Below, one piece after another: positions 1 to 64,000 of a DNA stretch of 64,000 bases. Under the pieces are notes generated by a model. That model searched no databases. It worked only from the letters and a program-made list of their open reading frames with translations, and was not told the DNA's origin. The stretch's first letter is position 1. Every line of letters begins with the position of its first letter. The stretch covers positions 1-64,000 of the forward strand of contig NZ_JACXAB010000022.1 in the NCBI RefSeq assembly GCF_014699075.1, given 5' to 3'. The position numbers and the translations under genes were made by a program. The stretch comes from Microvirga sp. (GTDB lineage Bacteria; Pseudomonadota; Alphaproteobacteria; Rhizobiales; Beijerinckiaceae).

Positions 1-1
1 C

Positions 2-1423
2 TCGAACGCCCGCACCTCTGCCAGCTTCACGGTGGGGGTCGATCCGGTGGCCGATGCCGGCACCATTGCAGGTTCCAGCACAGGTGCCGAGGACACGGCC
101 ATCGTGCTCCAGCCGGTCTTTGCCTCGCCCGATCCGTCGGAGACCTGGTCTGAGTTCGCTCAGGTGTCGGGCGTGCCGGCAGGCGCGCGGCTGAGCCAGG
201 GCGCGGAGCTGAGCCCTGGCGTATGGCAGGTGGCCACCGCCGACCTGCGGGCCGGGCGGGTGGCGGTGCATCCGGCTGAGCACTCGGATGCGGACTTCAC
301 CCTCACGATCAGGGCGACGCTGATCGACACGGGCAACGGCACCAGCGTCAGCCGGACGGTGACGGGTAGCCATGCGGTGAGCGTTACGGCGGTGGCCGAT
401 GCGCCGCAGGTGACGGCGAGGGATGCGACAGGTCAGGAGGACAGCGCCATCCCGCTCGACCTCGCAGCCGCTCTCACCGATGCAGATGGATCTGAGTCCA
501 TGGTTGTGAGCATCTTCGGCATTCCCGAGAAGTTCATGCTGTCAGCCGGAACGGCACGGGGTGGAGGCGAATGGCGGGTGCCAAGCGGAGATCTGCAGGG
601 TCTCAAGCTGATGCCTCCGGCGGATTGGAATGGCACGTTGAACCTGACGGTTCAGGCCACCAGCACCGAGACGAGTTCAGGAGGAACCGCCACAAGCAGC
701 AAGCCGTTCACGGTGACGGTCGCTCCGGTGAACGATGCGCCCGAGCTGAGTCTGACCGCTGCGGAACACGCAGAGGCCGGTGAGCACCAGGCGGAGGTCA
801 TTGGCACTGCACATGCGACGGATATCGACAGCACGCAGCTCGGCGGCGCTGTCATCACGCTCTCGGGCGCACAGCCGGGCGACAGGCTCGATCTTGAGGG
901 TTTCACCCTGCACAGCGAGAACGGGAGGACGATGATTGGTGACACCGGCATCGAACTCGTGGGAGGAGCCTATGCCGGCGAGACGGGTACGCTGACTCTC
1001 AGCGGCCATGCCTCACCCGAAACCTACGCCGCGGTGCTGCAGTCCCTGATGCTCGAGAGCGGCGCTCAATCCGGCCTAACAGCCGGAACCCGCAGCATCG
1101 GGGTCGTCTTGTCCGACAGCGAGGGCGCCTCTTCGACGCGAAAATCCGTGGATGTGGTGATTGACGAAGCCGAACCTGTGGCACCACAAGGGCAGGGCTC
1201 CGATACCGTGCAGAACAGTGCCGGATCGGACATGATCCTCCTGATGTCCGATGAGGAGGCTGACATGAGCCACGCCGCGACTGCCTCATGGACGGAGCAG
1301 ATCGACGGTGATCCCTCCTCGGCTGCGTCCCATTCGGTACCTAATCTCGACCAGCCGGCTGCTGACCATATTCAGACCATCGACGATCTTCAGGTCGATG
1401 CCTCCCGGATGAACTGGTCCTGA
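2..1423 (+). CDS. C-terminal part of a large secreted Ig/cadherin-like repeat protein (5' end outside window)
   Basis: The reading frame is open from the first bases of the window, so the true start lies upstream and only about 474 C-terminal residues are seen. It consists of repeated beta-sandwich units of roughly 110 residues, with recurring motifs such as VADAPQVTA, VNDAPELS and EDSAIPLDL, which are typical of cadherin-like and VCBS-type surface or secreted proteins. No RTX nonapeptides are visible in this part; the last ~100 residues are low-complexity and acidic. It is probably a type I secreted adhesin or matrix protein. A second cadherin-like protein, at 54568-56562, does carry RTX repeats. 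The family is inferred from repeat style only; ligand and role are unknown. Confidence 0.7.
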   Translation, partial: SNARTSASFTVGVDPVADAGTIAGSSTGAEDTAIVLQPVFASPDPSETWSEFAQVSGVPAGARLSQGAELSPGVWQVATADLRAGRVAVHPAEHSDADFTLTIRATLIDTGNGTSVSRTVTGSHAVSVTAVADAPQVTARDATGQEDSAIPLDLAAALTDADGSESMVVSIFGIPEKFMLSAGTARGGGEWRVPSGDLQGLKLMPPADWNGTLNLTVQATSTETSSGGTATSSKPFTVTVAPVNDAPELSLTAAEHAEAGEHQAEVIGTAHATDIDSTQLGGAVITLSGAQPGDRLDLEGFTLHSENGRTMIGDTGIELVGGAYAGETGTLTLSGHASPETYAAVLQSLMLESGAQSGLTAGTRSIGVVLSDSEGASSTRKSVDVVIDEAEPVAPQGQGSDTVQNSAGSDMILLMSDEEADMSHAATASWTEQIDGDPSSAASHSVPNLDQPAADHIQTIDDLQVDASRMNWS

Positions 1424-1475
1424 CGATTGCCCGGCGGGAGGGAGCCTCCGAGGGATCTGTCCTGCCGAAGAAGTC

Positions 1476-1637
1476 TTATTGGGTGCCTGGCTGCACGATG
1501 GGCACATCCACGGGAGGAGTCGGTTCGTCGGCGGGCTTGTCGTCCTCTAAGGGCTCAAAAGGATCTAGCGATGGAAGTTCGGGCAAGGGACCCGGGACAT
1601 CGGGCGGCTGGTCGGAAGGCTTTGGCGTGTCAGACAT
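1476..1637 (-). CDS. small proline-rich acidic protein (53 aa), unknown function
   Basis: This is a short reading frame on the minus strand facing the repeat-protein gene. A GGAG box lies five bases before the ATG. The product is 53 residues and is dominated by Pro, Asp and Glu (for example PSDQPPDVPGPLPELP near the N-terminus). It has no signal peptide, no Cys and no predicted hydrophobic segment, so it should be soluble and disordered. The amino-acid bias and well-placed ribosome site argue for a real gene, but I recognise no family. The rest of the gap up to 1904 shows no other feature I can name. Confidence 0.5.
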   Translation of the reverse strand: MSDTPKPSDQPPDVPGPLPELPSLDPFEPLEDDKPADEPTPPVDVPIVQPGTQ

Positions 1638-1904
1638 GGGAGCTCCATCGGTGGATTGCTCCTTTGGGAAAGCACAGGCGACCGATGCGTTCCCGGCTCA
1701 AGGCTTGATCACCCAAATAGATAGCGCTCACCTGCCGTGCAAGGTGGCCGGAACCCTGGCTGATCTGGGCCGTTGGATCACGTCCACTGCCGACCAATGC
1801 ACCCGTGTGCTCCCTGTTCCGATGTAGGTCGGCGGTGATTTCACCTCAGCCTGATCGCTCTCCAGCATGGCGGTCGGTCTCTGTCGCGCCGAGGGAGGTT
1901 TCGA

Positions 1905-2420
1905 TTGAGTGAAATCCAGAATCATCCATCGCCCGCGCTCGACAAGGTACCGGTCACCCTCACGGTCAACGGCAAAACCAGAACGGTGGAGGTCCTGCCC
2001 TGGACCGTCCTTCTCGACCTCCTGCGCGATCATCTTGGCCTGACGGGAACCAAGAAGGGCTGCGATCATGGGCAATGCGGCGCCTGTACGGTGCTGATCG
2101 ATGGCAAGCGGATGAATTCCTGCATGGCCCTTGCCGTCATGAAGGACGGCGCGAGCATCACGACCATCGAGGGGCTTGCCGTAGACGGCGAGCTGCATCC
2201 CCTGCAGCAAGCCTTCATCGATCATGATGCCTTTCAGTGCGGCTACTGCACCCCAGGCCAGATCTGCTCCGGCGTCGCTCTCATTCAGGAGGGCCGGGCG
2301 CGCACCCGCGACGAGATTCGCGAATGGATGAGCGGCAACATCTGCCGCTGCGGCGCATACACCAATATTGTCGACGCCATCGAGCAGGTGCTGGGCTCGA
2401 CCACGGAGGCAGCGCAATGA
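1905..2420 (+). CDS. paoA: molybdenum hydroxylase, 2Fe-2S subunit (PaoA/YagT type)
   Basis: This is the small iron-sulfur subunit of a xanthine-oxidase-family aldehyde oxidoreductase; it passes electrons from the Mo centre to the FAD subunit. Residues Cys53, Cys58, Cys61 and Cys73 form the plant-ferredoxin-type cluster, and Cys112, Cys115, Cys147 and Cys149 the second 2Fe-2S cluster. The start is a TTG with GGAGG six bases upstream. At 171 aa it lacks the twin-arginine leader of E. coli PaoA, so the complex is probably cytoplasmic. The stop overlaps the next start (ATGA), indicating translational coupling. Similarity is strongest to the PaoA/YagT branch (TKKGCDHGQCGACTVL); the substrate is unknown. 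Confidence 0.9.
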   Translation: MSEIQNHPSPALDKVPVTLTVNGKTRTVEVLPWTVLLDLLRDHLGLTGTKKGCDHGQCGACTVLIDGKRMNSCMALAVMKDGASITTIEGLAVDGELHPLQQAFIDHDAFQCGYCTPGQICSGVALIQEGRARTRDEIREWMSGNICRCGAYTNIVDAIEQVLGSTTEAAQ

Positions 2421-3433
2421 ACCGCTTTTCCTACCTGCGGGCCGGCAGTATCGAGGAAGCCGTCAAGGCGGCAGCCGCCGATGCGTCCGCCCGCTTCATC
2501 GCCGGCGGAACGAACCTCGTCGATCTGATGAAGTACAATGTGGAGCGTCCGACCCGTCTCATCGACATCACGCGCCTTCCCCTGAACACCATCGAGGAAA
2601 CCGAGAGTGGCGGGCTGCGCCTTGGCGCCATGACGACCAATGACGACGTGGCTCATGACGCCCTTGTCCGGAGCCGTTATCCGCTGCTCGCCAGCGCGAT
2701 CCTTGCCGGCGCCTCGCCGCAATTGCGCAATGCGGCGACGACCGGCGGCAATCTTCTTCAGCGTACCCGGTGCTACTACTTCTATGACACGGCCACGCCG
2801 TGCAACAAGCGCGAGCCCGGCACAGGCTGTCCGGCAACCTTCGGGCGGAATCGCATCCATGCGATCCTGGGCACCAGCGATCACTGCATCGCGACGCATC
2901 CCTCCGACATGTGTGTGGCTCTCGCGGCTCTAGAGGCTGTCATCCACGTCGCGGGACCCGATGGCGAGCGCACGATCCCGATCTCCGAGTTCCATCGCCT
3001 GCCGGGCGACAGGCCGGAGATCGACACCACGCTGCAGCATGGGGAGATCATCACGGCCGTCGAGCTTCCGCGGACGGATTTCGGGGTTCACCACACCTAT
3101 CTGAAGCTGCGTGATCGCCTCTCGTATGCCTTCGCGCTGGTTTCCGTCGCGGCTGCGCTCCGCATGGATGGGAACACCATCGCGGAGGCGCGGCTCGCCC
3201 TCGGCGGGGTTGCCCACAAGCCCTGGCGCGATCCGGATGCCGAGGCGATGCTGCGTGGGCATCCTGCCAGTGCGGAGCTTTTTGCGGGTGTCGCCGATCA
3301 CATCCTGCGCGAGGCCAAAGGCTTCGAGGACAATGCCTTCAAGATTGATCTGGCCCGGCGCGGGATCGTCCGCGCCCTCTCGCAGGCCGCTGCGGGAACG
3401 CCGCAATCCCAGACCGACAAGCGCATCAGGTAA
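2417..3433 (+). CDS. paoB: molybdenum hydroxylase, FAD subunit (PaoB/YagS type)
   Basis: This is the medium, FAD-binding subunit (338 aa) of the aldehyde-oxidoreductase complex. The N-terminal FAD-binding domain contains ARFIAGGTNLVDLMK and later NAATTGGNLLQRTRC, and a CO-dehydrogenase flavoprotein C-terminal domain follows. Cys119, Cys129, Cys138 and Cys157 lie in the loop that in E. coli PaoB holds an extra 4Fe-4S cluster, which places it in the Pao subgroup rather than classical xanthine dehydrogenase. The start is the ATG overlapping the paoA stop. A longer frame opens upstream but runs inside paoA and was rejected. Confidence 0.9.
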   Translation: MNRFSYLRAGSIEEAVKAAAADASARFIAGGTNLVDLMKYNVERPTRLIDITRLPLNTIEETESGGLRLGAMTTNDDVAHDALVRSRYPLLASAILAGASPQLRNAATTGGNLLQRTRCYYFYDTATPCNKREPGTGCPATFGRNRIHAILGTSDHCIATHPSDMCVALAALEAVIHVAGPDGERTIPISEFHRLPGDRPEIDTTLQHGEIITAVELPRTDFGVHHTYLKLRDRLSYAFALVSVAAALRMDGNTIAEARLALGGVAHKPWRDPDAEAMLRGHPASAELFAGVADHILREAKGFEDNAFKIDLARRGIVRALSQAAAGTPQSQTDKRIR

Positions 3434-3445
3434 AGGACGGGACGG

Positions 3446-5686
3446 ATGCTGAAAGCTCATGGTTACGTCGGCGCTCCGCAGAACCGGGTCGATGGGCGCG
3501 CCAAGGTCACGGGCGAGGCGCGCTATGCCGCGGAGTTCGATGCGCCGGACCTCGCCTATGGGATCGTCATCTCGAGCGCGGTCGCCAAGGGGCGGATCAC
3601 ATCGATCGATGCCTCGGCTGCCCTGGCCATACCGGGCGTGGTTCAGGTCTTCACGCACGAGAACCGGCCTCGCACCGCATGGTTTAACCGCAATTACCGG
3701 GACGATGTCGCTCCGCCCGGTTCTCCCTTCCGTCCGCTTTACGATGAACAGGTCGTCTATAGCGGCCAACCGATTGCCCTCGTGGTGGCGGACGAGTTCG
3801 AGATAGCAGCCCATGCGGCTTCCCTGGTGCGTATTGAGTACGAGATTGACACTCACATGACGGATCTCGACATCAAGCGGAGCGAGGCCTATGTGCCGCC
3901 GAAGAAGCGGTCGGGCGTCACGCCGCCGCCCAGTCCGCGCGGTGACGCCGATCAGGCCTTCGCTCGGGCGCCCGTGAAAGTTCACGCCGAGTATCGGATT
4001 GCCATCGAACACCATAATCCGATGGAGCCCCATGCCTCCACCGTCATCTATGAAGAGGATGGCAAGCTTACCATTCACGACAAGACGCAAGGCGTTCAGA
4101 ACAGCCAGCGCTACGTCTCAGGCGTATTCGGCCTCTCCAGCGATCAGGTCCGCGTCGTGTCGCCGTTCGTCGGCGGGGCCTTTGGCTCGGGCTTGCGTCC
4201 GCAATACCAGCTCTTCCTCGCCGTCATGGCAGCCCTGGAGCTCAAGCGCTCGGTCCGGGTGGTGCTGACCCGCGATCAGATGTTCACCTTCGGCTATCGG
4301 CCGCAAGCCATCCAGACCATATCGCTGGGTGCAAATCCTGATGGAACGCTCCAGTCCATCATGCACGATGCCGTCCAGACGACCTCATCCTTCGAGGATT
4401 ACCAGGAGGTCATCGTCAACTGGTCGAACCTTCTCTACCATTGCGACAACGTCAAGCTGACCTACAGTCTGGCTCAGGTCGATACCTATACGCCCAGCGA
4501 CATGCGTGCGCCCGGCGCGGCGACCGGCGTCACCGCCATCGAGACGGCCATGGACGAACTGGCCTATGCTGCCGGCATCGATCCTGTCGAGCTGCGGCTC
4601 AGGAACTACACCGAGGTGGACGAGGCCAACAAGAGAGACTTCACCAGCAAGGAGCTGAGAGCCTGCTACCAGCTTGGTGCCGAGCGCTTCGGCTGGTCCA
4701 AGCGCAATCCGCAGCCGCGTTCCATGCGGGAGCGGCGGGAACTCGTCGGATGGGGCATGGCAACCGGTGTTTGGGAGGCCTTCATGCAGAAGACGGCCGC
4801 CCGGGCAGTGCTCGGCGCTGACGGCCATCTTGATGTCTCAACCGCTACGTCGGATATCGGAACGGGCACCTACACGATCCTGACGCAGATTGCCGCCGAC
4901 ACGTTGGGAGTGCCCATAGACAAGGTCACGACGCGGATTGGCGACTCAAGCTTGTCGAAGTCTCCGGTTCAAGGCGGGTCATGGACAGCCGCTTCGGCCG
5001 GAACGGCGGTGCAAGTCGCCTGCCGGAGCGTGCGCGAGACTCTCTTCAAATATGCCCGTGAGATGGATGGCTCGCCGTTGGCGAATGCAAGCCTTGAGCA
5101 TGTCTCCTTCGCGGACGGGCGGATCGTGCTGACGAATGATCAGGAGACAGGAATCTCGTTCACCGACATCATGCGCGCCCGGGGCGTCGACAAGGTTGAA
5201 GCGGAGGAGAAGGCAGCCCCGGGCATGATGACTAGCATGCGCTATTCCGGCTATTCGCATTCCGCCGTCTTTGCCGAGGTGAGAGTGGACGAAGAACTCG
5301 GCATCGTCCGGGTGACCAGAATCGTCAACGCAGTGGCCGCGGGCACCATCCTCAATCCCAAGACCGCGCGCAGCCAGATCATCGGCGGCATCGTGTTCGG
5401 GATGGGCATGGCTCTCGAAGAGGAATCCCTGCTCGATCACAACCTCGGGCGGTTCATGAACCACAATCTGGCCGAGTACCACGTGCCCGTGAATGCGGAC
5501 ATTCACGACATCGACGTGATCTTCGTCTCCGAGCATGACGACAAGCTCAATCCCATGGGCATCAAGGGATTGGGCGAGATCGGCATCGTCGGCACTGCCG
5601 CGGCGATCGGGAACGCGATCTTCCATGCCACGGGCAAGCGCATCCGCGATTACCCGATCACCGTGGACAAGATTCTTGGATCATGA
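3446..5686 (+). CDS. paoC: molybdenum hydroxylase, molybdopterin-binding catalytic subunit (PaoC/YagR type)
   Basis: This is the large subunit (746 aa) carrying the Mo-molybdopterin cofactor, which oxidises aldehydes or N-heterocycles. The N-terminal a/b hammerhead domain (about 15-125) is followed by the two molybdopterin-binding domains, with GGAFGSG and GGSWTAASAGTAVQ cofactor-binding segments. The conserved catalytic Glu is in GIKGLGEIG at about residue 711. The gene starts 12 bases after paoB, so the three form one operon. No PaoD/XdhC-type cofactor-insertion gene follows; the next gene is convergent. Assignment to the PaoC branch is by overall sequence; the physiological substrate cannot be read from sequence. 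Confidence 0.9.
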   Translation: MLKAHGYVGAPQNRVDGRAKVTGEARYAAEFDAPDLAYGIVISSAVAKGRITSIDASAALAIPGVVQVFTHENRPRTAWFNRNYRDDVAPPGSPFRPLYDEQVVYSGQPIALVVADEFEIAAHAASLVRIEYEIDTHMTDLDIKRSEAYVPPKKRSGVTPPPSPRGDADQAFARAPVKVHAEYRIAIEHHNPMEPHASTVIYEEDGKLTIHDKTQGVQNSQRYVSGVFGLSSDQVRVVSPFVGGAFGSGLRPQYQLFLAVMAALELKRSVRVVLTRDQMFTFGYRPQAIQTISLGANPDGTLQSIMHDAVQTTSSFEDYQEVIVNWSNLLYHCDNVKLTYSLAQVDTYTPSDMRAPGAATGVTAIETAMDELAYAAGIDPVELRLRNYTEVDEANKRDFTSKELRACYQLGAERFGWSKRNPQPRSMRERRELVGWGMATGVWEAFMQKTAARAVLGADGHLDVSTATSDIGTGTYTILTQIAADTLGVPIDKVTTRIGDSSLSKSPVQGGSWTAASAGTAVQVACRSVRETLFKYAREMDGSPLANASLEHVSFADGRIVLTNDQETGISFTDIMRARGVDKVEAEEKAAPGMMTSMRYSGYSHSAVFAEVRVDEELGIVRVTRIVNAVAAGTILNPKTARSQIIGGIVFGMGMALEEESLLDHNLGRFMNHNLAEYHVPVNADIHDIDVIFVSEHDDKLNPMGIKGLGEIGIVGTAAAIGNAIFHATGKRIRDYPITVDKILGS

Positions 5687-5704
5687 CGCTGGTAAAACTG
5701 CCGA

Positions 5705-6763
5705 TCAGGCGGTCCATACCTGTCCCGGCCTCATGGCCGTGAAGCGGCGCGCAGGGATGTTCCGTGCCTGCAGAGCCCTGGCGAGGTCCCGAGGTGGTTG
5801 ATCGGCGCCTTCATCCGTGAGCCTGAACGTTCCCCAGTGATAGCCCAAGGCCGATTTGGCCTTGAGAATGCCGAATGCGCGCACCGCATCCTCTGGGTTC
5901 ATGTGGTTGGGTGCCATGAACCAGCGCGGCTCATAAGCGCCGATGGGCAGCAGCGCCACATCCGGTCCGGCGTGTCGCGCTGCGATGCCCTGAAAATGCC
6001 TGCCGCCGACGAAACCGGTGTCGCCGCCGAAATAGACGGAACGGCCGCCGCCGCGCAGCATGAAGGAGGCCCAGAGCGCATGGTTGCGGTCGTTCGTGGC
6101 GCGGGCGGACCAATGATGCGCCGGCTCGGCGAACACCTGGAGATCGGAGCCAAGCGAGATGCGGTCGCCCCAATCCATCGCCGTGACGGCGATGCCTGGA
6201 TCATGGGTGCGGATGATGGCGTCGTTGCCGAGCGGCGCCACGATCCGCGGGCGGTCGCGCTGCCACAGGCGCGCGAGGGTGGGCAGGTCCATGTGGTCGT
6301 AGTGATTGTGCGAGATGAGCACCGTGTCGATCCGGGGCAACTGATCGAACGGGATGCCCGGCGGGTTGTAGCGCCGCGGTCCGGCAAATGGCACAGGACT
6401 GGCGCGCTCGGACCAGATCGGGTCTGTCAGAATGTTGTGGCCGGCGATCTGGATCAGGAAGGACGCGTGCCCAACGAAGCTAATGCGCAGGTCGCGTCGC
6501 CCGACGCGAGCCGGGGGCGTGTCCTGGAACGGGCTGGGGTAGGGCTCCGGCCATGGTGCCGCGCTCTTGGTCAGCCGCCAGCGCAGGAAGTCGCCGAACC
6601 CGCGGGACGGCTCGCCACTGGGGTTGAAGAAGCGCTGGCCGTCGAAGTGATCGCTCGGCGGGCCGCTGTAGTAGAAGCCGCCCTCCCGGGCCTTTGCTCC
6701 CGAGGCGGTGCCGATGAACGGGAGGGATCCGATCAGGTTTACGACTTGTCTGCGCGACAGCAC
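5705..6763 (-). CDS. MBL-fold metallo-hydrolase, NAPE-PLD/UlaG-like
   Basis: This is a 352-aa zinc hydrolase of the metallo-beta-lactamase fold. The metal motif HNHYDHMD supplies His152, His154, Asp156 and His157; further ligands are in EPAHHWSAR and YFGGDTGF. The N-terminus (MLSRRQ followed by a hydrophobic stretch) resembles a Tat-like export or anchor signal. Its residues resemble the group containing N-acyl-phosphatidylethanolamine phospholipase D and bacterial YfhI/UlaG-like lactonases, so the substrate could be a phospholipid derivative or a lactone. It is convergent with paoC and lies downstream of the GntR gene on the same strand, 106 bases away. Confidence 0.8.
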   Translation of the reverse strand: MLSRRQVVNLIGSLPFIGTASGAKAREGGFYYSGPPSDHFDGQRFFNPSGEPSRGFGDFLRWRLTKSAAPWPEPYPSPFQDTPPARVGRRDLRISFVGHASFLIQIAGHNILTDPIWSERASPVPFAGPRRYNPPGIPFDQLPRIDTVLISHNHYDHMDLPTLARLWQRDRPRIVAPLGNDAIIRTHDPGIAVTAMDWGDRISLGSDLQVFAEPAHHWSARATNDRNHALWASFMLRGGGRSVYFGGDTGFVGGRHFQGIAARHAGPDVALLPIGAYEPRWFMAPNHMNPEDAVRAFGILKAKSALGYHWGTFRLTDEGADQPPRDLARALQARNIPARRFTAMRPGQVWTA

Positions 6764-6869
6764 GTCCTGCTCCAGTGGGAATGCGAGGGTGACAGGAGCT
6801 TACGGTCTGGCTGGAGCTTGAACAATCACAAGGAGGAGATCGGGTTCTCCCGGGCCTAAATCTGCTCGC

Positions 6870-7583
6870 TCATGCGCTGAAGAGCTCCGGGTGCTCCGCC
6901 TCCACGCGCGGCAGGGCCCGCAGAATTTCCGTGAGGTGGCGGCGCATCGCGTCTGCAGCCGCATCCTCGTCCCGGGCATCGATCGCAGCCATGATGGCCC
7001 GGTGCTGGTCGATGAGGGGCAGCATCGCCTCCGGGCTCGGAAGGGTGAGCTGGCACACCCGGTCCATATGGGCCTTGATATCCTGGACCGCCTCCCAGGC
7101 CAGAGGGCAGCCGGCTCCTTCCGCAAGCGCGATGTGGAACAGTTCGTCATAGCGTTGGAAGGCCGCATGATCGTCCCGGCTGGCGGCTTGGGCCTGCAAC
7201 TCCAGAAGATCATCGATCCTTTCCCGGCTCTGCGTGTCGAACGAGGAGCAGGCCCGGCGCACCACAGCGGTCTCGATCGCCTCCCGGACGAAGCGCGATT
7301 CCATCATTTTCCGCACCGAGATCTTCACCACCGTCGTGCCGCGCTGGGGCTGGATTTCCACGAGCCTCGTCTTGGCCAGGCCGATAAGGGCCTCGCGGAC
7401 CGGCTGGCGGGAAACGCCATGACGCTCGGCGATGTCCTGCTCGGAGAGCCGGCTGCCCGGCGGGAGCTCCAGGGCGATGATCAGGCGACGCAACTCGCTT
7501 TCGATGCGCTGGGCCGCAGAGCCATGACCGGTAGGAAAGGGGCTGTTCACAATGGATCTCATTCTTTTGGCGAGTTGCGTCAT
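6870..7583 (-). CDS. GntR-family (FadR/FCD) transcriptional regulator of the TRAP-kdu operon
   Basis: This 237-aa regulator has an N-terminal winged helix (about residues 25-90, with LSEQDIAERHGVSRQPVREAL as the recognition segment) and a C-terminal FCD ligand-binding domain (about 95-225). It is transcribed divergently from the uronate TRAP/kduI/kduD/kdgF operon. This suggests control by a uronate, as for UxuR, ExuR or KdgR-like FadR regulators; that is inference from position. The first ATG has no clear ribosome site; an internal ATG eight codons later is an alternative start. Confidence 0.85.
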   Translation of the reverse strand: MTQLAKRMRSIVNSPFPTGHGSAAQRIESELRRLIIALELPPGSRLSEQDIAERHGVSRQPVREALIGLAKTRLVEIQPQRGTTVVKISVRKMMESRFVREAIETAVVRRACSSFDTQSRERIDDLLELQAQAASRDDHAAFQRYDELFHIALAEGAGCPLAWEAVQDIKAHMDRVCQLTLPSPEAMLPLIDQHRAIMAAIDARDEDAAADAMRRHLTEILRALPRVEAEHPELFSA

Positions 7584-7610
7584 ATATTAGTGTATACTAC
7601 CATACAATCG
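7581..7610. promoter_or_regulatory. candidate GntR operator in the divergent promoter region
   Basis: The segment reads TAGTGTATACTA then CCATACAAT. It contains a central palindromic GTATAC (7592-7597) and a five-base inverted repeat TGTAT/ATACA with a six-base spacer (7591-7606). A GTATAC core is also the centre of UxuR/ExuR operators in enterobacteria. The site overlaps the start of the regulator gene, where autoregulation and control of the operon beginning at 7743 could both act. This is a sequence-based suggestion only. Confidence 0.4.
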
Positions 7611-7742
7611 TCGACCAGAGGGCTGCGACAGACAGCTTCTGGCTCCGTCCCATGGGCTTGAGGGCTCCTGGGCGGGTGACGATCCGGCTGAAGGCTGGGT
7701 CTGAAAACAAGAAATCATCAGAGGACGCTCAAGGAGAAGACG

Positions 7743-8723
7743 ATGCTGACGAAAAGGACATTCGCCGCTGCTGCGCTTGGTCTGTGCACCGCACTGCTGA
7801 GCGGCACGGCCAGCGCCCAGACCACGCTGCGCTCGGCTGACATTCACCCGGATGGATACCCAACGGTCGAGGCAGTCAAGCATTTCGGCTCCCTGCTGGA
7901 GAAGAAAACCAACGGCCGGTACAAGGTGCAGGTCTTCCACTCCGCCCAGCTGGGTCAGGAAAAGGACACCATAGAGCAGACCCGCTTCGGCGTCATCGAC
8001 CTGAACAGGATCAATATGGGGCCGTTCAACAACCTGATTCCCGAGACCCTGGTGCCCGGCCTGCCCTTCATCTTCCGGTCCGTCGACCATATGCGCAAGA
8101 CCATGGACGGGCCCATCGGCGAACAGATCCTGAAGGCGTTCGAGCCTCATGGCCTTGTGGCGCTCGCCTTCTACGACTCGGGCGCCCGGTCCTTCTACAA
8201 TTCCAAGCGTGCCATCAACACGCCGGCCGACCTGAAGGGCATGAAGGTTCGGGTGATCCAGTCCGACCTCTTCCTCGACATGATCAATGCACTCGGAGCC
8301 AACGCGACCCCGATGCCTCCGGGAGAGGTCTACTCGGCGCTTCAGACCGGCGTGGTCGACGGAGCCGAGAACAACTGGCCGAGCTATGATTCCTTCCGTC
8401 ACTTCGAAGTGGCCAAGTATTACTCCCTCACCCAGCATTCCATGTCGCCGGAAGTGCTGGTGATGTCGAAGAAGAGCTTCGACAAGCTCTCGCCCGAGGA
8501 CCAGAAGGCCGTACGCGAAACCGCCAAGGAGTCCGTGGCGAAGATGCGTGAGCTCTGGGAAGCCCGCGAGAAGGAAGCCGAGAAGAAGATCCGGGCGAGC
8601 GGCAGCCAGATCAACGATGTGGACAAGCAGCCCTTCATCGACGCGATGAAGCCCGTCTACGAGAAGTACGCCAAGGACGCGAAGGTGAAGGACCTCGTGT
8701 CCCGCATCCAGGCGATGAACTGA
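7743..8723 (+). CDS. dctP: TRAP transporter solute-binding protein, DctP family (likely uronate)
   Basis: This is a periplasmic substrate-binding protein of a tripartite ATP-independent transporter, 326 aa. A signal peptide ends at about residue 25 (GTASA before QTTLRSA). The DctP fold is marked by the conserved segments DLKGMKVRV, with the carboxylate-binding Arg, and GVVDGAENN. A strong AAGGAG box precedes the ATG. It is followed by the DctQ and DctM genes and by kduI, kduD and kdgF, so the ligand is likely a hexuronate or unsaturated oligouronide. The exact ligand is inferred from neighbours. Confidence 0.9.
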   Translation: MLTKRTFAAAALGLCTALLSGTASAQTTLRSADIHPDGYPTVEAVKHFGSLLEKKTNGRYKVQVFHSAQLGQEKDTIEQTRFGVIDLNRINMGPFNNLIPETLVPGLPFIFRSVDHMRKTMDGPIGEQILKAFEPHGLVALAFYDSGARSFYNSKRAINTPADLKGMKVRVIQSDLFLDMINALGANATPMPPGEVYSALQTGVVDGAENNWPSYDSFRHFEVAKYYSLTQHSMSPEVLVMSKKSFDKLSPEDQKAVRETAKESVAKMRELWEAREKEAEKKIRASGSQINDVDKQPFIDAMKPVYEKYAKDAKVKDLVSRIQAMN

Positions 8724-8747
8724 GTTCGGTTCCTCCCGAACCAACCT

Positions 8748-8773
8748 GGGCCGGCTCCGGCCGGCCCCTTTTT
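8748..8773 (+). terminator. hairpin with UNCG tetraloop after the TRAP binding-protein gene (attenuator/3' stabiliser)
   Basis: A perfect eight-base stem (GGGCCGGC/GCCGGCCC) closes a TCCG tetraloop, a member of the very stable UNCG class, and is followed by C then TTTTT. It lies between dctP and dctQ inside one operon. It therefore probably lets only part of transcription through and protects the dctP message, giving more binding protein than membrane subunits. An analogous hairpin follows the ABC binding-protein gene (20009-20032). Confidence 0.7.
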
Positions 8774-8793
8774 CCTTCTGGAGATTTTGATCG

Positions 8794-9333
8794 ATGCGCG
8801 ATGGTCTTGCCGCGCTGTCCCGAATTCTTGCTGCTATCAACCGTGCGGCGCTTTGGATTTCCGGGGTCGGGCTCATTTTAATGACAGTCTTCGTCGGATG
8901 GCAGGTGTTCGGACGCTATGTGCTGAACCAGTCGCCGAGCTGGACCGAGCCGGCCTCCCTCCTGCTGATGAGCTGGTTCATTCTTCTCGGCTCTGCTGTC
9001 GGGGTGCGGGAGGGCAACCATCTCGGCTTCGAGATCGGTCTTCACTATGCTCCCCCAGGGTTGCGGCGCTTGATGCTCGGAGTCACGGAAGTTTTGGTTT
9101 TTGTCTTTGGCGCAGCCATGGCCTGGTACGGCACTGAGCTTGCCGTGGAGACCTGGTCGGCGGCGATGCCCGGTCTGCCGATCCCGCAAGGGTTCGACTA
9201 TGTCCCTCTTGCATTCGGCGGTGCCCTGATCGCCCTCTTTTCATTGGAAAAGTTCGTTCGCCTCCTCTCCCTGGGAGAAGACGTGCCGCTGGTGCGCGTG
9301 GACGAGCCTCATCTTGTTGCCGTGAAGGATTGA
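8794..9333 (+). CDS. dctQ: TRAP transporter small permease, DctQ family
   Basis: This is the four-helix small membrane subunit (179 aa) of the TRAP transporter. Hydrophobic segments lie at about 20-40, 53-72, 96-115 and 135-155. The sequence around FGRYVLNQSPSWTEPASLLLMSWFILLG matches the DctQ signature region of a helix-boundary Glu followed by a long membrane span. GGAG lies ten bases before the ATG. It pairs with the following DctM subunit, only four bases downstream of its stop. Confidence 0.88.
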   Translation: MRDGLAALSRILAAINRAALWISGVGLILMTVFVGWQVFGRYVLNQSPSWTEPASLLLMSWFILLGSAVGVREGNHLGFEIGLHYAPPGLRRLMLGVTEVLVFVFGAAMAWYGTELAVETWSAAMPGLPIPQGFDYVPLAFGGALIALFSLEKFVRLLSLGEDVPLVRVDEPHLVAVKD

Positions 9334-9337
9334 CGCC

Positions 9338-10618
9338 ATGGAGATGTGGGTTCTGTTCGGCGTCTTCACGCTGCTCCTTCTCATCGGCACGCCGGTTGCG
9401 TTCTGCCTCGGCATCGCGTCGCTTGCGACCATTCTCTACATGGGCTTGCCGCCCGTCGTGGTGTTCCAGCAGATCAATTCAGGCATGAACGCCTTCGCCA
9501 TGATGGCGATCCCGTTCTTCATCTATGCCGGTGATCTCATGATGCGGGGCGGCATCGCCGACCGCCTGATCCGTCTGGCCGCCGGTTTTGTCGGTCACCT
9601 GCGCGGCGGGCTCGGACAGGTCAACGTCGTGGCGTCGACGCTCTTCGGCGGTATCTCCGGATCGGCCATCGCGGATGCGTCCGCCATCGGCGGGATCATG
9701 ATCCCGCAGATGGAGAAGCGGGGATACGCCAAGGATTACAGCGTCAACGTGACGGTGAACGCCGCGATCATCGCGCTTCTGATCCCGCCGTCGCACAACA
9801 TGATCATCTACTCGATTGCGGCGGGCGGCACGATCTCGGTGGCGGATCTCTTCACGGCGGGCGTCCTGCCCGGGTTCCTCCTGGCGGCGGCCCTGATGAT
9901 CACGGCCTATGTCGTGGCCGTGCGCCGCGGTTATCCGGCCGATCCGTTTCCAGGCTTTCGGATGCTGGCCTACTTCTTCGCCTCTGCGGTGCCGGGCATC
10001 CTGCTGATCTTCATCATCTTCGGCGGCGTGCGTTCCGGCGTGTTCACCGCGACGGAGAGTTCGTGCATCGCGGTGGTGTATGCCCTGCTGGTCACGCTCC
10101 TTGTCTACCGCGAGATGAACTGGGAGAACTTCGTCGAGGCGACCCTCGGTGCCGTGCGCACCACCGCGATGGTGCTCCTCGTCATCGGCACCGCCAGCGC
10201 GTTCGGCTGGCTCATGGCCTTCCTGCAGGTGCCGCAGGCCACCATTGCCCTGATGAAGGCCGTATCGGACAACCCGATCGTCGTTCTGCTCCTCATCAAC
10301 GTCATCCTGCTGGTGCTCGGCACTTTCATGGATATGGCGCCGATGATCATCATCTGCACGCCGATCTTCCTACCGGTGATCAAGGCCTTCGGCATTGATC
10401 CCGTGCATTTCGGCGTGATCCTGATTCTCAATGCCGGTATCGGCCTCAACACGCCGCCGGTCGGATCCGTTCTGTTCGTCGGCTGCGCGGTCGGCAAGAT
10501 CACCATTGGCGAGGCCATGAAGACCATCTGGCCGTTCCTGGGCGCGAGCGTCCTCGTGCTGCTCCTCGTCACCTACATTCCTGGGCTGTCGCTCTGGCTG
10601 CCGGCCCTGTTCCGCTGA
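9338..10618 (+). CDS. dctM: TRAP transporter large permease, DctM family
   Basis: This is the large transport subunit (426 aa) that couples sodium-driven import to the periplasmic binding protein. It has about 12 hydrophobic segments. Family hallmarks include the early GTPVAFCLGIASL, STLFGGISGSAIADASAIG and LNAGIGLNTPPVGSVLF stretches, in the two inverted halves of the protein. It is full length and sits four bases after dctQ. The operon continues into kduI 23 bases later, linking import with unsaturated-uronate catabolism. Confidence 0.92.
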   Translation: MEMWVLFGVFTLLLLIGTPVAFCLGIASLATILYMGLPPVVVFQQINSGMNAFAMMAIPFFIYAGDLMMRGGIADRLIRLAAGFVGHLRGGLGQVNVVASTLFGGISGSAIADASAIGGIMIPQMEKRGYAKDYSVNVTVNAAIIALLIPPSHNMIIYSIAAGGTISVADLFTAGVLPGFLLAAALMITAYVVAVRRGYPADPFPGFRMLAYFFASAVPGILLIFIIFGGVRSGVFTATESSCIAVVYALLVTLLVYREMNWENFVEATLGAVRTTAMVLLVIGTASAFGWLMAFLQVPQATIALMKAVSDNPIVVLLLINVILLVLGTFMDMAPMIIICTPIFLPVIKAFGIDPVHFGVILILNAGIGLNTPPVGSVLFVGCAVGKITIGEAMKTIWPFLGASVLVLLLVTYIPGLSLWLPALFR

Positions 10619-10641
10619 TCCATTTACTGAAAGAGGCAATC

Positions 10642-11478
10642 ATGACCATCGAAATCCGGCAGGTCTGCCATCCCGAGGCCGTTCGTCATTTCAGCTCGGC
10701 CGAACTGCGCCGCCACTTCCTGATCGAGACGCTCTTCGTTCCGGGTGAGGTCAAGCTGACCTACAGCCATATCGACCGTCTGGTGGTCGGCGGCGTGACC
10801 CCGACCTCGGGGGCCATCAAGCTGGAATCGCACAAGCAGATCGGCTCCCCGAATTTCCTCGATCGGCGTGAGCTCGGCGTCGTGAACCTCGGTGGTGCGG
10901 GGCGCGTCCATACGGATGGAACCGTTCATGATCTTGCGCCCCGCGATGCGCTCTACATCGCCATGGGCACGAAAGACGTGCGCTTCGAGAGCCTTGACGC
11001 CGCAAGCCCGGCCAAATTCTATCTCGTCAGCACCCCGGCGCACGCCCGCTTCGAGACGGTGAAGATCGGCCTCGATCGGGCCCGCCGCGTGGATCTCGGT
11101 GATGCGGCGAACGGCAATGTCCGCACCATCTTCCAGATGATCCATCCGGAGGTCTGCCGTTCGGCGCAGCTCGTTCTCGGCATGACGCAACTCAAGCCGG
11201 GCAGCATGTGGAACACCATGCCGGCTCATCTCCACGATCGGCGCTCAGAGGTCTATGTCTATTTCGACATGCAGCCCGACACGCGCGTGTTCCACTTCAT
11301 GGGTGAGCCCGACGAGACCAAGCATCTCGTCGTGTCGAACGAGCAGGCGATCCTCTCGCCGGGCTGGTCGATCCATTCCGGCGTCGGCACCAGCAACTAC
11401 ACCTTCGTGTGGGCCATGGGCGGGGACAACCAGGACTTCACCGACATGGACATGGTGCCCATGGACGCCCTACGCTGA
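10642..11478 (+). CDS. kduI: 5-dehydro-4-deoxy-D-glucuronate isomerase (KduI)
   Basis: KduI isomerises 4-deoxy-L-threo-5-hexosulose uronate, produced from unsaturated galacturonate, to 3-deoxy-D-glycero-2,5-hexodiulosonate in the cytoplasm. The 278-aa protein has the double cupin fold. The zinc ligands His196, His198, Glu203 and His245 sit in AHLHDRRSEVYVYF and GWSIHSG, at the same numbers as in E. coli KduI. GAGG near the start and an operon position directly before kduD fit the pathway. This is a firm assignment. Confidence 0.96.
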   Translation: MTIEIRQVCHPEAVRHFSSAELRRHFLIETLFVPGEVKLTYSHIDRLVVGGVTPTSGAIKLESHKQIGSPNFLDRRELGVVNLGGAGRVHTDGTVHDLAPRDALYIAMGTKDVRFESLDAASPAKFYLVSTPAHARFETVKIGLDRARRVDLGDAANGNVRTIFQMIHPEVCRSAQLVLGMTQLKPGSMWNTMPAHLHDRRSEVYVYFDMQPDTRVFHFMGEPDETKHLVVSNEQAILSPGWSIHSGVGTSNYTFVWAMGGDNQDFTDMDMVPMDALR

Positions 11479-11488
11479 GGACATGGCG

Positions 11489-12247
11489 ATGACGTTCTCT
11501 TTCGATCTGACAGGCAAGACCGCTCTCGTCACTGGGGCCAACACGGGCCTCGGTCAGGGTATTGCGGTGGCGCTGGCCCAAGCCGGCGCTTCCGTCGTGG
11601 CGGTCGGCCGCTCCAGCATGGACGAGACGGAGCGCCTGTGTCGCGAGGCAGGCACTGGGTTCCACAGCGTGCAGGCGGACCTGTCCTCCCTCGAGCCGAT
11701 CGAGCGCATCGTCACTGACGCCGTCACTCTGACCGGCCGCGTCGACATTCTCGTCAACAACGCCGGCATCATCCGGCGGGCCGATGCCATCGCATTCACG
11801 GAACAGGATTGGGACGACGTGATGAACGTCAATCTCAAGTCCACCTTCTTCCTGTCCCAGGCTGTGGCGCGCACAATGATGGCCGATGAACAGGGCGGCA
11901 AGATCATCAACATCGCTTCGCTCCTGTCTTTCCAGGGCGGGATCCGGATTCCCTCCTACACGGCAAGCAAGAGCGGACTTGCCGGCCTCACGCGGCTTTT
12001 GGCCTGCGAGTGGGCGTCGAAGGGCATCAACGTCAACGCCATCGCGCCGGGCTATTTCGTCACCAACAACACCGAGGCTCTGCGCAACGACCCGAAGCGC
12101 AGCAGCGAGATTCTCGGCCGGATCCCCGCGGGCCGCTGGGGCGACCCGGCTGACCTCGGCGGCGCCGCCGTCTTCCTAGCCTCGTCTGCAGCAAACTACA
12201 TCCACGGCATCGTCCTGCCCGTCGACGGCGGATGGCTTGCCCGGTAA
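11489..12247 (+). CDS. kduD: 2-dehydro-3-deoxy-D-gluconate 5-dehydrogenase (KduD), SDR family
   Basis: KduD reduces 3-deoxy-D-glycero-2,5-hexodiulosonate to 2-keto-3-deoxygluconate with NADH. The protein is 252 aa from the ATG at 11489, which has GAGG eight bases upstream; an ATG six bases earlier is too close to that box. SDR features are the nucleotide motif TGANTGLGQG (15-24), NNAG (90-93) and the catalytic Ser144, Tyr157 and Lys161 (YTASK). It immediately follows kduI. KDG kinase and KDPG aldolase, needed next, are not in this window. Confidence 0.93.
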   Translation: MTFSFDLTGKTALVTGANTGLGQGIAVALAQAGASVVAVGRSSMDETERLCREAGTGFHSVQADLSSLEPIERIVTDAVTLTGRVDILVNNAGIIRRADAIAFTEQDWDDVMNVNLKSTFFLSQAVARTMMADEQGGKIINIASLLSFQGGIRIPSYTASKSGLAGLTRLLACEWASKGINVNAIAPGYFVTNNTEALRNDPKRSSEILGRIPAGRWGDPADLGGAAVFLASSAANYIHGIVLPVDGGWLAR

Positions 12248-12265
12248 ATCATTTCGGAGACGATC

Positions 12266-12616
12266 ATGACTCGCAAAGGTTTAGCCTTCGCTTTCGACCG
12301 TGAAACCGCCTGGGAGGCTGCAGGAGAGGGCATCCGCCGCAAGGTGCTGACCTACGACACGGGCGTGATGATGGTGCGCGTGGCCTTTGAGGCGGGAGCC
12401 GTCGGCGTTCCCCATTTCCATCCGCACGTCCAGTGCAGCCTGGTCGAGCAGGGTGTCTTCGACGTTACCATCGACGGCCGCACCGAACGGCTGAGGCAGG
12501 GCGACAGCTTCCTTGTCCCGCCGAATGCCGTCCATGGAGCGGTTGCCGTTGAGGCCGGCGTTCTCCTCGATGTCTTTACGCCGATGCGGGACGATTTCGT
12601 TGCAGCGGACGCGTGA
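12266..12616 (+). CDS. kdgF: KdgF-type cupin: unsaturated uronate ring-opening enzyme
   Basis: KdgF converts 4,5-unsaturated monouronates, released by pectate or alginate lyases, to the linear ketonised form that KduI or a DEH reductase can use. The 116-aa single cupin has candidate metal ligands His50, His52, Gln56 and His90 in VPHFHPHVQ and PNAVHG, the pattern known for KdgF. The gene closes the TRAP-kduI-kduD operon, 18 bases after kduD. Its presence implies that lyase products, not just saturated uronates, feed this operon. Confidence 0.88.
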   Translation: MTRKGLAFAFDRETAWEAAGEGIRRKVLTYDTGVMMVRVAFEAGAVGVPHFHPHVQCSLVEQGVFDVTIDGRTERLRQGDSFLVPPNAVHGAVAVEAGVLLDVFTPMRDDFVAADA

Positions 12617-12626
12617 CGGATTCCGC

Positions 12627-13403
12627 TTAGTTGCCCGATAGGTTTGAAAGCCAGACCAAACCGTCCTCGGTGCGCCCGCGCGGCCGGTACTCGGCTCCGA
12701 CCCAGCCCTGGTAGCTCAGGCTATCGAGTGTTCGGAAGATATCCCGATAATTGACCTCACCCTCGTCCGGCTCGGCGCGACTCGGCACCGCGGCGATCTG
12801 CACATGGCCGATGAGGTTCAGATGGGTCCTCAGCCGCGTGGTCAGATCGCCCTGGGTGATCTGCACGTGGTAGCAGTCGAACATGAGCTTGATATTGCGG
12901 CGCCCGGCCTGCTCGATGATGGCGGCTGCCTGCTCCACGTGGTGGAGAAAATACCCCGGCCGGTCGCGATGGTTCATCGGCTCGATCAGGATCGTCATGC
13001 CTGCCTGACCGGCCCTGTCGGCCGCCATCTGCAGGTTGGTGATGAAGGTGCGCTCGGCAGCCATCCGCTCATCGGCGGAAACGATCCCGGCGAGGCAGTG
13101 AAGCGCCGAGGCTCGGATCGTGCTGCCATATGACAGGGCTTGATCCAGGGCATGCTGGAACTCGCTCTCGCGGCCCGACAGGGCGGCCAAGCCGAAATCG
13201 CCCGCGGCGTTCCCGATGGGCATGTTCAAACCGAGCATGGTGAGGTCGTGGCTTGCCAGTGCCTCGCGCATGTCATGGGCGGGCACGTGGTAAGGCCAAT
13301 GCATCTCGACGGCCTTGAAGCCGCAGGAGGCAGCGGCAGCGACCCGCTCGATCTCAGGGCGATCGGAGAAGAGAAAACCCAGATTGGCCGAGAAACGGGG
13401 CAT
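12627..13403 (-). CDS. hydroxypyruvate isomerase family (Hyi/OtnI) TIM-barrel protein
   Basis: This 258-aa xylose-isomerase-like TIM barrel is closely related in pattern to E. coli Hyi: it begins PRFSANLGFLF and has the metal and catalytic Glu segments ILIEPMNHRD and VGAEYRPRG. The family isomerises hydroxypyruvate to tartronate semialdehyde or, for OtnI, 2-oxo-tetronates. The two cannot be told apart here. It is convergent with kdgF, with ten bases between, so it is part of the same sugar-acid island but in its own transcript. Confidence 0.85.
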   Translation of the reverse strand: MPRFSANLGFLFSDRPEIERVAAAASCGFKAVEMHWPYHVPAHDMREALASHDLTMLGLNMPIGNAAGDFGLAALSGRESEFQHALDQALSYGSTIRASALHCLAGIVSADERMAAERTFITNLQMAADRAGQAGMTILIEPMNHRDRPGYFLHHVEQAAAIIEQAGRRNIKLMFDCYHVQITQGDLTTRLRTHLNLIGHVQIAAVPSRAEPDEGEVNYRDIFRTLDSLSYQGWVGAEYRPRGRTEDGLVWLSNLSGN

Positions 13404-13478
13404 GGTTCTTTCTGCTAAGATCTTTAGGATCTCAGGCTAGTCTCTCGACTTGCATCAGAGAAGCGGTATTTAGCCCGC

Positions 13479-15533
13479 ATGGTCTCATTGCGAAGCTACA
13501 CCATTCGCCAGTGCTTGATGGCTTTCGGCGCCGCCCTCGTGCTGCCGGGCCTAGTTTTCGCGGCCATCCTGCTGTGGCGCTATGCGAGCGCGGAGCGCCA
13601 CCATTACGAGGAGGAAACCCTCGGCACTGCCCAGCGCATCATGGCCTCGGTCGACCGCGAACTCGTGGGAATCCAGGCGGCCGCTCAGGCGCTTGCAACC
13701 TCCTCGACCCTGCTCGAAGGCAATTTCGAGGCGTTCCAACGTCAGGCCCAGATGACCCTTCAATCCTGGTCGCGGGCGAAGCCGGACGACTATGCCATCG
13801 TGGTCCGTGACACCACGGGCCAGCAGGTCGCCAACACGCGTCTGCCCTGGGGCTCGCCCCTGCCGAAGGGAGCCAACCTTCCGATCGACCAGGAGGTGAT
13901 CGCAACCAAGCGTCCCGTGGTCCAGGACCTCTTCACCGGCGCAACGGCCGCCCGGCCGATCATCAGCGTCAGGGTTCCTGTTCTCAGGGACGATACGGTG
14001 ACTCACGTCCTGTCCATGGCGGTCGAACCCCGGCGGATCGCGGACGTCCTGCAAGCCGAAGGTCTTCCAGGCCAATGGGTTGCTACGGTCATCGACAGGG
14101 CAGACCGCGTGGTGGCCCGGTCCCGCCGGCATGAATCATTTGTCGGAACGGCCGCACCTGACGAGTTCCTCAGGGCGGCCCGGGAGGATGGAGGGATTTG
14201 GGAGGGACACAATCTAGAGGGCACTGAGGTTCTCGGGGCTTATTCGCGCTCGGAGCTGTCGAATTGGACGACCTTCGTGGGTGTTCCCGCCGAGATCGTC
14301 CAAGCCCCTCTGCGCCGCTCCCTCTGGACCCTATTCGGGCTCGGCATGGGCCTGCTCGGGCTCTCCTTCCTTCTCGCCCTTGGCTTCGGAAAACGCATCG
14401 CCGATCCTGTCCAGGGGTTGGTCAGCCTGGCGCAGCGACTCGGCCGTGGCGAGCCGCTTGCCGCGGCATCGACCGGACTGACGGAGATCGATCGGGTCGG
14501 CGAGGCCCTGACCGGCGCCTCGGCAGAATTGCGCAGCCGCGAGACTGCGTTGGCCCGAAGCGAGGCCCGCCTGCGTGCCACTCAGAACAATGCGGCCGTA
14601 GGCATTGCCGAGGTGGACAGGGACGGACGATTCGTCTCCGTCAATGAGGCACGCTGCAAACTGACCGGCCATACTCATGAGGAACTGCTCGGCCTGCACT
14701 TCGGCCACGCGGCCGATCCTTCGACGCTCGAACAGGATCTTGACCTGTTCAGTCGGCAGGTCGCCGGCGACTTCGACACCTATACGACGGACAGCAAGTT
14801 CCACCACAAGAGCGGCAGGAGCGGCTGGGCCCGCGTGACCAGCACGGCAGTCCGGGATGCGGAAGGAGAGTTCCTTTATGCGGTGCGGGTGGTCGAGGAC
14901 GTCACGGAGCGTCGGGAGGCCGACCGGCGCCAGAGGCTTTTGATCGACGAGCTGAATCACCGGGTGAAGAACACCCTTGCAACGGTCCAGTCCCTGGCCT
15001 GGCAGGCTGCGCGTCCCGGAGTGCCGCCCCAGGTGGCGCAGCAGCGTTTCCAGGAGCGCCTGCTGGCACTCTCGCGCACGCACAACCTCCTCAATGAGAC
15101 CCATTGGGAGGGAGCCTCCTTCAGGACGATTCTGGAAACTGAGCTCCAGCCCTATGCAACGGCTCCCTCGCGCATCCGGCTCCACGGCCCTGAGGTGCAG
15201 CTTTCTCCGAAATCAGCAGTGGTGCTGGGGATGGCGATCCACGAGCTTGCCACCAATGCCGTCAAGCACGGAGCCCTGTCTCTGGCGTCCGGCCAGGTGC
15301 AGGTTGACTGGAAGATCAATGAAGCGGGCAGCGAGCCCAATCTCGCCCTCGAGTGGTGCGAACGGGGCGGACCCCTGCTCGAGGGTCAACCGAATTCCGG
15401 ATTTGGCTCTCGCCTGCTGCGACAGACAATCATTCAGGAACTCGCTGGCGAGTTGACAGTCAGGTTCGAGCGTGAAGGCATGCGCTGCACGATCGCCATT
15501 CCGATCGGATCGGCCAGTCAGCAGGCGGCCTGA
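13479..15533 (+). CDS. HWE-family membrane sensor histidine kinase
   Basis: This 684-aa sensor kinase has a first membrane helix at about 11-32, a periplasmic Cache-like sensing domain (about 35-280), a second helix at about 283-304, a HAMP-like linker and a PAS domain (about 365-480). The HWE catalytic core follows, with the phospho-acceptor His near residue 494 in LNHRVKNTLATVQ. The ATPase motifs HELATNAVKHGAL and GFGSRLL are typical of the family. No response regulator lies next to it, so it is an orphan kinase locally. It may report on external ligands or general stress; sugar-acid sensing is only suggested by its place in the island. Confidence 0.88.
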   Translation: MVSLRSYTIRQCLMAFGAALVLPGLVFAAILLWRYASAERHHYEEETLGTAQRIMASVDRELVGIQAAAQALATSSTLLEGNFEAFQRQAQMTLQSWSRAKPDDYAIVVRDTTGQQVANTRLPWGSPLPKGANLPIDQEVIATKRPVVQDLFTGATAARPIISVRVPVLRDDTVTHVLSMAVEPRRIADVLQAEGLPGQWVATVIDRADRVVARSRRHESFVGTAAPDEFLRAAREDGGIWEGHNLEGTEVLGAYSRSELSNWTTFVGVPAEIVQAPLRRSLWTLFGLGMGLLGLSFLLALGFGKRIADPVQGLVSLAQRLGRGEPLAAASTGLTEIDRVGEALTGASAELRSRETALARSEARLRATQNNAAVGIAEVDRDGRFVSVNEARCKLTGHTHEELLGLHFGHAADPSTLEQDLDLFSRQVAGDFDTYTTDSKFHHKSGRSGWARVTSTAVRDAEGEFLYAVRVVEDVTERREADRRQRLLIDELNHRVKNTLATVQSLAWQAARPGVPPQVAQQRFQERLLALSRTHNLLNETHWEGASFRTILETELQPYATAPSRIRLHGPEVQLSPKSAVVLGMAIHELATNAVKHGALSLASGQVQVDWKINEAGSEPNLALEWCERGGPLLEGQPNSGFGSRLLRQTIIQELAGELTVRFEREGMRCTIAIPIGSASQQAA

Positions 15534-15572
15534 GTGGAGAGGCACTGGCCGCCTAGTTTGATCAGACTATCC

Positions 15573-15607
15573 GGCGGGATTGACGATGCTGCCAATCCCG
15601 CCTGTTT
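15573..15607. terminator. hairpin between convergent genes
   Basis: A ten-base perfect stem (GGCGGGATTG/CAATCCCGCC) with a ten-base loop lies between the convergent kinase and PRC-barrel genes. It is followed on the plus strand by a weak TGTTT tract. It probably ends transcription of the kinase gene, though the short T tract makes efficiency doubtful. Confidence 0.5.
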
Positions 15608-15622
15608 GGACACCTGCCGGGT

Positions 15623-16330
15623 CTACTGCCGCGGCGTGTTCGGCGGTGTATTGCCAGGGGTGTTCACGTTCTGCGGAGGCGGGTTGGTGTTGCCCACAGC
15701 GCCGGCACGGTTGGCATCTGCGCTGTAGCGGAACTCGGGCGCGTTCTGCAGGTCGGCCTTGGTCATCTTCACCATGGCGCGCGCCGGTGTGTTGGCATCG
15801 CTGCCGGACGTTGCCGTGGCGCCTCCAGCAGTCGTGCCCGCCGTGCCTGCGCCGCCCAAGGTTCCGGCTGCTCCGGGAGACCCGGTGGTGCCTGCGGCTG
15901 TGCTGCCGGTGGTGGCAGGCTGGCCCGCCCCGCCGGTGGCGGTGCTCGGCACGGTCGTATCGGCCGTATTCGTGCGCTGCCCGGTGTTGGCGGAGGCCTG
16001 AACCTCCTGGTTCGACATCCACTGCACCTGGTCGAACGGGATGGCCACATCCTTCTGGCCGATGCCCAGGAAGCCGCCCACGCCTACCACGAGACCATGG
16101 ATCTTGCCCTGGCGGTCCACCAGAACCTCGTCGATGTCGCCGATCTTCTGGTTGTCGGCCCCGTACACGTCGATGCCCATCAGCTGCGAGCCGCGCATCA
16201 GGTCCGGCGGCATCTGCGTCATGACTTGGCCGGGCCCGACTGGCTGTGTGGGAGCCGTCGTCTGGGCCAAGGCCGATCCGACCAACAGGGCGGTTGCGGC
16301 AAGGCCTGCCGCAAGCTGCATCCTCATCAT
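15623..16330 (-). CDS. exported PRC-barrel domain protein with low-complexity tail
   Basis: This 235-aa protein has a signal peptide of about 22 residues ending GSALA before QTT. A PRC-barrel domain lies at about 45-110 (LMGIDVYGADNQKIGDIDEVLVD.. GLVVGVGGFLGIGQKDVAIPF). A long Gly/Thr/Ala-rich disordered region follows at about 115-180, then a Pro/Asn-rich end. Such periplasmic PRC-barrel proteins are common in Hyphomicrobiales, with unknown roles, often stress-related. It stands alone, convergent with the kinase. Confidence 0.85.
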   Translation of the reverse strand: MMRMQLAAGLAATALLVGSALAQTTAPTQPVGPGQVMTQMPPDLMRGSQLMGIDVYGADNQKIGDIDEVLVDRQGKIHGLVVGVGGFLGIGQKDVAIPFDQVQWMSNQEVQASANTGQRTNTADTTVPSTATGGAGQPATTGSTAAGTTGSPGAAGTLGGAGTAGTTAGGATATSGSDANTPARAMVKMTKADLQNAPEFRYSADANRAGAVGNTNPPPQNVNTPGNTPPNTPRQ

Positions 16331-16456
16331 GTGATTCTCCTTCGAGCAGGGCGTCTTGGGACGCTCTCAAGGAAAACGGATGAGCTCGGACAAGGTTCTA
16401 CGGCATTCCAGCGCCTTGTGCTGCGGTTGTAGCCAATCGGCAGCCGGACGATCCGC

Positions 16457-17566
16457 TCAGCTCTTGTTTGGTCCTGCCCCACTGGGACAGATCACGTCGG
16501 CCCGCACCGTAAACGTATCAGGATCGGTTCGCTCCGGGGCAGGGGCGTCGTAGATGATGAGCAGGGCGCCATTGCCTGCCTCAGGCCAGAGCTCAATGCC
16601 CTCCGGGTGGTCCACATGCAGCCGGTAAGGCAGCTCCGCGATCGTCTCGATCCGCTCGGGAGCGATCACGCCGGAGCCGTCATCATGGGCCGCGTTCCGC
16701 CACCGCAGGACAAAGGCCGGCCCTTCCAGAGACATCGTCGGGCCGACAAGCAGAAGGAGATCATCCTCCTCAAACCGCATGTCGCGGATACCCAGACCTC
16801 GGGTATCGAGAAGGTGCTTGCGATAGCGCCTCTCACCATCGATGCGACCCGCCTTCAGCCGGTCCGGAGCTTTTTGTTTCAGCTCCAGCTCAAGGATGAC
16901 GGCGTGCCCGCGCAGCACAGGGCCGCGCAGCCCAAGCCAGACCCGGTTGCCGCGCACCGCCAGCCCTTCGATGTCGAAGCCGTTCTCCTTGGAGGGGATG
17001 TTCAGAAACGGCCCAAGATGCCGATCGGACGCAAGCCAACGCTCAAGGGCGCTCCGCTTCTTGCCCAGCTTGAGCCAGGCGGCCTGTCGTTCCCCGTCTG
17101 ACCGCGCTGGAGAGAAGAGCCCTGGAGCCTCTTCCACGAGCGGGATGCGCCCCAGGAAGTAGCGGTTGGGCTCGCGTTCGATCTCCTCCATGTTCTGGAG
17201 AGCTTCAGCGCTGTCGTTCTCATCGCGCTTGGGCTTGGAACGCTTGAGCGAGTGGGATCCCACGATCCAGAGGAAGCTGCCATCGGCACAGAGGCCTTCG
17301 ATATCCATCTCGCCGTCCGCTCCGGCAGGAAGGTCGACCAGCGCGTCCAGGACGTAATGCTGATGATCCCCAAAGCTGCCGTCATCCAGGCGCCGGAGAC
17401 GTTCGACGCTGGCGGTCTCGTCACAGGCGAGAAAGAGACAATTGCCGATCCGGGTGACGGCCGAGAGATCCTTGTGGAGCGGATCCTCCAAATGCCGAAT
17501 CGGCTTCCAATCGGAAAAGGCGAGGGGAACTTGTGCGACAGTTTCTGCAAGGCTGGTGTCCGACAC
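16457..17566 (-). CDS. DUF3616 family protein
   Basis: This protein of 369 aa belongs to the DUF3616 family, a likely beta-propeller-type fold with repeated strands such as DIEGLCADGSFLWIVGSHS and DIEGLAVRGNRVWLGLRGP. The GTG at 17566 is chosen because CAGGAG lies five bases upstream; the longer frame would overlap the preceding PL15 gene by over 100 bases. No signal peptide is evident, and the function is unknown. It follows the PL15 alginate lyase gene by 82 bases on the same strand and may be co-transcribed with the alginate operon, but no enzymatic link is known. Confidence 0.75.
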   Translation of the reverse strand: MSDTSLAETVAQVPLAFSDWKPIRHLEDPLHKDLSAVTRIGNCLFLACDETASVERLRRLDDGSFGDHQHYVLDALVDLPAGADGEMDIEGLCADGSFLWIVGSHSLKRSKPKRDENDSAEALQNMEEIEREPNRYFLGRIPLVEEAPGLFSPARSDGERQAAWLKLGKKRSALERWLASDRHLGPFLNIPSKENGFDIEGLAVRGNRVWLGLRGPVLRGHAVILELELKQKAPDRLKAGRIDGERRYRKHLLDTRGLGIRDMRFEEDDLLLLVGPTMSLEGPAFVLRWRNAAHDDGSGVIAPERIETIAELPYRLHVDHPEGIELWPEAGNGALLIIYDAPAPERTDPDTFTVRADVICPSGAGPNKS

Positions 17567-17648
17567 GACGGCTCCTGGTGCGCGGGTACTGGAGCGACAA
17601 CGCTCCAGATTGCATATAAGCCCCTTCGGCTCAGGACCTTCTGCTCGA

Positions 17649-19985
17649 TCAGAACTCCTTCGGCAGCACCACCGAGAATTCCTGATCATTTTCGTCGACG
17701 AAATAGATATCGGTGCTGAAGCCCTGATCGTCGATGAAGTGCAGGACGCGCGACGGCTCACTCAGAGCATAGGGAACGAGAAGCGTGACCAGGTTGTGCT
17801 GTCGGGCAGCGGGCATGTCGGCAGCAAGATGCCATTGCAGTGGAAGGCCTTCGATCTCCGCCGGGTCAACGTCCGGAAAGCCCTGGTGCTGCCGGAGAAC
17901 GGGCTTGCCCGCGCTGCTGAAGACAAAGTGACCGTAAAGGCCTGCCTGCTTGCCAGTCACCCGGAAGGTCTGGCCGCCGATCTCCATCTCGTGCTCGGTG
18001 TGGAACAGGAACGTGATCGGCTCCGGCTCGTCGAGCGAGATCCGGTCAACGATCACGAAGTAGCGCTCGCGCACGAAATGCACGTCCCGTTGCGCCAGCT
18101 TCACTCCGGGATTGAGGGACCGGTACGCGGCGGTGGCGTCTCCGCTCATGAAGATGCTTGTGGCATTCTGCTTCACGGCGAGAAGTTTGCCTGAGGCTGC
18201 TTTGCCCAGTGCCTTGTCGCGTTCTGCGTACTGGCCCTTGCCGCCGATCAGGATTGCGTTCTTGGAACGCGTCTGACGGCGCCAGAGGCGATGCATGGTG
18301 GAGTTGAACGCCACGTAATAGCCGCCCTGGATGGCCAGATCCTCGCCAAAGGCACGCAGCAGGAACGCATTCTGGTCGCCGTGGCTATGGCTCAGGGAGC
18401 CGTAGGGACTGCTCTTGAACACAAACTGAAGGTGGCGTGCGGGATCGCCCATGTCCTTCTGAAGAGCGACCCAGCCGACATCGTGGAACACGTGCAGCAG
18501 CGGGAGATCCGTCGGCGGCCTGGCCTCGACGGCGTTAAGATCGTGGGCGTATTGCAGGTCCTCGAAGGCGAAGTCCCACCAGCCGTAATTGTAGAACAGG
18601 TCCTCGGTGCCTGGATCGTCGCGCTTCACCTGCTCAAAGTACCATTGGTAATGGCCGTTGCCTGTCGCCCCGGCGAACTGGCGCATGTTGTAGCCGGTCT
18701 TGAGACTTGGCGGATCCCCCATGGTGGAATCGTCACCGAAGCAAGTGCGGCGCACTCCTGGCGCCTTGGTGTAGAGGGGGAAGTTGCCGGTGGCCTGGAA
18801 AAAGGTTCGCTGCAGAACGTCAACGCCGTAGTAGTTGCGGATGAGACCGGCCGCCTCCAGCAGATAAGCCATACCGGTCGTCCAGTAATGCGGTCCTTCC
18901 GCCCAGCCGCCATCCCTCGCGCCCCAGGGAGCGTAGATGCTGAACAGATACTCGACCGTGTAGTCGAGCCAGTCCTGGACCTCCTTGTCCTCATCGTCCA
19001 GCAAAGCGATGCAGCAAGGTGTCAGCACGGCCGACAGGGCTCGCACCGCATGACTGTCATAAGGAAAGATGTGGATGCGGGCATGGCCGATGACATGGTC
19101 GGCGATTTCGCGGGTTCTCGCGAGGAGGGCCGCCCGGACGATCATCCGCTCCTGCGCATCGAGACAGCCGTAAAGCCAATCGTAACCCCAGGCGAGGGCG
19201 CCCGCCACGCGAAACGCCGCCTCGTCGTTATAGGCCCGGGATGTCGGCCCGAGCACATCCCAGTCGGCGACAGCGAGAAGCCATTCCTTGGCCCGTACGA
19301 GAAGTTCCTCGTCTTCCAGCAGGCGGCCGGCGATCGCCAAGTGCCGTATGGCGTAGATCACCTCCTGGCAATCGATGTACATCTGCCGCCACAGGGAGGC
19401 GACCCGCTTGTTGTTGGGATAGGGAGCAGGCTCCGCGATGATGGGCCGGTCGATCCATGGCTTGACTGATCGTTCGTAGAAATTCCGGAATCCGCAATGG
19501 TCCGGATCATCCTTCAGGGCCGCGGCAAAGGCGCGGGTCTTGTCCTGGTTCAGCCAGAGTCGCGGATGGGACGGAAGGGCGGCCCTGGCCCGGGCCGTGC
19601 CGGATGGGAGCGGCACCGGATCCAAGCCTGCTGGCACAGTAAAGCAGCGGCTCTCGCTCCAGGCGCTCGCAGGAGCACCCTCGTCTGGGTCCCAGACGGC
19701 GTAAGCCCACGAATATTCCCCCGGATCATAGGCGTGATCCGGCGTGAAAAAGTTTCTCGGCAGGTTCTCGTAGATGAAGAGGGGCCTGCTGTTCACGCTG
19801 CGGCCCTCTGTCACCTTCAGAACGTAGCATGACCCTTCGTCCAGAGTGGGAAGCCACACGAACCGCGGCGGGTTCTCGTAGACCTCTTCGGCATCCGGTG
19901 TGTATTTCACCGTCAGCGTACCGGCCTTCGGCTGGTCGAGGATGGTCTGCTTGGCGGCGGAATGCGGGGAGACGCTGGTCGACAT
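17649..19985 (-). CDS. exolytic oligoalginate lyase, PL15 family (Atu3025-like)
   Basis: This 778-aa protein matches the length and conserved blocks of Agrobacterium Atu3025 (PL15, 776 aa), which degrades alginate oligomers to unsaturated monouronates in the cytoplasm. It has an N-terminal beta domain with ENPPRFVWLP, a central alpha/alpha barrel and a C-terminal heparinase II/III-like beta-sandwich with KSSPYGSLSHSHGDQNAF. The catalytic pair is predicted as His312 (YDSHAVRAL) and Tyr367 (GPHYWTTG), aligned with His311 and Tyr365 of Atu3025. No signal peptide is present. The ATG at 19985 is preferred; an upstream-extended frame is not supported. It is last-but-one in the alginate operon. Confidence 0.9.
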   Translation of the reverse strand: MSTSVSPHSAAKQTILDQPKAGTLTVKYTPDAEEVYENPPRFVWLPTLDEGSCYVLKVTEGRSVNSRPLFIYENLPRNFFTPDHAYDPGEYSWAYAVWDPDEGAPASAWSESRCFTVPAGLDPVPLPSGTARARAALPSHPRLWLNQDKTRAFAAALKDDPDHCGFRNFYERSVKPWIDRPIIAEPAPYPNNKRVASLWRQMYIDCQEVIYAIRHLAIAGRLLEDEELLVRAKEWLLAVADWDVLGPTSRAYNDEAAFRVAGALAWGYDWLYGCLDAQERMIVRAALLARTREIADHVIGHARIHIFPYDSHAVRALSAVLTPCCIALLDDEDKEVQDWLDYTVEYLFSIYAPWGARDGGWAEGPHYWTTGMAYLLEAAGLIRNYYGVDVLQRTFFQATGNFPLYTKAPGVRRTCFGDDSTMGDPPSLKTGYNMRQFAGATGNGHYQWYFEQVKRDDPGTEDLFYNYGWWDFAFEDLQYAHDLNAVEARPPTDLPLLHVFHDVGWVALQKDMGDPARHLQFVFKSSPYGSLSHSHGDQNAFLLRAFGEDLAIQGGYYVAFNSTMHRLWRRQTRSKNAILIGGKGQYAERDKALGKAASGKLLAVKQNATSIFMSGDATAAYRSLNPGVKLAQRDVHFVRERYFVIVDRISLDEPEPITFLFHTEHEMEIGGQTFRVTGKQAGLYGHFVFSSAGKPVLRQHQGFPDVDPAEIEGLPLQWHLAADMPAARQHNLVTLLVPYALSEPSRVLHFIDDQGFSTDIYFVDENDQEFSVVLPKEF

Positions 19986-20008
19986 GAGGACGGATCCGAT
20001 AGTGAGGA

Positions 20009-20032
20009 GCCGCCAGCCCGGAGGCTGGCGGC
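20009..20032 (-). repeat. intercistronic UNCG-tetraloop hairpin after the ABC binding-protein gene
   Basis: Read on the minus strand, a perfect ten-base stem (GCCGCCAGCC/GGCTGGCGGC) closes a TCCG loop, beginning six bases after the binding-protein stop and ending 23 bases before the PL15 start. There is no T tract, so it is more likely an mRNA 3' stabiliser than a terminator. It resembles the one after the TRAP binding-protein gene at 8748. Confidence 0.65.
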
Positions 20033-20038
20033 GAACGT

Positions 20039-21586
20039 TCAGCGATATTGGCGGTCGTAGGCTTTCTGCATGACGGCAAGAACCTGATCCAAGCCGAGTT
20101 TCTTCAGCTGGGCGTTGTAGGTCTCCCAGTCCTTGTCCACATCCCGGGAGCCCAGGATCCAGGCCTGCATCTGCTCGATCATGAAGGTTTGTATATTGGG
20201 CATGTGACGGTCGAAGATCTGACGCTCGTCCGTTGTCATGCTCACGCCGAGGAACTCGTCGATGAGGTAGTTGCCTTTCTCGTAGAGCTCGATGCCCTTT
20301 AGTGCGTTCTCGTCGGTCCATTGGCGCTCATACTCATAGTCCTGCCAGAAGCCGATCGGGATCTGGGCACCGATGTCCCACATCTGCGCATTCACCGGCG
20401 CCTTGGCACTCAGGATCTCCGGCTTGTAGCGAGGCTTGCCGTCCACCATGTCGTAATGCTGCCCCTCGACACCGAAGTTCGAGAGAAGGCGGCCTTGCGG
20501 TGTGAAGTAGAAGTCGAAGAGCTTGATCGTTTCGACCGGGTTCTTGTTGGCGACAGTGATCGCCCAGCCATCGGGCCGCAGACGGGCGCGACGGTTCTCG
20601 TTGATGCGCTTGCCCGAGGCACTGGCCGGCGGGGCAATCGCCAGGAACTTCATGCCCGGCACCTTGTCCTTGAGGCTGGTGTTGTAGCTGGCGGTCGAGG
20701 CGAACCAGTCATAGGTCATGCCGCCTTGATTGGCACCGAGAAGCGCCTCGCGGGCGCGAGCTCGGCGGGTATAGACCTCCTTGTCGATGAGACCTTCCGC
20801 ATACCATTTGGCGATGTTGCGGATGCCGGTCCGATAATTGTCGCCTGAATAGGGATGTCTAACCTTGCCGTTGTCGATATAGAAGTCATGCGCTGCGTCC
20901 GAGCCGCTGGATCGGCCGTCCCAAAGGACCACAAGGCGCTGGAGTTCAGAGTCGGGCTCGCGGATGAAGAGCGGGACCTCATCCTTCTGGCCATTCCCAT
21001 TCGGGTCGCGCTCGCGGAAGGCCTTCAGCACCGTGTAGAGCTCATCGACCGTTTGCGGCGGCTGCAGGCCTAATTTTTCCAGCCAGTCGTAGCGGATGAA
21101 CCAGCCGCGGGCGTATTTTCCGTCTGGAATATAGGGTACCCAGTAGATGTTCCCGTCCGGCGCCGTGATGGCTTTGCGCACGGTCTCGTTCTCGGCGAGG
21201 AACCGCTTCAGGTTCGGGGCGTGCTGGTCGATGAGCTTGTTGAGGGGCTGGAAAGCGCCCTCCATTCCATAGCGCACGAAATCGTGCCGGAGCTCATTGC
21301 CTGCAACGATGTCCGGCAGGTTGCCGGAAGCCATCAGGAGGTTGAACGCCTCCCGGCTGAGGGTGGTGGCCTTCGACGCGACGTTCTTCAGCTTGATGCC
21401 CGTGAGCCGGTTCAACTCCTTGGCCACGGGCCAGTCGTCGTTCCACACGTACTTGTCGCGAAAGTGCATGTGGATCGTCAGTTCGAGCGGCTTATCGGTG
21501 ATCTTGGTCGTCTTGGCGTCCTGAGCCGCGGCGGGCGCTGCGGCCAGCAAGGCCGACAGCAGCGCGGCCGTCATCATCCTTTTCAT
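20039..21586 (-). CDS. algQ: alginate/oligouronide ABC transporter binding protein (AlgQ-like)
   Basis: This is a periplasmic extracellular solute-binding protein, 515 aa, with a signal peptide ending at about residue 21 (AAPAAA before QDAK). The sequence closely follows Sphingomonas AlgQ1/AlgQ2 (for example LTIHMHFRDKYVWNDDWPVAK near the start and GAQIPIGFWQDYEYERQW near the end). It carries the calcium-binding loop DPNGNGQKDE at 194-203. AlgQ proteins bind alginate oligosaccharides and deliver them to the AlgM1-AlgM2 permease. Both permeases and two alginate lyases flank it, so the substrate assignment is strong. Confidence 0.9.
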   Translation of the reverse strand: MKRMMTAALLSALLAAAPAAAQDAKTTKITDKPLELTIHMHFRDKYVWNDDWPVAKELNRLTGIKLKNVASKATTLSREAFNLLMASGNLPDIVAGNELRHDFVRYGMEGAFQPLNKLIDQHAPNLKRFLAENETVRKAITAPDGNIYWVPYIPDGKYARGWFIRYDWLEKLGLQPPQTVDELYTVLKAFRERDPNGNGQKDEVPLFIREPDSELQRLVVLWDGRSSGSDAAHDFYIDNGKVRHPYSGDNYRTGIRNIAKWYAEGLIDKEVYTRRARAREALLGANQGGMTYDWFASTASYNTSLKDKVPGMKFLAIAPPASASGKRINENRRARLRPDGWAITVANKNPVETIKLFDFYFTPQGRLLSNFGVEGQHYDMVDGKPRYKPEILSAKAPVNAQMWDIGAQIPIGFWQDYEYERQWTDENALKGIELYEKGNYLIDEFLGVSMTTDERQIFDRHMPNIQTFMIEQMQAWILGSRDVDKDWETYNAQLKKLGLDQVLAVMQKAYDRQYR

Positions 21587-21644
21587 CGTAGTCCTCCAGT
21601 AGCGTTTCCCTTGGGGCTCGCCGACCCGGCGCGGCGTTCCCTCG

Positions 21645-22559
21645 TCATTCTTTGACTCCGCCGAGTGTGATGCCTTTGTTGAAGTATTTCTGGACGTATG
21701 GAAAAACGATCACGATGGGCAGGATCGACACGACCATGATGGCCGCCGTGATCGTCTCGAACGAGTAGTCCGTCGACATGAGCCCGCTGGCGAAGCTGTC
21801 GTCGCTGCGCATGTCGACGATCGTCCGCTTCAGGTAGACCTGAAGCGGGACCTTCTCCTCGCTGCGCAGAAGCACCATGGCCCAGAAATAGCCGTTCCAG
21901 CGGGAGACGAGGCACAGGAGCGCGACCGTGATGATCGCCGGTTTGGCAAGCGGGATGAAGATCTTCCACAGCAACTGGAAGTCGCTCGCACCGTCGATCC
22001 GGGCTGCCTCCTCGAACGAGGCCGGCACGGATTCGAAGTAGTTGCGCAGAAGGATCACGTTGAAGGCGTTGCAGGCGAAGGCCAGGACGATGCCGAGGCG
22101 CGCGTCGAGCAGACCGAGATCGCGGACGTTGAGGAAGAATGGGATGAGCCCGGCATGGAACCACATGGTGAAGGCGATCATGAAGCCGATGACGCGGCGC
22201 CCCCTCAGCCGCGCCCGCGACAGCGCAAAGGCGCCCGGCACCATGATGAGGAGGCTCGTGATGGTGCCGAAAAAGGCGTAGAACAGCGTGTTGCCGTAGG
22301 CGATCCAGAACTTCTGGTCCGCGAGCACATACTCGTAGGCGGCGAGCGTGACGTCCACCGGCCAGAGCGTGACCTGGCCTGACGTGACCGCAAAGCCGGA
22401 ACTCAGCGACGCCGACAGGATGTAGATGAAGGGATACAGGGTGCTCAGCACAAAGAGCAGGAGGAGCGCCGTGTTGGCGAAGCCGAAGATCCTGTCTCCC
22501 CGGGTATAGAGATTGAAAGGTTCGTGTGAGGTGTCGGAGGTGAGTGCACGAGAGGACAT
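21645..22559 (-). CDS. algM2: alginate ABC transporter permease (AlgM2-like)
   Basis: This is a six-helix inner-membrane permease of the carbohydrate-uptake CUT1 type (MalG/LplC-like), 304 aa. The ATPase-contact loop EAARIDGASDFQLLWKIFIPLAKP is present near residue 200. It overlaps no gene and sits between the AlgQ-like and AlgM1-like genes, as in the Sphingomonas A1 alginate importer. With AlgM1 it forms the channel for alginate oligomers. The AlgM2 name follows order and length; no AlgS-type ATPase is encoded nearby. Confidence 0.85.
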   Translation of the reverse strand: MSSRALTSDTSHEPFNLYTRGDRIFGFANTALLLLFVLSTLYPFIYILSASLSSGFAVTSGQVTLWPVDVTLAAYEYVLADQKFWIAYGNTLFYAFFGTITSLLIMVPGAFALSRARLRGRRVIGFMIAFTMWFHAGLIPFFLNVRDLGLLDARLGIVLAFACNAFNVILLRNYFESVPASFEEAARIDGASDFQLLWKIFIPLAKPAIITVALLCLVSRWNGYFWAMVLLRSEEKVPLQVYLKRTIVDMRSDDSFASGLMSTDYSFETITAAIMVVSILPIVIVFPYVQKYFNKGITLGGVKE

Positions 22560-22568
22560 ACTGGAACC

Positions 22569-23609
22569 TCACCAGACCGAGTGCTGGCTGTAGCGACGGC
22601 TCAGCCAATTGGCGCCCACCACGAGGACGAGGGCCACGACCGCGTTGAAGAGATCCGCCGCCGTGCCGAGCGCATATTGATTGTTCTGGAGGCCCGCACG
22701 GTAAATGAAGGTCGAGATCACATCGGCGGTCTCGAAGGTGGCGGGCTGGTAGAGCAGGATGATATATTCGAAATTGACCTCGATGAGCTGGCCGACACGG
22801 ATGATCAACATGATCATGATCACCGGGAGGAGCGAGGGCAGGGTGATGTAGCGGATCATCTGCAGGCGCGAGGCGCCGTCCATGCGGGCGGATTCATAGA
22901 GCGCCGGATTGATGCCGGCGATGGCCGCCAGATAGACGATCGAGTCGAAGCCGGCCTCCTTCCAGATATTGGAGCCGATGAAGATCGGGCGGAAATACTC
23001 CGGAATCGTGAGGAAGTAGATCTTCTCAAAGCCGAGGCGATCCAGGATGATGTTCACGATTCCGGTCGTTGGCGATAGGAAACTCACCACGAGACCGGCG
23101 ATGATCACCACCGAGATGAAATGCGGCAGGTAGGTGATGGTTTGGGCGATCCGGCGAAATCCTTGGTGGTGGATCTCGTTGAACATCAGGGCCAGGACGA
23201 TCGGAACCGGGAAGGCGAAGACGAGCGAGTAGAAGCTGATGAGGAGCGTGTTCTTAACCGCCCGCAGGAAGTACTCGTTGCTGAAAAGGGCGACGAAATT
23301 ATCGAAGCCGATCCACGGACTGCCCTCGATCCCACGGAACAGGCTGTATTGCTTGAACGCGATCTGGAGCCCGTACATCGGCGTGTAGAGGAAAACCACG
23401 AACCAGATGATCATGGGGGCGAGCAGCACATAGAGCTGCCAGTCCCGGCGCATGTCGCTGAGCAGAGTGCGAACCGCCTTGCGGAAGTCGTATCCTGGAC
23501 CGGTCGAGGAAAAGGCCGGTGGCGTGGCGAGTTCAGGCGTCGCGATGACGCCGTCCATGATTCTCACGGATCCGCCGCCGCTCTCCCTGTCGAGTGCCGC
23601 GTCTGCCAT
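22569..23609 (-). CDS. algM1: alginate ABC transporter permease (AlgM1-like)
   Basis: This is the first permease of the importer (346 aa), LplB/MalF-like. Its cytoplasmic N-terminus of about 70 residues is followed by six predicted helices, the first near YVLLAPMIIWFVVFLYTPMY. The coupling loop is YESARMDGASRLQMIRYITLP. The ATG at 23609 is chosen because of the GGGAGG box just upstream; the frame opens further 5' but into the GntR gene. It starts 38 bases after the regulator gene, so the regulator is probably the first gene of the operon. Confidence 0.85.
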   Translation of the reverse strand: MADAALDRESGGGSVRIMDGVIATPELATPPAFSSTGPGYDFRKAVRTLLSDMRRDWQLYVLLAPMIIWFVVFLYTPMYGLQIAFKQYSLFRGIEGSPWIGFDNFVALFSNEYFLRAVKNTLLISFYSLVFAFPVPIVLALMFNEIHHQGFRRIAQTITYLPHFISVVIIAGLVVSFLSPTTGIVNIILDRLGFEKIYFLTIPEYFRPIFIGSNIWKEAGFDSIVYLAAIAGINPALYESARMDGASRLQMIRYITLPSLLPVIMIMLIIRVGQLIEVNFEYIILLYQPATFETADVISTFIYRAGLQNNQYALGTAADLFNAVVALVLVVGANWLSRRYSQHSVW

Positions 23610-23647
23610 CCTGCCTTCCTCCCTTCGCCTCCGCTTCTGTTCTTGGC

Positions 23648-24409
23648 TTATGCGGAGAGTCTGAACCGTGGGCGTTCCCGGTTGATCGCCTCGAAGAGCG
23701 CCCAGAACTCCGGGTTCTCCCCAAGCTCCCAAACTTTGGTCTCGATGCTGCCGAGATGGGCGCGCATGGCTTCCTCGGCTTTGGCCGGGTCCTTGTCGGC
23801 GATCGCCGACGTGATCGACCGATGCTGGGCCAGAACCCGATCCGTGGCGCGGATGTTCAGGCGCTGCTTGAGGCTGCGGATCCGGTCGATCTCGACCTTC
23901 GCGGTCTCAAGGAGCTGAATGACTCCTGGCAATTTTGCGGCTTCGATGACGAGGAAGTGAAACTCCTCGTCGAGGTGCCTGAACGCCGTGTAATCCTCGG
24001 CTGCTATGACCTCTTCCTGACGGGCAAGGCAGGCTTTCAGGTTGCAGACGTCCTCGAGACTCCGCTCCTCGGCCGCGCGCTTGGCTGCGCCGCTCTCGAG
24101 TTGCAGACGGACGAAGCAGCCTTCCATGAAGCGATCGAGATTAATCGGCGCCACATAGGTCCTGCTTTTTGGAACGACCGTGACGAGTCCTTCCTCGGAC
24201 AGCCGGATGATCGCCTCGCGCACCGGCGTCTTGCTGACCTCCAGGCACGCGGCCACGTCTTTTTCCGACAGGGTCTGCCAGGGAAGCAGAATGGTTTCGA
24301 GGATGAGGGTCCTCAAGGCCCTGTGGATCTGCACGACGAGCGGACCACCCCCGGCCAGAAGGCTGGGCTGAAGGACGTCTGTAAGCGGTCTTTCAACGGG
24401 CAGCGCCAT
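23648..24409 (-). CDS. GntR-family (FadR/FCD) regulator of the alginate genes
   Basis: This 253-aa regulator has a winged-helix domain (about 25-95, LSEKDVAACLEVSKTPVREAI) and an FCD effector domain (about 100-235) with the usual metal-binding His residues. It heads the alginate transport/lyase operon on the minus strand and is divergent from the SDR gene at 24517. It may repress both until an alginate-derived uronate or KDG is present. That role is inferred from position and from repeat sites in the intergenic region. Confidence 0.85.
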   Translation of the reverse strand: MALPVERPLTDVLQPSLLAGGGPLVVQIHRALRTLILETILLPWQTLSEKDVAACLEVSKTPVREAIIRLSEEGLVTVVPKSRTYVAPINLDRFMEGCFVRLQLESGAAKRAAEERSLEDVCNLKACLARQEEVIAAEDYTAFRHLDEEFHFLVIEAAKLPGVIQLLETAKVEIDRIRSLKQRLNIRATDRVLAQHRSITSAIADKDPAKAEEAMRAHLGSIETKVWELGENPEFWALFEAINRERPRFRLSA

Positions 24410-24413
24410 AACA

Positions 24414-24443
24414 GAGATATCACCTTATAGTTCTAAGATATCA
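24414..24443. promoter_or_regulatory. candidate operator: two AGATATCA sites 21 bp apart
   Basis: An eight-base sequence AGATATCA, with a self-complementary GATATC core, occurs at 24415-24422 and again at 24436-24443, exactly two helical turns apart. Both lie just upstream of the GntR start and before the divergent SDR gene. Paired palindromic half-sites at that spacing fit a dimeric regulator bound on one face of the DNA. No other evidence of binding is available. Confidence 0.45.
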
Positions 24444-24516
24444 GTTGACGGGGCTCTGGCAAGAGACATTTGATGGCAAAAGCGTTCACGAGCGCATTGC
24501 CTGCAGGGAGGCCGCC

Positions 24517-25284
24517 ATGTCTTCAGAGTTCCAGTTTGCCGGAAAGACCGTCCTGATCACCGGCGGGGCATCCGGGATCGGTGCCGCCGCTACCCGCGCC
24601 TTCGCCTCAAACGAGGCAAAGGTGGCTTTCACCTATATGACGAGCGCCGAGGAAGCCGGAACCTTGGAGCGTGATCTCAATGGCTCGGAGCGCCAGGTCA
24701 TGGGCATCAAAGCCGACATGACGGATCCCGCCAGCGTTGCCGACGCGTTCAGGAGGGCCGAGGAGGCGTTTGGACCGGTCGACATCCTGTTTGCCAATGC
24801 TGGCGGCCTGCTCAAGCGCAGCCGCTGTGTCGATGCGTCCTTGGATCTCTGGCAGGAGGCGATTGCCGTCAACCTGACGGGCACGTTCCTCGCCTGTCAG
24901 CTGGCTCTGCGCAGCATGGAGCCCCGGAAGTCAGGAACCCTCGTGCTGATGTCCTCGCTTGCCGCGTTCGACGGCGGTGGCCCCGGCGCCTCGCATTACG
25001 CGGCGACCAAGGGTGCGGTCGCGACTTATGTCCGGGCGCTGGCGAAGGAAGTCGGCCCGCTGGGGATCCGCGTGAACGGGGTAGCGCCCGGCCTTATCGG
25101 CACACGCTTCCATGATGTGTTCAGCACGCCCGAGGGGCGCAAGGCAACGGTCGAGCGAACCCCTCTCCGCCGGGAGGGGACTCCGGAGGATGTTGCCGAA
25201 GCGGTGCTCTTCCTCGCGTCAGACCGCGCCTCCTATCTGTCTGGAGAAATCCTCCAGATCAACGGCGGCCTCGGCATGATCTGA
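24517..25284 (+). CDS. SDR-family oxidoreductase, candidate DEH (alginate monomer) reductase
   Basis: This 255-aa short-chain dehydrogenase starts at the ATG preceded by GGGAGG. It has TGGASGIG for NAD(P) binding, NAG (ANAGG), a catalytic Ser in MSSLAAF and the YAATK motif. It lies divergently from the alginate regulator and next to the PL5 lyase gene. In alginate degraders an SDR in this position reduces 4-deoxy-L-erythro-5-hexoseulose uronate to KDG. That specific activity is inferred from neighbours; the sequence alone supports only SDR membership. Confidence 0.8.
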   Translation: MSSEFQFAGKTVLITGGASGIGAAATRAFASNEAKVAFTYMTSAEEAGTLERDLNGSERQVMGIKADMTDPASVADAFRRAEEAFGPVDILFANAGGLLKRSRCVDASLDLWQEAIAVNLTGTFLACQLALRSMEPRKSGTLVLMSSLAAFDGGGPGASHYAATKGAVATYVRALAKEVGPLGIRVNGVAPGLIGTRFHDVFSTPEGRKATVERTPLRREGTPEDVAEAVLFLASDRASYLSGEILQINGGLGMI

Positions 25285-25323
25285 CGAACAGCGCGCCTCG
25301 CTCTCTCGCATCACAAGCAGGGG

Positions 25324-26418
25324 TTACTGGCTGCCGTGAAAGAGAAGCGTCAGGTCTCCCCCGAGCCCGCTTGAGGCGAGAGGGCGCCTTGATGCGATCA
25401 CCGCCTCGATGCTGGGCGAGGGGAAGCGGCTCTGGTAGATTTCAAGCCAGGCGATGCGGTTGGGCGGGACGGTGCCGTCGCCCGAAAAAGCCTCCTGCTT
25501 CGTGCCCGCGGCCTTCTCGAAGAAGGACGGGTCGTCAAGGGATGCAACCACCCGGTCCGCCAGCCGCCTCAAGGCGCCATTGTTTTCCGCATAAAGGTCG
25601 ACACCTCGGCTGCGCGCCAGTTGCGCAGTAGCAACGAGCGGTTCCGCTGCGTAGATATGGTAGTCGCGGGCACGCTTTCCCCGGCTGATTTCGAGCGGCA
25701 ATGTGCCTTCCGGGGTGATCTGCGAAAGGCCGATGCGGGCGCTCTCAACGCCCCAATCGGCCAAGCGCTTGTCATCGGCGGCGATGCCTGCCGCAGTGGC
25801 GGCAAGGCCTGCCCAGTAGCGGTGGTTGTTCCGCCCTGAGACCTCGTGGTTCTCATCCATGAAGTTGACCACTTGCTGGCCGAGTGCCTTGAGCCAGGCT
25901 TCGACCCGCTTTTTCTTGTCTTTCTGCAGGTCTGGAGCATTCCGGATCTGGAGATAGGCCAGCGCGAAGCCGCCGAGGGTCTGGCCCAGATTGAACAGGG
26001 CTTGCTTCGAGCGCATGTCGGTCATTGCATTCGCCGAAGCCCAACGCTCCAGCCAATCAAGCGCACAAGCGGCTGCCGCCGGATTTGAGCGCACATAATC
26101 GTTGGCGATTTGCACCAGCCCTTTGGCGTAAGCCCGAAGCGGCACCACAGCCTTCAGGTAGGTCTCGTTGGCGTTTTCATCGACCGTCGCGCGGAAGCTA
26201 TCGGCCTGCTTATACTTGCTCTGCGTCTCAAGGGTGATCACAGGCGCTCCAGGCATCTCGCATTTGTATTCCGGCTCCGCCTGCCCCCTGTCCTTGCCGA
26301 GAGCCGGCACGAGGTACCCCGCCCCTTGCGCTTGACCCGGTGCTGCCTGCAACAGGGCGAGGAGAACCGCACCAAGTCGGACGCTGCACAAGACCCGATC
26401 GCTGGAACCGAGAGGCAT
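25324..26418 (-). CDS. algL: poly(beta-D-mannuronate) lyase, PL5 (AlgL-like), exported
   Basis: PL5 lyases cleave alginate by beta-elimination in the periplasm. The protein is 364 aa with a signal peptide of about 31 residues. The catalytic residues map as Asn198-His199 (NNHRYWAGL), Arg246 (LEISRGKRA) and Tyr253 (DYHIY), matching Asn201, His202, Arg249 and Tyr256 of Pseudomonas AlgL with a constant offset of three. The ATG at 26418 has AGGAG upstream. It lies convergent with the SDR gene and supplies oligomers to the AlgQ/AlgM system. No alginate-synthesis (alg8/44) genes are nearby, so a catabolic role is more likely than polymer editing. Confidence 0.88.
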   Translation of the reverse strand: MPLGSSDRVLCSVRLGAVLLALLQAAPGQAQGAGYLVPALGKDRGQAEPEYKCEMPGAPVITLETQSKYKQADSFRATVDENANETYLKAVVPLRAYAKGLVQIANDYVRSNPAAAACALDWLERWASANAMTDMRSKQALFNLGQTLGGFALAYLQIRNAPDLQKDKKKRVEAWLKALGQQVVNFMDENHEVSGRNNHRYWAGLAATAAGIAADDKRLADWGVESARIGLSQITPEGTLPLEISRGKRARDYHIYAAEPLVATAQLARSRGVDLYAENNGALRRLADRVVASLDDPSFFEKAAGTKQEAFSGDGTVPPNRIAWLEIYQSRFPSPSIEAVIASRRPLASSGLGGDLTLLFHGSQ

Positions 26419-26594
26419 ATCCTGCTCCTGTTGCACCTGTCTGCCTTGGACAATGTGGCGGAGTTGCCGACCAGCTTCCAGGCAGATCCAGAGTTGCAGT
26501 TCAAGATTATAGGGAAGTAGGGCCTGCGGAGGCCATGAGAAGCAGCCATACCAGTTGTTGCCATATGGTGTGACCGCTCCCATCTCTCTGATGA

Positions 26595-27509
26595 ATGGAC
26601 AATCCCGTTACCCGATCCCACCACCTTGAAGCCGCCGCGATGATCGCTGCGGATGGCAGCGTGCGACGCGTGGGTGTCGAGGTGGAGTTTCTCGGTCCCA
26701 GCGCCAGTGCCGCCGCCGCCGCCCTTGCCCGGGATCTGGGCGGGGTCGTCGAACCCGAGGACCCTCACGCCATCAAGGTGCGCGGCACCCGCTTGGGCAA
26801 CCTGTCGGTCGAATTGGATCTCCGTCATATCCATCCCGCTCGCCACCCGCACCTGGATGTCGGGCTTGGTCGCCGCGGTGCTGCATTCTTGGGAACCCTC
26901 GTCTCGCCCTTTGTCCCGCGGGAGCTGATCACCGCACCCATCCCTGCGGCTCAGCTTGGCGATGTGGACAAAGCTCTTGCAAGCCTTCGGTCCGTGGGCG
27001 CTCGAGGCCGTGGCGTCATCTTCCAGAACTCGCTCAGCCTGCACTTCAACATCGACCCGCCAAGCCTCGATGCGCGGACACTCACGGCTTTCCTGAAAGC
27101 ATTTCTTCTGGTCAGCGACGATCTCAGGCGGCAGACCGCTGGGGGCAGCCTAAGGCTCGCGCTTGCGCTCCCACCGGATTACCCTGGGAGCTACAAGGAG
27201 CGCGTCCTTGCTCCGGGTTATTGGCCCAGCCTGCCGGACCTCACCGCCGATTATCTGGCAGCCAATCCGACCCGCCAGCGTGCCCTCGACCTCCTGCCGG
27301 TGCTCGCCTACCTGAACGAGGCGCAGGTGCGCCAAGCGCTTCCACGCGAGAAGATCGGCCCACGGCCGGTGTTCCATTACCGGCTTCCGCATGCCTATCT
27401 CGGCGACCTGGATTGGAGCATCCTCCCGGATTGGCATGGCTGGCTCAAGGTAGAGCGCATCGCTGCCGAGCTTGTTCAAGGCGAGGTCAACCCAAGGGAG
27501 TTCGTCTGA
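26595..27509 (+). CDS. amidoligase family protein (PF12224-like)
   Basis: This 304-aa protein resembles the putative amidoligase family. The Amidoligase_2 hallmark VGVEVEF lies near residue 27. Conserved downstream blocks include LGNLSVELDLRHIHP, QNSLSLHFNI, PGYWPSLPDLTADYL and SILPDWHGWLKVERIA. The family is related to glutamine-synthetase-like ATP-grasp ligases and is thought to form amide or peptide bonds; substrates are unknown. The start is the ATG at 26595, or possibly a later ATG at residue 16. Its neighbours (algL upstream, divergent; ParB-like downstream, convergent) do not suggest a partner. Confidence 0.75.
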   Translation: MDNPVTRSHHLEAAAMIAADGSVRRVGVEVEFLGPSASAAAAALARDLGGVVEPEDPHAIKVRGTRLGNLSVELDLRHIHPARHPHLDVGLGRRGAAFLGTLVSPFVPRELITAPIPAAQLGDVDKALASLRSVGARGRGVIFQNSLSLHFNIDPPSLDARTLTAFLKAFLLVSDDLRRQTAGGSLRLALALPPDYPGSYKERVLAPGYWPSLPDLTADYLAANPTRQRALDLLPVLAYLNEAQVRQALPREKIGPRPVFHYRLPHAYLGDLDWSILPDWHGWLKVERIAAELVQGEVNPREFV

Positions 27510-27610
27510 CCCGGCGAGGGGAGGTTTCAGAGTATCCGAATCATGGGTGTCTCGGGATCGAGCCGCCTGAAGACAGCAGGCGGGAGCAGTCGCTTTTGAC
27601 GGGATGCCGG

Positions 27611-27859
27611 CTAATGCTTGCGGGCTTGCACCAGATAAACGGGCACCGTTGTCTCTCCGAGAGCCTTGCAGGCTTCCAGGCGATGCAAACCCTCGACCAG
27701 GACGAAACGCTTTCCATCCGGCCGCACGAGAATAGGCGCCTCCTGACCTTTGGCCAGCATGCTCTCGGCAAGGGCTTCAACCTTCTGCGGATCGAGAGTT
27801 TGCCGCCGTTGGACAGGCACGTAGACATCTTGGATGGCAATCATCTGCTTCTTCATCAT
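27611..27859 (-). CDS. single-domain ParB/sulfiredoxin-like protein (82 aa)
   Basis: This small protein has the ParB N-terminal (ParB/Srx) fold: VYVPVQRRQTLDPQKVEALAESM, the segment APILVRPDGKRFVLVEGLHRL and a terminal VPVYLVQ. EGLHRL corresponds to the ParB nucleotide-binding G-x-x-R/H motif (GxHRxxA). It has no helix-turn-helix, so it is not a chromosome-partition ParB. The ATG at 27859 is preceded by CAGGAG eight bases upstream. Its role is unknown; such stand-alone domains are commonly annotated ParB-like nuclease proteins. Confidence 0.65.
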   Translation of the reverse strand: MMKKQMIAIQDVYVPVQRRQTLDPQKVEALAESMLAKGQEAPILVRPDGKRFVLVEGLHRLEACKALGETTVPVYLVQARKH

Positions 27860-28004
27860 CTGTGCTGCTCCTGGCCCAAGTCTCGTGTCCATGAATGCTT
27901 ATTCCGGCCATGTTCCGGGTGGGAATACTATCGAAGCAAGCAATTCGGCGTGAAAGTTACGTGCCGGTTTTGCTAGGGTACGAAGCACGCGTGACGGTGT
28001 CCTT

Positions 28005-28709
28005 CTAGCTTCGCGTCTGCGAGGCCGTTGTTCCCCCTGGCTTGGTCGCAATCCAGATCGTGTGTCTTGCGCCACCGCGTGCTCCATTGGCGCGCGCACC
28101 GACCTCGTCAACGCCAAACCCCACATTGCGCAGGCGCCGGGTGAAGGCGCTGTTCGGCGCCGATGACCACACAGCCAGGACGCCACCGGGTGTGAGGGCC
28201 GCGCGGGCAGAGCTGAGCCCCGGCAGGTCGTAGAGGCTGTCATTGGTCTTGCGTGTCAGGCCTTCGGGTCCGTTGTCGACGTCGAGCAGAATGGCATCGT
28301 AAGCAGACCGGCTCGATCTTATCAGGCGCCCGACATCTCCCTCATAGATGCTGACACGCGGATCTGTGAGGCTGTCGCCGAACACTTCGGCCATGGGGCC
28401 CCGCGCCCATGCCACAACGGCGGGCAGGAGCTCAGCCACGGTGACCTGGGCTTCAGAGCCGAGTTCAGCGAGCGCGGCGCGAAGCGTAAAGCCCATCCCC
28501 AGCCCACCGATGAGAATCGTTGGGCGCTCGCGGTCTCGGAGCCTCAGGCAAGACAGTCTGGCCAGCGCCTCCTCGGAGCCGCTCAGGCGGCTGTTCATCA
28601 GCTCGTTGCTGCCCAGCATGATGGAGAATTCGGCACCACGCTTCTTGAGACGCAGCTCGCCCCCGTCACCAGGGATTTTTGCCGTGTCGAGTAACACCCA
28701 GGGGATCAT
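28005..28709 (-). CDS. spermidine-synthase-like methyltransferase-fold protein
   Basis: This 234-aa protein has a Rossmann-type AdoMet-binding fold of the spermidine/putrescine aminopropyltransferase family. The motifs are ILIGGLGMGFTLRAAL (motif I), VAELLPAVVAWA, and DAILLDVDNGPEGL (motif IV). The N-terminal beta-hairpin domain typical of true spermidine synthases is reduced, and polyamine-binding residues are not evident, so actual polyamine synthesis is doubtful. It lies among small unknown genes, 112 bases downstream of nothing related. Confidence 0.75.
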   Translation of the reverse strand: MIPWVLLDTAKIPGDGGELRLKKRGAEFSIMLGSNELMNSRLSGSEEALARLSCLRLRDRERPTILIGGLGMGFTLRAALAELGSEAQVTVAELLPAVVAWARGPMAEVFGDSLTDPRVSIYEGDVGRLIRSSRSAYDAILLDVDNGPEGLTRKTNDSLYDLPGLSSARAALTPGGVLAVWSSAPNSAFTRRLRNVGFGVDEVGARANGARGGARHTIWIATKPGGTTASQTRS

Positions 28710-28747
28710 GAAGTGCTGGTGCCCGCAAGTTCGTCGGTAGGATCATC

Positions 28748-29053
28748 TCAGTCCTGAGGCGCCTTGTCGAGGAGATGATCGAAGTCGGCCAGGACGCGGT
28801 CAATGAGCTTGCGGCGACGGAGATCGCTTGCATCCAGGCTCTGCGCGAAGAGGCCAAGCAGGTAGCGCGCCTTCTCGGCCGCTTCATGCCAATCGCTGGC
28901 GGGTGCGGCGGCCAGCAGGTCTTCGAGTTCTGCTTGTCTCGTTCGCAGCGCTTCCTGGTCGGCTTCGACCTCGGACCGGAGACGTCGAAGGTCGGTTGCC
29001 TTCTGAGCCGCCATGCCGCGATGAGCATCGAGATTGGTGAGTTGATCGGCCAT
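28748..29053 (-). CDS. small alpha-helical protein of unknown function (101 aa)
   Basis: This 101-aa product is strongly helical and charged; residues 20-50 (LRRLRSEVEADQEALRTRQ onward) look like a coiled coil. There is no signal peptide or Cys. GGAGGAG lies six bases before the ATG, supporting a real gene. I recognise no family. It lies just upstream of the spermidine-synthase-like gene on the same strand. Confidence 0.55.
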   Translation of the reverse strand: MADQLTNLDAHRGMAAQKATDLRRLRSEVEADQEALRTRQAELEDLLAAAPASDWHEAAEKARYLLGLFAQSLDASDLRRRKLIDRVLADFDHLLDKAPQD

Positions 29054-29103
29054 TATCTGCTCCTCCGTATCCGCTGCCTGAATACCTCTTAGTGGTCGAC
29101 TGC

Positions 29104-29397
29104 TTATGCGCGCTCAGTCAACAGGCGTGCCAGCGTCTTGGCCAAGCGCTCATTCTGTCCAACGGGCTCAGGCGTCACATCGTGCCATCGATGCGCTCGA
29201 AGCGACCAGCCGATGTCAGAGAGACTGCCGAGCGGCTCGTGCGGCCAAGCGGGCTCGCCTGTCGGCGTCAGAATCATGAATTGTCGTGAGGCCTTCATGC
29301 CCACGCGGGCAACGTACAGGACCTCGTCGTCTCGCCGAAGCAGCGCGATCGGATCGTAGATCTGCGACCCTTGGAAGAAGGCGTCGCCGCTGGTCAA
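29104..29397 (-). CDS. small protein of unknown function (97 aa)
   Basis: The start is a TTG that overlaps the stop of the upstream 69-aa gene (TTGA), so translation is probably coupled. The product is 97 aa, soluble, with PIALLRRDDEVLYVARVGMK near the start and a polar C-terminus. No motif was recognised. The overlapping pair suggests the two small proteins act together, but nothing in the sequence shows how. Confidence 0.5.
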   Translation of the reverse strand: MTSGDAFFQGSQIYDPIALLRRDDEVLYVARVGMKASRQFMILTPTGEPAWPHEPLGSLSDIGWSLRAHRWHDVTPEPVGQNERLAKTLARLLTERA

Positions 29398-29603
29398 ATC
29401 TCGGATGCCCGTGCTGCGATCTCGCTTTCGCGCACGGCGCGCTCGCCGAAGCCGGACGATTTGATCCGGTATGAGACTTCACCGGTCTGGTCGGCGGGCA
29501 TAAGGCGGGTCACCTCGTAGATGCCGCTTGCACTTGCACGCTTGTCCGAAATACGCGGATGGACGATCCGGACCAACTGATGAATCTGAAATTTATGGGA
29601 CAT
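29394..29603 (-). CDS. small protein of unknown function (69 aa)
   Basis: This 69-aa protein reads like a small beta-rich barrel: FQIHQLVRIVHPRISDKRAS, then YEVTRLMP and YRIKSSGFGERAVRESEI. Its layout resembles small proteins annotated as hypothetical in many Hyphomicrobiales. It precedes, and overlaps by four bases, the 97-aa gene. No Cys or signal peptide is present. Function is not known. Confidence 0.55.
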   Translation of the reverse strand: MSHKFQIHQLVRIVHPRISDKRASASGIYEVTRLMPADQTGEVSYRIKSSGFGERAVRESEIAARASEI

Positions 29604-29683
29604 TCGTTCCTCGTGGAATTCGGTTGCCGTTGGGCAGGGCAGGGCAGCGCAGGTCGCTGCTAAAGGGATCTGCCGGTCAAACG

Positions 29684-29707
29684 AAAAAGCCGCCCCACGG
29701 GGGCGGC
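29684..29707 (-). terminator. rho-independent terminator of the cold-shock gene
   Basis: An eight-base stem (GCCGCCCC/GGGGCGGC) with a three-base loop is followed on the minus strand by five T residues (the AAAAA at 29684-29688). It sits 49 bases past the cold-shock protein stop. A simple strong terminator. Confidence 0.8.
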
Positions 29708-29755
29708 TTCAGGGCTGAGCGGCTCAGGCGTATGCGCTGGGCCGGCCATCAACGA

Positions 29756-29965
29756 TCAGGCGGTCTGAATGTTGTTGACGGCGATCTTGCCGGAGCGGCG
29801 GTCTTCAGCGGTGTCGAAGGAGACCTTCTGGCCCTCAACGAGGCCGCGCATTCCGGCGCGCTCAAGGGCCGTGGCGTGGACGAACACGTCCTTGCTGCCA
29901 TCGTTCGGCTGGATGAAGCCGAAGCCCTTCATGTCATTGTAGAATTTTACTGTGCCCATAAGCAT
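29756..29965 (-). CDS. cspA: cold-shock protein, CspA family
   Basis: This 69-aa single cold-shock domain binds single-stranded RNA and DNA and melts RNA structure. RNP1 is KGFGFIQP and RNP2 is DVFVHATAL, both complete. The ATG at 29965 is chosen because AAAGG lies eight bases upstream; a second ATG two codons later would give the MGTVKFYN start. A terminator follows at 29684-29707. The leader is long and AT-rich (29966-30200), as is usual for cold-regulated csp genes, though I did not define its structure. Confidence 0.93.
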   Translation of the reverse strand: MLMGTVKFYNDMKGFGFIQPNDGSKDVFVHATALERAGMRGLVEGQKVSFDTAEDRRSGKIAVNNIQTA

Positions 29966-30407
29966 TGGGGTGACCTTTCGCGATTGTTGCAGATGCACGT
30001 GAGCGACGCCACGCAAAAGCGTGGTTTCAACTCGGTTCGTCGATGTGATGGTAAGAAAGTCCGAACGTGCGCCTGGAAGAACCAAAAGCGAAACGACCCG
30101 ATTGTCCGGCCAAAATCCGATAAGAACTATATAGATGTTTTCCTGATCGATAGCAAGCGCTGCTTATTATTTCATTTATCTATTCCGATATCAGCAGAGT
30201 TCGGCTCAAGTGAGAGACGAAACTGTGCTGGCCAGAGATCGTGATCGCCAAATATCATTGATCTCGTCCATGGCATGCCCTTCGCGCCTCAAGGGAGGGT
30301 GGATGGCTACCCGGCCTCCAGGATGAGAACAGCAATGCGATGCCACAAGCGTGTCAAACAATCGTCTTAAGCTCGGCCTTGCGCTCTGCCTGCGCAAGGA
30401 GAAGACG
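29966..30407. other. 442-bp intergenic region between divergent csp and hydrolase genes
   Basis: The part from about 30110 to 30200 is markedly AT-rich compared with the rest of the window and probably holds the cspA promoter and 5' leader. The right-hand part contains the ribosome site AAGGAG for the hydrolase. I found no tRNA, credible small gene or clear palindrome in it. Confidence 0.4.
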
Positions 30408-31238
30408 ATGAGCACGATCACAACTCGGGATGGTACGCAGATTTTCTACAAGGACTGGGGCTCACGCGACGCTCAGCCCATCGTCTTCCATCATGGCTGG
30501 CCGCTCAGTGCCGACGACTGGGACAGCCAGATGCAGTTCTTCTTCGATAAGGGCTTCCGTGTGATTGCCCACGACCGCCGCGGCCACGGGCGGTCGACCC
30601 AGACCGCGCATGGCAATGAGATGGATACCTATGCCGCCGATGTCGCCGAACTGGCCGCAGCCCTTGACCTGAAGCAGGCCATCCATGTCGGCCATTCCAC
30701 CGGTGGCGGCGAGGTCGCGCATTATGTCGCCCGCGCGGAACCCGGCCGAGTTGCCAAGGCCGTGTTGATTGGGGCCGTGCCGCCGGTGATGGTCAAATCG
30801 GACAAGAATCCTGGCGGCCTGCCTATCGAGGTCTTCGATGGCTTCCGCGCCCAGCTCGCGGCCAACCGCGCTCAGTTCTATCGAGATGTCGCTGCCGGTC
30901 CGTTCTATGGCTTCAACCGTCCCGGCGCGAAGGTCTCCGAGGCGGTCATCGACAATTGGTGGCGCCAGGGCATGATGGGCGGCATCAAGCCCCATTACGA
31001 TTGCATCAAAGCCTTCTCTGAGACTGACTTCACCGAGGACCTCACGAGAATCGACGTGCCTGTGCTCATCATGCACGGGGACGATGACCAGATCGTCCCG
31101 ATTGCCGACTCGGCCCTGCTGGCAGTGAAGCTCGTCAGGAATGGCACGCTCAAGGTGTATGATGGCCTTCCCCACGGGATGTGCACCACGCACCCGGAGA
31201 TCATCAACCCGGATCTCCTCGCCCTCATTCAAAGCTGA
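30408..31238 (+). CDS. alpha/beta hydrolase, non-heme chloroperoxidase-like
   Basis: This 276-aa alpha/beta hydrolase of the cofactor-free haloperoxidase/esterase group starts at the ATG preceded by AAGGAG. The oxyanion segment is [12 protein letters not shown]; the nucleophile elbow is GHSTGGGE (catalytic Ser near residue 97); the acid is in [10 protein letters not shown] and the catalytic His in LPHGMC. Family members hydrolyse esters or perform peracid-dependent halogenation in vitro; the natural substrate is unknown. It stands alone. Confidence 0.9.
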
Positions 31239-31449
31239 TCGGGCCGCGAGACTCGTGATGGATCAAGGGCCGGGCCTCACGTCGCGAGGCAATGATCCGC
31301 AGAGCCCAGGTTGATAACGAAGCGCCTGCCTTGCTCCCCGAGGCAGGCTCCTCATCTGCAAAGTTTAATGGTGCTTCCACGCGTGTACCGCCCATGTGCC
31401 CTCGGTCAGCATGAACCCTATGTCGGGCAGATCTTAAGGTGAGCAAGAA

Positions 31450-31539
31450 TGGCGGAGAGGGGGAGATTCGAACTCCCGATACGGTTGCCCGTATGCCGCA
31501 TTTCGAGTGCGGTGCATTCAACCACTCTGCCACCTCTCC
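31450..31539 (-). tRNA. tRNA-Ser (anticodon CGA)
   Basis: On the minus strand the acceptor GGAGAGG pairs with CCTCTCC, followed by discriminator G and an encoded CCA. The anticodon stem-loop is CCGCA-CTCGAAA-TGCGG, giving anticodon CGA. A long variable arm is present, as expected for tRNA-Ser. The TPsiC arm contains GTTCGAATC. Confidence 0.95.
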
Positions 31540-31629
31540 GGGGTGCGAAGGGCCTAAGCCCCGCTGGTTGAGGCGGGGTGGATATCATGGGCTTTGCGGC
31601 TCTTCAAGCGCCAAAAGCAAGGTTTTTGA

Positions 31630-31658
31630 TTGACAAAGACCAGGCGCGTCCGTAGATA
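31630..31658 (+). promoter_or_regulatory. probable sigma70 promoter of rplU-rpmA
   Basis: TTGACA (31630-31635) is separated by 17 bases from TAGATA (31653-31658), about 145 bases before rplU. The -35 box is a perfect consensus and the spacing is ideal. The -10 match is partial. Confidence 0.55.
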
Positions 31659-31802
31659 GGCGTCCTCTATGAACGGGCACGCGTGCCTGCGCATATCCAT
31701 GCGGCAGCTTTAGCCTGCCGTGAACCGAAGCCGGAAACTGCCAAAAAGCCAATCCGGCGGGGTTATGCCCGCTGAGAATTGGGTTTGAACACGAGGATCA
31801 AG
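31659..31802 (+). promoter_or_regulatory. rplU 5' leader with hairpin
   Basis: The leader of about 140 nt contains an inverted repeat GCCGGA/TCCGGC (about 31723-31752) enclosing a 17-base A-rich loop, upstream of the GAGG site of rplU. Ribosomal-protein leaders often regulate their own operons. No known riboswitch or L21-binding element was recognised, so this is only a structured-leader note. Confidence 0.35.
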
Positions 31803-32195
31803 ATGTTCGCAGTGATCAAGACCGGCGGCAAGCAGTATCGCGTTGCCGCCAATGACGTCATCACCGTCGCCACGCTCGCAGGCGAGCCGGGCGCCGCCGT
31901 TACCTTTGACCAGGTTCTCATGGTCACCAACGACGGCTCGACCCAGGTTGGCGCCCCCCTCGTCGAGGGCGTGACCGTGGCAGGCGAAGTGGTGGAACAC
32001 ACCCGCGGCGAGAAGGTCATCTCCTTCAAGAAGCGCCGTCGCCAGAATTCGCGCCGCAAGCGCGGGCATCGCCAGGATTACACCGTGGTGCGGATCACCG
32101 AGATCCTCGCCGGTGGCGAAAAGCCCAAGAAGGCTGCGGCCAAGAAGACCACCAAGGCTGCGGCTGACGAAGCTGCGCCGGCCACCGCTGAATAA
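31803..32195 (+). CDS. rplU: 50S ribosomal protein L21
   Basis: This is a component of the large ribosomal subunit that binds 23S rRNA with L20. The 130-aa protein starts [14 protein letters not shown], the family signature, and has the basic [18 protein letters not shown] segment. The C-terminus carries an extra Lys/Ala-rich tail of about 25 residues, common in alphaproteobacteria. A GAGG site precedes the ATG. rpmA follows 34 bases on, the usual pairing. Confidence 0.97.
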
Positions 32196-32229
32196 GCGCT
32201 CGGCTCAACACAGGACACGGGAGTAACCC

Positions 32230-32496
32230 ATGGCTCACAAAAAAGCAGGCGGTTCGTCTCGCAACGGTCGCGACTCGGCAGGCCGTCGCCTGGGCGTCAA
32301 GCGCTTCGGCGATCAGCAGGTTGTCGCCGGCAACATCATTATTCGTCAGCGCGGCACCAAATGGCATGCCGGCGCGAATGTCGGCATGGGCAAAGACCAC
32401 ACCCTCTTTGCCACGGCCAATGGCCGAGTCCGATTCCTGACGCGTCAAGGCCGAGCCTTCGTATCGGTCGTACCGGCCCAAGAGGCAGCAGAATAA
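32230..32496 (+). CDS. rpmA: 50S ribosomal protein L27
   Basis: L27 (88 aa) sits near the peptidyl-transferase centre. The N-terminus [16 protein letters not shown] is canonical, with no cleavable leader, and [13 protein letters not shown] is the family signature. It lies directly after rplU; a strong terminator at 32604-32638 ends the pair. Confidence 0.98.
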
Positions 32497-32603
32497 ACGG
32501 CGAGAGCAAAACGAAGGAGCTCCCGCCGGCATTACACCGACCCGGCGGATCAGAAGCTCCGAAGTAGGCCCGAAAAGGCCAAGCTCAGATCCAAGAACCG
32601 ACA

Positions 32604-32638
32604 GGGGAGGTGGGATGTCCACCTCCCCTTCGTGTTTT
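32604..32638 (+). terminator. terminator after rplU-rpmA
   Basis: A perfect ten-base stem (GGGGAGGTGG/CCACCTCCCC) with a GATGT loop is followed by TTCGTGTTTT. It separates the ribosomal operon from the GNAT gene. Confidence 0.75.
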
Positions 32639-32677
32639 CCGGGCCCAGGGAGGGCCCATTCGGATCGGAGCAAGACG

Positions 32678-33328
32678 ATGTTTCCCGACCTCACCCGTGA
32701 CGATGTTTTCCGCCTCGAGACCCGCCGCCTGTGGCTGCGCTGGGCCCGTCTTGCGGATGCTCAAGCCATCGTACGCCTCGCCGGGGAGAAAGCAGTCGCG
32801 GAGATGACGGCGCGAATTCCGCATCCATACCACCCGGACGATGCCGAGCGATTTATCTTCCAGTCCCGGCGGTCCAATGCGGACGGCCAGGGACTGCAGC
32901 TCGCCATCACGCCGGTGGCTAAGCCCAACAGCCTCATCGGCATGGTGGGCATCGGGCCTGATCCGGATACGGGCAAGCCGAACCTCGGGTATTGGCTCGG
33001 CACTCCCTATTGGGGCAAGGGCTATGCCACCGAGGCGGTCCGCGCGCTGATCGACGCCTTCTTCGCCTATGGCGAGGAGGACGAGGTCACGGCCTGCGCC
33101 CGGGTGATCAACCCGGGCTCCCGGCGCGTGCTGGAGAAGTGCGGCTTCGCCTATCAGGGTGCCGGACTGTCCGAGCTGCCGGCCCGGTGCGGCCTCTATC
33201 CGGTCGACCACTTCCGGCTCGACCGGCGCACCTGGGAGAGCCTGAAGGCTTGGGGCCAGACCGGCTTCGTGCGCGAGCCTCTCTCCGTTGAGGTCGAGGT
33301 CGAGCGGGGGATGTCGCTTGCCAGTTGA
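32678..33328 (+). CDS. GNAT-family N-acetyltransferase (RimJ/RimL-like)
   Basis: This 216-aa acetyltransferase starts at the ATG with GGAG eight bases upstream; an upstream extension runs through the terminator and was rejected. The core has LETRRLWLRWARLADAQA at the start, as in RimL-type N-terminal acetyltransferases, and acetyl-CoA-binding YWGKGYATEAVRALI. A 40-residue C-terminal extension follows the fold. Its place between rpmA and obgE is common in Hyphomicrobiales; the target (ribosomal or other) is not shown. Confidence 0.88.
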   Translation: MFPDLTRDDVFRLETRRLWLRWARLADAQAIVRLAGEKAVAEMTARIPHPYHPDDAERFIFQSRRSNADGQGLQLAITPVAKPNSLIGMVGIGPDPDTGKPNLGYWLGTPYWGKGYATEAVRALIDAFFAYGEEDEVTACARVINPGSRRVLEKCGFAYQGAGLSELPARCGLYPVDHFRLDRRTWESLKAWGQTGFVREPLSVEVEVERGMSLAS

Positions 33329-33337
33329 GACCAGGAG

Positions 33338-33374
33338 GCGCTCCCGGAAAGCTTTCCGGGAGCGCTTCTCTTTT
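33338..33374 (+). terminator. terminator: 28-base perfect palindrome
   Basis: A perfect palindrome occupies 33338-33365 (arms of 14, beginning GCGCTCCCGGAAAG) ten bases after the GNAT stop and is followed by TTCTCTTTT. The lack of a loop means the hairpin must open a few central bases. Termination before obgE is likely. Confidence 0.7.
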
Positions 33375-33464
33375 GTCTGCGTTGCTTCCGCACGACGACG
33401 TGGACGGCAGCATTTTAACCGCGATAGTGGATCCGCTTTTGCGAAAAGTGCTCCAGTCCCGTAA

Positions 33465-35623
<2,159 letters not shown>

Positions 35624-36448
35624 TCCTCGTCGAGAAGCTTCAGCAAGATCTGCGCATCGCTGGGCGCGGCGCTCTTGATGTCGTTGTCGAAATACACATA
35701 GACGCTGCGCTCACCTTTTCGCCAATCGGCGATGTGGTGGCTCCACTCCTGTAACGTCTCGGCGGAATAGCTACCCGCGTATCGTCCATTGGTGCCGTGG
35801 GCGCGCACATAGACGAAATCCGCGGTCGCTTCCCAGGGTGCGGGCGCATCCGCATGGTCGGAGATGCAGAGGGCAGCGTTGTGGTCGCGCAGGATCCGGA
35901 AAGCGGATTCGTCGTACCAGCTCGGGTGCCGGAACTCGAAGGCGCAGCGGCGTCCCTGCGGCACCAGCGATAAACAGCGCGCCACCCGCTCCCGTGTCTC
36001 CGCATCGGCCTTCAAGGTGGGCGGCAGCTGGAACAGGACCGGGCCGAACTTGTCGCCGAGAGCGTTCATGCGGCCGAAGACCAGATCGATGCTCTCCTCG
36101 ATTCCTTTGAGGCGTTTCATGTGGGTGATGAAGCGGGAGGCCTTCCAGGCGAACAGAAATCGCGTCGGCGTCGAATCGTGCCAGGCCCGCACAGCCTGCT
36201 CGGTGGGAAGGCGATAAAACGAGTTGTTGATCTCCGCCGTATCGAAACGCTGGACGTAGTAGGACAGGAAGTCCTTGATCTTCAGACGCGCCGGGTAGAA
36301 AGGTCCATGCCAGGACCGATAGTGCCAGCCGGAGGTTCCGACGCGGATCTCAGGCAAGGCGGAGCGGCTTGGCTCAGGGGCCGCCTGCCGTGCTATGGGT
36401 TCCAGATGAGGCATTTCCCCTGAGGCCGTCAGGGGCTGGGACTGGGAC

Positions 36449-37786
36449 ATGGACGATATTCGCGCCTTGATTTCTGAAGTGCTCGCTGACTATCTCAACG
36501 CGCCAGGTGCGGCTTCGGTTGGAGAGCCGGATGTGCCGGCTCTCATGGGCGAGCTCGGCCGCCGCGCACGGAGCGCTGCCCGGCAGGTGGCGCTTGCCTC
36601 CACTGACAACAAGAATGCCGCTTTACGCGCCATGGCCGCCCGCATCCGGGCGCAGGCGGATGCGATCCTTGCCGCCAACGAACAGGATCTGGCCGAGGCG
36701 AAGGCCAAGGGGCAGCCGCCCTCCTTCATCGATCGGCTCATGCTGAACCCCGAGCGGCTCGAGGCCATTGCGATTGCGGTCGAGAGCATTGCCGATCTGC
36801 CCGATCCGGTCGGGCGCATGCTGGCGCGCTTCGAGCGCCCGAACGGGCTGGAGATCGAGCGCGTGGCGACGCCGCTCGGCGTCATCGGGGTGATCTTCGA
36901 GAGCCGTCCCAACGTGACGGCGGATGCAGGCGCTCTGTGCCTCAAGGCGGGCAATGCCGCGATCCTGCGTACCGGCTCGGAGAGCTTCCGCACGTCGCTT
37001 ACCATCGCGCAGGCGATGGGGGAGGGGCTGGAGCAGGCGGGTCTCCCAGCCGACGCCATCCGCCTCGTTCCGACCCGCGACCGGGCCGCGGTGGGCGCCA
37101 TGCTGTCGGGTCTCGACGGCAACATCGACGTGATCGTGCCGCGCGGCGGCAAAAGTCTCGTGGCACGGGTGCAGGAAGAGGCCCGGGTGCCGGTCTTCGC
37201 GCATCTGGAGGGCATCTGCCATGTCTTCGTGCACGGGGAAGCCGATCTGGAGATGGCCAAGAATATTGTGCTGAACGCCAAGATGCGCCGCACCGGCGTG
37301 TGCGGCTCGGCCGAGACGCTGCTGGTGGACCGCGCCTGCGCCAGCACTCACCTGAAGCCCTTGGTGGCGATGCTGCTGGAGGCTGGCTGCGCCGTGCGCG
37401 GCGATGAGGCCGTGCAGGCCGCCGATCCGCGTGTGACCCCGGCCACAGAGGAGGATTGGCGCACCGAATATCTCGACGCCATTATCTCCGTCCGGGTGGT
37501 CGATGAGCTCGATGAGGCCATCGCCCATATTGAATCTTATGGCTCCCACCACACGGATTCCATCGTCACGGATGACGAGGCGGCGGCCGGGCGCTTCCTG
37601 GCCGAGGTGGATTCGGCCATCGTGCTCCACAATGCGTCGACCCAGTTCGCCGATGGCGGCGAGTTCGGGTTCGGGGCCGAGATCGGCATCGCCACGGGCC
37701 GGATGCATGCCCGCGGGCCCGTGGGGGTCGAGCAACTGACCTCGTTCAAGTACCGCATCCGCGGCTCGGGCCAGACGCGCCCGTGA
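36449..37786 (+). CDS. proA: gamma-glutamyl phosphate reductase (ProA)
   Basis: ProA reduces glutamyl 5-phosphate to the semialdehyde with NADPH. At 445 aa it is a complete aldehyde-dehydrogenase-fold enzyme with catalytic Cys near residue 285 ([13 protein letters not shown]) and [20 protein letters not shown]. The N-terminus has about 30 residues before the usual first block ([14 protein letters not shown]), so a start at that internal Met is possible but has no ribosome site. The stop overlaps the nadD GTG. Confidence 0.95.
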
Positions 37787-38439
37787 AGCTCAGCCCCTCC
37801 CGCTTCCGCATCAGGCCATCCAGCCTGGCCCGTCTGCCGCGGGTGGCGCCCGGCATGCGGATAGGCCTCTATGGCGGCTCCTTCAACCCGCCCCATGCCG
37901 GACACCGGCACGTAAGCCTTATGGCCCTCAAGCGGCTCGGGCTCGACCGGGTCTGGTGGATCGTCACGCCGGGCAACCCCCTCAAGGACACGGGCGAACT
38001 CGCCACCACGGCCATGCGGGTGGAGGAGGCTCAGGCTTTGGCTGATCACCCCAGCATCGATGTGACCGCCTTCGAGGAGGATATCGGCGCCCGCTACACG
38101 GTCGATACCCTGTCCTATCTGAAGCGGCGCTATCCGAACGTCCGGTTCGTCTGGATCATGGGAGCGGACAATCTGGCGAGCTTCCACCGCTGGCGGGGGT
38201 GGAGGCGCATCGCCCGGATGATGCCGATGGCCATCATCGACCGTCCCGGCTGGACCCTGAAGGCGGTCCGCTCCCGCAGCGCCGCTGCCCTGTCCAAGGG
38301 GCGGATCGACGAGGCCGATGCCCGCGCCCTGCCTAGCCTGAAGCCCCCCGCCTGGGCATTCCTGCACGGGCCCCGGTCCCATCTGTCATCCACACAGCTG
38401 CGGCAGTTGCGACGAACTTCTCCCATTAAGGGACGTTGA
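37783..38439 (+). CDS. nadD: nicotinate-nucleotide adenylyltransferase (NadD)
   Basis: NadD makes deamido-NAD from nicotinate mononucleotide and ATP. The nucleotidyltransferase motif [11 protein letters not shown] lies at 31-41 and the C-terminal signature is HLSSTQLR. The protein is 218 aa with a GTG start overlapping the proA stop. The N-terminal 24 residues precede the usual MRIGLYGG start and may be leader-like extension or a misplaced start; an ATG at residue 25 is the alternative. Confidence 0.94.
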
Positions 38440-38537
38440 AAAATGGGGCCTTCCCGCATTATCTTAAGGGTCGGCACCTCCGAGTGCTGCTGAGAAAGGG
38501 TCTGAACCTGAACCGACTATCCTCCGTCGAAGCGGAC

Positions 38538-38918
38538 ATGAACCCGCTTCCTCCTCTCGCCGGAGCGGATGCTCCTGCCGCAGAGGACATCCGGGCCGCT
38601 GCCCTGGCCTCCCTCGAGGACATGAAGGCCGAGAACACGGTCGAGATCGACCTGGCCGGAAAAACCTCGCTTGCCGACACCATGATCGTCACCTCGGGCC
38701 GCTCCGACCGTCATGTCGGCGCGATCGCCGAGCGCGTGATCAAGGACCTCAAGGACAAGGGGTTCGGAAACGCGCGCGTCGAAGGCCTGCCGGCTTGCGA
38801 TTGGGTGCTCATCGATGCCGGCGACGTGCTGATCCATGTCTTCCGCCCCGAGGTTCGCGGCTTCTACAACCTCGAGAAGATGTGGGGCGCCGACCGTCCG
38901 CAGGATCGCGCCAGCTAA
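38538..38918 (+). CDS. rsfS: ribosome silencing factor RsfS
   Basis: RsfS binds L14 and blocks subunit joining under starvation. From the ATG at 38538 the protein is 126 aa, with the family blocks KAENTVEIDLAGKTSLADTM, TSGRSDRHVGAIAE and VEGLPACDWVLIDAGDVLIHVF. The frame is open back to a TTG overlapping the nadD stop, giving a longer protein; the shorter version is the usual family length. It lies in the nadD-rsfS-rlmH order typical of the order. Confidence 0.92.
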   Translation: MNPLPPLAGADAPAAEDIRAAALASLEDMKAENTVEIDLAGKTSLADTMIVTSGRSDRHVGAIAERVIKDLKDKGFGNARVEGLPACDWVLIDAGDVLIHVFRPEVRGFYNLEKMWGADRPQDRAS

Positions 38919-38919
38919 A

Positions 38920-38965
38920 GCATGATCCGGGCAAGTGGGGATCGGTTGCCCGATCAAGATCATGC
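38920..38965. repeat. nested palindromic intergenic element
   Basis: Outer arms GCATGATC/GATCATGC (38920-38927, 38958-38965) enclose inner arms CGGGCAA/TTGCCCG (38928-38934, 38946-38952), forming a nearly continuous hairpin between rsfS and rlmH. Elements with GCATGATCCGG ends are, as I recall, widespread between genes in Methylobacteriaceae and related genomes; only one copy is in this window. Confidence 0.6.
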
Positions 38966-38991
38966 GGCATTGAGATTGTAAGGCTTTTATC

Positions 38992-39486
38992 GTGCGACTG
39001 AGCTTGCTGGCCGTGGGCCGTCTGAAAAGCGGCCCCGAGCGGGAGCTGGTCGAGCGATACAGGCAGAGAGTTGAGGGCATGGGGCGAGCCTTGGGTCTGG
39101 CCGGGCTCGACATGGTCGAGCTGCCGGAGAGCCGCGCGCGACGGGATGATGACCGGCGTGCGGAAGAGGCAGCGGCCTTGCTCGAAAAGGCCGGCTCCTC
39201 CGTGCTGATCGTGTTCGACGAGCGCGGCAAGAGCCCTTCCAGCGACGCTTTCGCGGGGAAAATCAGGCAGTGGCGGGACGAGGGCCGCGCCGGAATCGCC
39301 TGCGTCATCGGCGGGCCCGACGGGCTCGATCCCAAGCTGCGCCAGCGCGCCGACCTCGTGGTGTCCTTCGGAGCGCTCACGATGCCGCACCAGATTGTGC
39401 GGGCGCTCGTGGCCGAACAGCTCTATAGGGCCCTGACAATCATCGCCGGACACCCTTATCATCGCGCCGGCCACGATGATTCCTGA
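38992..39486 (+). CDS. rlmH: 23S rRNA pseudouridine1915 N3-methyltransferase (RlmH)
   Basis: RlmH is a SPOUT methyltransferase that modifies pseudouridine 1915 in helix 69. The 164-aa product has LIVFDERGKSPSSDAFA, CVIGGPDGLD and the knot segment LTMPHQIVRALVAEQLYRA, with the terminal GHPYHR. The start is GTG, with AAGG about eight bases upstream. The next gene overlaps its 3' end by 11 bases. Confidence 0.95.
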   Translation: MRLSLLAVGRLKSGPERELVERYRQRVEGMGRALGLAGLDMVELPESRARRDDDRRAEEAAALLEKAGSSVLIVFDERGKSPSSDAFAGKIRQWRDEGRAGIACVIGGPDGLDPKLRQRADLVVSFGALTMPHQIVRALVAEQLYRALTIIAGHPYHRAGHDDS

Positions 39487-40831
39487 CCGGATGCTCCGCT
39501 TCAAATCCTTTTCCCGCAAGGCTTTTGGTCTTGCCGTCTTGTTGACCGCCGCCAGTCTGGGCCCTGCCGGGGCCCAGCAGCCCGCGCCTGCGCCTGCTGC
39601 TCCGGTTGAAACAGCCGAGGAGAAGGCGCGCCGGGAGCAGGACCTGAAGGTTCTGGAGGAGGCCATCACGGCCAATGCCGAGGCCCGCCGCCATCTGGAA
39701 GCCGAGATCGAGTCCATCAAGGCGGACCGGGCCAAGCTGAATGCCGCCCTGATCGGAACCGCCGAGCGCGTGCGCGGCACCGAAGACCGGATTCGCGGCC
39801 TGGAGCAGCGGCTTCAGACCCTGACCTCCAGCGAAGCGGCCATTCGCCGCTCCCTGCAGAGCCGCCGGGGCGTCATCATCGAGGTTTTCGCCGCCCTTCA
39901 GCGCATGGGCCGCCGCCCGCCGCCCGCCGTGCTGGTGCGGCCCGAGGACATGCTTGAGGCGGTGCGCGCCTCGATCATGCTGGGGGCCGTTCTCCCCGAG
40001 CTGCGCGTCGAGGCCGAAATTCTGGCGACAGACCTGGGCGAACTCGTGCGCCTGAAGGAGGCGATCACCGCAGACCGTGCGACCCTGAATGGGGAGCTGA
40101 CAGCGCTCACTCGCGAGCAGGAGCGCGTCGCCGCCCTCATGGAGGCCCGGCAGGGCCGCATCGCCGAGGTGGAGCGCAATGCGGGTGCTGAGCGACAAAA
40201 GGCCGAGGAGCTGGCCCGCCAGGCCGGAACGCTCAAGGAACTCATCGACCGCATGGAAGCGGAAATCTCAGGCGCGCAAAGAGCCTCGGAGGAGGCCCGC
40301 AAGGCTGCCGAGGCCCAGGAGCGCCAGACGCGCGAGAAATTTGCCCAGCTGGCCTTCCGGGATCCGGCCAGGCTGGCCCCGAAGATCCCGTTTGCGGAAG
40401 CCAAGGGCCTGCTGCCGCGCCCCGTCAGCGGCGAGACGGCCCTGGAGTTCGGCGCCTCGGACGGGTATGGCGGAACGACGCGTGGCATTTCGATCACGAC
40501 GCGGCAGAATGCAACCGTGGTATCCCCGACGGACGGGTGGGTGGCCTTTGCAGGCCCCTTCCGCTCCTATGGTCGACTCTTGATCATCAATGCCGGTGGG
40601 GGATACTATGTTCTTCTGGCCGGTATGGACCAAATCAACGTCGATGTCGGGCAGTTCGTGCTCGCCGGCGAGCCTGTTGCGACCATGGGGGAGGCTCCTC
40701 TCATGAGTTTGATCGGCTCCGCCATAGAAAAGAACAATCCCGTCCTCTATGTTGAGTTCAGGAAAGACGGCGGTTCTATCGATCCAAGTCCCTGGTGGGC
40801 AAAATCGCAAAGCGAAAAGGTTCGCGGATAA
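39476..40831 (+). CDS. EnvC-like murein hydrolase activator with degenerate LytM domain
   Basis: This 451-aa exported protein has a signal peptide (about 1-34), long coiled coils (about 45-135 and 205-285) and a C-terminal M23/LytM fold (about 325-440). The zinc ligands of active M23 peptidases are absent: RGISITT replaces HxGxD and LYVEFRKDG replaces the HxH strand. It therefore resembles EnvC, which activates amidases rather than cutting peptidoglycan itself. A start at 39491 (MLRFKS) is equally possible. The ctpA ATG overlaps its stop (TAATG), so the two are co-translated. Confidence 0.88.
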   Translation: MIPDRMLRFKSFSRKAFGLAVLLTAASLGPAGAQQPAPAPAAPVETAEEKARREQDLKVLEEAITANAEARRHLEAEIESIKADRAKLNAALIGTAERVRGTEDRIRGLEQRLQTLTSSEAAIRRSLQSRRGVIIEVFAALQRMGRRPPPAVLVRPEDMLEAVRASIMLGAVLPELRVEAEILATDLGELVRLKEAITADRATLNGELTALTREQERVAALMEARQGRIAEVERNAGAERQKAEELARQAGTLKELIDRMEAEISGAQRASEEARKAAEAQERQTREKFAQLAFRDPARLAPKIPFAEAKGLLPRPVSGETALEFGASDGYGGTTRGISITTRQNATVVSPTDGWVAFAGPFRSYGRLLIINAGGGYYVLLAGMDQINVDVGQFVLAGEPVATMGEAPLMSLIGSAIEKNNPVLYVEFRKDGGSIDPSPWWAKSQSEKVRG

Positions 40832-42153
40832 TGCGCAAACTATCTCTCTTGATTCTCGGTGCAGCCATCGGCGCAGGCAGCGCGACCATGGTGTCGCAGA
40901 CGAGCCTTCTGTCCAGCATGAGCGCGGTTGCCGCCTCGGCCGACACGTACCGCCAGCTGAGCCTTTTCGGAGACGTCTTCGAAAAGGTCCGCACGGACTA
41001 CGTGGAAAAGCCTGAAGAGGCCAAGCTGGTCGAGTCTGCCATCAACGGCATGCTGACCTCCCTGGATCCGCATTCAAGCTTCATGGATGCCAAGAGCTTC
41101 CGCGACATGCAGGTGCAGACCCGCGGCGAGTTCGGCGGCCTCGGCATCGAGGTCACCATGGAGGAAGGCCTCGTCAAGGTCGTGACCCCGATCGACGAGA
41201 CCCCCGCCTCACGGGCCGGCGTTCTGGCCAACGACATCATCACTCACATCAACGACGAGCCGGTCCAGGGCCTCAACCTGAATCAGGCGGTCGACAAGAT
41301 GCGCGGACCGGTCAATTCCTCCGTCACCCTCAAGATCCAGCGCAAGGAAGCCAAGGATCCGGTGGTGGTGAAGCTGACCCGCGAGACCATCAAGGTGCGC
41401 CCCGTGAGGGCCCGCGTTGAAGGCGACATCGGCGTGCTGCGCGTGACGCAGTTCAACGAGCAGACCTACGAGAACCTGCGCACCGGCATCGACAAGCTCA
41501 CCAGCGACATCGGTGCCGACAAGGTGGCGGGCTTCGTCATCGACCTGCGCAACAACCCGGGCGGCCTCCTCGATCAGGCCATCATGGTGTCGGACGCCTT
41601 CCTCGACCGCGGCGAGATCGTCTCGACCCGCAGCCGGAACGCCGAGGACACTCAGCGCTTCAGCGCCAAGGCCGGCGACCTGACCAAGGGCAAGCCCCTG
41701 GTGGTGTTGGTCAACGGCGGCTCGGCCTCGGCTTCCGAGATCGTGGCCGGCGCCCTGCAGGACCACAAGCGCGCGACGGTTCTCGGAACCCGCTCCTTCG
41801 GCAAGGGCTCCGTGCAGACCATCATCCCGCTCGGCGGCAACGGGGCCGTGCGCCTGACGACGGCGCGCTACTACACCCCGGCCGGCCGTTCAATCCAGGC
41901 CAAGGGCATCGATCCCGACATCGAGGTGCTGCAGGACATCCCCGAGGAGCTCAAGGGCAAGGACGAGACCAAGGGCGAGGCCGGTCTGCGCGGCCACCTG
42001 AGCAACGGCGGCGACAAGGAAGAGCGCGGCGGTTCCTCCGCCTACATCCCGCCGGATGCGAGCAAGGACAAGCAGCTGATCGCCGCTTACGACCTGCTGC
42101 ATGGCGTCCGCAAGGGTGCTGCCAATACCGCCACGACGCCGAATCCGAACTAA
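40831..42153 (+). CDS. ctpA: C-terminal processing peptidase CtpA (S41 family)
   Basis: This is a periplasmic serine protease of 440 aa. It has an N-terminal export signal (about 1-36), a PDZ domain (about 90-170, GGLGIEVTMEEGLVKVV) and the S41 catalytic domain with Ser in NGGSASASE (about 295-303) and Lys in SFGKGSVQ (about 325). The C-terminal part is low-complexity. It follows the EnvC-like gene directly; CtpA-type proteases control peptidoglycan hydrolase activity in several bacteria, so the pairing makes sense. A long-stem terminator follows. Confidence 0.95.
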   Translation: MRKLSLLILGAAIGAGSATMVSQTSLLSSMSAVAASADTYRQLSLFGDVFEKVRTDYVEKPEEAKLVESAINGMLTSLDPHSSFMDAKSFRDMQVQTRGEFGGLGIEVTMEEGLVKVVTPIDETPASRAGVLANDIITHINDEPVQGLNLNQAVDKMRGPVNSSVTLKIQRKEAKDPVVVKLTRETIKVRPVRARVEGDIGVLRVTQFNEQTYENLRTGIDKLTSDIGADKVAGFVIDLRNNPGGLLDQAIMVSDAFLDRGEIVSTRSRNAEDTQRFSAKAGDLTKGKPLVVLVNGGSASASEIVAGALQDHKRATVLGTRSFGKGSVQTIIPLGGNGAVRLTTARYYTPAGRSIQAKGIDPDIEVLQDIPEELKGKDETKGEAGLRGHLSNGGDKEERGGSSAYIPPDASKDKQLIAAYDLLHGVRKGAANTATTPNPN

Positions 42154-42189
42154 GGGCGGATCGTCCTTTCGTTCGAGAAACAATGATGC

Positions 42190-42231
42190 AAAATGGGCCC
42201 GGCGGGATGCGAACCCTTCGGGCCCATTTTT
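42190..42231. terminator. terminator after ctpA
   Basis: A perfect 12-base stem (AAAATGGGCCCG/CGGGCCCATTTT) encloses a 17-base loop and ends in TTTTT. A and T runs on both sides allow action in either direction. It lies 36 bases after the ctpA stop. Confidence 0.8.
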
Positions 42232-42302
42232 GTTGCGGCATCCACAGGCCAGCGGAAAGGCTTGTGCGGGAGCCGGTGAAGCGGCACTCTCTCTTCTTGC
42301 TT

Positions 42303-42364
42303 CGGAACCATGACCAAGCACCGGCACTAATAAGAACCGGCCGCATCTCGGTTCCGTGACCAAG
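42303..42364. repeat. imperfect direct/inverted repeat upstream of rppH
   Basis: CGGAACCATGACCAAG (42303-42318) and CGGTTCCGTGACCAAG (42349-42364) agree at 13 of 16 positions; the CGGAACC and GGTTCCG parts are also complementary. They bracket a 30-base spacer just before the rppH start. They could be a regulatory site or chance. Confidence 0.35.
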
Positions 42365-42378
42365 GGAGTGAGTGACTG

Positions 42379-42927
42379 ATGAGGAGCGCAAGAGGATCAC
42401 AGGCCAGAAAGGATCTGCCCTACCGCTCCTGTGTCGGCGTGATGCTGATCAACAAGGATGACCTGGTCTTCATCGGGCGGCGCCGTTCCGAGGCTGACAC
42501 GGCGTCCGATGGCTATTCCTGGCAGATGCCTCAGGGCGGGATCGATCCCGGCGAGGAACCCTATCAGGCGGCTCTGCGCGAACTCCATGAGGAAACCAGC
42601 GTTCGTTCCGTGAGTCTCTTGGCCGAAGCGCCTGAATGGTATGCCTATGATCTGCCCACCATGGTGGCAGGTCGCGCTTGGCGCGGGCGCTACCGCGGGC
42701 AGAACCAGAAATGGTTCGCCTTCCGGTTCGAGGGCGATGACAGCGAGATCAACATCCATCAGCCGGGCGGAGGCGGCCACAGGCCCGAATTCGACGAGTG
42801 GCGCTGGGAAGAGATGCGCCGCCTGCCGGAACTGATCATTCCGTTCAAGCGACCTGTCTACGAGAAGGTTGTCGCGGTGTTTGCGCCGCTCGTACCGGAG
42901 CAACTCCACAGCACGGCGCACCCCTGA
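42379..42927 (+). CDS. rppH: RNA pyrophosphohydrolase RppH (Nudix)
   Basis: RppH removes pyrophosphate from mRNA 5' ends, starting decay. The 182-aa protein has the Nudix box [20 protein letters not shown] from about residue 53, preceded by [11 protein letters not shown] and followed by [17 protein letters not shown], all RppH hallmarks. The ATG is preceded by AAGGGAGTG. It is downstream of ctpA but separated by a terminator. Confidence 0.95.
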
Positions 42928-43155
42928 CAAACTTTTGCAATGCGGGCCGGAGACAACGCCTGCCATGCCGAGTTGGTCGGCAAGGACATCGAGCAGAAAA
43001 GTCCAGTTTTTCCAGGGCTTTTCGTTCATGTTCATGAACCGCAGATGTACACAGCCAGCACTTGCCGATGGGAACGGAACCCTAGCTGAAAACCCCCGTT
43101 GATAGGCATTACAGGGGGCCATTGTCGGTCCTCCATCAAAGGGAGGTTTCATCCA

Positions 43156-43884
43156 ATGCGTGTTACTTTACTGGCCGGTGTAGCAGCAGCGACTCTTTCC
43201 CTAAGCGTGGCCGCGATGGCGCAGACGAGCGGTAGCTCGAGTGGCAGCAGCTCCGGCGGCGCTTCGGGAGGGTCCTCGGGCGGCTCCACGATCATGACAC
43301 CCGGCGGTTCGTCCAGCGGTGCCTCGGGCTCGACCACGGGCGGTGCATCCGGCTCGTCGAGCGGAACCACCTCGGGCGGTTCTGCCTCCAGCAGCACCGG
43401 CGGCTCGTCCGGCACCTCCACCACGGGCGGCAGCTCGACGGACAGCGCCCAGTCCGGCACGTCAGGTACCTCCGGTACGGCGCAGGGAACGACGCAAGGC
43501 ACGAAGTCGGGCACGGCCTCCAGCGGCACCTCGAGCACCACGGGCAATGCTTCCAACTCGACGGGCAATGCTGCCAACACAAACACCACGGGCAGCACGA
43601 CCTCGTCCGGATCCGGGAACATCAGCGTGACCTCGGAGCAGCGGACGCAGATCTCGCGGTCGTTCAGCAGCGTGAACGTGCAGCCGCTCACCAATGTGGA
43701 GTTCAGCGTCAGCGTCGGCTCGACCATCCCGGCTTCGGTGACGACCCTCTACGACTGCCCGGACAATGTTGAGCGCATCCTGACCGGCCTGCCGGAGTGC
43801 AAATACATCGTCGTGCGCGATCAGGTCGTGATCCTCGAGCCTCGCACCCGTCGCATCGTGACGGTGATCGAGCGCCGCGGCTGA
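43156..43884 (+). CDS. exported Ser/Gly/Thr-rich protein with DUF1236 domain
   Basis: This 242-aa protein starts at the ATG preceded by GGGAGG. A signal peptide ends near residue 22 (AAMA before QTS). Residues about 24-155 are a low-complexity Ser/Gly/Thr/Ala-rich region made of short variants of GGSSG and SGTS. The C-terminal ~75 residues (NVEFSVSVGSTIPASV.. CKYIVVRDQVVILEPRTRRI) form a DUF1236 domain. These proteins are common in Hyphomicrobiales, with unknown function, probably in the periplasm. A 12-base-stem terminator follows. Confidence 0.85.
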   Translation: MRVTLLAGVAAATLSLSVAAMAQTSGSSSGSSSGGASGGSSGGSTIMTPGGSSSGASGSTTGGASGSSSGTTSGGSASSSTGGSSGTSTTGGSSTDSAQSGTSGTSGTAQGTTQGTKSGTASSGTSSTTGNASNSTGNAANTNTTGSTTSSGSGNISVTSEQRTQISRSFSSVNVQPLTNVEFSVSVGSTIPASVTTLYDCPDNVERILTGLPECKYIVVRDQVVILEPRTRRIVTVIERRG

Positions 43885-43917
43885 TCGGCAGCCCAGCGAC
43901 GTCGCTTCTGACATTAG

Positions 43918-43950
43918 GCGCCCGCGGCTTGAGTGAGCCGCGGGCGCTTT
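43918..43950 (+). terminator. terminator after the DUF1236 gene
   Basis: A perfect 12-base stem (GCGCCCGCGGCT/AGCCGCGGGCGC) with a six-base loop TGAGTG is followed by TTT. It lies 34 bases after the stop. Confidence 0.75.
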
Positions 43951-44019
43951 CATTGTGGAAATGATGACGCCCGCTCGTCTGAAGTGTTAGGAATCGCCGG
44001 GCGGAATGGTGGAGAGAGC

Positions 44020-44214
44020 CTACGCGGCGTAAGGAAAGGCCACGGCCTGCCTGTCATACCGCTCCTGCCTGCGGTGCTGTGCAAGCAACGCCAGCGCAAT
44101 CCGAGCATGCTCACGGAATTCGTCCTTGAGGATTTCCGGCTCATGCTCCCACACATGAGCGTCATCTTCGACAGAATACAACGCGCGCGCGACTGCTTCG
44201 ATTCCATATTCCAT
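44020..44214 (-). CDS. small protein of unknown function (64 aa)
   Basis: From the ATG at 44214, with GGGAGG seven or eight bases upstream, the product is 64 aa: MEYGIEAVARALYSVEDD at the start, then a charged helix rich in His, Glu and Arg. A frame to 44445 is open but lacks a ribosome site. No signal, Cys or known motif. Its small size makes the call tentative. Confidence 0.5.
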   Translation of the reverse strand: MEYGIEAVARALYSVEDDAHVWEHEPEILKDEFREHARIALALLAQHRRQERYDRQAVAFPYAA

Positions 44215-44482
44215 GACGTGCCCCTCCCGGTTCGCATTGACTGTGTACGTGATGCGATATGGTCGCTTCGAGCGCCGTTCGCATTCGCCATTCCCAGCGC
44301 GGGCATTTGTTCCAAACGTAGCAGCCTGTGCAACGCAGAAGATGAGGTAGCCCAAAAGCGATAATCCATTGAGATGAGCAAGGCGGCAGTCATGCGCAGC
44401 GCAGCCCCAAGGTCGGTTGAGGCTCAACGATTTCCGATTGCGCAACGTGCGTCGGCGTTCTGCCGTGCCACTGAAAGGTCAG

Positions 44483-44567
44483 TGGTGCCCCTGGCCGGGA
44501 TCGAACCAGCACTCCTTGCGGAACTCGATTTTGAGTCGAGCGCGTCTACCAATTCCGCCACAGGGGC
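44483..44567 (-). tRNA. tRNA-Leu (anticodon CAA)
   Basis: On the minus strand GCCCCTG pairs with CAGGGGC, with discriminator A and an encoded CCA. The anticodon stem-loop CTCGA-CTCAAAA-TCGAG gives CAA, reading UUG. A long variable arm of the Leu type is present. Confidence 0.95.
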
Positions 44568-44712
44568 AAGGACCTGCGACGTACCATGAGGCATGAAGGC
44601 TGGTCAATGTGCCAGATGTGAAGGGAAGCCGCAGGCTGGCCTCTCGCCTTTCCGGGCGCCTTGTGCTCAAAGGGCGCGGGGCGCGGTAGGCCCCTTAACC
44701 GGTCGGAACCCC

Positions 44713-45294
44713 ATGCTCAGACGTCTCTACGATTGGACCCTCTCCCTCGCAGCGCGGCCCTCGGCCCCTTATGCGCTGGCGGCCGTGTCCTTCGCGGAAA
44801 GCTCCTTCTTCCCGGTTCCGCCGGACGTGATGCTCGTGCCCATGATGCTGGCGCGGCCGGACAAGGCTTGGTCCTATGCCCTGATCTGCACGGTCGCCTC
44901 GGTTCTCGGCGGCATCCTGGGCTATTTCATCGGATTGGGCTTGTACGATTCCGTCGGGGCCTGGCTCTTCCAGATCTATGGCCTCGGCGAGGGAGCGGAG
45001 ACGTTCCGGCACGCTTATGCCGATTACGGCCATTGGGTGATCCTGCTGAAGGGGCTGACCCCGATCCCCTACAAGCTCGTGACCATCACGTCGGGCTTCG
45101 CGGGCTATCATCTGGGCTGGTTCATTGCGCTGTCGATCCTGACCCGCGGCGCCCGGTTCTTCCTCGTGGCCCTGCTGATGAGCCAGTTCGGCCCGCGCAT
45201 CAAGGCGATCATCGACAACAACTTCAATCTGGTGGCAGGAGTGGGGATCGTCGCCATCGTCGGCGGGTTCGTGGCATTCCGCTACATGTTCTGA
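44713..45294 (+). CDS. YqaA-family (DedA/VTT-like) membrane protein
   Basis: This 193-aa inner-membrane protein has several hydrophobic segments. FAESSFFPVPPDVMLVPM and the amphipathic GLTPIPYKLVTITSGFAG match the YqaA branch of the DedA/SNARE-associated family. Members are linked to lipid carrier or lipid scrambling functions; that is general knowledge, not shown here. dsbB follows with only 11 bases between, suggesting one transcript. Confidence 0.88.
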   Translation: MLRRLYDWTLSLAARPSAPYALAAVSFAESSFFPVPPDVMLVPMMLARPDKAWSYALICTVASVLGGILGYFIGLGLYDSVGAWLFQIYGLGEGAETFRHAYADYGHWVILLKGLTPIPYKLVTITSGFAGYHLGWFIALSILTRGARFFLVALLMSQFGPRIKAIIDNNFNLVAGVGIVAIVGGFVAFRYMF

Positions 45295-45305
45295 GGAGAG
45301 GAACG

Positions 45306-45806
45306 ATGCGCCTTGCTCTCTCCATGCGCCACGCCGCCCTGGCCATTGCCCTGGGTGCTGCGGCCACTGTCGGCGGGGCGCTCGTGTTCGAACACGTCTT
45401 CGGCTACGTTCCCTGTAAGCTCTGCCTCACCCAGCGTAATCCCTACTATATCGCCATCCCGCTTGGCCTTGCGGCGGCTCTCCTGCCGCCGCGCTGGACC
45501 AGGGCAGGCCTGTGGCTTCTCGCCCTGACGTTCATCGTGAGCGCGGGGCTCGGCGCCTATCATGCGGGGGTCGAGTGGGGCGTGTTCGCGGGGCCGAGCG
45601 ATTGCGGCGGCGGGGCGGGCCAGGGCGCGGGCAATGTGGGCGATTTCCTGAACCAGCTCCAGAACACCCGCGTGGTCAGCTGCACGGAAGCGGCCTGGCG
45701 GTTTCTCGGCCTGTCGCTGGCGGGATGGAACGTGCTGATCTCGCTGGCGCTTGCGGCCTTCGCCGCCCGGGCGGCGGCCGGCAAGGGCTTCTGTCTCGGA
45801 CGGTAA
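45306..45806 (+). CDS. dsbB: disulfide bond formation protein B (DsbB)
   Basis: DsbB re-oxidises DsbA using quinone. The 166-aa protein has four predicted helices. The first redox pair is Cys37-Cys40 (PCKLC) after the first helix, and the second is Cys100 and Cys126 in the other periplasmic loop, spaced further apart than in E. coli. GAGGAGAGGA precedes the ATG. The adjacent YqaA gene is likely co-transcribed. Confidence 0.9.
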   Translation: MRLALSMRHAALAIALGAAATVGGALVFEHVFGYVPCKLCLTQRNPYYIAIPLGLAAALLPPRWTRAGLWLLALTFIVSAGLGAYHAGVEWGVFAGPSDCGGGAGQGAGNVGDFLNQLQNTRVVSCTEAAWRFLGLSLAGWNVLISLALAAFAARAAAGKGFCLGR

Positions 45807-45826
45807 AGTCTCTAAGATCCGTGGCC

Positions 45827-46396
45827 TTACGGCTCCAGTTCGCTGTCCCAGTAGAGATAGTCCATCCAGCTGTCGTGGAGATAGTTCGGCGGGAAGAGAC
45901 GGCCGTTGGAGTGGAGATCGTGGATCGTCGGAGCGAAGGGGCTCTGCCGGGGCCACATCTCGACCTCGCGGGGCAGCTTGTCCCCCTTCTTGAGATTGCA
46001 GGGGGCGCAGGCGGCGACGACGTTTTCCCAGGTGGTCTGCCCGCCCTTGGACCGGGGAATGACGTGATCGAAGGTGAGGTCCTCGCGAATGCCGCAATAC
46101 TGGCAGCTGAAACGGTCGCGCAGGAAGACGTTGAAGCGGGTGAAGGCCGGGTGCCGGGACGGCTTGACGTAGGTTTTTAAGGAGATGACCGAGGGAAGGC
46201 GGAATTCGAAGGTCGGACTTCGCACGACCTTGTCGTATTCCGACACGATATTGACCCGGTCGAGGAAGACCGCCTTGATCGCATCCTGCCAGCACCAGAT
46301 GGACAGGGGATAATAACTCAAAGGCCGGTAGTCGGCATTGAGGACGAGGGCCGGGCAGGCCTCCGGTCGCACAACAGGTTGGACGTGTATCGTCAC
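45827..46396 (-). CDS. HNH endonuclease family protein
   Basis: This 189-aa protein has an HNH fold: Cys98, Cys101, Cys130 and Cys133 form a zinc site, Asp110-His111 is the catalytic His motif (LTFDHVIPRSKGG) and Asn125 follows. The N-terminal half (ALVLNADYRPLSYYPL onward) is the conserved block of the chromosomal HNH protein found across alphaproteobacteria. It is not near phage or restriction genes, so it is probably a housekeeping DNA repair-type protein; its exact role is unknown. Confidence 0.88.
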   Translation of the reverse strand: MTIHVQPVVRPEACPALVLNADYRPLSYYPLSIWCWQDAIKAVFLDRVNIVSEYDKVVRSPTFEFRLPSVISLKTYVKPSRHPAFTRFNVFLRDRFSCQYCGIREDLTFDHVIPRSKGGQTTWENVVAACAPCNLKKGDKLPREVEMWPRQSPFAPTIHDLHSNGRLFPPNYLHDSWMDYLYWDSELEP

Positions 46397-46541
46397 CTCA
46401 CCTCCTCTTCACATAAGAGAAGACTAATTCCCGTATCATTAGACTATAGGGAGTGTGACGCCGTTGTGAAGATCAAAGGCTCAGACGTCTGTGACGCACC
46501 CACAGGGATGTGGTGCGTTTCCGAACCCTCGGAAGGGACGT

Positions 46542-47423
46542 CTAGCGCGTCGGAACCGGCTTCTCGCCCCGGTAATCGTAGAAGCCGCGCTTCGTCTTCC
46601 GGCCGAGCCAGCCGGCCTCCACGTATTTCACCAGAAGCGGGCAGGGGCGGTATTTGGAATCGGCAAGGCCCTCGTGCAGCACCTGCATGATCGACAGGCA
46701 GGTGTCGAGACCGATGAAGTCGGCGAGCTGGAGCGGGCCCATGGGATGGTTGGCGCCCAGCCGCATGGCCGTGTCGATGGCCTCCACGGATCCCACGCCC
46801 TCATAGAGGGTGTAGATCGCCTCGTTGATCATCGGCAGGAGGATGCGGTTGACAATGAAGGCCGGGAAGTCCTCGGCGGCCGTCGAAGTCTTGCCGAGCT
46901 TGTGGATGAATTCCTTGGACGACTCGTAGGTGGCGTCGTCCGTCGCAATGCCGCGGATCAGCTCGACGAGCTGCATCACCGGCACCGGGTTCATGAAGTG
47001 AATGCCGATGAACTTCTCGGGGCGATCCGTGGCGGCTGCGAGCCTTGTGATGGAGATCGACGAGGTGTTCGTGGCCACCATGGCGTCGGGCCGGAGCGAC
47101 GGGCAGAGGTTGGTGAAGATCTTGCGCTTCACCTCCTCGTTCTCAGTCGCGGCTTCGATGACGATGTCGCAAGCGCCCAGATCGTCATAGGTGCGGGCAG
47201 GCTTGATGCGCTCGAGCGCCGCCTGCCGGTCGGACTCCGAGATGGTGCCCTTGGACACCTTCCGGGCCATGTTGCCGTTGATCGTGGCCAGGCCGGTATT
47301 GATCCGCTCTTCCGAGAGGTCATTGAGGCGGACGTTCAAACCTGCAAGCGAGCACACATGGGCGATGCCGCTGCCCATCTGTCCGGCGCCGATCACGCCA
47401 ACCGTCTTGATCTCAATGCCCAT
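46542..47423 (-). CDS. 3-hydroxybutyryl-CoA dehydrogenase
   Basis: This 293-aa NAD-dependent dehydrogenase converts 3-hydroxybutyryl-CoA to acetoacetyl-CoA. The N-terminal Rossmann motif is GAGQMGSG. The catalytic His is in GIHFMNPVPVM with conserved Glu and Asn nearby, and the C-terminal domain ends GRKTKRGFYDY. The ATG at 47423 gives the usual length; an upstream TTG would add seven residues. It lies just downstream of etfA on the same strand, which suits electron transfer from beta-oxidation. Confidence 0.93.
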   Translation of the reverse strand: MGIEIKTVGVIGAGQMGSGIAHVCSLAGLNVRLNDLSEERINTGLATINGNMARKVSKGTISESDRQAALERIKPARTYDDLGACDIVIEAATENEEVKRKIFTNLCPSLRPDAMVATNTSSISITRLAAATDRPEKFIGIHFMNPVPVMQLVELIRGIATDDATYESSKEFIHKLGKTSTAAEDFPAFIVNRILLPMINEAIYTLYEGVGSVEAIDTAMRLGANHPMGPLQLADFIGLDTCLSIMQVLHEGLADSKYRPCPLLVKYVEAGWLGRKTKRGFYDYRGEKPVPTR

Positions 47424-47496
47424 CGATCTGCTGCCTGCATCCAACCGTCACAGCGGCCGGGCGGAGGTTCCGCCCGGTCCGTCATTATTCCTGACC

Positions 47497-48444
47497 TTAT
47501 TGACCGGCTTTGGTCAACTCATCCTTCAGTTCAGGGAGGATGGTGAAGAGGTCGCCGACAAGGCCGTAATCGGCCACCTGGAAGATCGGGGCCTCCTCGT
47601 CCTTGTTGATCGCCACGATCACTTTGGAGTCCTTCATACCGGCCAGGTGCTGAATGGCGCCTGAAATGCCGACCGCGATGTAGAGGTCGGGCGCCACCAC
47701 CTTGCCGGTCTGGCCCACCTGCCAATCGTTGGGGGCATAGCCCGCATCGACGGCCGCGCGCGAGGCGCCCATGGCGGCACCCAGGGTGTCGGCGATCGGC
47801 TCGATATACTGCTTGAAGGCGTCGGCCGAGCCGAGCGAGCGGCCGCCGGAGATGATGATCCGGGCCGAGGTCAACTCGGGCCGGTCGTTCTGGGCGATCT
47901 CCTCGCCCTTGAAGGTCGACAGGCCTGAATCCTCGGCGGGGCCGACAGCCTCGATTGGGGCAGAGCCGCCCTCGCCAGCCGCAGCCTGGAAGGCAGCGGT
48001 GCGCACGGTGATCACCTTCTTGGCGTCGGTAGCCTGCACGGTCTGGATAGCGTTACCGGCATAGATCGGGCGCTCGAAGGTGTCGGGCGACACCACCTTG
48101 ATGATGTCGGAGACCTGCATCACGTCGAGGAGCGCCGCCACGCGGGGCATCACGTTCTTGCCCTTGCTGGTGGCAGGGGCCACCAAGGCATCGTAGGAGC
48201 CGGCCAGCGAGACGATGAGCGCCGCAGTCGGCTCGGCAAGCTGGTGCTCGTAAGCGGGCGCCTCGGCCAACAGCACCTTCTCCACGCCCTCGAGCTTGGA
48301 AGCGGCTTCAGCCGCGGCACGGGCGTTGGAGCCGGCCACCAGCACGTGCACGGGGGCACCGAGCGCCTGTGCGGCGGAGAGGGCCTTGTGGGTGGCGTCC
48401 TTCAGGTGAGCGTTGTCGTGCTCGGCAAACAGCAAGGTGGTCAT
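47497..48444 (-). CDS. etfA: electron transfer flavoprotein alpha subunit
   Basis: EtfA binds FAD and, with EtfB, carries electrons from acyl-CoA dehydrogenases to the quinone pool. The 315-aa product has the FAD motif SGAIQHLAGMKDSKVIVAIN and GGRSLGSADAF. It starts 15 bases after the etfB stop. The operon order etfB-etfA-hydroxybutyryl-CoA dehydrogenase is standard. Confidence 0.96.
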   Translation of the reverse strand: MTTLLFAEHDNAHLKDATHKALSAAQALGAPVHVLVAGSNARAAAEAASKLEGVEKVLLAEAPAYEHQLAEPTAALIVSLAGSYDALVAPATSKGKNVMPRVAALLDVMQVSDIIKVVSPDTFERPIYAGNAIQTVQATDAKKVITVRTAAFQAAAGEGGSAPIEAVGPAEDSGLSTFKGEEIAQNDRPELTSARIIISGGRSLGSADAFKQYIEPIADTLGAAMGASRAAVDAGYAPNDWQVGQTGKVVAPDLYIAVGISGAIQHLAGMKDSKVIVAINKDEEAPIFQVADYGLVGDLFTILPELKDELTKAGQ

Positions 48445-48459
48445 TGTTTCTTGTCCTTC

Positions 48460-49209
48460 TTAGAGCACGCCGGCTTCGACTTTGAGCTTCTGGACGAGTT
48501 CGGCCACGGAGCCGACCTTCACGCCGGCCTTGCGGCCGCCGGGCTCGGCGGTCTTAACCACCTTCAGGCGCGGCGCCACGTCGACGCCCAGCGTCTCAGG
48601 CGAGGTCTCGTCGAGCGGCTTCTTCTTGGCCTTCATGATGTTGGGCAGGGACGCATAGCGCGGCTCGTTGAGGCGCAGATCCGTGGTGACGATGGCCGGC
48701 AGCTTCAGGCCCACCGTCTGCAGGCCGCCGTCAACCTCGCGGGTGACGTCGATGGAGCCCTCGCCCACATTGACCTTGAACGCGAAGGTGCCCTGCGGCC
48801 AGCCCAGCAGCGCTGCCAGCATCTGGCCGGTCTGGTTGGCATCGTCATCGATGGCCTGCTTGCCCATGATGATGAGATCAGGCTTTTCCTGCTCCACCAC
48901 CTTGGCCAGGATCTTGGCGACGGCGAGCGGCTCCACGGTGGCGTCGGTCTTGACCAGGATGCCGCGGTCGGCGCCCATGGCGAGCGCGGTTCGGATGGTC
49001 TCGCCCGCCTGCTGCGGGCCGATGGACACGGCGACGATCTCGGTGGCCTTGCCCTGCTCCTTCAGGCGAACCGCTTCCTCGACGGCGATCTCGTCGAAGG
49101 GGTTCATGGACATCTTGATGTTGGCGAGTTCCACGCCGGACCCGTCCGGCTTCACCCGGATCTTCACGTTGTAGTCCACAACCCGCTTCACACAGACAAG
49201 AAGCTTCAT
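48460..49209 (-). CDS. etfB: electron transfer flavoprotein beta subunit
   Basis: EtfB (249 aa) binds AMP and forms the heterodimer with EtfA. It starts [19 protein letters not shown] and contains the ETF-beta signature [11 protein letters not shown] and the AMP-site residues around [13 protein letters not shown]. The ATG has GAGGAC just upstream. Upstream extension of the frame is not supported. Confidence 0.96.
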
Positions 49210-49312
49210 TCGACTGTCCTCACCAAAGGTCGGGTCCGGATATGGCCGATAACGGGCCCTCCGGACATATAGGAAAAAGGCGGATGGGACCGTAGCTTCC
49301 AGGCCCCGATTG

Positions 49313-50020
49313 TCAACGCGGCGCCTGCAGTTCCTGCGCCTGAACGCGGGCAAGCACGGGGTCGTAGCGACGGCGCATGAGTGGAGTGAGAATAGCGCCC
49401 ACGAGAAAGCCGCCAAGATGGGCGAACCAGCCGACGCTGTCGTCGCCGCCTAAGAAGGCTGAGGCGAACTGGAGGGCGAACCAGAAGCCGATGGTCCAGT
49501 AGGCCGGCAGGTGCAGCGGAATGCCCTTGAGAAAGAGGCCCCAGATCTTCACCCGCGGATAGAGGATGAGATAGGCCGCCACCACCCCGGACACGCCGCC
49601 CGAGGCCCCGATCAGGGGGCGGTGGGGCTCCGGGGTAATGAAGGCATGGGCGAGGCTCGCGGCCGTGCCGCAAAGCAGAAAGAACGCGACGAAGCGCAGG
49701 TGCCCCATGGCATCCTCCACGTTGTCGCCGAACACCCACAGGAACAGCATGTTGCCGATCAGGTGGAACAGGGATCCGTGCAGGAAGATGTTCGTGGCGA
49801 GCGTCAGCTCCACCGGCACGAAGGGATAGCCCTCGGGCAGCGCCTCCGTGCCAAACAGAACCGAGGGGATGAAGCCCAGGCCGCCCACCATCGCATCGGG
49901 ACCCGGTGGGACATAGAAGGTGACGACATAGGCGACGATGCAGAGGCCGATCAGACACCGCGTCGCGAGCGGCGTCTTCATGTGCTTGAGCGGGACGCCG
50001 TCGTGAAGCGGGAGAAACAT
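49313..50020 (-). CDS. rhomboid-family intramembrane serine protease
   Basis: This 235-aa membrane protein has six or so helices. The catalytic pair is Ser140 in GASGGVSG and His201 in WFAHLGGF, and HLIGN with His86 and Asn90 is the conserved oxyanion helix. It should cut within membrane spans of other proteins. The ATG at 50020 has AGGAAG six bases upstream. It follows the cobalamin adenosyltransferase gene by ten bases, probably sharing its transcript. Confidence 0.92.
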
Positions 50021-50030
50021 GTTCTGCTTC

Positions 50031-50606
50031 CTACCGGTTCTGTCCCGGCACCCAGAGCACGTCGAGCGCACCCTTGTCGTTGACATAGCGGGATGCGACG
50101 AACAGGAAATCGGACAGGCGGTTCAGGTATTTCACCGCTTCCGGGGAGACCTTCTCGTCCGGCTTTTCCGTGAGCTCGACCACATGACGCTCCGCGCGGC
50201 GGCAGATGGTGCGGGCGAGATGCAGCGCTGCGGCGGCTGGCGTGCCGCCCGGGAGCACGAAGGAGCGGAGCACCGACAATTCGCTGTTCAAGCGATCGAT
50301 CTCCTGCTCGAGGCGGTCCACCTGGGCTTGCGTGATGCGCAAGGGTTCGTAGGGCAGGGGCTTGTCCGTCTCCACCGTTGCGAGATCGGCGCCGAGATCG
50401 AACAGGTCGTTCTGGATGCGGCCCAGCATCGGGTCGATTTCGTGATCCGCCGTGTGAAGGCGGACCAGCCCGATGCAGGCATTGGTCTCGTCCACCGTGC
50501 CATAGGCCTCTATGCGAAGGTCGTGCTTGGGGCGGCGCCCTCCGGCGGCAAGCGCGGTGGTGCCGGTGTCACCGGTGCGGGTATAGATGCGGTTCAGAAC
50601 GACCAT
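50031..50606 (-). CDS. cob(I)alamin adenosyltransferase, PduO/MMAB type
   Basis: The enzyme adds adenosyl to cobalamin, supplying cofactor for methylmalonyl-CoA mutase and others. The 191-aa protein has the ATP-binding start RIYTRTGDTGTTALAAG and the central GTVDETNACIGLVR; the late LNRLSDFLFVASRYVN motif is diagnostic of the PduO family. It lies in an apparent run twin-TM, deacylase, adenosyltransferase, rhomboid on one strand. Confidence 0.93.
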   Translation of the reverse strand: MVVLNRIYTRTGDTGTTALAAGGRRPKHDLRIEAYGTVDETNACIGLVRLHTADHEIDPMLGRIQNDLFDLGADLATVETDKPLPYEPLRITQAQVDRLEQEIDRLNSELSVLRSFVLPGGTPAAAALHLARTICRRAERHVVELTEKPDEKVSPEAVKYLNRLSDFLFVASRYVNDKGALDVLWVPGQNR

Positions 50607-50631
50607 GAAAGGCCTGACAGGTTAGGATTCG

Positions 50632-51240
50632 CTAGAAGGAATACCCAACCCGCGCGCCGACATTCGTCAAGCCTCTATTCTCGTCCGAGCAGGTGCCGCC
50701 GTCGGACAGGTGCTCGATGGTCGCCATCACGCTCCAGTTGGCGGAAAGCCGCACGCCCACCGAACCGGATTCACGAAACAGCGGTGAGCAGCTTAACGTC
50801 TGACGATCCGAGAGCGGATGAGAGGAGTCCTTGCCGTTGTGGATGGCGCCGCCGAAGCTGCCTTCCACGAAGATGTTCGGCGTGACGTCGATCGTCCAGG
50901 ACAGGCCCGCATAGGCGAAGCTGGTGCGGTCGTCGAAATTCAGGCTGCCGCCGATGTGCGGCCGGGGAATGAAATAGCTGGTGAAAAGGTCCGATGTGGT
51001 GAAGGGCTTATCGAACAGGATTTCGCCGGTCAGGTTGGCCGAGCCATCCCGTCCTTCGCGTCCCCAGGGATCCTGAGCCGACAGCCCAAAACGGAATTCC
51101 GACAGGATGCTGGCTTGAGATGACATTTGGGAGGTGTCGGCCTGTCGCTTGAAATCGGAGCCCAAAGCGCCTGCCGATCCCATGAACAGGACCAGAAGAC
51201 TCAGGCCTAGGGCCGGGCTGGTGCGCATTAAAAGGTCCAT
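50632..51240 (-). CDS. PagL-like lipid A deacylase (acyloxyacyl hydrolase)
   Basis: This 202-aa outer-membrane barrel candidate has a signal peptide of about 27 residues. The C-terminal catalytic region MATIEHLSDGGTCSDENRG contains His177, Ser179 and nearby Asn188 and Asn193, matching the PagL pattern of His-Ser with an acid or Asn. It ends in aromatic RVGYSF, as barrels do. PagL removes a 3-O-acyl chain from lipid A. Assignment rests on this signature and length. Confidence 0.78.
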   Translation of the reverse strand: MDLLMRTSPALGLSLLVLFMGSAGALGSDFKRQADTSQMSSQASILSEFRFGLSAQDPWGREGRDGSANLTGEILFDKPFTTSDLFTSYFIPRPHIGGSLNFDDRTSFAYAGLSWTIDVTPNIFVEGSFGGAIHNGKDSSHPLSDRQTLSCSPLFRESGSVGVRLSANWSVMATIEHLSDGGTCSDENRGLTNVGARVGYSF

Positions 51241-51424
51241 AACTCAATAAAAATTAAGGCCAAAAGGCTACGCCGTTATGGCTAACGATCTCTTAATACA
51301 AACCGTGGCGAAAACGTGTCAATACGGAGATGCCCGGAGCGTTAACCGGACAGGTGATGCCGGTTGTCCACGCTTATGAACGATCCGGCGACTTGCCTTG
51401 CGGGATCTTACGCATGGGAAATAC

Positions 51425-51616
51425 TCAAGCAGCTCTCCACCAGATCACGCCCATGATGACGATGATGGCGACGAACTGCAGCAGGACGCGCAGTCGCATG
51501 AGATGCTGCGACCGATTGGCATTGCCGCCGCGCAGCATGTTGAAGAGACCGAGAAGCAACACCAGAGCGACAGCGACAACCGCTATCGGCACAAGAAGAT
51601 CGACAAAACCGGACAT
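51425..51616 (-). CDS. twin-transmembrane (HIG1-like) small membrane protein
   Basis: This 63-aa protein has two hydrophobic segments (about 7-25 and 43-60) joined by a short basic loop (RGGNANRSQHLMRLRV). This is the layout of the alphaproteobacterial twin-transmembrane/HIG1 domain family, often seen near cobalamin adenosyltransferase. Its relatives in mitochondria modulate respiratory supercomplexes; the function here is unknown. Confidence 0.78.
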   Translation of the reverse strand: MSGFVDLLVPIAVVAVALVLLLGLFNMLRGGNANRSQHLMRLRVLLQFVAIIVIMGVIWWRAA

Positions 51617-51691
51617 CGTGATTCCATGAAGAGGTTCGGGCGACCCTGGCCCGAACCTTTAGGAGAGACAAGGGCCGCGTTGACCCTGATA

Positions 51692-54304
51692 TCAGTTTCT
51701 GCGCAGCAGCCGCTCGAAATACTCGAGTTCTTCCTGCGCTCGCGAGGGATCGCCCAGCTTGCGTCGCAATTCCTCGAGGATCTGCTGGGCGCGCTGCGCC
51801 GGTGACGCACCGGCACTGGGCACCTCGACGCGGCCATCGGAGTAGTCCCTGTTCCGCAACGGGCGTCCCAGAGGGTCGTTGTCGCGCTGGCCTGCCTGCT
51901 GGTTGCCCTGTGGATTGCCCTGGCCCGGCTGGTCGCCCGCCTGCTCGTTACCCTGGCCTTCGCCCTGTTGCATCTGCTGCATCTGCTGGGCCATGCCCTG
52001 CATGCCGCGCCGGAGGCTCTCGAGAGCCCGGCCCTGGGCATCGACGGCCGGACCGTCCTGGCCCTGGCCGAGAGCGCCCTCGGCATCGCGCATGGCCTGC
52101 TCAGCCTCGCCGAGGCCTTGCTCGCCCTGCATGCCCATGCCCTGCATGCGCCGTTGAAGCTCCTCCAGCCTTTCCCTCAGGGCCTGCTGCCGCTGCTTGA
52201 GGCCTAGGGGATCCTGGTCCGGCCCTGCCTGGCCGTTCTCGCCTGGCTCCTGGCCTTCGCCCTGCTCGCCTTGCTGGCCCTGTTGACCGGGCTGGCGCTG
52301 GCCTTGCTGACGTTGGCCCTGTCGCTGACCCTGCTGGCGCTGGCCGTTGCGGTCGCCCTGCTGCATGCGCCGGTTCTGCCCGTCGCGGAAGGTCTCATCG
52401 CGCAGGTTCTGCTGCTCGCGCGCCATGTCCTCCATGTCCTGCATGGCCTGGTTCATCTCGCGGCCGAGAGGGTCGGTCATGCGGCTGTTGGGTTGGGCGG
52501 TCTGGAGGTTTTCGAGAATGTTGCGCAGCTGTTCGAGCAGGCGCTGGGCCTCGGCCACGTCGCCGCGGCGCATGGCCTCTTCCATCTGCTTCAGCATGCG
52601 GTTGAGGTCGTCCTGCGAGATTGTCCGGTCCGGTGCGCGCTGGTTCTGGTTCTGCGACTGCTGCTGGTTCTGCTGCATGCGCTGGGCGAATTCCCGCAGG
52701 AACTTGTCCATGGCCTGACGCAACTCCTCGGTGAGGCGGCGCATCTCATCGTCCGTCGCCCCCCGTTCCATGGCCTCCTTCAGGCGCTCCTGGGCGGCGC
52801 GCAGCTCCCGCTCCGCATCGGACAACCCGCCATCTTCGATCTGCAGCGCCATGGTCCAGAGCCAGTCGGCCACATCCAGCAGATCCTGATCGGTCTTGGC
52901 AACCCGCAGGCGCTCCGTTCCCGTGCGCAGCCCCATGAACACCCCCCATTGCGGGGTGTACTGATCAGGCGCGATCAGCAGCGCGTCGAGCGCCACCTGC
53001 ACGCGCTTGCGGTCGTCGGGCGCGAGCACCAGGTTGCGCCGCTGCTCCACCAGGGCCTTGGCGAGCGGGTTGGTGAAGGGGCGCTGCGGCAGGGTGAAGG
53101 TGATCTTCTCACTTAGCCCTTCTTGGCCCGCCTCGTCCTTGGCCTTGAGCTGGATCGTCACCGGCGCGCCGGCCCAGGCATGGTTGGTGAGATCGACGGG
53201 CGACTTGGTGTCGGGCGCATTCTCCTCGTGACTCGGCAGCGTCAGGGTCAGCTGCGGGGCGGCCACGAGGGAGCGGCCCCGGCTGTTGTCGGCCTTCTCC
53301 ACGGCGCCTTCCAGAGCGCTGATTCCGTAGTCGTCCTTGCCCTTGTAGGAGAGGGTGAAGGTGCCGCGTGCATTCACCTCCGGCGGGGTGGTGAAGGCGA
53401 TCTCGGGCATCCGGTCGGGAGTGGCCTCGATGGTCAGCGTCACGCTCTGGGCAAAGCCCGTGCTGACCGTCAGCTCGCTGGAGCCCTCAAGCGTATAGCG
53501 CTCCTCGCGCATGTCGGTGCGCTGGCTGGCCTTGGGGGGCAGGGGGGTGAGCCCCTTGCCCGGCTTGACCTCGGCGCTGCCTTCGCCGGCGATGCGGATC
53601 ACCACCGTCGAGTGAGCCGGCGCCCGCAAGTTCTGCCCGCGGGCAAGATCGATCATGAGAGGCGGCGTGCGGGTGTAGAGAGGCGGGTCGATCCAGCCGT
53701 CGATGCGGAAGGAGGCCGTTGCCGTCTCCGGATCCCGCCAGTCGAAGGCCGCGGCGAGGCGCGAGCCGATCTCGGGACCCGCCACGAAGGCGCTCGTCAC
53801 CAGGGCGAGCAGGCCCGCGGCCCGAAAGGCATAGCGGTCGCGCCGCGGCATGTCCGGCCGGGGCAGACCGACCCGCATCCGGCTGACCGCCTCTTCCGCA
53901 CGCTTGCGATGAAGAGCCCAGAGCGCCCGGGTGCCCGGATCGGCGGACCCCATGGCAAGCGAGTCGTCGAGGGCGCGCGCCGGGCCGGTCGTGAGGCCGG
54001 TCTCCCGGTCGAGCCGGTCGAGGGCTCTGGTCCGGTTCGGCATCCTCAGGCGCACCAAGGGCCAGAGCGACAGAAGGAAGGCGGCCGCGAACAGGCCGAG
54101 CCCGATCGTCCGCCACAGGACAGGCAGATCGAGCCAGAGGCCGAGCCAGGACAGGGTGAGGAACAGCACGACGATAGCGAGCGGCAGCCAGAGCCGGGGC
54201 CAGGCCTCCTCCCACCAGAGGGACCAGCGCGCATGAGTCACAAGGCGGCCGAACCGCTGGTTCAGCCGGCTCTGCCCAGATGTCGGGTTCGGGCCTTCGC
54301 TCAT
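51692..54304 (-). CDS. TIGR02302 (DUF4175) membrane protein with Gln-rich region
   Basis: This 870-aa protein starts with two membrane helices (about 35-85), a large soluble middle and a long Gln/Gly-rich segment (about 615-800) full of QGQRQ, QQGQ and GQQG runs. The TIGR02302 family is restricted to Hyphomicrobiales-type bacteria, and its role is unknown. The C-terminal REELEYFERLL-type end is conserved in the family. The ATG at 54304 is chosen over a TTG nine bases earlier. It lies upstream of the twin-TM gene on the same strand. Confidence 0.85.
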   Translation of the reverse strand: MSEGPNPTSGQSRLNQRFGRLVTHARWSLWWEEAWPRLWLPLAIVVLFLTLSWLGLWLDLPVLWRTIGLGLFAAAFLLSLWPLVRLRMPNRTRALDRLDRETGLTTGPARALDDSLAMGSADPGTRALWALHRKRAEEAVSRMRVGLPRPDMPRRDRYAFRAAGLLALVTSAFVAGPEIGSRLAAAFDWRDPETATASFRIDGWIDPPLYTRTPPLMIDLARGQNLRAPAHSTVVIRIAGEGSAEVKPGKGLTPLPPKASQRTDMREERYTLEGSSELTVSTGFAQSVTLTIEATPDRMPEIAFTTPPEVNARGTFTLSYKGKDDYGISALEGAVEKADNSRGRSLVAAPQLTLTLPSHEENAPDTKSPVDLTNHAWAGAPVTIQLKAKDEAGQEGLSEKITFTLPQRPFTNPLAKALVEQRRNLVLAPDDRKRVQVALDALLIAPDQYTPQWGVFMGLRTGTERLRVAKTDQDLLDVADWLWTMALQIEDGGLSDAERELRAAQERLKEAMERGATDDEMRRLTEELRQAMDKFLREFAQRMQQNQQQSQNQNQRAPDRTISQDDLNRMLKQMEEAMRRGDVAEAQRLLEQLRNILENLQTAQPNSRMTDPLGREMNQAMQDMEDMAREQQNLRDETFRDGQNRRMQQGDRNGQRQQGQRQGQRQQGQRQPGQQGQQGEQGEGQEPGENGQAGPDQDPLGLKQRQQALRERLEELQRRMQGMGMQGEQGLGEAEQAMRDAEGALGQGQDGPAVDAQGRALESLRRGMQGMAQQMQQMQQGEGQGNEQAGDQPGQGNPQGNQQAGQRDNDPLGRPLRNRDYSDGRVEVPSAGASPAQRAQQILEELRRKLGDPSRAQEELEYFERLLRRN

Positions 54305-54493
54305 GGTAACCAAGTCTCCCGCTGCACCACACGTGCAGACGCCCCCGTAAGGAAGCTAGCACGGCCGCCCTGCATGACCAGCGGTCAAATCGGCACGGAG
54401 GTTCAAGAAGAGGTGACCGGGGCTTTTATGAAAACGCGGCTGAAACGGCCTGGGTTCACGGCTGTGACGGGAGGCCTGGAGCGGGGAAATTCC

Positions 54494-54523
54494 TTGACGT
54501 CAACGGTCCCAAGACGATACATT
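54494..54523 (+). promoter_or_regulatory. candidate promoter of the cadherin/RTX gene
   Basis: TTGACG (54494-54499) and TACATT (54518-54523) are 18 bases apart, within an AT-rich tract (54515-54552, with ATTATTT repeats) that is unlike the rest of the window. The nearest gene, at 54568, starts 45 bases on. A -35 of five matches and a weak -10 give moderate support. Confidence 0.45.
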
Positions 54524-54567
54524 ATTTCAATAATAACATAATTACATTATTTGTTCGGGGCGCTTCC

Positions 54568-56562
54568 ATGGCTACGCTTGTTCTATCCTCCAATACACTT
54601 GCCGAGAATGCTCAGGCAGGCGCTCTCGTAGGCACTCTCAGCGTCGATGGTGAGGTCGTCGCGGGCGAGACATTCTCGTTCGTCCTTAATGATGAGCGTT
54701 TCCAGATCGTCAATGGAAACCAGCTTGTCGTGAAGTCCGGCAACTTCGACTTCGAAGGAACTCAGAAGCAGTTCTCGCTCAACATCCAAGTCACTGGGAA
54801 CCAGGGCACGCCGGTCGACGCCACTCCGGTGGTGATCAGCCTCACCAATGTGAACGAGGCTCCCACGGACATCATCCTTGTCAGTGGCGGCACCGTTGAG
54901 GACAATGCCATCATTGGCCACACCGTCGCCACCTTGAATGCTGAGGACCCGGATCGGGGCGACCAGTTCACCTACATGATCGTTACGGATATGTCCGGCG
55001 CGACCGAATACGACCATCCCTATTTCGAGACTTCCGGCAGCGAGATCGTCGTCAAGCACGACCTCGGCGATGCCTCGATCGAACCGATGCTGGTCTATGT
55101 CAAGGTCACAGACGCTAAAGGCCTGTTTTACGTGAAGCCGATCACGCTCACCGTGATCCCCTTGAACGAAGCGCCGGAGGTGACTGCCGATCCGAAGGAG
55201 GTGTTGGATGGCTCTAAAGGAGGGACCCTCGTCGCCGTGATCAGCGCCGAGGATTCCGAGGGCACTCCGCTGAGGTATAAACCGTCCGAGGCCAGCGACC
55301 AGTGGTTCAGCCTCGTCAACAATAACGACGGCACTTGGAACGTCGTGGTGCAGGAGGGCGTCACCCTGCGTTCGGACAGGGCAGCCTTTCAGAGCTTCGT
55401 GATCGAAGTGACAGACGGCGACAACAAAACAACAACGGAAACCGTCTTTCTCAACATCAACGATAACCTGGAGCCGGAGGCCACTTTCGAGTTCCTGGAA
55501 GTCCAAAAGAACACGCCCGCCGGCACCCTTGTCGGCACTCTTGTGGGATACGATCCGGAGGGAGAGGCAGTCCGCTATACCCTCCTGGGAGAGAGCGTCG
55601 GTCTGTTCACCCTTGTGAAAAACGCGAACGGCACATACGGTGTTTTCGTCAAACAAGGCGTGACCCTCGATCACTTGGATGAAGCGCAACGCAGCTTCAC
55701 CGTGACGGTTACCGACGGGTTCAACACTCCATTCGAGGAGACGTTCGAACTGGCTTTTGGAAGCTTTGCTCCCAGAGTGACTGACGCTCCTCCGATCATC
55801 GTAAAGGAGGGTGACGGGGCCAATATCGTCGTGGCCACGTTCAAGGTGACAGACCCTGATTATGATGACGTTGTCGATTGCAGCTTGTCGCCCGAAAGCG
55901 AAGCCCTGTTCGATCTCGATGATCTCGGAAACGGCAATTACGCTGTCGTTGTCCGCGAGGGTGTCAAACTCGACTACGAAACCTCTTCCCATCGCATCGT
56001 CAAGTTGACCTTATCCGACGGGAGCAACACGATTTCCAGGGAGTTTGCAGTCAATATTACCGACGAGATCGATGTGATAACTGGCACAGTGAAAGCCGAG
56101 AGCCTCACCGGCACAGCAGGCCGCGACACCATCAAGGGGTTGGCCGGTAATGACAGTCTTGTCGGCAACACAGGCAACGACACCCTTTATGGCGGCGCGG
56201 GCAAGGACGTTCTGACCGGCGGCGGCGGACAGGATGTCTTCGTGTTCGATTCCAAGCCGAACAAGAAGACCAATCTCGATAAGGTTGCCGATTTCAGCGT
56301 GACGGACGATTCCATCTGGCTGGAGAACAAGATCTTCACCAAGCTTGGCAATAAGGGCTCGGAGGCGGCCCCCGCCCAACTCAAGAAGTCTTTCTTCACC
56401 ATCGGCGACAAGGCCAAGGACAAGGACGACTACATTGTCTACAGCAAGAAGACCGGCAAGCTGTATTTCGATGTCGACGGGTCGGGCTCCAAAGCCGCCG
56501 TGGAGATCGCCTCGCTCTCCAAGAAGCTCGCGATGACGAACAAGGACTTCTTCGTAATTTAG
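54568..56562 (+). CDS. secreted cadherin-like repeat protein with RTX C-terminus
   Basis: This 664-aa protein has no classical signal peptide. About five cadherin-like repeats (10-500, each with a D-P-like calcium signature such as DPDRGDQFTY and DPEGEAVRYT) precede two or three RTX nonapeptide rows (GLAGNDSLVGNTGNDTLYGG, about 520-545). A C-terminal serralysin-type region ends DFFVI. This layout predicts type I secretion and calcium-dependent folding outside the cell. It may be an adhesin or matrix protein. No type I secretion genes are nearby. A terminator follows. Confidence 0.85.
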   Translation: MATLVLSSNTLAENAQAGALVGTLSVDGEVVAGETFSFVLNDERFQIVNGNQLVVKSGNFDFEGTQKQFSLNIQVTGNQGTPVDATPVVISLTNVNEAPTDIILVSGGTVEDNAIIGHTVATLNAEDPDRGDQFTYMIVTDMSGATEYDHPYFETSGSEIVVKHDLGDASIEPMLVYVKVTDAKGLFYVKPITLTVIPLNEAPEVTADPKEVLDGSKGGTLVAVISAEDSEGTPLRYKPSEASDQWFSLVNNNDGTWNVVVQEGVTLRSDRAAFQSFVIEVTDGDNKTTTETVFLNINDNLEPEATFEFLEVQKNTPAGTLVGTLVGYDPEGEAVRYTLLGESVGLFTLVKNANGTYGVFVKQGVTLDHLDEAQRSFTVTVTDGFNTPFEETFELAFGSFAPRVTDAPPIIVKEGDGANIVVATFKVTDPDYDDVVDCSLSPESEALFDLDDLGNGNYAVVVREGVKLDYETSSHRIVKLTLSDGSNTISREFAVNITDEIDVITGTVKAESLTGTAGRDTIKGLAGNDSLVGNTGNDTLYGGAGKDVLTGGGGQDVFVFDSKPNKKTNLDKVADFSVTDDSIWLENKIFTKLGNKGSEAAPAQLKKSFFTIGDKAKDKDDYIVYSKKTGKLYFDVDGSGSKAAVEIASLSKKLAMTNKDFFVI

Positions 56563-56581
56563 ACGCTAGAGGCCAGCTAAC

Positions 56582-56615
56582 AAAAAATCCCGGCGTGACC
56601 AGCGCCGGGATTTTT
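56582..56615. terminator. bidirectional terminator between the RTX gene and lysA
   Basis: An 11-base stem (AAATCCCGGCG/CGCCGGGATTT) with a seven-base loop has A and T runs on both sides, so it can end both convergent transcripts. Confidence 0.85.
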
Positions 56616-56638
56616 ACTTCGAACAAGGGCCGCTTTCG

Positions 56639-57907
56639 TCAGCCCAGCCAACCGGGAACCTGATCGAAGCCGATCAGGTCGTCATAGGTGGGGCGTGGCC
56701 GCACCAGCGCATGGTCATCGCCACGCACCAGAACCTCGGGCACGAGGAGACGTGTGTTGTAGGTGTTGGCCTGAACGGCCCCGTAGGCGCCGGCGGTCAT
56801 AATGGCGATAAGGTCGCCGGCTTTCACCTGGGGCATGTCGCGGGACAGCGCCAGATAATCGCCGGTCTCGCAGACGGGGCCGACCACGTCGGCGACGATG
56901 CGGGGCGTGTCGGGCGAGGCCTCGGTCACCGGCTTGATGTCGTGATGGGCCTCGTAGAGCGTCGGGCGGATGAGGTCGTTCATGGCGGCGTCGACGATCA
57001 CGAAGGGCTTGTCGGCTCCCTGCTTGACGTAGATCACCCGGGCAATGAGCACGCCGGCATTGCCGGCGATCAGGCGGCCCATCTCGAACACGAGTTTTAG
57101 GCCGAGATCCTTGGTGTGGCGCTTGATGATCGCGGCGTAAGCCTGCGGATCGGGAGGCGGCTCGTTGTTCTCGCGGTAAGGCACGCCGAGGCCGCCGCCG
57201 AGGTCGATGTGATGCAGCTTATGCCCGTCCGCCATCAGGTCGCGGGCGAGTTCGGCCAGCAGCGCGGTGGCGTTGTCGAAGGGGCTCAAATCCGTGATCT
57301 GGCTGCCGATATGCATGTCGACGCCGGTTATCTCGACGCCCTTGAGGGCCGCTGCCCGTGCATAGACCTCGCGGGCGCGGGAAATCGGAATGCCGAACTT
57401 GTTCTCGGACTTGCCGGTCGAGATCTTCGCGTGGGTCTTGGCGTCCACGTCCGGGTTGATGCGGATCGAGACCGGGGCGCGCATTCCCTTGGACACGGCG
57501 ACCTCGGAGAGCGCCTCAAGCTCCGGCTCCGATTCCACATTGAAGCACAGGATGCCGTTGTCGAGCGCGAAGGCCATTTCGGGCTTGGTCTTGCCGACGC
57601 CGGAGAACACGATGCGCTCCCCCGGCACGCCGGCCGCGAGCGCCCGGCGCAGCTCGCCCTCGGACACGATGTCCATGCCCGCTCCTAAGCGGCCTAGCGT
57701 CTTGAGCACCGCCTGGTTGGAATTCGCCTTCATGGCGTAGCAGACGAGGGCATCCGTATCGGTGAAAGCCTCGGCGAAGACCCGGTAGTGCCGCTCCAGA
57801 GTGGCGCTGGAATAGCAGTAGAACGGGGTGCCGACCTCATCGGCAAGGCGGCGCAGATCGACGCCCTCCGCATGGAGGACGCCGTCACGATAGGCAAAGT
57901 GGTGCAT
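56639..57907 (-). CDS. lysA: diaminopimelate decarboxylase (LysA)
   Basis: LysA makes lysine from meso-diaminopimelate with PLP. The 422-aa protein has the PLP Lys60 in VCYAMKANSN, the GGGLGVPY phosphate-binding loop, and GPVCETGDYLA carrying the catalytic Cys from the other subunit. It follows the LptM lipoprotein gene by nine bases, the pairing normally seen in this order. Confidence 0.96.
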   Translation of the reverse strand: MHHFAYRDGVLHAEGVDLRRLADEVGTPFYCYSSATLERHYRVFAEAFTDTDALVCYAMKANSNQAVLKTLGRLGAGMDIVSEGELRRALAAGVPGERIVFSGVGKTKPEMAFALDNGILCFNVESEPELEALSEVAVSKGMRAPVSIRINPDVDAKTHAKISTGKSENKFGIPISRAREVYARAAALKGVEITGVDMHIGSQITDLSPFDNATALLAELARDLMADGHKLHHIDLGGGLGVPYRENNEPPPDPQAYAAIIKRHTKDLGLKLVFEMGRLIAGNAGVLIARVIYVKQGADKPFVIVDAAMNDLIRPTLYEAHHDIKPVTEASPDTPRIVADVVGPVCETGDYLALSRDMPQVKAGDLIAIMTAGAYGAVQANTYNTRLLVPEVLVRGDDHALVRPRPTYDDLIGFDQVPGWLG

Positions 57908-57916
57908 CGAAAAGGC

Positions 57917-58165
57917 CTAAAGCAGCGGATCGAGAATAAAGGGCTTGTCGGGGATCGTGTAGCCTCGACGCGGCGAGGACCGGGGTGTGCCGACAGGGGA
58001 GGGCAGGGTGGACTCGCCAGCCGCCGTCTGCTGCTGGGTCTCAACTGTGGCTGCCGAGGCGCTCGGCGGCGGCTCGAGCGCACCGCGGCGGCCGCAGGCC
58101 GAGAGGCTTACAATAACAAGGCCCGCAACCAGGACCGTGCGGGCAAGAGACAGGCTGGACGACAT
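57917..58165 (-). CDS. lptM: small lipoprotein, LptM/YifL-like
   Basis: This 82-aa lipoprotein has a lipobox VSLSAC with Cys24 followed by GRRGALEPP, the LptM/YifL signature; LptM assists folding of the LPS transporter LptD. A Pro/Ser-rich linker and the motif PDKPFILDPLL at the end are typical of alphaproteobacterial versions. The ATG at 58165 has GGAG upstream. It is paired with lysA. Confidence 0.85.
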   Translation of the reverse strand: MSSSLSLARTVLVAGLVIVSLSACGRRGALEPPPSASAATVETQQQTAAGESTLPSPVGTPRSSPRRGYTIPDKPFILDPLL

Positions 58166-58334
58166 CAGGAGGCTCCGAAACGTGGCCGCACCATAGCGGG
58201 AAGCGGTCCCGGATGCGAGGGGCAAGGTGTGAAAGACAACAGGCGCTGCCGCCACAGGATTGTGACCTGCCGACCGGAGCCGTTTCTGTAGCTCGGACTT
58301 GAGCCTTGAGCCGAAAAGCGCCACATCACGGGCC

Positions 58335-58982
58335 ATGTCGAACGCAGTGAAATCCAGAAAAACCTGGCTTATGGGCCTTGCCGCTCTCGTCCTCATTGGG
58401 GCCGGTGCCGCCTGGTATGGTCTTGCGCCCCGCGATCCCGTGACGGCTGGCGTCGCCGAGTGCCGTGCCTCGAAAGCCACGACCGAGCGGCTGAAGCCGC
58501 TGGCCAAGGGCGAGGTGGCGGCCGTCGGGGTGAGCAGCGCCCCCAAGCCTCCTCCGGTGATCGCCTTTACGGGCCCTGAGGAGAGGCCCATGAGCCTTGC
58601 CGATTTCAAGGGCAAGACCATCCTGGTCAACCTCTGGGCGACCTGGTGCGTGCCGTGCCGGGAGGAGATGCCGGCCCTCGACAAGCTTCAGGCGGATCTG
58701 GGCGGCTCTGATTTCCAGGTGGTCGCCATCAATGTGGACACCCGCAACCGGGAGAAGCCGAAGACCTGGCTCAAGGAAAACGGCATCACGAACCTGGCCT
58801 ATCATGCCGATCCTGAGGGCAAGATCCTGCAGGTTCTGCAGAAATCGGGCCATGTGGTCGGCCTGCCGACCACCTTCGTGGTCGATGCCTCCGGTTGCGA
58901 GATTGCCCTGCTGAAAGGGCCGGCCGAATGGGCCTCGCCCGATGCGGTCGCGTTCATGAAGGCCGCGCTGAACCGCTCTTAA
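58335..58982 (+). CDS. tlpA: TlpA-type thiol:disulfide oxidoreductase
   Basis: TlpA reduces disulfides in the periplasm, for example during cytochrome oxidase copper-site assembly. The 215-aa protein has an N-terminal membrane anchor (10-30) and a thioredoxin fold with WCVPC (Cys105, Cys108) and the cis-Pro in VGLPTTFVVD. The ATG at 58335 is preferred over a TTG upstream. It is divergent from lptM-lysA and overlaps the convergent cyclase stop by four bases. Confidence 0.93.
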   Translation: MSNAVKSRKTWLMGLAALVLIGAGAAWYGLAPRDPVTAGVAECRASKATTERLKPLAKGEVAAVGVSSAPKPPPVIAFTGPEERPMSLADFKGKTILVNLWATWCVPCREEMPALDKLQADLGGSDFQVVAINVDTRNREKPKTWLKENGITNLAYHADPEGKILQVLQKSGHVVGLPTTFVVDASGCEIALLKGPAEWASPDAVAFMKAALNRS

Positions 58983-59716
58983 GCGGCGAAGAGCTGAACC
59001 GGTGCCTCGATGCCCTTGAGCTGGTAGTCCCGCCCTTCGCCCCGGACCAGGTCACGCCCGGCCCGTTCAAAGACGGTTCGGGTCACCAGGATTTCATCCG
59101 TTCCGGCCGCGGCCTGCGCGCGGGCGGCCGTGTTCACCACGGGCCCGATGGCCGTCAGGTCGCGATGGGCCCGGCCGAACTCCCCGAAGCTGGCGGTCCC
59201 TGAGTCGATGCCGATCCCGACCCCGAGCTCGCTCCCCTCGAGGCCTCTGTTCTCAGCCAGGAGGGTCCTGCGGCGAGCCTCGCAGCGGCGCTGGATCTCG
59301 CGGGCTGCCCTTACGGCCTGCTCGGCGTGATTGGCCTGCTGGATCGGGAAGCCGAAGATGGCCATGACGGAATCGCCGATCGTCTTGTTGAGGAGCCCGT
59401 CGTAGTCCCAGATGGCCTCCGCGCATTCGTCATAGAAAGCATCGAGCAGGGACGAGAGCGCGTCGGACGGGAGCGACTGCGACAGGGCCGTATAGCCTCT
59501 GAGATCGGCAAACAGGATGGAGACGTCGACCGGGATCTTGCGGGCCTTCATGATGCGCGTGAACATGAGCTCGCACACCGTGCAGGTGTTCGGGTTCATC
59601 CGGCTCGGACGAATGCCGAAGGCTCGAAAGGGCACGGAGGCCAGACCGTGCAGGGGCACGGGGATCCGCATCTGCTGCCAGCAGCCTTTGCAGATCATGG
59701 CTTGGGCGGGCGACAT
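58979..59716 (-). CDS. class III adenylate/guanylate cyclase with N-terminal Cys4 motif
   Basis: This 245-aa soluble protein makes cAMP or cGMP. Metal-binding Asp71 (SILFADLRGYT) and Asp115 (KTIGDSVMAIFG) are present, with Lys111 as the adenine-specifying residue, and the late VNTAARAQ helix. Before the catalytic domain, Cys9, Cys12, Cys45 and Cys48 (CKGC and CTVC) look like a split zinc ribbon or redox sensor. Substrate choice is likely ATP. Confidence 0.88.
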   Translation of the reverse strand: MSPAQAMICKGCWQQMRIPVPLHGLASVPFRAFGIRPSRMNPNTCTVCELMFTRIMKARKIPVDVSILFADLRGYTALSQSLPSDALSSLLDAFYDECAEAIWDYDGLLNKTIGDSVMAIFGFPIQQANHAEQAVRAAREIQRRCEARRRTLLAENRGLEGSELGVGIGIDSGTASFGEFGRAHRDLTAIGPVVNTAARAQAAAGTDEILVTRTVFERAGRDLVRGEGRDYQLKGIEAPVQLFAA

Positions 59717-59825
59717 TCACAGGTCCCCTTCCAGATCGTTCCGACGTGCAGATACGGTCAGGACAGGCTACACCCAAGTTACCCAGGGACCAACCCAACA
59801 ATCGGAGGGAATCTGGGGTAGAATG

Positions 59826-60140
59826 CTAGGTCGGAACGGCTCCGCCGTCGGGAACGCCGATCGTGCCGGAATAGGCCGGCTTTGAGAGCCGCCAGGGCCG
59901 ATCCATGGCGCTCTTGGATTCCCCGCGCTGGAGCCGGCGCGGTGCTCCGTCGGCTGTGATCTCCTCGATCACCAGGAACCCCAAGGCCTGCAGCATCACG
60001 GCCGCCGCCTTGGTGGCCCGGTCGTCGGCCCTCAACGAGAGGGAGCCGGCGGCATAGACCCGCTCCATCAAGCTTTTGGGATGATGCGCCACGCTGCTGC
60101 GCGGCTTGAAGGCGACGACGTTCGTCTCCGGTTCCAGCAT
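59826..60140 (-). CDS. hypothetical protein (104 aa)
   Basis: This 104-aa product from the ATG at 60140, with GGGGG about five bases upstream, has a basic N-terminal half (FKPRSSVAHHPKSLMERVY) and a helix AAVMLQALGFLVIEE. No family recognised. Two more upstream Met codons are possible starts. Confidence 0.5.
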   Translation of the reverse strand: MLEPETNVVAFKPRSSVAHHPKSLMERVYAAGSLSLRADDRATKAAAVMLQALGFLVIEEITADGAPRRLQRGESKSAMDRPWRLSKPAYSGTIGVPDGGAVPT

Positions 60141-60258
60141 GAAAGCCCCCAATGCAAGCCGCTGCATTCTGTTTGTTGTGTCAGCGGCCGATCCAGTCGG
60201 AACCGCCATTGTGCCGGAAACGGGGCCTTGGACGAAATGCGACAAAAGACGCTCTTTC

Positions 60259-60358
60259 CCTCCCCCTTGTGGGGAGGGGCAGGGTGGGGGGCCGGCGCCA
60301 AGCCTTCATAGGATATCGCTTACACCCCCACCTCCAACTCCTCCCCACAAGGGGGAGG
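60259..60358. repeat. long inverted repeat of an intergenic palindromic element
   Basis: CCTCCCCCTTGTGGGGAGG (60259-60277) is repeated in perfect inverted form at 60340-60358, with 62 bases between. Each arm is itself partly palindromic (CCTCCCC/GGGGAGG), and the whole could form a long hairpin. Sequences of this type are, to my knowledge, dispersed between genes in many Hyphomicrobiales genomes. The gap 60141-60468 otherwise holds only a terminator. Confidence 0.7.
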
Positions 60359-60417
60359 AGGGTTCCGTTGCGGATCGCCGGCTGGTCAGCGGGAATGTCT
60401 TGGACAATAGGCAAACG

Positions 60418-60444
60418 AAAAAGGCGGGGCACCGGCCCCGCCTT
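60418..60444 (-). terminator. terminator after grxD
   Basis: A ten-base stem (AAGGCGGGGC/GCCCCGCCTT) with an ACCG loop; on the minus strand it ends in TTTTT. It lies 25 bases past the grxD stop. Confidence 0.8.
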
Positions 60445-60468
60445 GTTGGATCCATGCAGGCAGCGCGA

Positions 60469-60804
60469 TCAGGCGCTCTGCTGAACCTGGATGCCCTTGT
60501 CGGTGAAGAGCTGCTGCAGCTCGCCGGCCTGGAACATCTCGCGGGTGATGTCGCAGCCGCCGACGAACTCGCCCTTCACGTAGAGCTGGGGAATGGTCGG
60601 CCAGTTGGAATAGTCCTTGATGCCCTGGCGGACGGTCTCGTCCTCGAGCACGTTGACGCCCTTATACGGCACGCCGAGGTAGTTCAGGATCTGGACCACC
60701 TGCCCAGAGAACCCGCACATGGGAAATTGCGGCGTGCCCTTCATGAAGAGCACGACGTCGTTGGACTTCACTTCGTTGTCGATGATCTGGTTGGCGTCAG
60801 CCAT
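60469..60804 (-). CDS. grxD: monothiol glutaredoxin, Grx4 family (GrxD)
   Basis: GrxD carries 2Fe-2S clusters, often with BolA. In this 111-aa protein the active site is CGFS (Cys30, [13 protein letters not shown]), followed by the conserved [17 protein letters not shown] glutathione site. The bolA gene is directly upstream, the usual partner, so both probably act in iron sensing or Fe-S trafficking. Confidence 0.96.
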
Positions 60805-60850
60805 GAGTGTTCTCCTGTTCCGCAGCGGTCAAGGCGCCGGGTTCATGCTT

Positions 60851-61087
60851 TCAATTGTCGGGTGCCAGCGTCGTCAATGCAAGGGCATGGAGGGTGCCGC
60901 CCATGTGGCCCTGCAGCGCGGCATAGACCAGCTGGTGCTGCTGAACCCGGGACTTGCCCTTGAAGGCCGAGGACGTGACGGTGGCGGCATAGTGATCGCC
61001 GTCGCCTGCCAGATCCTTGATCTCCACGACAGCATCCGGCAGGGCAGCCTTGATCATGCTCTCGATCTCATGGGCATTCATTGGCAT
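60851..61087 (-). CDS. bolA: BolA-family protein
   Basis: This 78-aa BolA fold has the signature helix and turn SRVQQHQLVYAALQGHMGGTLHALAL; the His and the Cys-free loop suggest the IbaG/BolA type that ligates a cluster together with monothiol glutaredoxin. It is 46 bases before grxD on the same strand and 26 bases after the purL stop. Confidence 0.93.
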   Translation of the reverse strand: MPMNAHEIESMIKAALPDAVVEIKDLAGDGDHYAATVTSSAFKGKSRVQQHQLVYAALQGHMGGTLHALALTTLAPDN

Positions 61088-61113
61088 GAATCAATCTCCT
61101 CAGGACCTTCGGG

Positions 61114-63324
61114 TCACGCTTTGCCGGTCATGTAGTTCGGCAGCCACGCCTCGTGGGCCGCCTTCAGTTGCTTCACGGATATGGCCTGCTGGCCGGGCAG
61201 AATCAACGCATCGCCCCCGGTCAGGCCCAGGGTCACGGCCGGGATGCCGATGGCGCCCGCCTCGTAGAGGATGTCGGCGGCCACGTCCTCGTCGACAGCG
61301 ATGAGGTAGCGGGCCTGGTCCTCGCCGAACAGGAAGGCATGGAGGGGGAAGCCCTCCGGGTAAGCTGTGATCTCGGCGCCCACGCCGCCTGCCATGGCCA
61401 TTTCGGCGAGGCCTAAGGCAATGCCGCCGTCCGAGAGATCATGCACGGTCGTCACCTGGCCGGAGCGGATGAGCTGGCGCACGAAGTCGCCGTTGCGCTT
61501 CTCTTGGAGCAAATCCACCGGCGGCGGAGCGCCTTCCTCCCGGCCGCAGATGTCGCGCAGATAGATCGACTGGCCGAGCCAGCCTTGGGTCGCGCCGATG
61601 AGGATGATGGCCTCGCCCTCGCGCCTGAAGGCCAGGGAGGCGTTCACCGTCACGTCGTCGACGAGGCCGACGCCGCCGATGGCCGGAGTCGGCAGGATGC
61701 CCTGGCCGTTGGTCTCGTTGTAGAGCGACACGTTGCCGGACACGACCGGGAAATCGAGCGCCTTGCACGCTTCGCCGATCCCCTTCAGGCAGCCCACGAA
61801 CTGGCCCATGGATTCGGGCCGCTCGGGGCTGGCGAAGTTCAGGTTGTCGGTGATCGCCAGCGGCAGGCCGCCCACCGCCGTGATGTTGCGCCAGGCCTCC
61901 GCCACCGCCTGCTTGCCGCCCTCGAACGGATCGGCCTCGCAATAGCGCGGCGTCACGTCGGTGGTGAGCGCTAGGCCCTTCGGCCCGTCCTCGACGCGCA
62001 CGATGGCGGCATCGCCGCCCGGGGTCTGGACGGTGTTGCCGAGGATCAGGTGGTCATACTGCTCCCACACCCAGCGCTTGGAGCACTGGTCGGGCGAACC
62101 GACGAGCTTCAGCAGCGCCTCGGCCTCGGACATCGGCGCCTTCACGCTCTCGGGCGCGACCACCGGCTGCTTGGGGCATTCCACCCACGGACGGTCATAA
62201 AGCGGGGCTTCGTCGCCGAGCTCCTTGATCGGAAGATCGGCCTTCACCTCGCCCTGGTGCTTGATGACGAAGCGGAGCGTGTCGGTGGTCTTGCCGATCA
62301 CCGCGAAGTCGAGGCCCCATTTGTGGAAGATGGCCTGCGCCTCCTGCTCCATGCCGGGCTTGAGCACCATGAGCATGCGCTCCTGGCTCTCCGACAGCAT
62401 CATCTCGTAGGCGGTCATGCCCTCCTCGCGGCAGGGCACTTTGTCGAGGTCGAGCTCGATGCCGAGATTGCCCTTGGCGCCCATCTCGACCGCCGAGCTG
62501 GTGAGACCCGCTGCGCCCATGTCCTGGATCGCGATCACGGCGCCCGATTTCATCAGTTCGAGGCAGGCTTCCAGCAGCAACTTCTCGGCGAAGGGGTCGC
62601 CCACCTGCACGGTGGGGCGCTTCTCGTCCGACGCATCGTCGAACTCGGCCGACGCCATGGTGGCGCCATGGATGCCGTCGCGGCCGGTCTTGGAGCCGAG
62701 ATAGACGATCGGGTTTCCGACGCCGGTGGCCTTCGCGTACCAGATCTCGTCCGTGCGGGCGAGGCCCACCGCCATGGCGTTGACCAGGATGTTGCCGTTG
62801 TAGCGCTTGTCGAAGCCCACGGAGCCTCCGACGGTCGGCACGCCGAAGGAATTGCCGTAGCCGCCGATGCCCGCCACCACGCCCGAGACGAGGTGCGGGG
62901 TCTTGGGATGATCAGGCTCGCCGAAGCGGAGGAAGTTCAACGCCGCGATGGGCCGCGCCCCCATGGTGAACACGTCGCGCAGGATTCCGCCGACGCCCGT
63001 CGCCGCACCCTGGCAGGGCTCGATGAAGGACGGATGGTTGTGGCTCTCCATCTTGAAGATGCAGGCGAGCCCGTCGCCGATATCGATCACGCCTGCGTTC
63101 TCGCCCGGACCCTGGATCACCCAGGGTGCCTTGGTGGGCAGGCCGCGCAGGTGGATGCGGGAGGACTTGTACGAGCAATGCTCGTTCCACATGGCCGACA
63201 CGATGCCGAGCTCGGTGATGGTCGGCTCGCGGCCGATCAGGTTCACGAAGCGCTCGTACTCATCGGGCTTCAGCCCGTGCTCCTTGACCAGCTCCGGGGT
63301 GATGGCGACGTCGTTGCGGATCAT
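61114..63324 (-). CDS. purL: phosphoribosylformylglycinamidine synthase subunit PurL
   Basis: PurL is the synthetase subunit of FGAM synthase (purine pathway). At 736 aa it has the small-PurL layout with two AIR-synthase-like halves; [20 protein letters not shown] and [18 protein letters not shown] are typical. It works with PurQ, encoded just upstream on the same strand, and PurS (not in the window). Confidence 0.97.
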
Positions 63325-63347
63325 CGGGGTCTCGTAATCTGGAGAAA

Positions 63348-64000
63348 TCAGGCAGCGCGGGAAAAGGACGACACGAGGCTCTCGAACAGGCCGCGTCCGT
63401 CGGTGCCGCCCACGAGGTCTTCGATCAGGTTCTCCGGATGAGGCATCATGCCGAGCACGTTGAGTTTCTCGGAGTAGATGCCCGCAATGGAGTTCATGGA
63501 GCCGTTGCGGTTGGCATCCTGGGTGATGTGCCCTTGAGCATCCGCATAGCGGAAGGCCACGAGGCCGTCGCCTTCGAGCCGCTTCAAGGTCTCTTCGTCC
63601 GCCGTGTAGTTGCCCTCGCCATGCGCAACGCAGACATCGATCGCCTGATGCTTGGCGTATGCTTTAGTGAAGGCGGTGTCGTTGCGCTCGACCCGCAGGA
63701 ACTGGCGGTGGCAGATGAACTTCAGGTTCGCGTTGCGCATCAGGATGCCGGGGAGCAGCCCGGATTCGCACAGGATCTGGAAGCCGTTGCAGATGCCGAG
63801 CACGAGGCCTCCGCGAGCTGCGTGCGCCCGCACCGCATCCATGACAATGGCGCGACCGGCGATGGCGCCGCAGCGAAGATAATCGCCATAGGAGAAGCCG
63901 CCGGGAAGAACCACGAGGTCCGTGCCCTGCGGCAGCTCGGTTTCGGCGTGCCAGACCTTCTCGACCTGGGATCCGGCAGATTTCAGCGCCCGCAGCACAT
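63348..64000 (-). CDS. purQ: phosphoribosylformylglycinamidine synthase subunit PurQ (N-terminus outside window)
   Basis: PurQ releases ammonia from glutamine for PurL. The visible 217 residues lack only the first ~16 residues (the usual start is about MKAAVIVFPGSN), which lie past the window edge; the frame runs to the last base. The catalytic Cys is in [11 protein letters not shown], and the His-Glu pair in MMPHPENL. It ends 23 bases before purL. The Met near the edge is internal, not a start. Confidence 0.93.

Follow-up and report, generated by a model that had tools for sequence, protein, structure and literature searches.

Two sets of uronate genes in one locus

The window that we analysed, a 64-kb stretch of a Microvirga contig, carries a TRAP transporter–kduI–kduD–kdgF gene set on its left arm and a set of alginate genes on its right arm (Table 1). 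All of the genes named in a preliminary description of this DNA could be assigned by sequence similarity where it had placed them. That description had also presented the locus as two arms side by side in 20 kb. Both gene sets are indeed present, but they are not two clean arms: four genes of other types split kdgF from the PL15 gene, and the PL5 lyase gene lies outside the right-arm operon because it is convergent with the SDR gene and hence has its own transcript. The gene identities are read directly from the DNA, and the substrates, cellular locations and regulation discussed below are predictions.

Table 1. Features of the locus. Gene starts are start codons chosen by us; coordinates marked 'about' (kduD, permease 1 and the SDR gene) are approximate.
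Feature	Position	Strand	Evidence or remark
GntR1, GntR/FCD regulator of left arm	6870-7583	-	Pfam FCD 1e-26, GntR 1.2e-17
Conserved left-arm promoter block	7588-7607	-	contains TGTATGGTAGTAT on the - strand
dctP, TRAP solute-binding protein, probably hexuronate-type	7743-8723	+	Pfam DctP 1.1e-93
dctQ	8794-9333	+	Pfam DctQ 3.4e-29
dctM	9338-10618	+	Pfam DctM 2.1e-118
kduI, 5-keto-4-deoxyuronate isomerase	10642-11478	+	NF002091 431.7 bits (cut-off 250); PDB 1ywk 347 bits
kduD	about 11483-12247	+	TIGR01832 403.3 bits (cut-off 338.85)
kdgF-like cupin	12266-12616	+	PDB 5fpx 1.4e-24, 5fq0 5e-23
2-oxo-tetronate/hydroxypyruvate-isomerase-like gene	12627-13403		between kdgF and PL15
HWE histidine kinase	13479-15533		between kdgF and PL15
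PRC-barrel protein	15623-16330		between kdgF and PL15
DUF3616	16457-17566	-	between kdgF and PL15
PL15 oligo-alginate exolyase	17649-19985	-	1117 bits to Atu3025 (3a0o)
AlgQ-like alginate-binding protein	20039-21586	-	705 bits to AlgQ2
ABC permease 2, AlgM-like	21645-22559	-	BPD_transp_1 9.5e-17
ABC permease 1, AlgM-like	about 22569-23609	-	BPD_transp_1 1.1e-12
GntR2, GntR/FCD regulator of alginate arm	23648-24409	-	Pfam FCD 6.3e-24
Tandem operator-like sites GTGATATCTCTG and CTGATATCTTAG, 21 bp apart	24412-24444	-	between GntR2 and SDR
SDR, probable DEH reductase	about 24517-25284	+	divergent from GntR2
PL5 lyase	25324-26418	-	Pfam Alginate_lyase (PF05426) 5.4e-42

The right arm as an alginate locus

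Judged from its sequence, the right arm is a genuine alginate locus. The PL15 protein is similar to Atu3025 over its full length (residues 9–778 of 778), and the residues aligned with His311, Tyr365, His531 and Arg199 of Atu3025 are all identical; an excerpt of PMC11921355 gives His311 and Tyr365 as the catalytic residues of PL15_1 enzymes. The protein is thus predicted to be exolytic on alginate oligomers. As in the AlgSM1M2Q importer, an AlgQ-type binding protein is encoded together with two permeases, and counterparts of both permeases are found in all 32 PL15 loci fetched from other Rhizobiales, at 60–70% (permease 1) and 69–74% (permease 2) identity. These 32 loci share the order GntR–permease–permease–binding protein–PL15, followed by an SDR gene.

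The SDR had been put forward as the alginate-side route to KDG, and its genomic associations support it as a likely DEH reductase. Its top match genome-wide adjoins a PL15 gene or lies about 2 kb from one in each of three genomes from other genera (Agrobacterium, Chelatococcus and Paenibacillus), and an SDR gene follows PL15 throughout the other Rhizobiales loci. Its 25 top-ranked NCBIfam models are all general ones for SDRs, and none reaches its cut-off. We propose that alginate oligomers would enter through the AlgQ-like protein and the two permeases, that cytoplasmic PL15 would cut them to unsaturated monouronate, giving DEH, and that the SDR would reduce DEH to KDG.

One of the closest known systems is the Agrobacterium-type PL15 cluster (Atu3025 and relatives), which has the same GntR regulator, two permeases, AlgQ-like binding protein, PL15 and SDR, and whose A. 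tumefaciens copies (L016, L021 and L024) encode PL15 proteins 61–62% identical to that of the window. It differs in carrying an ATPase gene, in lacking PL5 and in having the SDR gene downstream of PL15 rather than divergent from the GntR gene. The system of Sphingomonas sp. A1 has AlgS, absent from the window, and two AlgQ proteins where the window has one; its regulator, AlgO, is presumably of the GntR type. The A1 system (AlgS–AlgM1–AlgM2–AlgQ1/Q2 with AlgO), as described in an excerpt of PMC8778563, shares with the window an AlgQ-type protein, an exolytic lyase and an in-cluster regulator. PL15 occurs in just 5 of 37 Microvirga genomes; M. terrestris and M. arabica are among the species with this locus. 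Of the 20 papers listed, from 23 that contain both words, none mentions alginate and Microvirga together in its title or abstract. The locus extends likely alginate use to a set of soil Microvirga.

The PL5 protein has the PF05426 domain, and its NNH and R...Y motifs align with those of PL5 enzymes in the PDB. It has a probable signal peptide (judged by eye) and would produce oligomers in the periplasm, whereas the A1 lyases are described, in the same excerpt, as acting after alginate import (PMC8778563). Alternatively, PL5 may be an AlgL-like enzyme of exopolysaccharide synthesis or turnover, or act on another polyuronate, its present location being fortuitous. This is plausible, although we consider it the less probable reading: the gene keeps the catalytic motifs of alginate lyases and sits at the SDR end in five of six named Microvirga PL15 loci, but its promoter, on a separate transcript, lacks the alginate operator; a 69% paralogue is encoded elsewhere in the genome (contig C46); among its PDB relatives, 7fhz and 7fhu ('Polysaccharide lyase') outrank 4ozv ('Alginate lyase') and, by a wide margin, A1-III; and neither the 32 other Rhizobiales PL15 loci nor that of M. 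aerilata yielded a PL5 gene.

An importer without a neighbouring ATPase gene

A motif scan found no importer ATPase gene in the window or in five of the six named Microvirga PL15 loci, a point that the preliminary description had not raised. Nor was a hidden or remnant ATPase gene detected in the window by motif scan or by tblastn at E ≤ 0.01. In place of a dedicated AlgS in the cluster, the nearest candidate is on another contig, whereas all 32 other Rhizobiales loci have an ATPase gene between the GntR and permease genes.

Loss of the ATPase could have left the importer defective or unused in most Microvirga. We regard this as very unlikely. The missing gene and the lack of a remnant would fit such a loss, but a comparison of the window with the six named Microvirga loci shows 79–98% conservation of the binding protein, the two permeases and PL15, which is not a pattern of decay, and an excerpt of PMC7658222 provides precedent for ATPases common to several importers.

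By analogy with such systems, a MalK/UgpC-type ATPase from elsewhere probably drives the alginate importer, the best candidate being a solitary gene at G000:C68:91493-92542. With 24 ATPase matches in the genome at E ≤ 1e-60, a different one could serve instead. No ABC partner was seen among the 6 of its 14 neighbouring ORFs that were scanned, and M. terrestris has the same neighbours. The second-best candidate (contig C37, 62%), seen only in the strain of the window, appears by eye to be accompanied by permeases of its own. In M. aerilata (locus L040) the ATPase gene is sited behind PL15, and a tree built from 41 of 63 rows, in which L040 was flagged as a long branch, places it as sister (99/94) of the solitary ATPase. 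The solitary gene has no alginate-operator match within one mismatch. We rejected the idea that it is a dedicated alginate ATPase restricted to PL15-positive genomes, as copies at 93–95% are also present in three genomes that lack PL15 (G008, G033 and G025).

More specifically, and with slightly less than even odds in our estimate, the Microvirga alginate importer may have dropped its own ATPase and may use this solitary CUT1-type ATPase, which possibly powers several importers, as MsmX does. On that account, M. aerilata has the same ATPase lineage sited inside the operon. MsmX of Bacillus subtilis serves importers that lack an ATPase gene of their own from a gene encoded elsewhere (PMC7658222, excerpt); it belongs to a different phylum, and for Microvirga the absence of the gene is directly observed and the sharing is inferred. 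If true, this would be an MsmX-like arrangement in an alphaproteobacterium, and the locus offers a clear test case for ATPase sharing in a Gram-negative importer.

The left arm looks like a monomer scavenger

The left arm comprises seven genes (GntR, dctPQM, kduI, kduD and kdgF) and is complete in all 19 loci fetched, each with a GntR1 copy of 86–96% identity. KduI at ≥88% identity is present in 25 of 48 Microvirga genomes. The closest PDB relatives of DctP are 4x8r, 4n8y, 4ovr and 4mhf, the ligands of which we take to be hexuronates. The kdgF product scores 84–90 bits against solved KdgF or pectin degradation protein chains (5fpx, 5fpz and 5fq0), and its top PDB match overall, 7zyb, is labelled just 'Cupin'. 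With KdgF, KduI and KduD encoded in one operon, we propose that the TRAP transporter would bring in ready-made uronate monomers, which these three enzymes would convert to KDG under the control of GntR1. KDG as the end point of both arms, as suggested previously, is thus borne out as an expectation.

The label 'pectin-type' fits this arm only in part. Similar genes in A. larrymoorei lie near GH28 and GH88-family genes, but PL1, PL22 and GH88/105 (PF00544, PF14583 and PF07470) had no match anywhere in the genome. According to an excerpt of PMC7953866, the unsaturated monomer from pectin is made by pectate or oligogalacturonate lyase or by GH105; the PL1, PL22 and GH88/105 search found no such enzyme, and pectin breakdown through these families was rejected for this genome. 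GH28 and GH88 queries, which did find control loci, likewise matched nothing in the window or in any of 26 Microvirga loci. Plasmid clusters of A. larrymoorei and Nitratireductor thuwali also group dctPQM, kduI and a cupin/KdgF gene (about 70% DNA identity over 61–64% of the query), with kduD listed only for A. larrymoorei in a PLSDB gene table that is incomplete; unlike the window, these rhizobial clusters lie near a GH88-family gene and near GH28 or uxaC. Because the genome has no PL1, PL22 or GH88/105 match, the left arm looks like a monomer scavenger rather than a pectin degrader. For annotation, the locus provides a kduI operon that lacks the customary pectin enzymes and is more aptly interpreted as scavenging monomers that others release.

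Separate promoter blocks

GntR1 and GntR2 are 32% identical. The two arms carry separate conserved promoter blocks. The left-arm block includes a palindrome-like TAGTGTATACTA at 7588–7599. The strict palindrome TAGTnnnnACTA was rejected as the footprint because it occurs in just 4 of 20 genomes; the longer block, whose TGTATGGTAGTAT is found by eye in 20 of 20, was taken instead. The case for both motifs is conservation among related genomes, since by count neither exceeds chance in the window (left, 1 match against a shuffle mean of 1.14; right, 7 against 8.33 expected). Genome-wide, the left-arm motif occurs in 1 place against 2 in a reversed control, so its uniqueness proves nothing, and one right-arm motif, allowing up to one mismatch, occurs in 27 places against 11, which makes single right-arm sites outside the locus uninformative.

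Two or more right-arm core sites, a pattern picked after inspection, are present in 33 of 39 loci and in 41 of 7,800 background windows. Of the 32 other Rhizobiales loci, 16 have three sites and 12 have two, mostly spaced by 20 bp, compared with the single 21-bp pair of the window. Through its tandem GATATC-type sites, GntR2 would regulate both the operon to which it belongs and the divergently transcribed SDR gene.

The two arms appear independent

The arms had been suggested to act in coordination, and our comparisons do not support this. A single regulator for both arms was rejected: the arms have unlike conserved promoter blocks, and neither block is found at the opposite arm. The left arm is also found in genomes without PL15, and the arms lie side by side in only three of seven Microvirga alginate loci, with a fourth pair 18 kb apart. 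From these different promoter blocks, the four intervening genes and the patchy placement, the arms look independently controlled, and their adjacency here is no evidence of co-regulation. We therefore read the locus as two independent catabolic modules of known kinds that happen to be close together, with the alginate importer ATPase probably encoded elsewhere (probability about 0.75). Overall, these are ordinary modules with a modest transporter variant.

One integrated uronate island, in which KdgF, KduI and KduD also process alginate-derived monomers and cooperation preserves the neighbourhood, seems unlikely to us. No KdgF is encoded in the alginate arm, the genome search revealed no PL1, PL22 or GH88/105 that could feed the left arm, and KdgF acts on both pectin- and alginate-type unsaturated uronates (Hobbs et al., as told in an excerpt of PMC8778563), which makes service to both arms biochemically possible. 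Against this stand the different promoter blocks, the many left arms in genomes lacking PL15, and the 32 other Rhizobiales PL15 loci, whose fetched flanks contain nothing that matches kduI or kdgF at E ≤ 1e-4, so an alginate arm needs neither gene in cis. Between the two independent modules a functional tie is nevertheless possible: all five PL15-positive Microvirga among the 37 genomes carry the left arm as well, and in four of seven Microvirga PL15 loci the two arms are no more than about 20 kb apart.

Gene content of the uronate region

The region, part of a 6.6 Mb genome, is made up of known modules, and the interesting remainder is an alginate importer without an ATPase of its own. The preliminary description had correctly recognised both modules, each of a known kind.

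Features of the uronate region and related genes elsewhere in the genome (G000, genome containing the window; C, contig; L, fetched locus; plain positions are those of the window)
Feature	Position	Orientation	Content
Whole region	6870-26418		Stop of GntR1 to likely start of PL5
Left arm		dct-kdu-kdgF genes divergent from GntR1	GntR1; dctP, dctQ, dctM, kduI, kduD, kdgF
kdgF-PL15 interval			2-oxo-tetronate/hydroxypyruvate-isomerase-like gene, HWE histidine kinase, PRC-barrel protein, DUF3616
Isomerase-kinase-PRC-barrel trio	12627-16330		Hyi/OtnI-like isomerase, HWE histidine kinase, PRC-barrel protein
DUF3616	16457-17566	minus	
Right arm		minus	GntR2, two permeases, AlgQ-like binding protein, PL15, DUF3616
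SDR (right arm)		divergent from the GntR2 operon	
PL5		minus, convergent with SDR	
Amidoligase_2 family gene	26595-27509	divergent from PL5	
Solitary ATPase	G000:C68:91493-92542 (L104:9494-10579)		MalK/UgpC-type; counterpart of the 68% match to the M. aerilata ATPase
PL5 paralogue	L107:7342-9643 (G000:C46)		69% identical to window PL5

The window PL15 is 85-95% identical to six Microvirga PL15 records, its nearest named matches, which places the genome in Microvirga. Its alignment to Atu3025 is full-length (1117 bits); the binding protein matches AlgQ2 with 705 bits. The PL15 residues corresponding to His311, Tyr365, His531 and Arg199 of Atu3025 are all identical, and we take Arg199 to have a functional role in that enzyme. 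His311 and Tyr365 are described as the proposed catalytic pair of PL15, as is an effect of the H531A mutation (PMC11921355).

The SDR shares only 41-45% identity with the SDRs that follow PL15 in 32 Rhizobiales loci, and its best 25 NCBIfam matches include general SDR models only. Its best whole-genome match lies directly after PL15 in Agrobacterium and Chelatococcus and approximately 2 kb before PL15 in Paenibacillus. Because this match was near PL15 in all three other-genus genomes tried, the SDR is likely to be a DEH reductase, which agrees with its initial placement on the alginate side.

Two PL5-lyase motifs, Asn-Asn-His and Arg...Tyr, are present in PL5, as is, judged by eye, a putative signal peptide. 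Its best solved relatives, 7fhz and 7fhu, are titled 'Polysaccharide lyase' and are presumably the broad-substrate Smlt1473. The gene adjoins the SDR in five of the six named Microvirga PL15 loci; no PL5 was detected in the M. aerilata locus or in 32 other Rhizobiales PL15 loci. The genome has two further PL5 genes, one of them the paralogue in the table, whose immediate neighbour has a Tlde1 domain. The Amidoligase_2 gene is kept in L006, BSC39 (L007) and M. arabica (L033).

The alginate importer lacks its own ATPase

By motif scan, 32/32 non-Microvirga Rhizobiales PL15 loci carry an ABC ATPase gene in one fixed position, with GntR on one side and the permeases on the other; the window and five of the six named Microvirga PL15 loci gave none, the sequence of L004, one of these five, stopping 3.5 kb beyond PL15. 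Searching the window and these five loci (L004-L007 and L033) by tblastn with two Rhizobiales PL15-locus ATPases revealed no remnant. The M. aerilata locus (L040) has an ATPase beginning approximately 35 bp behind PL15. In each of five Microvirga genomes, the ATPase most similar to it shares 68% identity. The M. aerilata gene occupies the place held in the window by DUF3616, a gene that also follows PL15 in BSC39 and was not detected in L033, L004-L006 or L040.

In the genome containing the window, this counterpart is a solitary gene. Its neighbours include an FAD-dependent oxidoreductase, an FAD-linked oxidase, PEP carboxykinase, a citrate-transporter family gene and a glutamine amidotransferase, with no ABC permease or binding protein among the six scanned of 14 neighbouring ORFs. 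In M. terrestris, five of these six neighbours were checked and their order was identical. Matches at E <= 1e-140 occur in 41/48 Microvirga genomes, with several copies (87-88%) in each of three (G016, G065 and G069). In a tree of 41 of 63 collected sequences (22 Rhizobiales rows omitted), the M. aerilata ATPase, on a long branch, was sister (99/94) to the group of solitary ATPases and separate from the alginate ATPases of Rhizobiales.

The solitary ATPase is present at >=93% identity in the six PL15-positive genomes examined (G000, G006, G012, G027, G032 and G062) and also in three without PL15 (G008, G025 and G033). We put the odds at about even that one ATPase serves several importers in Microvirga, as MsmX does in Bacillus. 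For MsmX such sharing among importers is established, and a Gram-negative cyanobacterial ATPase can substitute for it (PMC7658222).

The left arm occurs without the alginate arm

KduI is found at >=88% identity in 25/48 Microvirga genomes and at any level in 32/48; all seven left-arm genes were together in 19/19 loci, fetched from 19 of the 24 other genomes above that threshold. PL15 occurs in only 5/37 Microvirga genomes, all five with the left arm; the left arm therefore stands alone in many genomes. The arms are adjacent in the window, BSC39 and M. arabica, 18 kb apart in M. terrestris (G012) and on different contigs in M. soli (G006) and M. arvi (G032); no left arm lies within 10 kb of the M. 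aerilata PL15 locus. At E <= 1e-4, kduI and kdgF were absent from the fetched flanks of 32 other Rhizobiales PL15 loci and of 27 Paenibacillaceae and Rhodocyclales loci.

The closest solved relatives of DctP include 4x8r, 4n8y, 4ovr and 4mhf, which we take to be hexuronate-binding proteins. Another, 4n15, is described as the template used for glucuronate-binding STM3169 (PMC7660916). On an Agrobacterium larrymoorei plasmid, comparable genes have an ABC transporter and GH28 and GH88-family genes in their vicinity; on a Nitratireductor plasmid, uxaC and a GH88-family gene are close by. The A. larrymoorei GH28 and GH88 queries matched none of 27 Microvirga sequences at E <= 1e-4 (the window, 20 left-arm-search loci and the six named PL15 loci); both matched their source locus, and GH88 also the Nitratireductor locus. 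The genome gave no match to GH88/105, PL1 or PL22; the two routes described to the KduI substrate are PL22 with KdgF, or GH105 (PMC7953866). The best reading of the left arm is an uptake unit for monomers produced by other organisms.

In the window, L007, L033, L192 and L194, from five Microvirga genomes, the isomerase-kinase-PRC-barrel trio accompanies the left arm, also in M. soli, whose PL15 is carried by a different contig; the isomerase and kinase are present in G033 (L178).

The two arms have different promoter motifs

By eye, the left-arm promoter contains TGTATGGTAGTAT in 20/20 genomes. Upstream of GntR2, at least two GATATC/GATATG-type core sites were present in 33/39 loci (all but L005, L018, L024, L040, L059 and L064), spaced by 20-21 bp in 30 and by 40 bp in three. 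Random windows from the same loci contained at least two core sites in 41/7800 cases; since the pattern was picked after viewing these sequences, the loci are related and the random windows may contain the operator, this comparison is not a probability. By count alone both motifs are weak: the right motif occurs 7 times in the window (8.33 expected) and 27 times in the genome (11 for the reversed control), and the left motif once in the window (1.14 expected) and once in the genome (2 for the reversed control).

The right motif has no exact copy close to the left arm or PL5. A weak match with two mismatches, at 12708-12719 within the isomerase gene, comes nearest. Given these differing promoters, coordination through a common operator appears unlikely. 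With the left arm also alone in many genomes, the emphasis originally placed on coordination of the arms was misplaced.

The alginate GntR gene is preceded by tandem GATAT(C/G)T sites in Rhizobiales: of 32 loci (L008-L032, L059, L061-L064, L066 and L067), 16 have three such sites and 12 have two. The last site apparently overlaps the GntR start codon, by eye, and the array looks like an autoregulatory operator.
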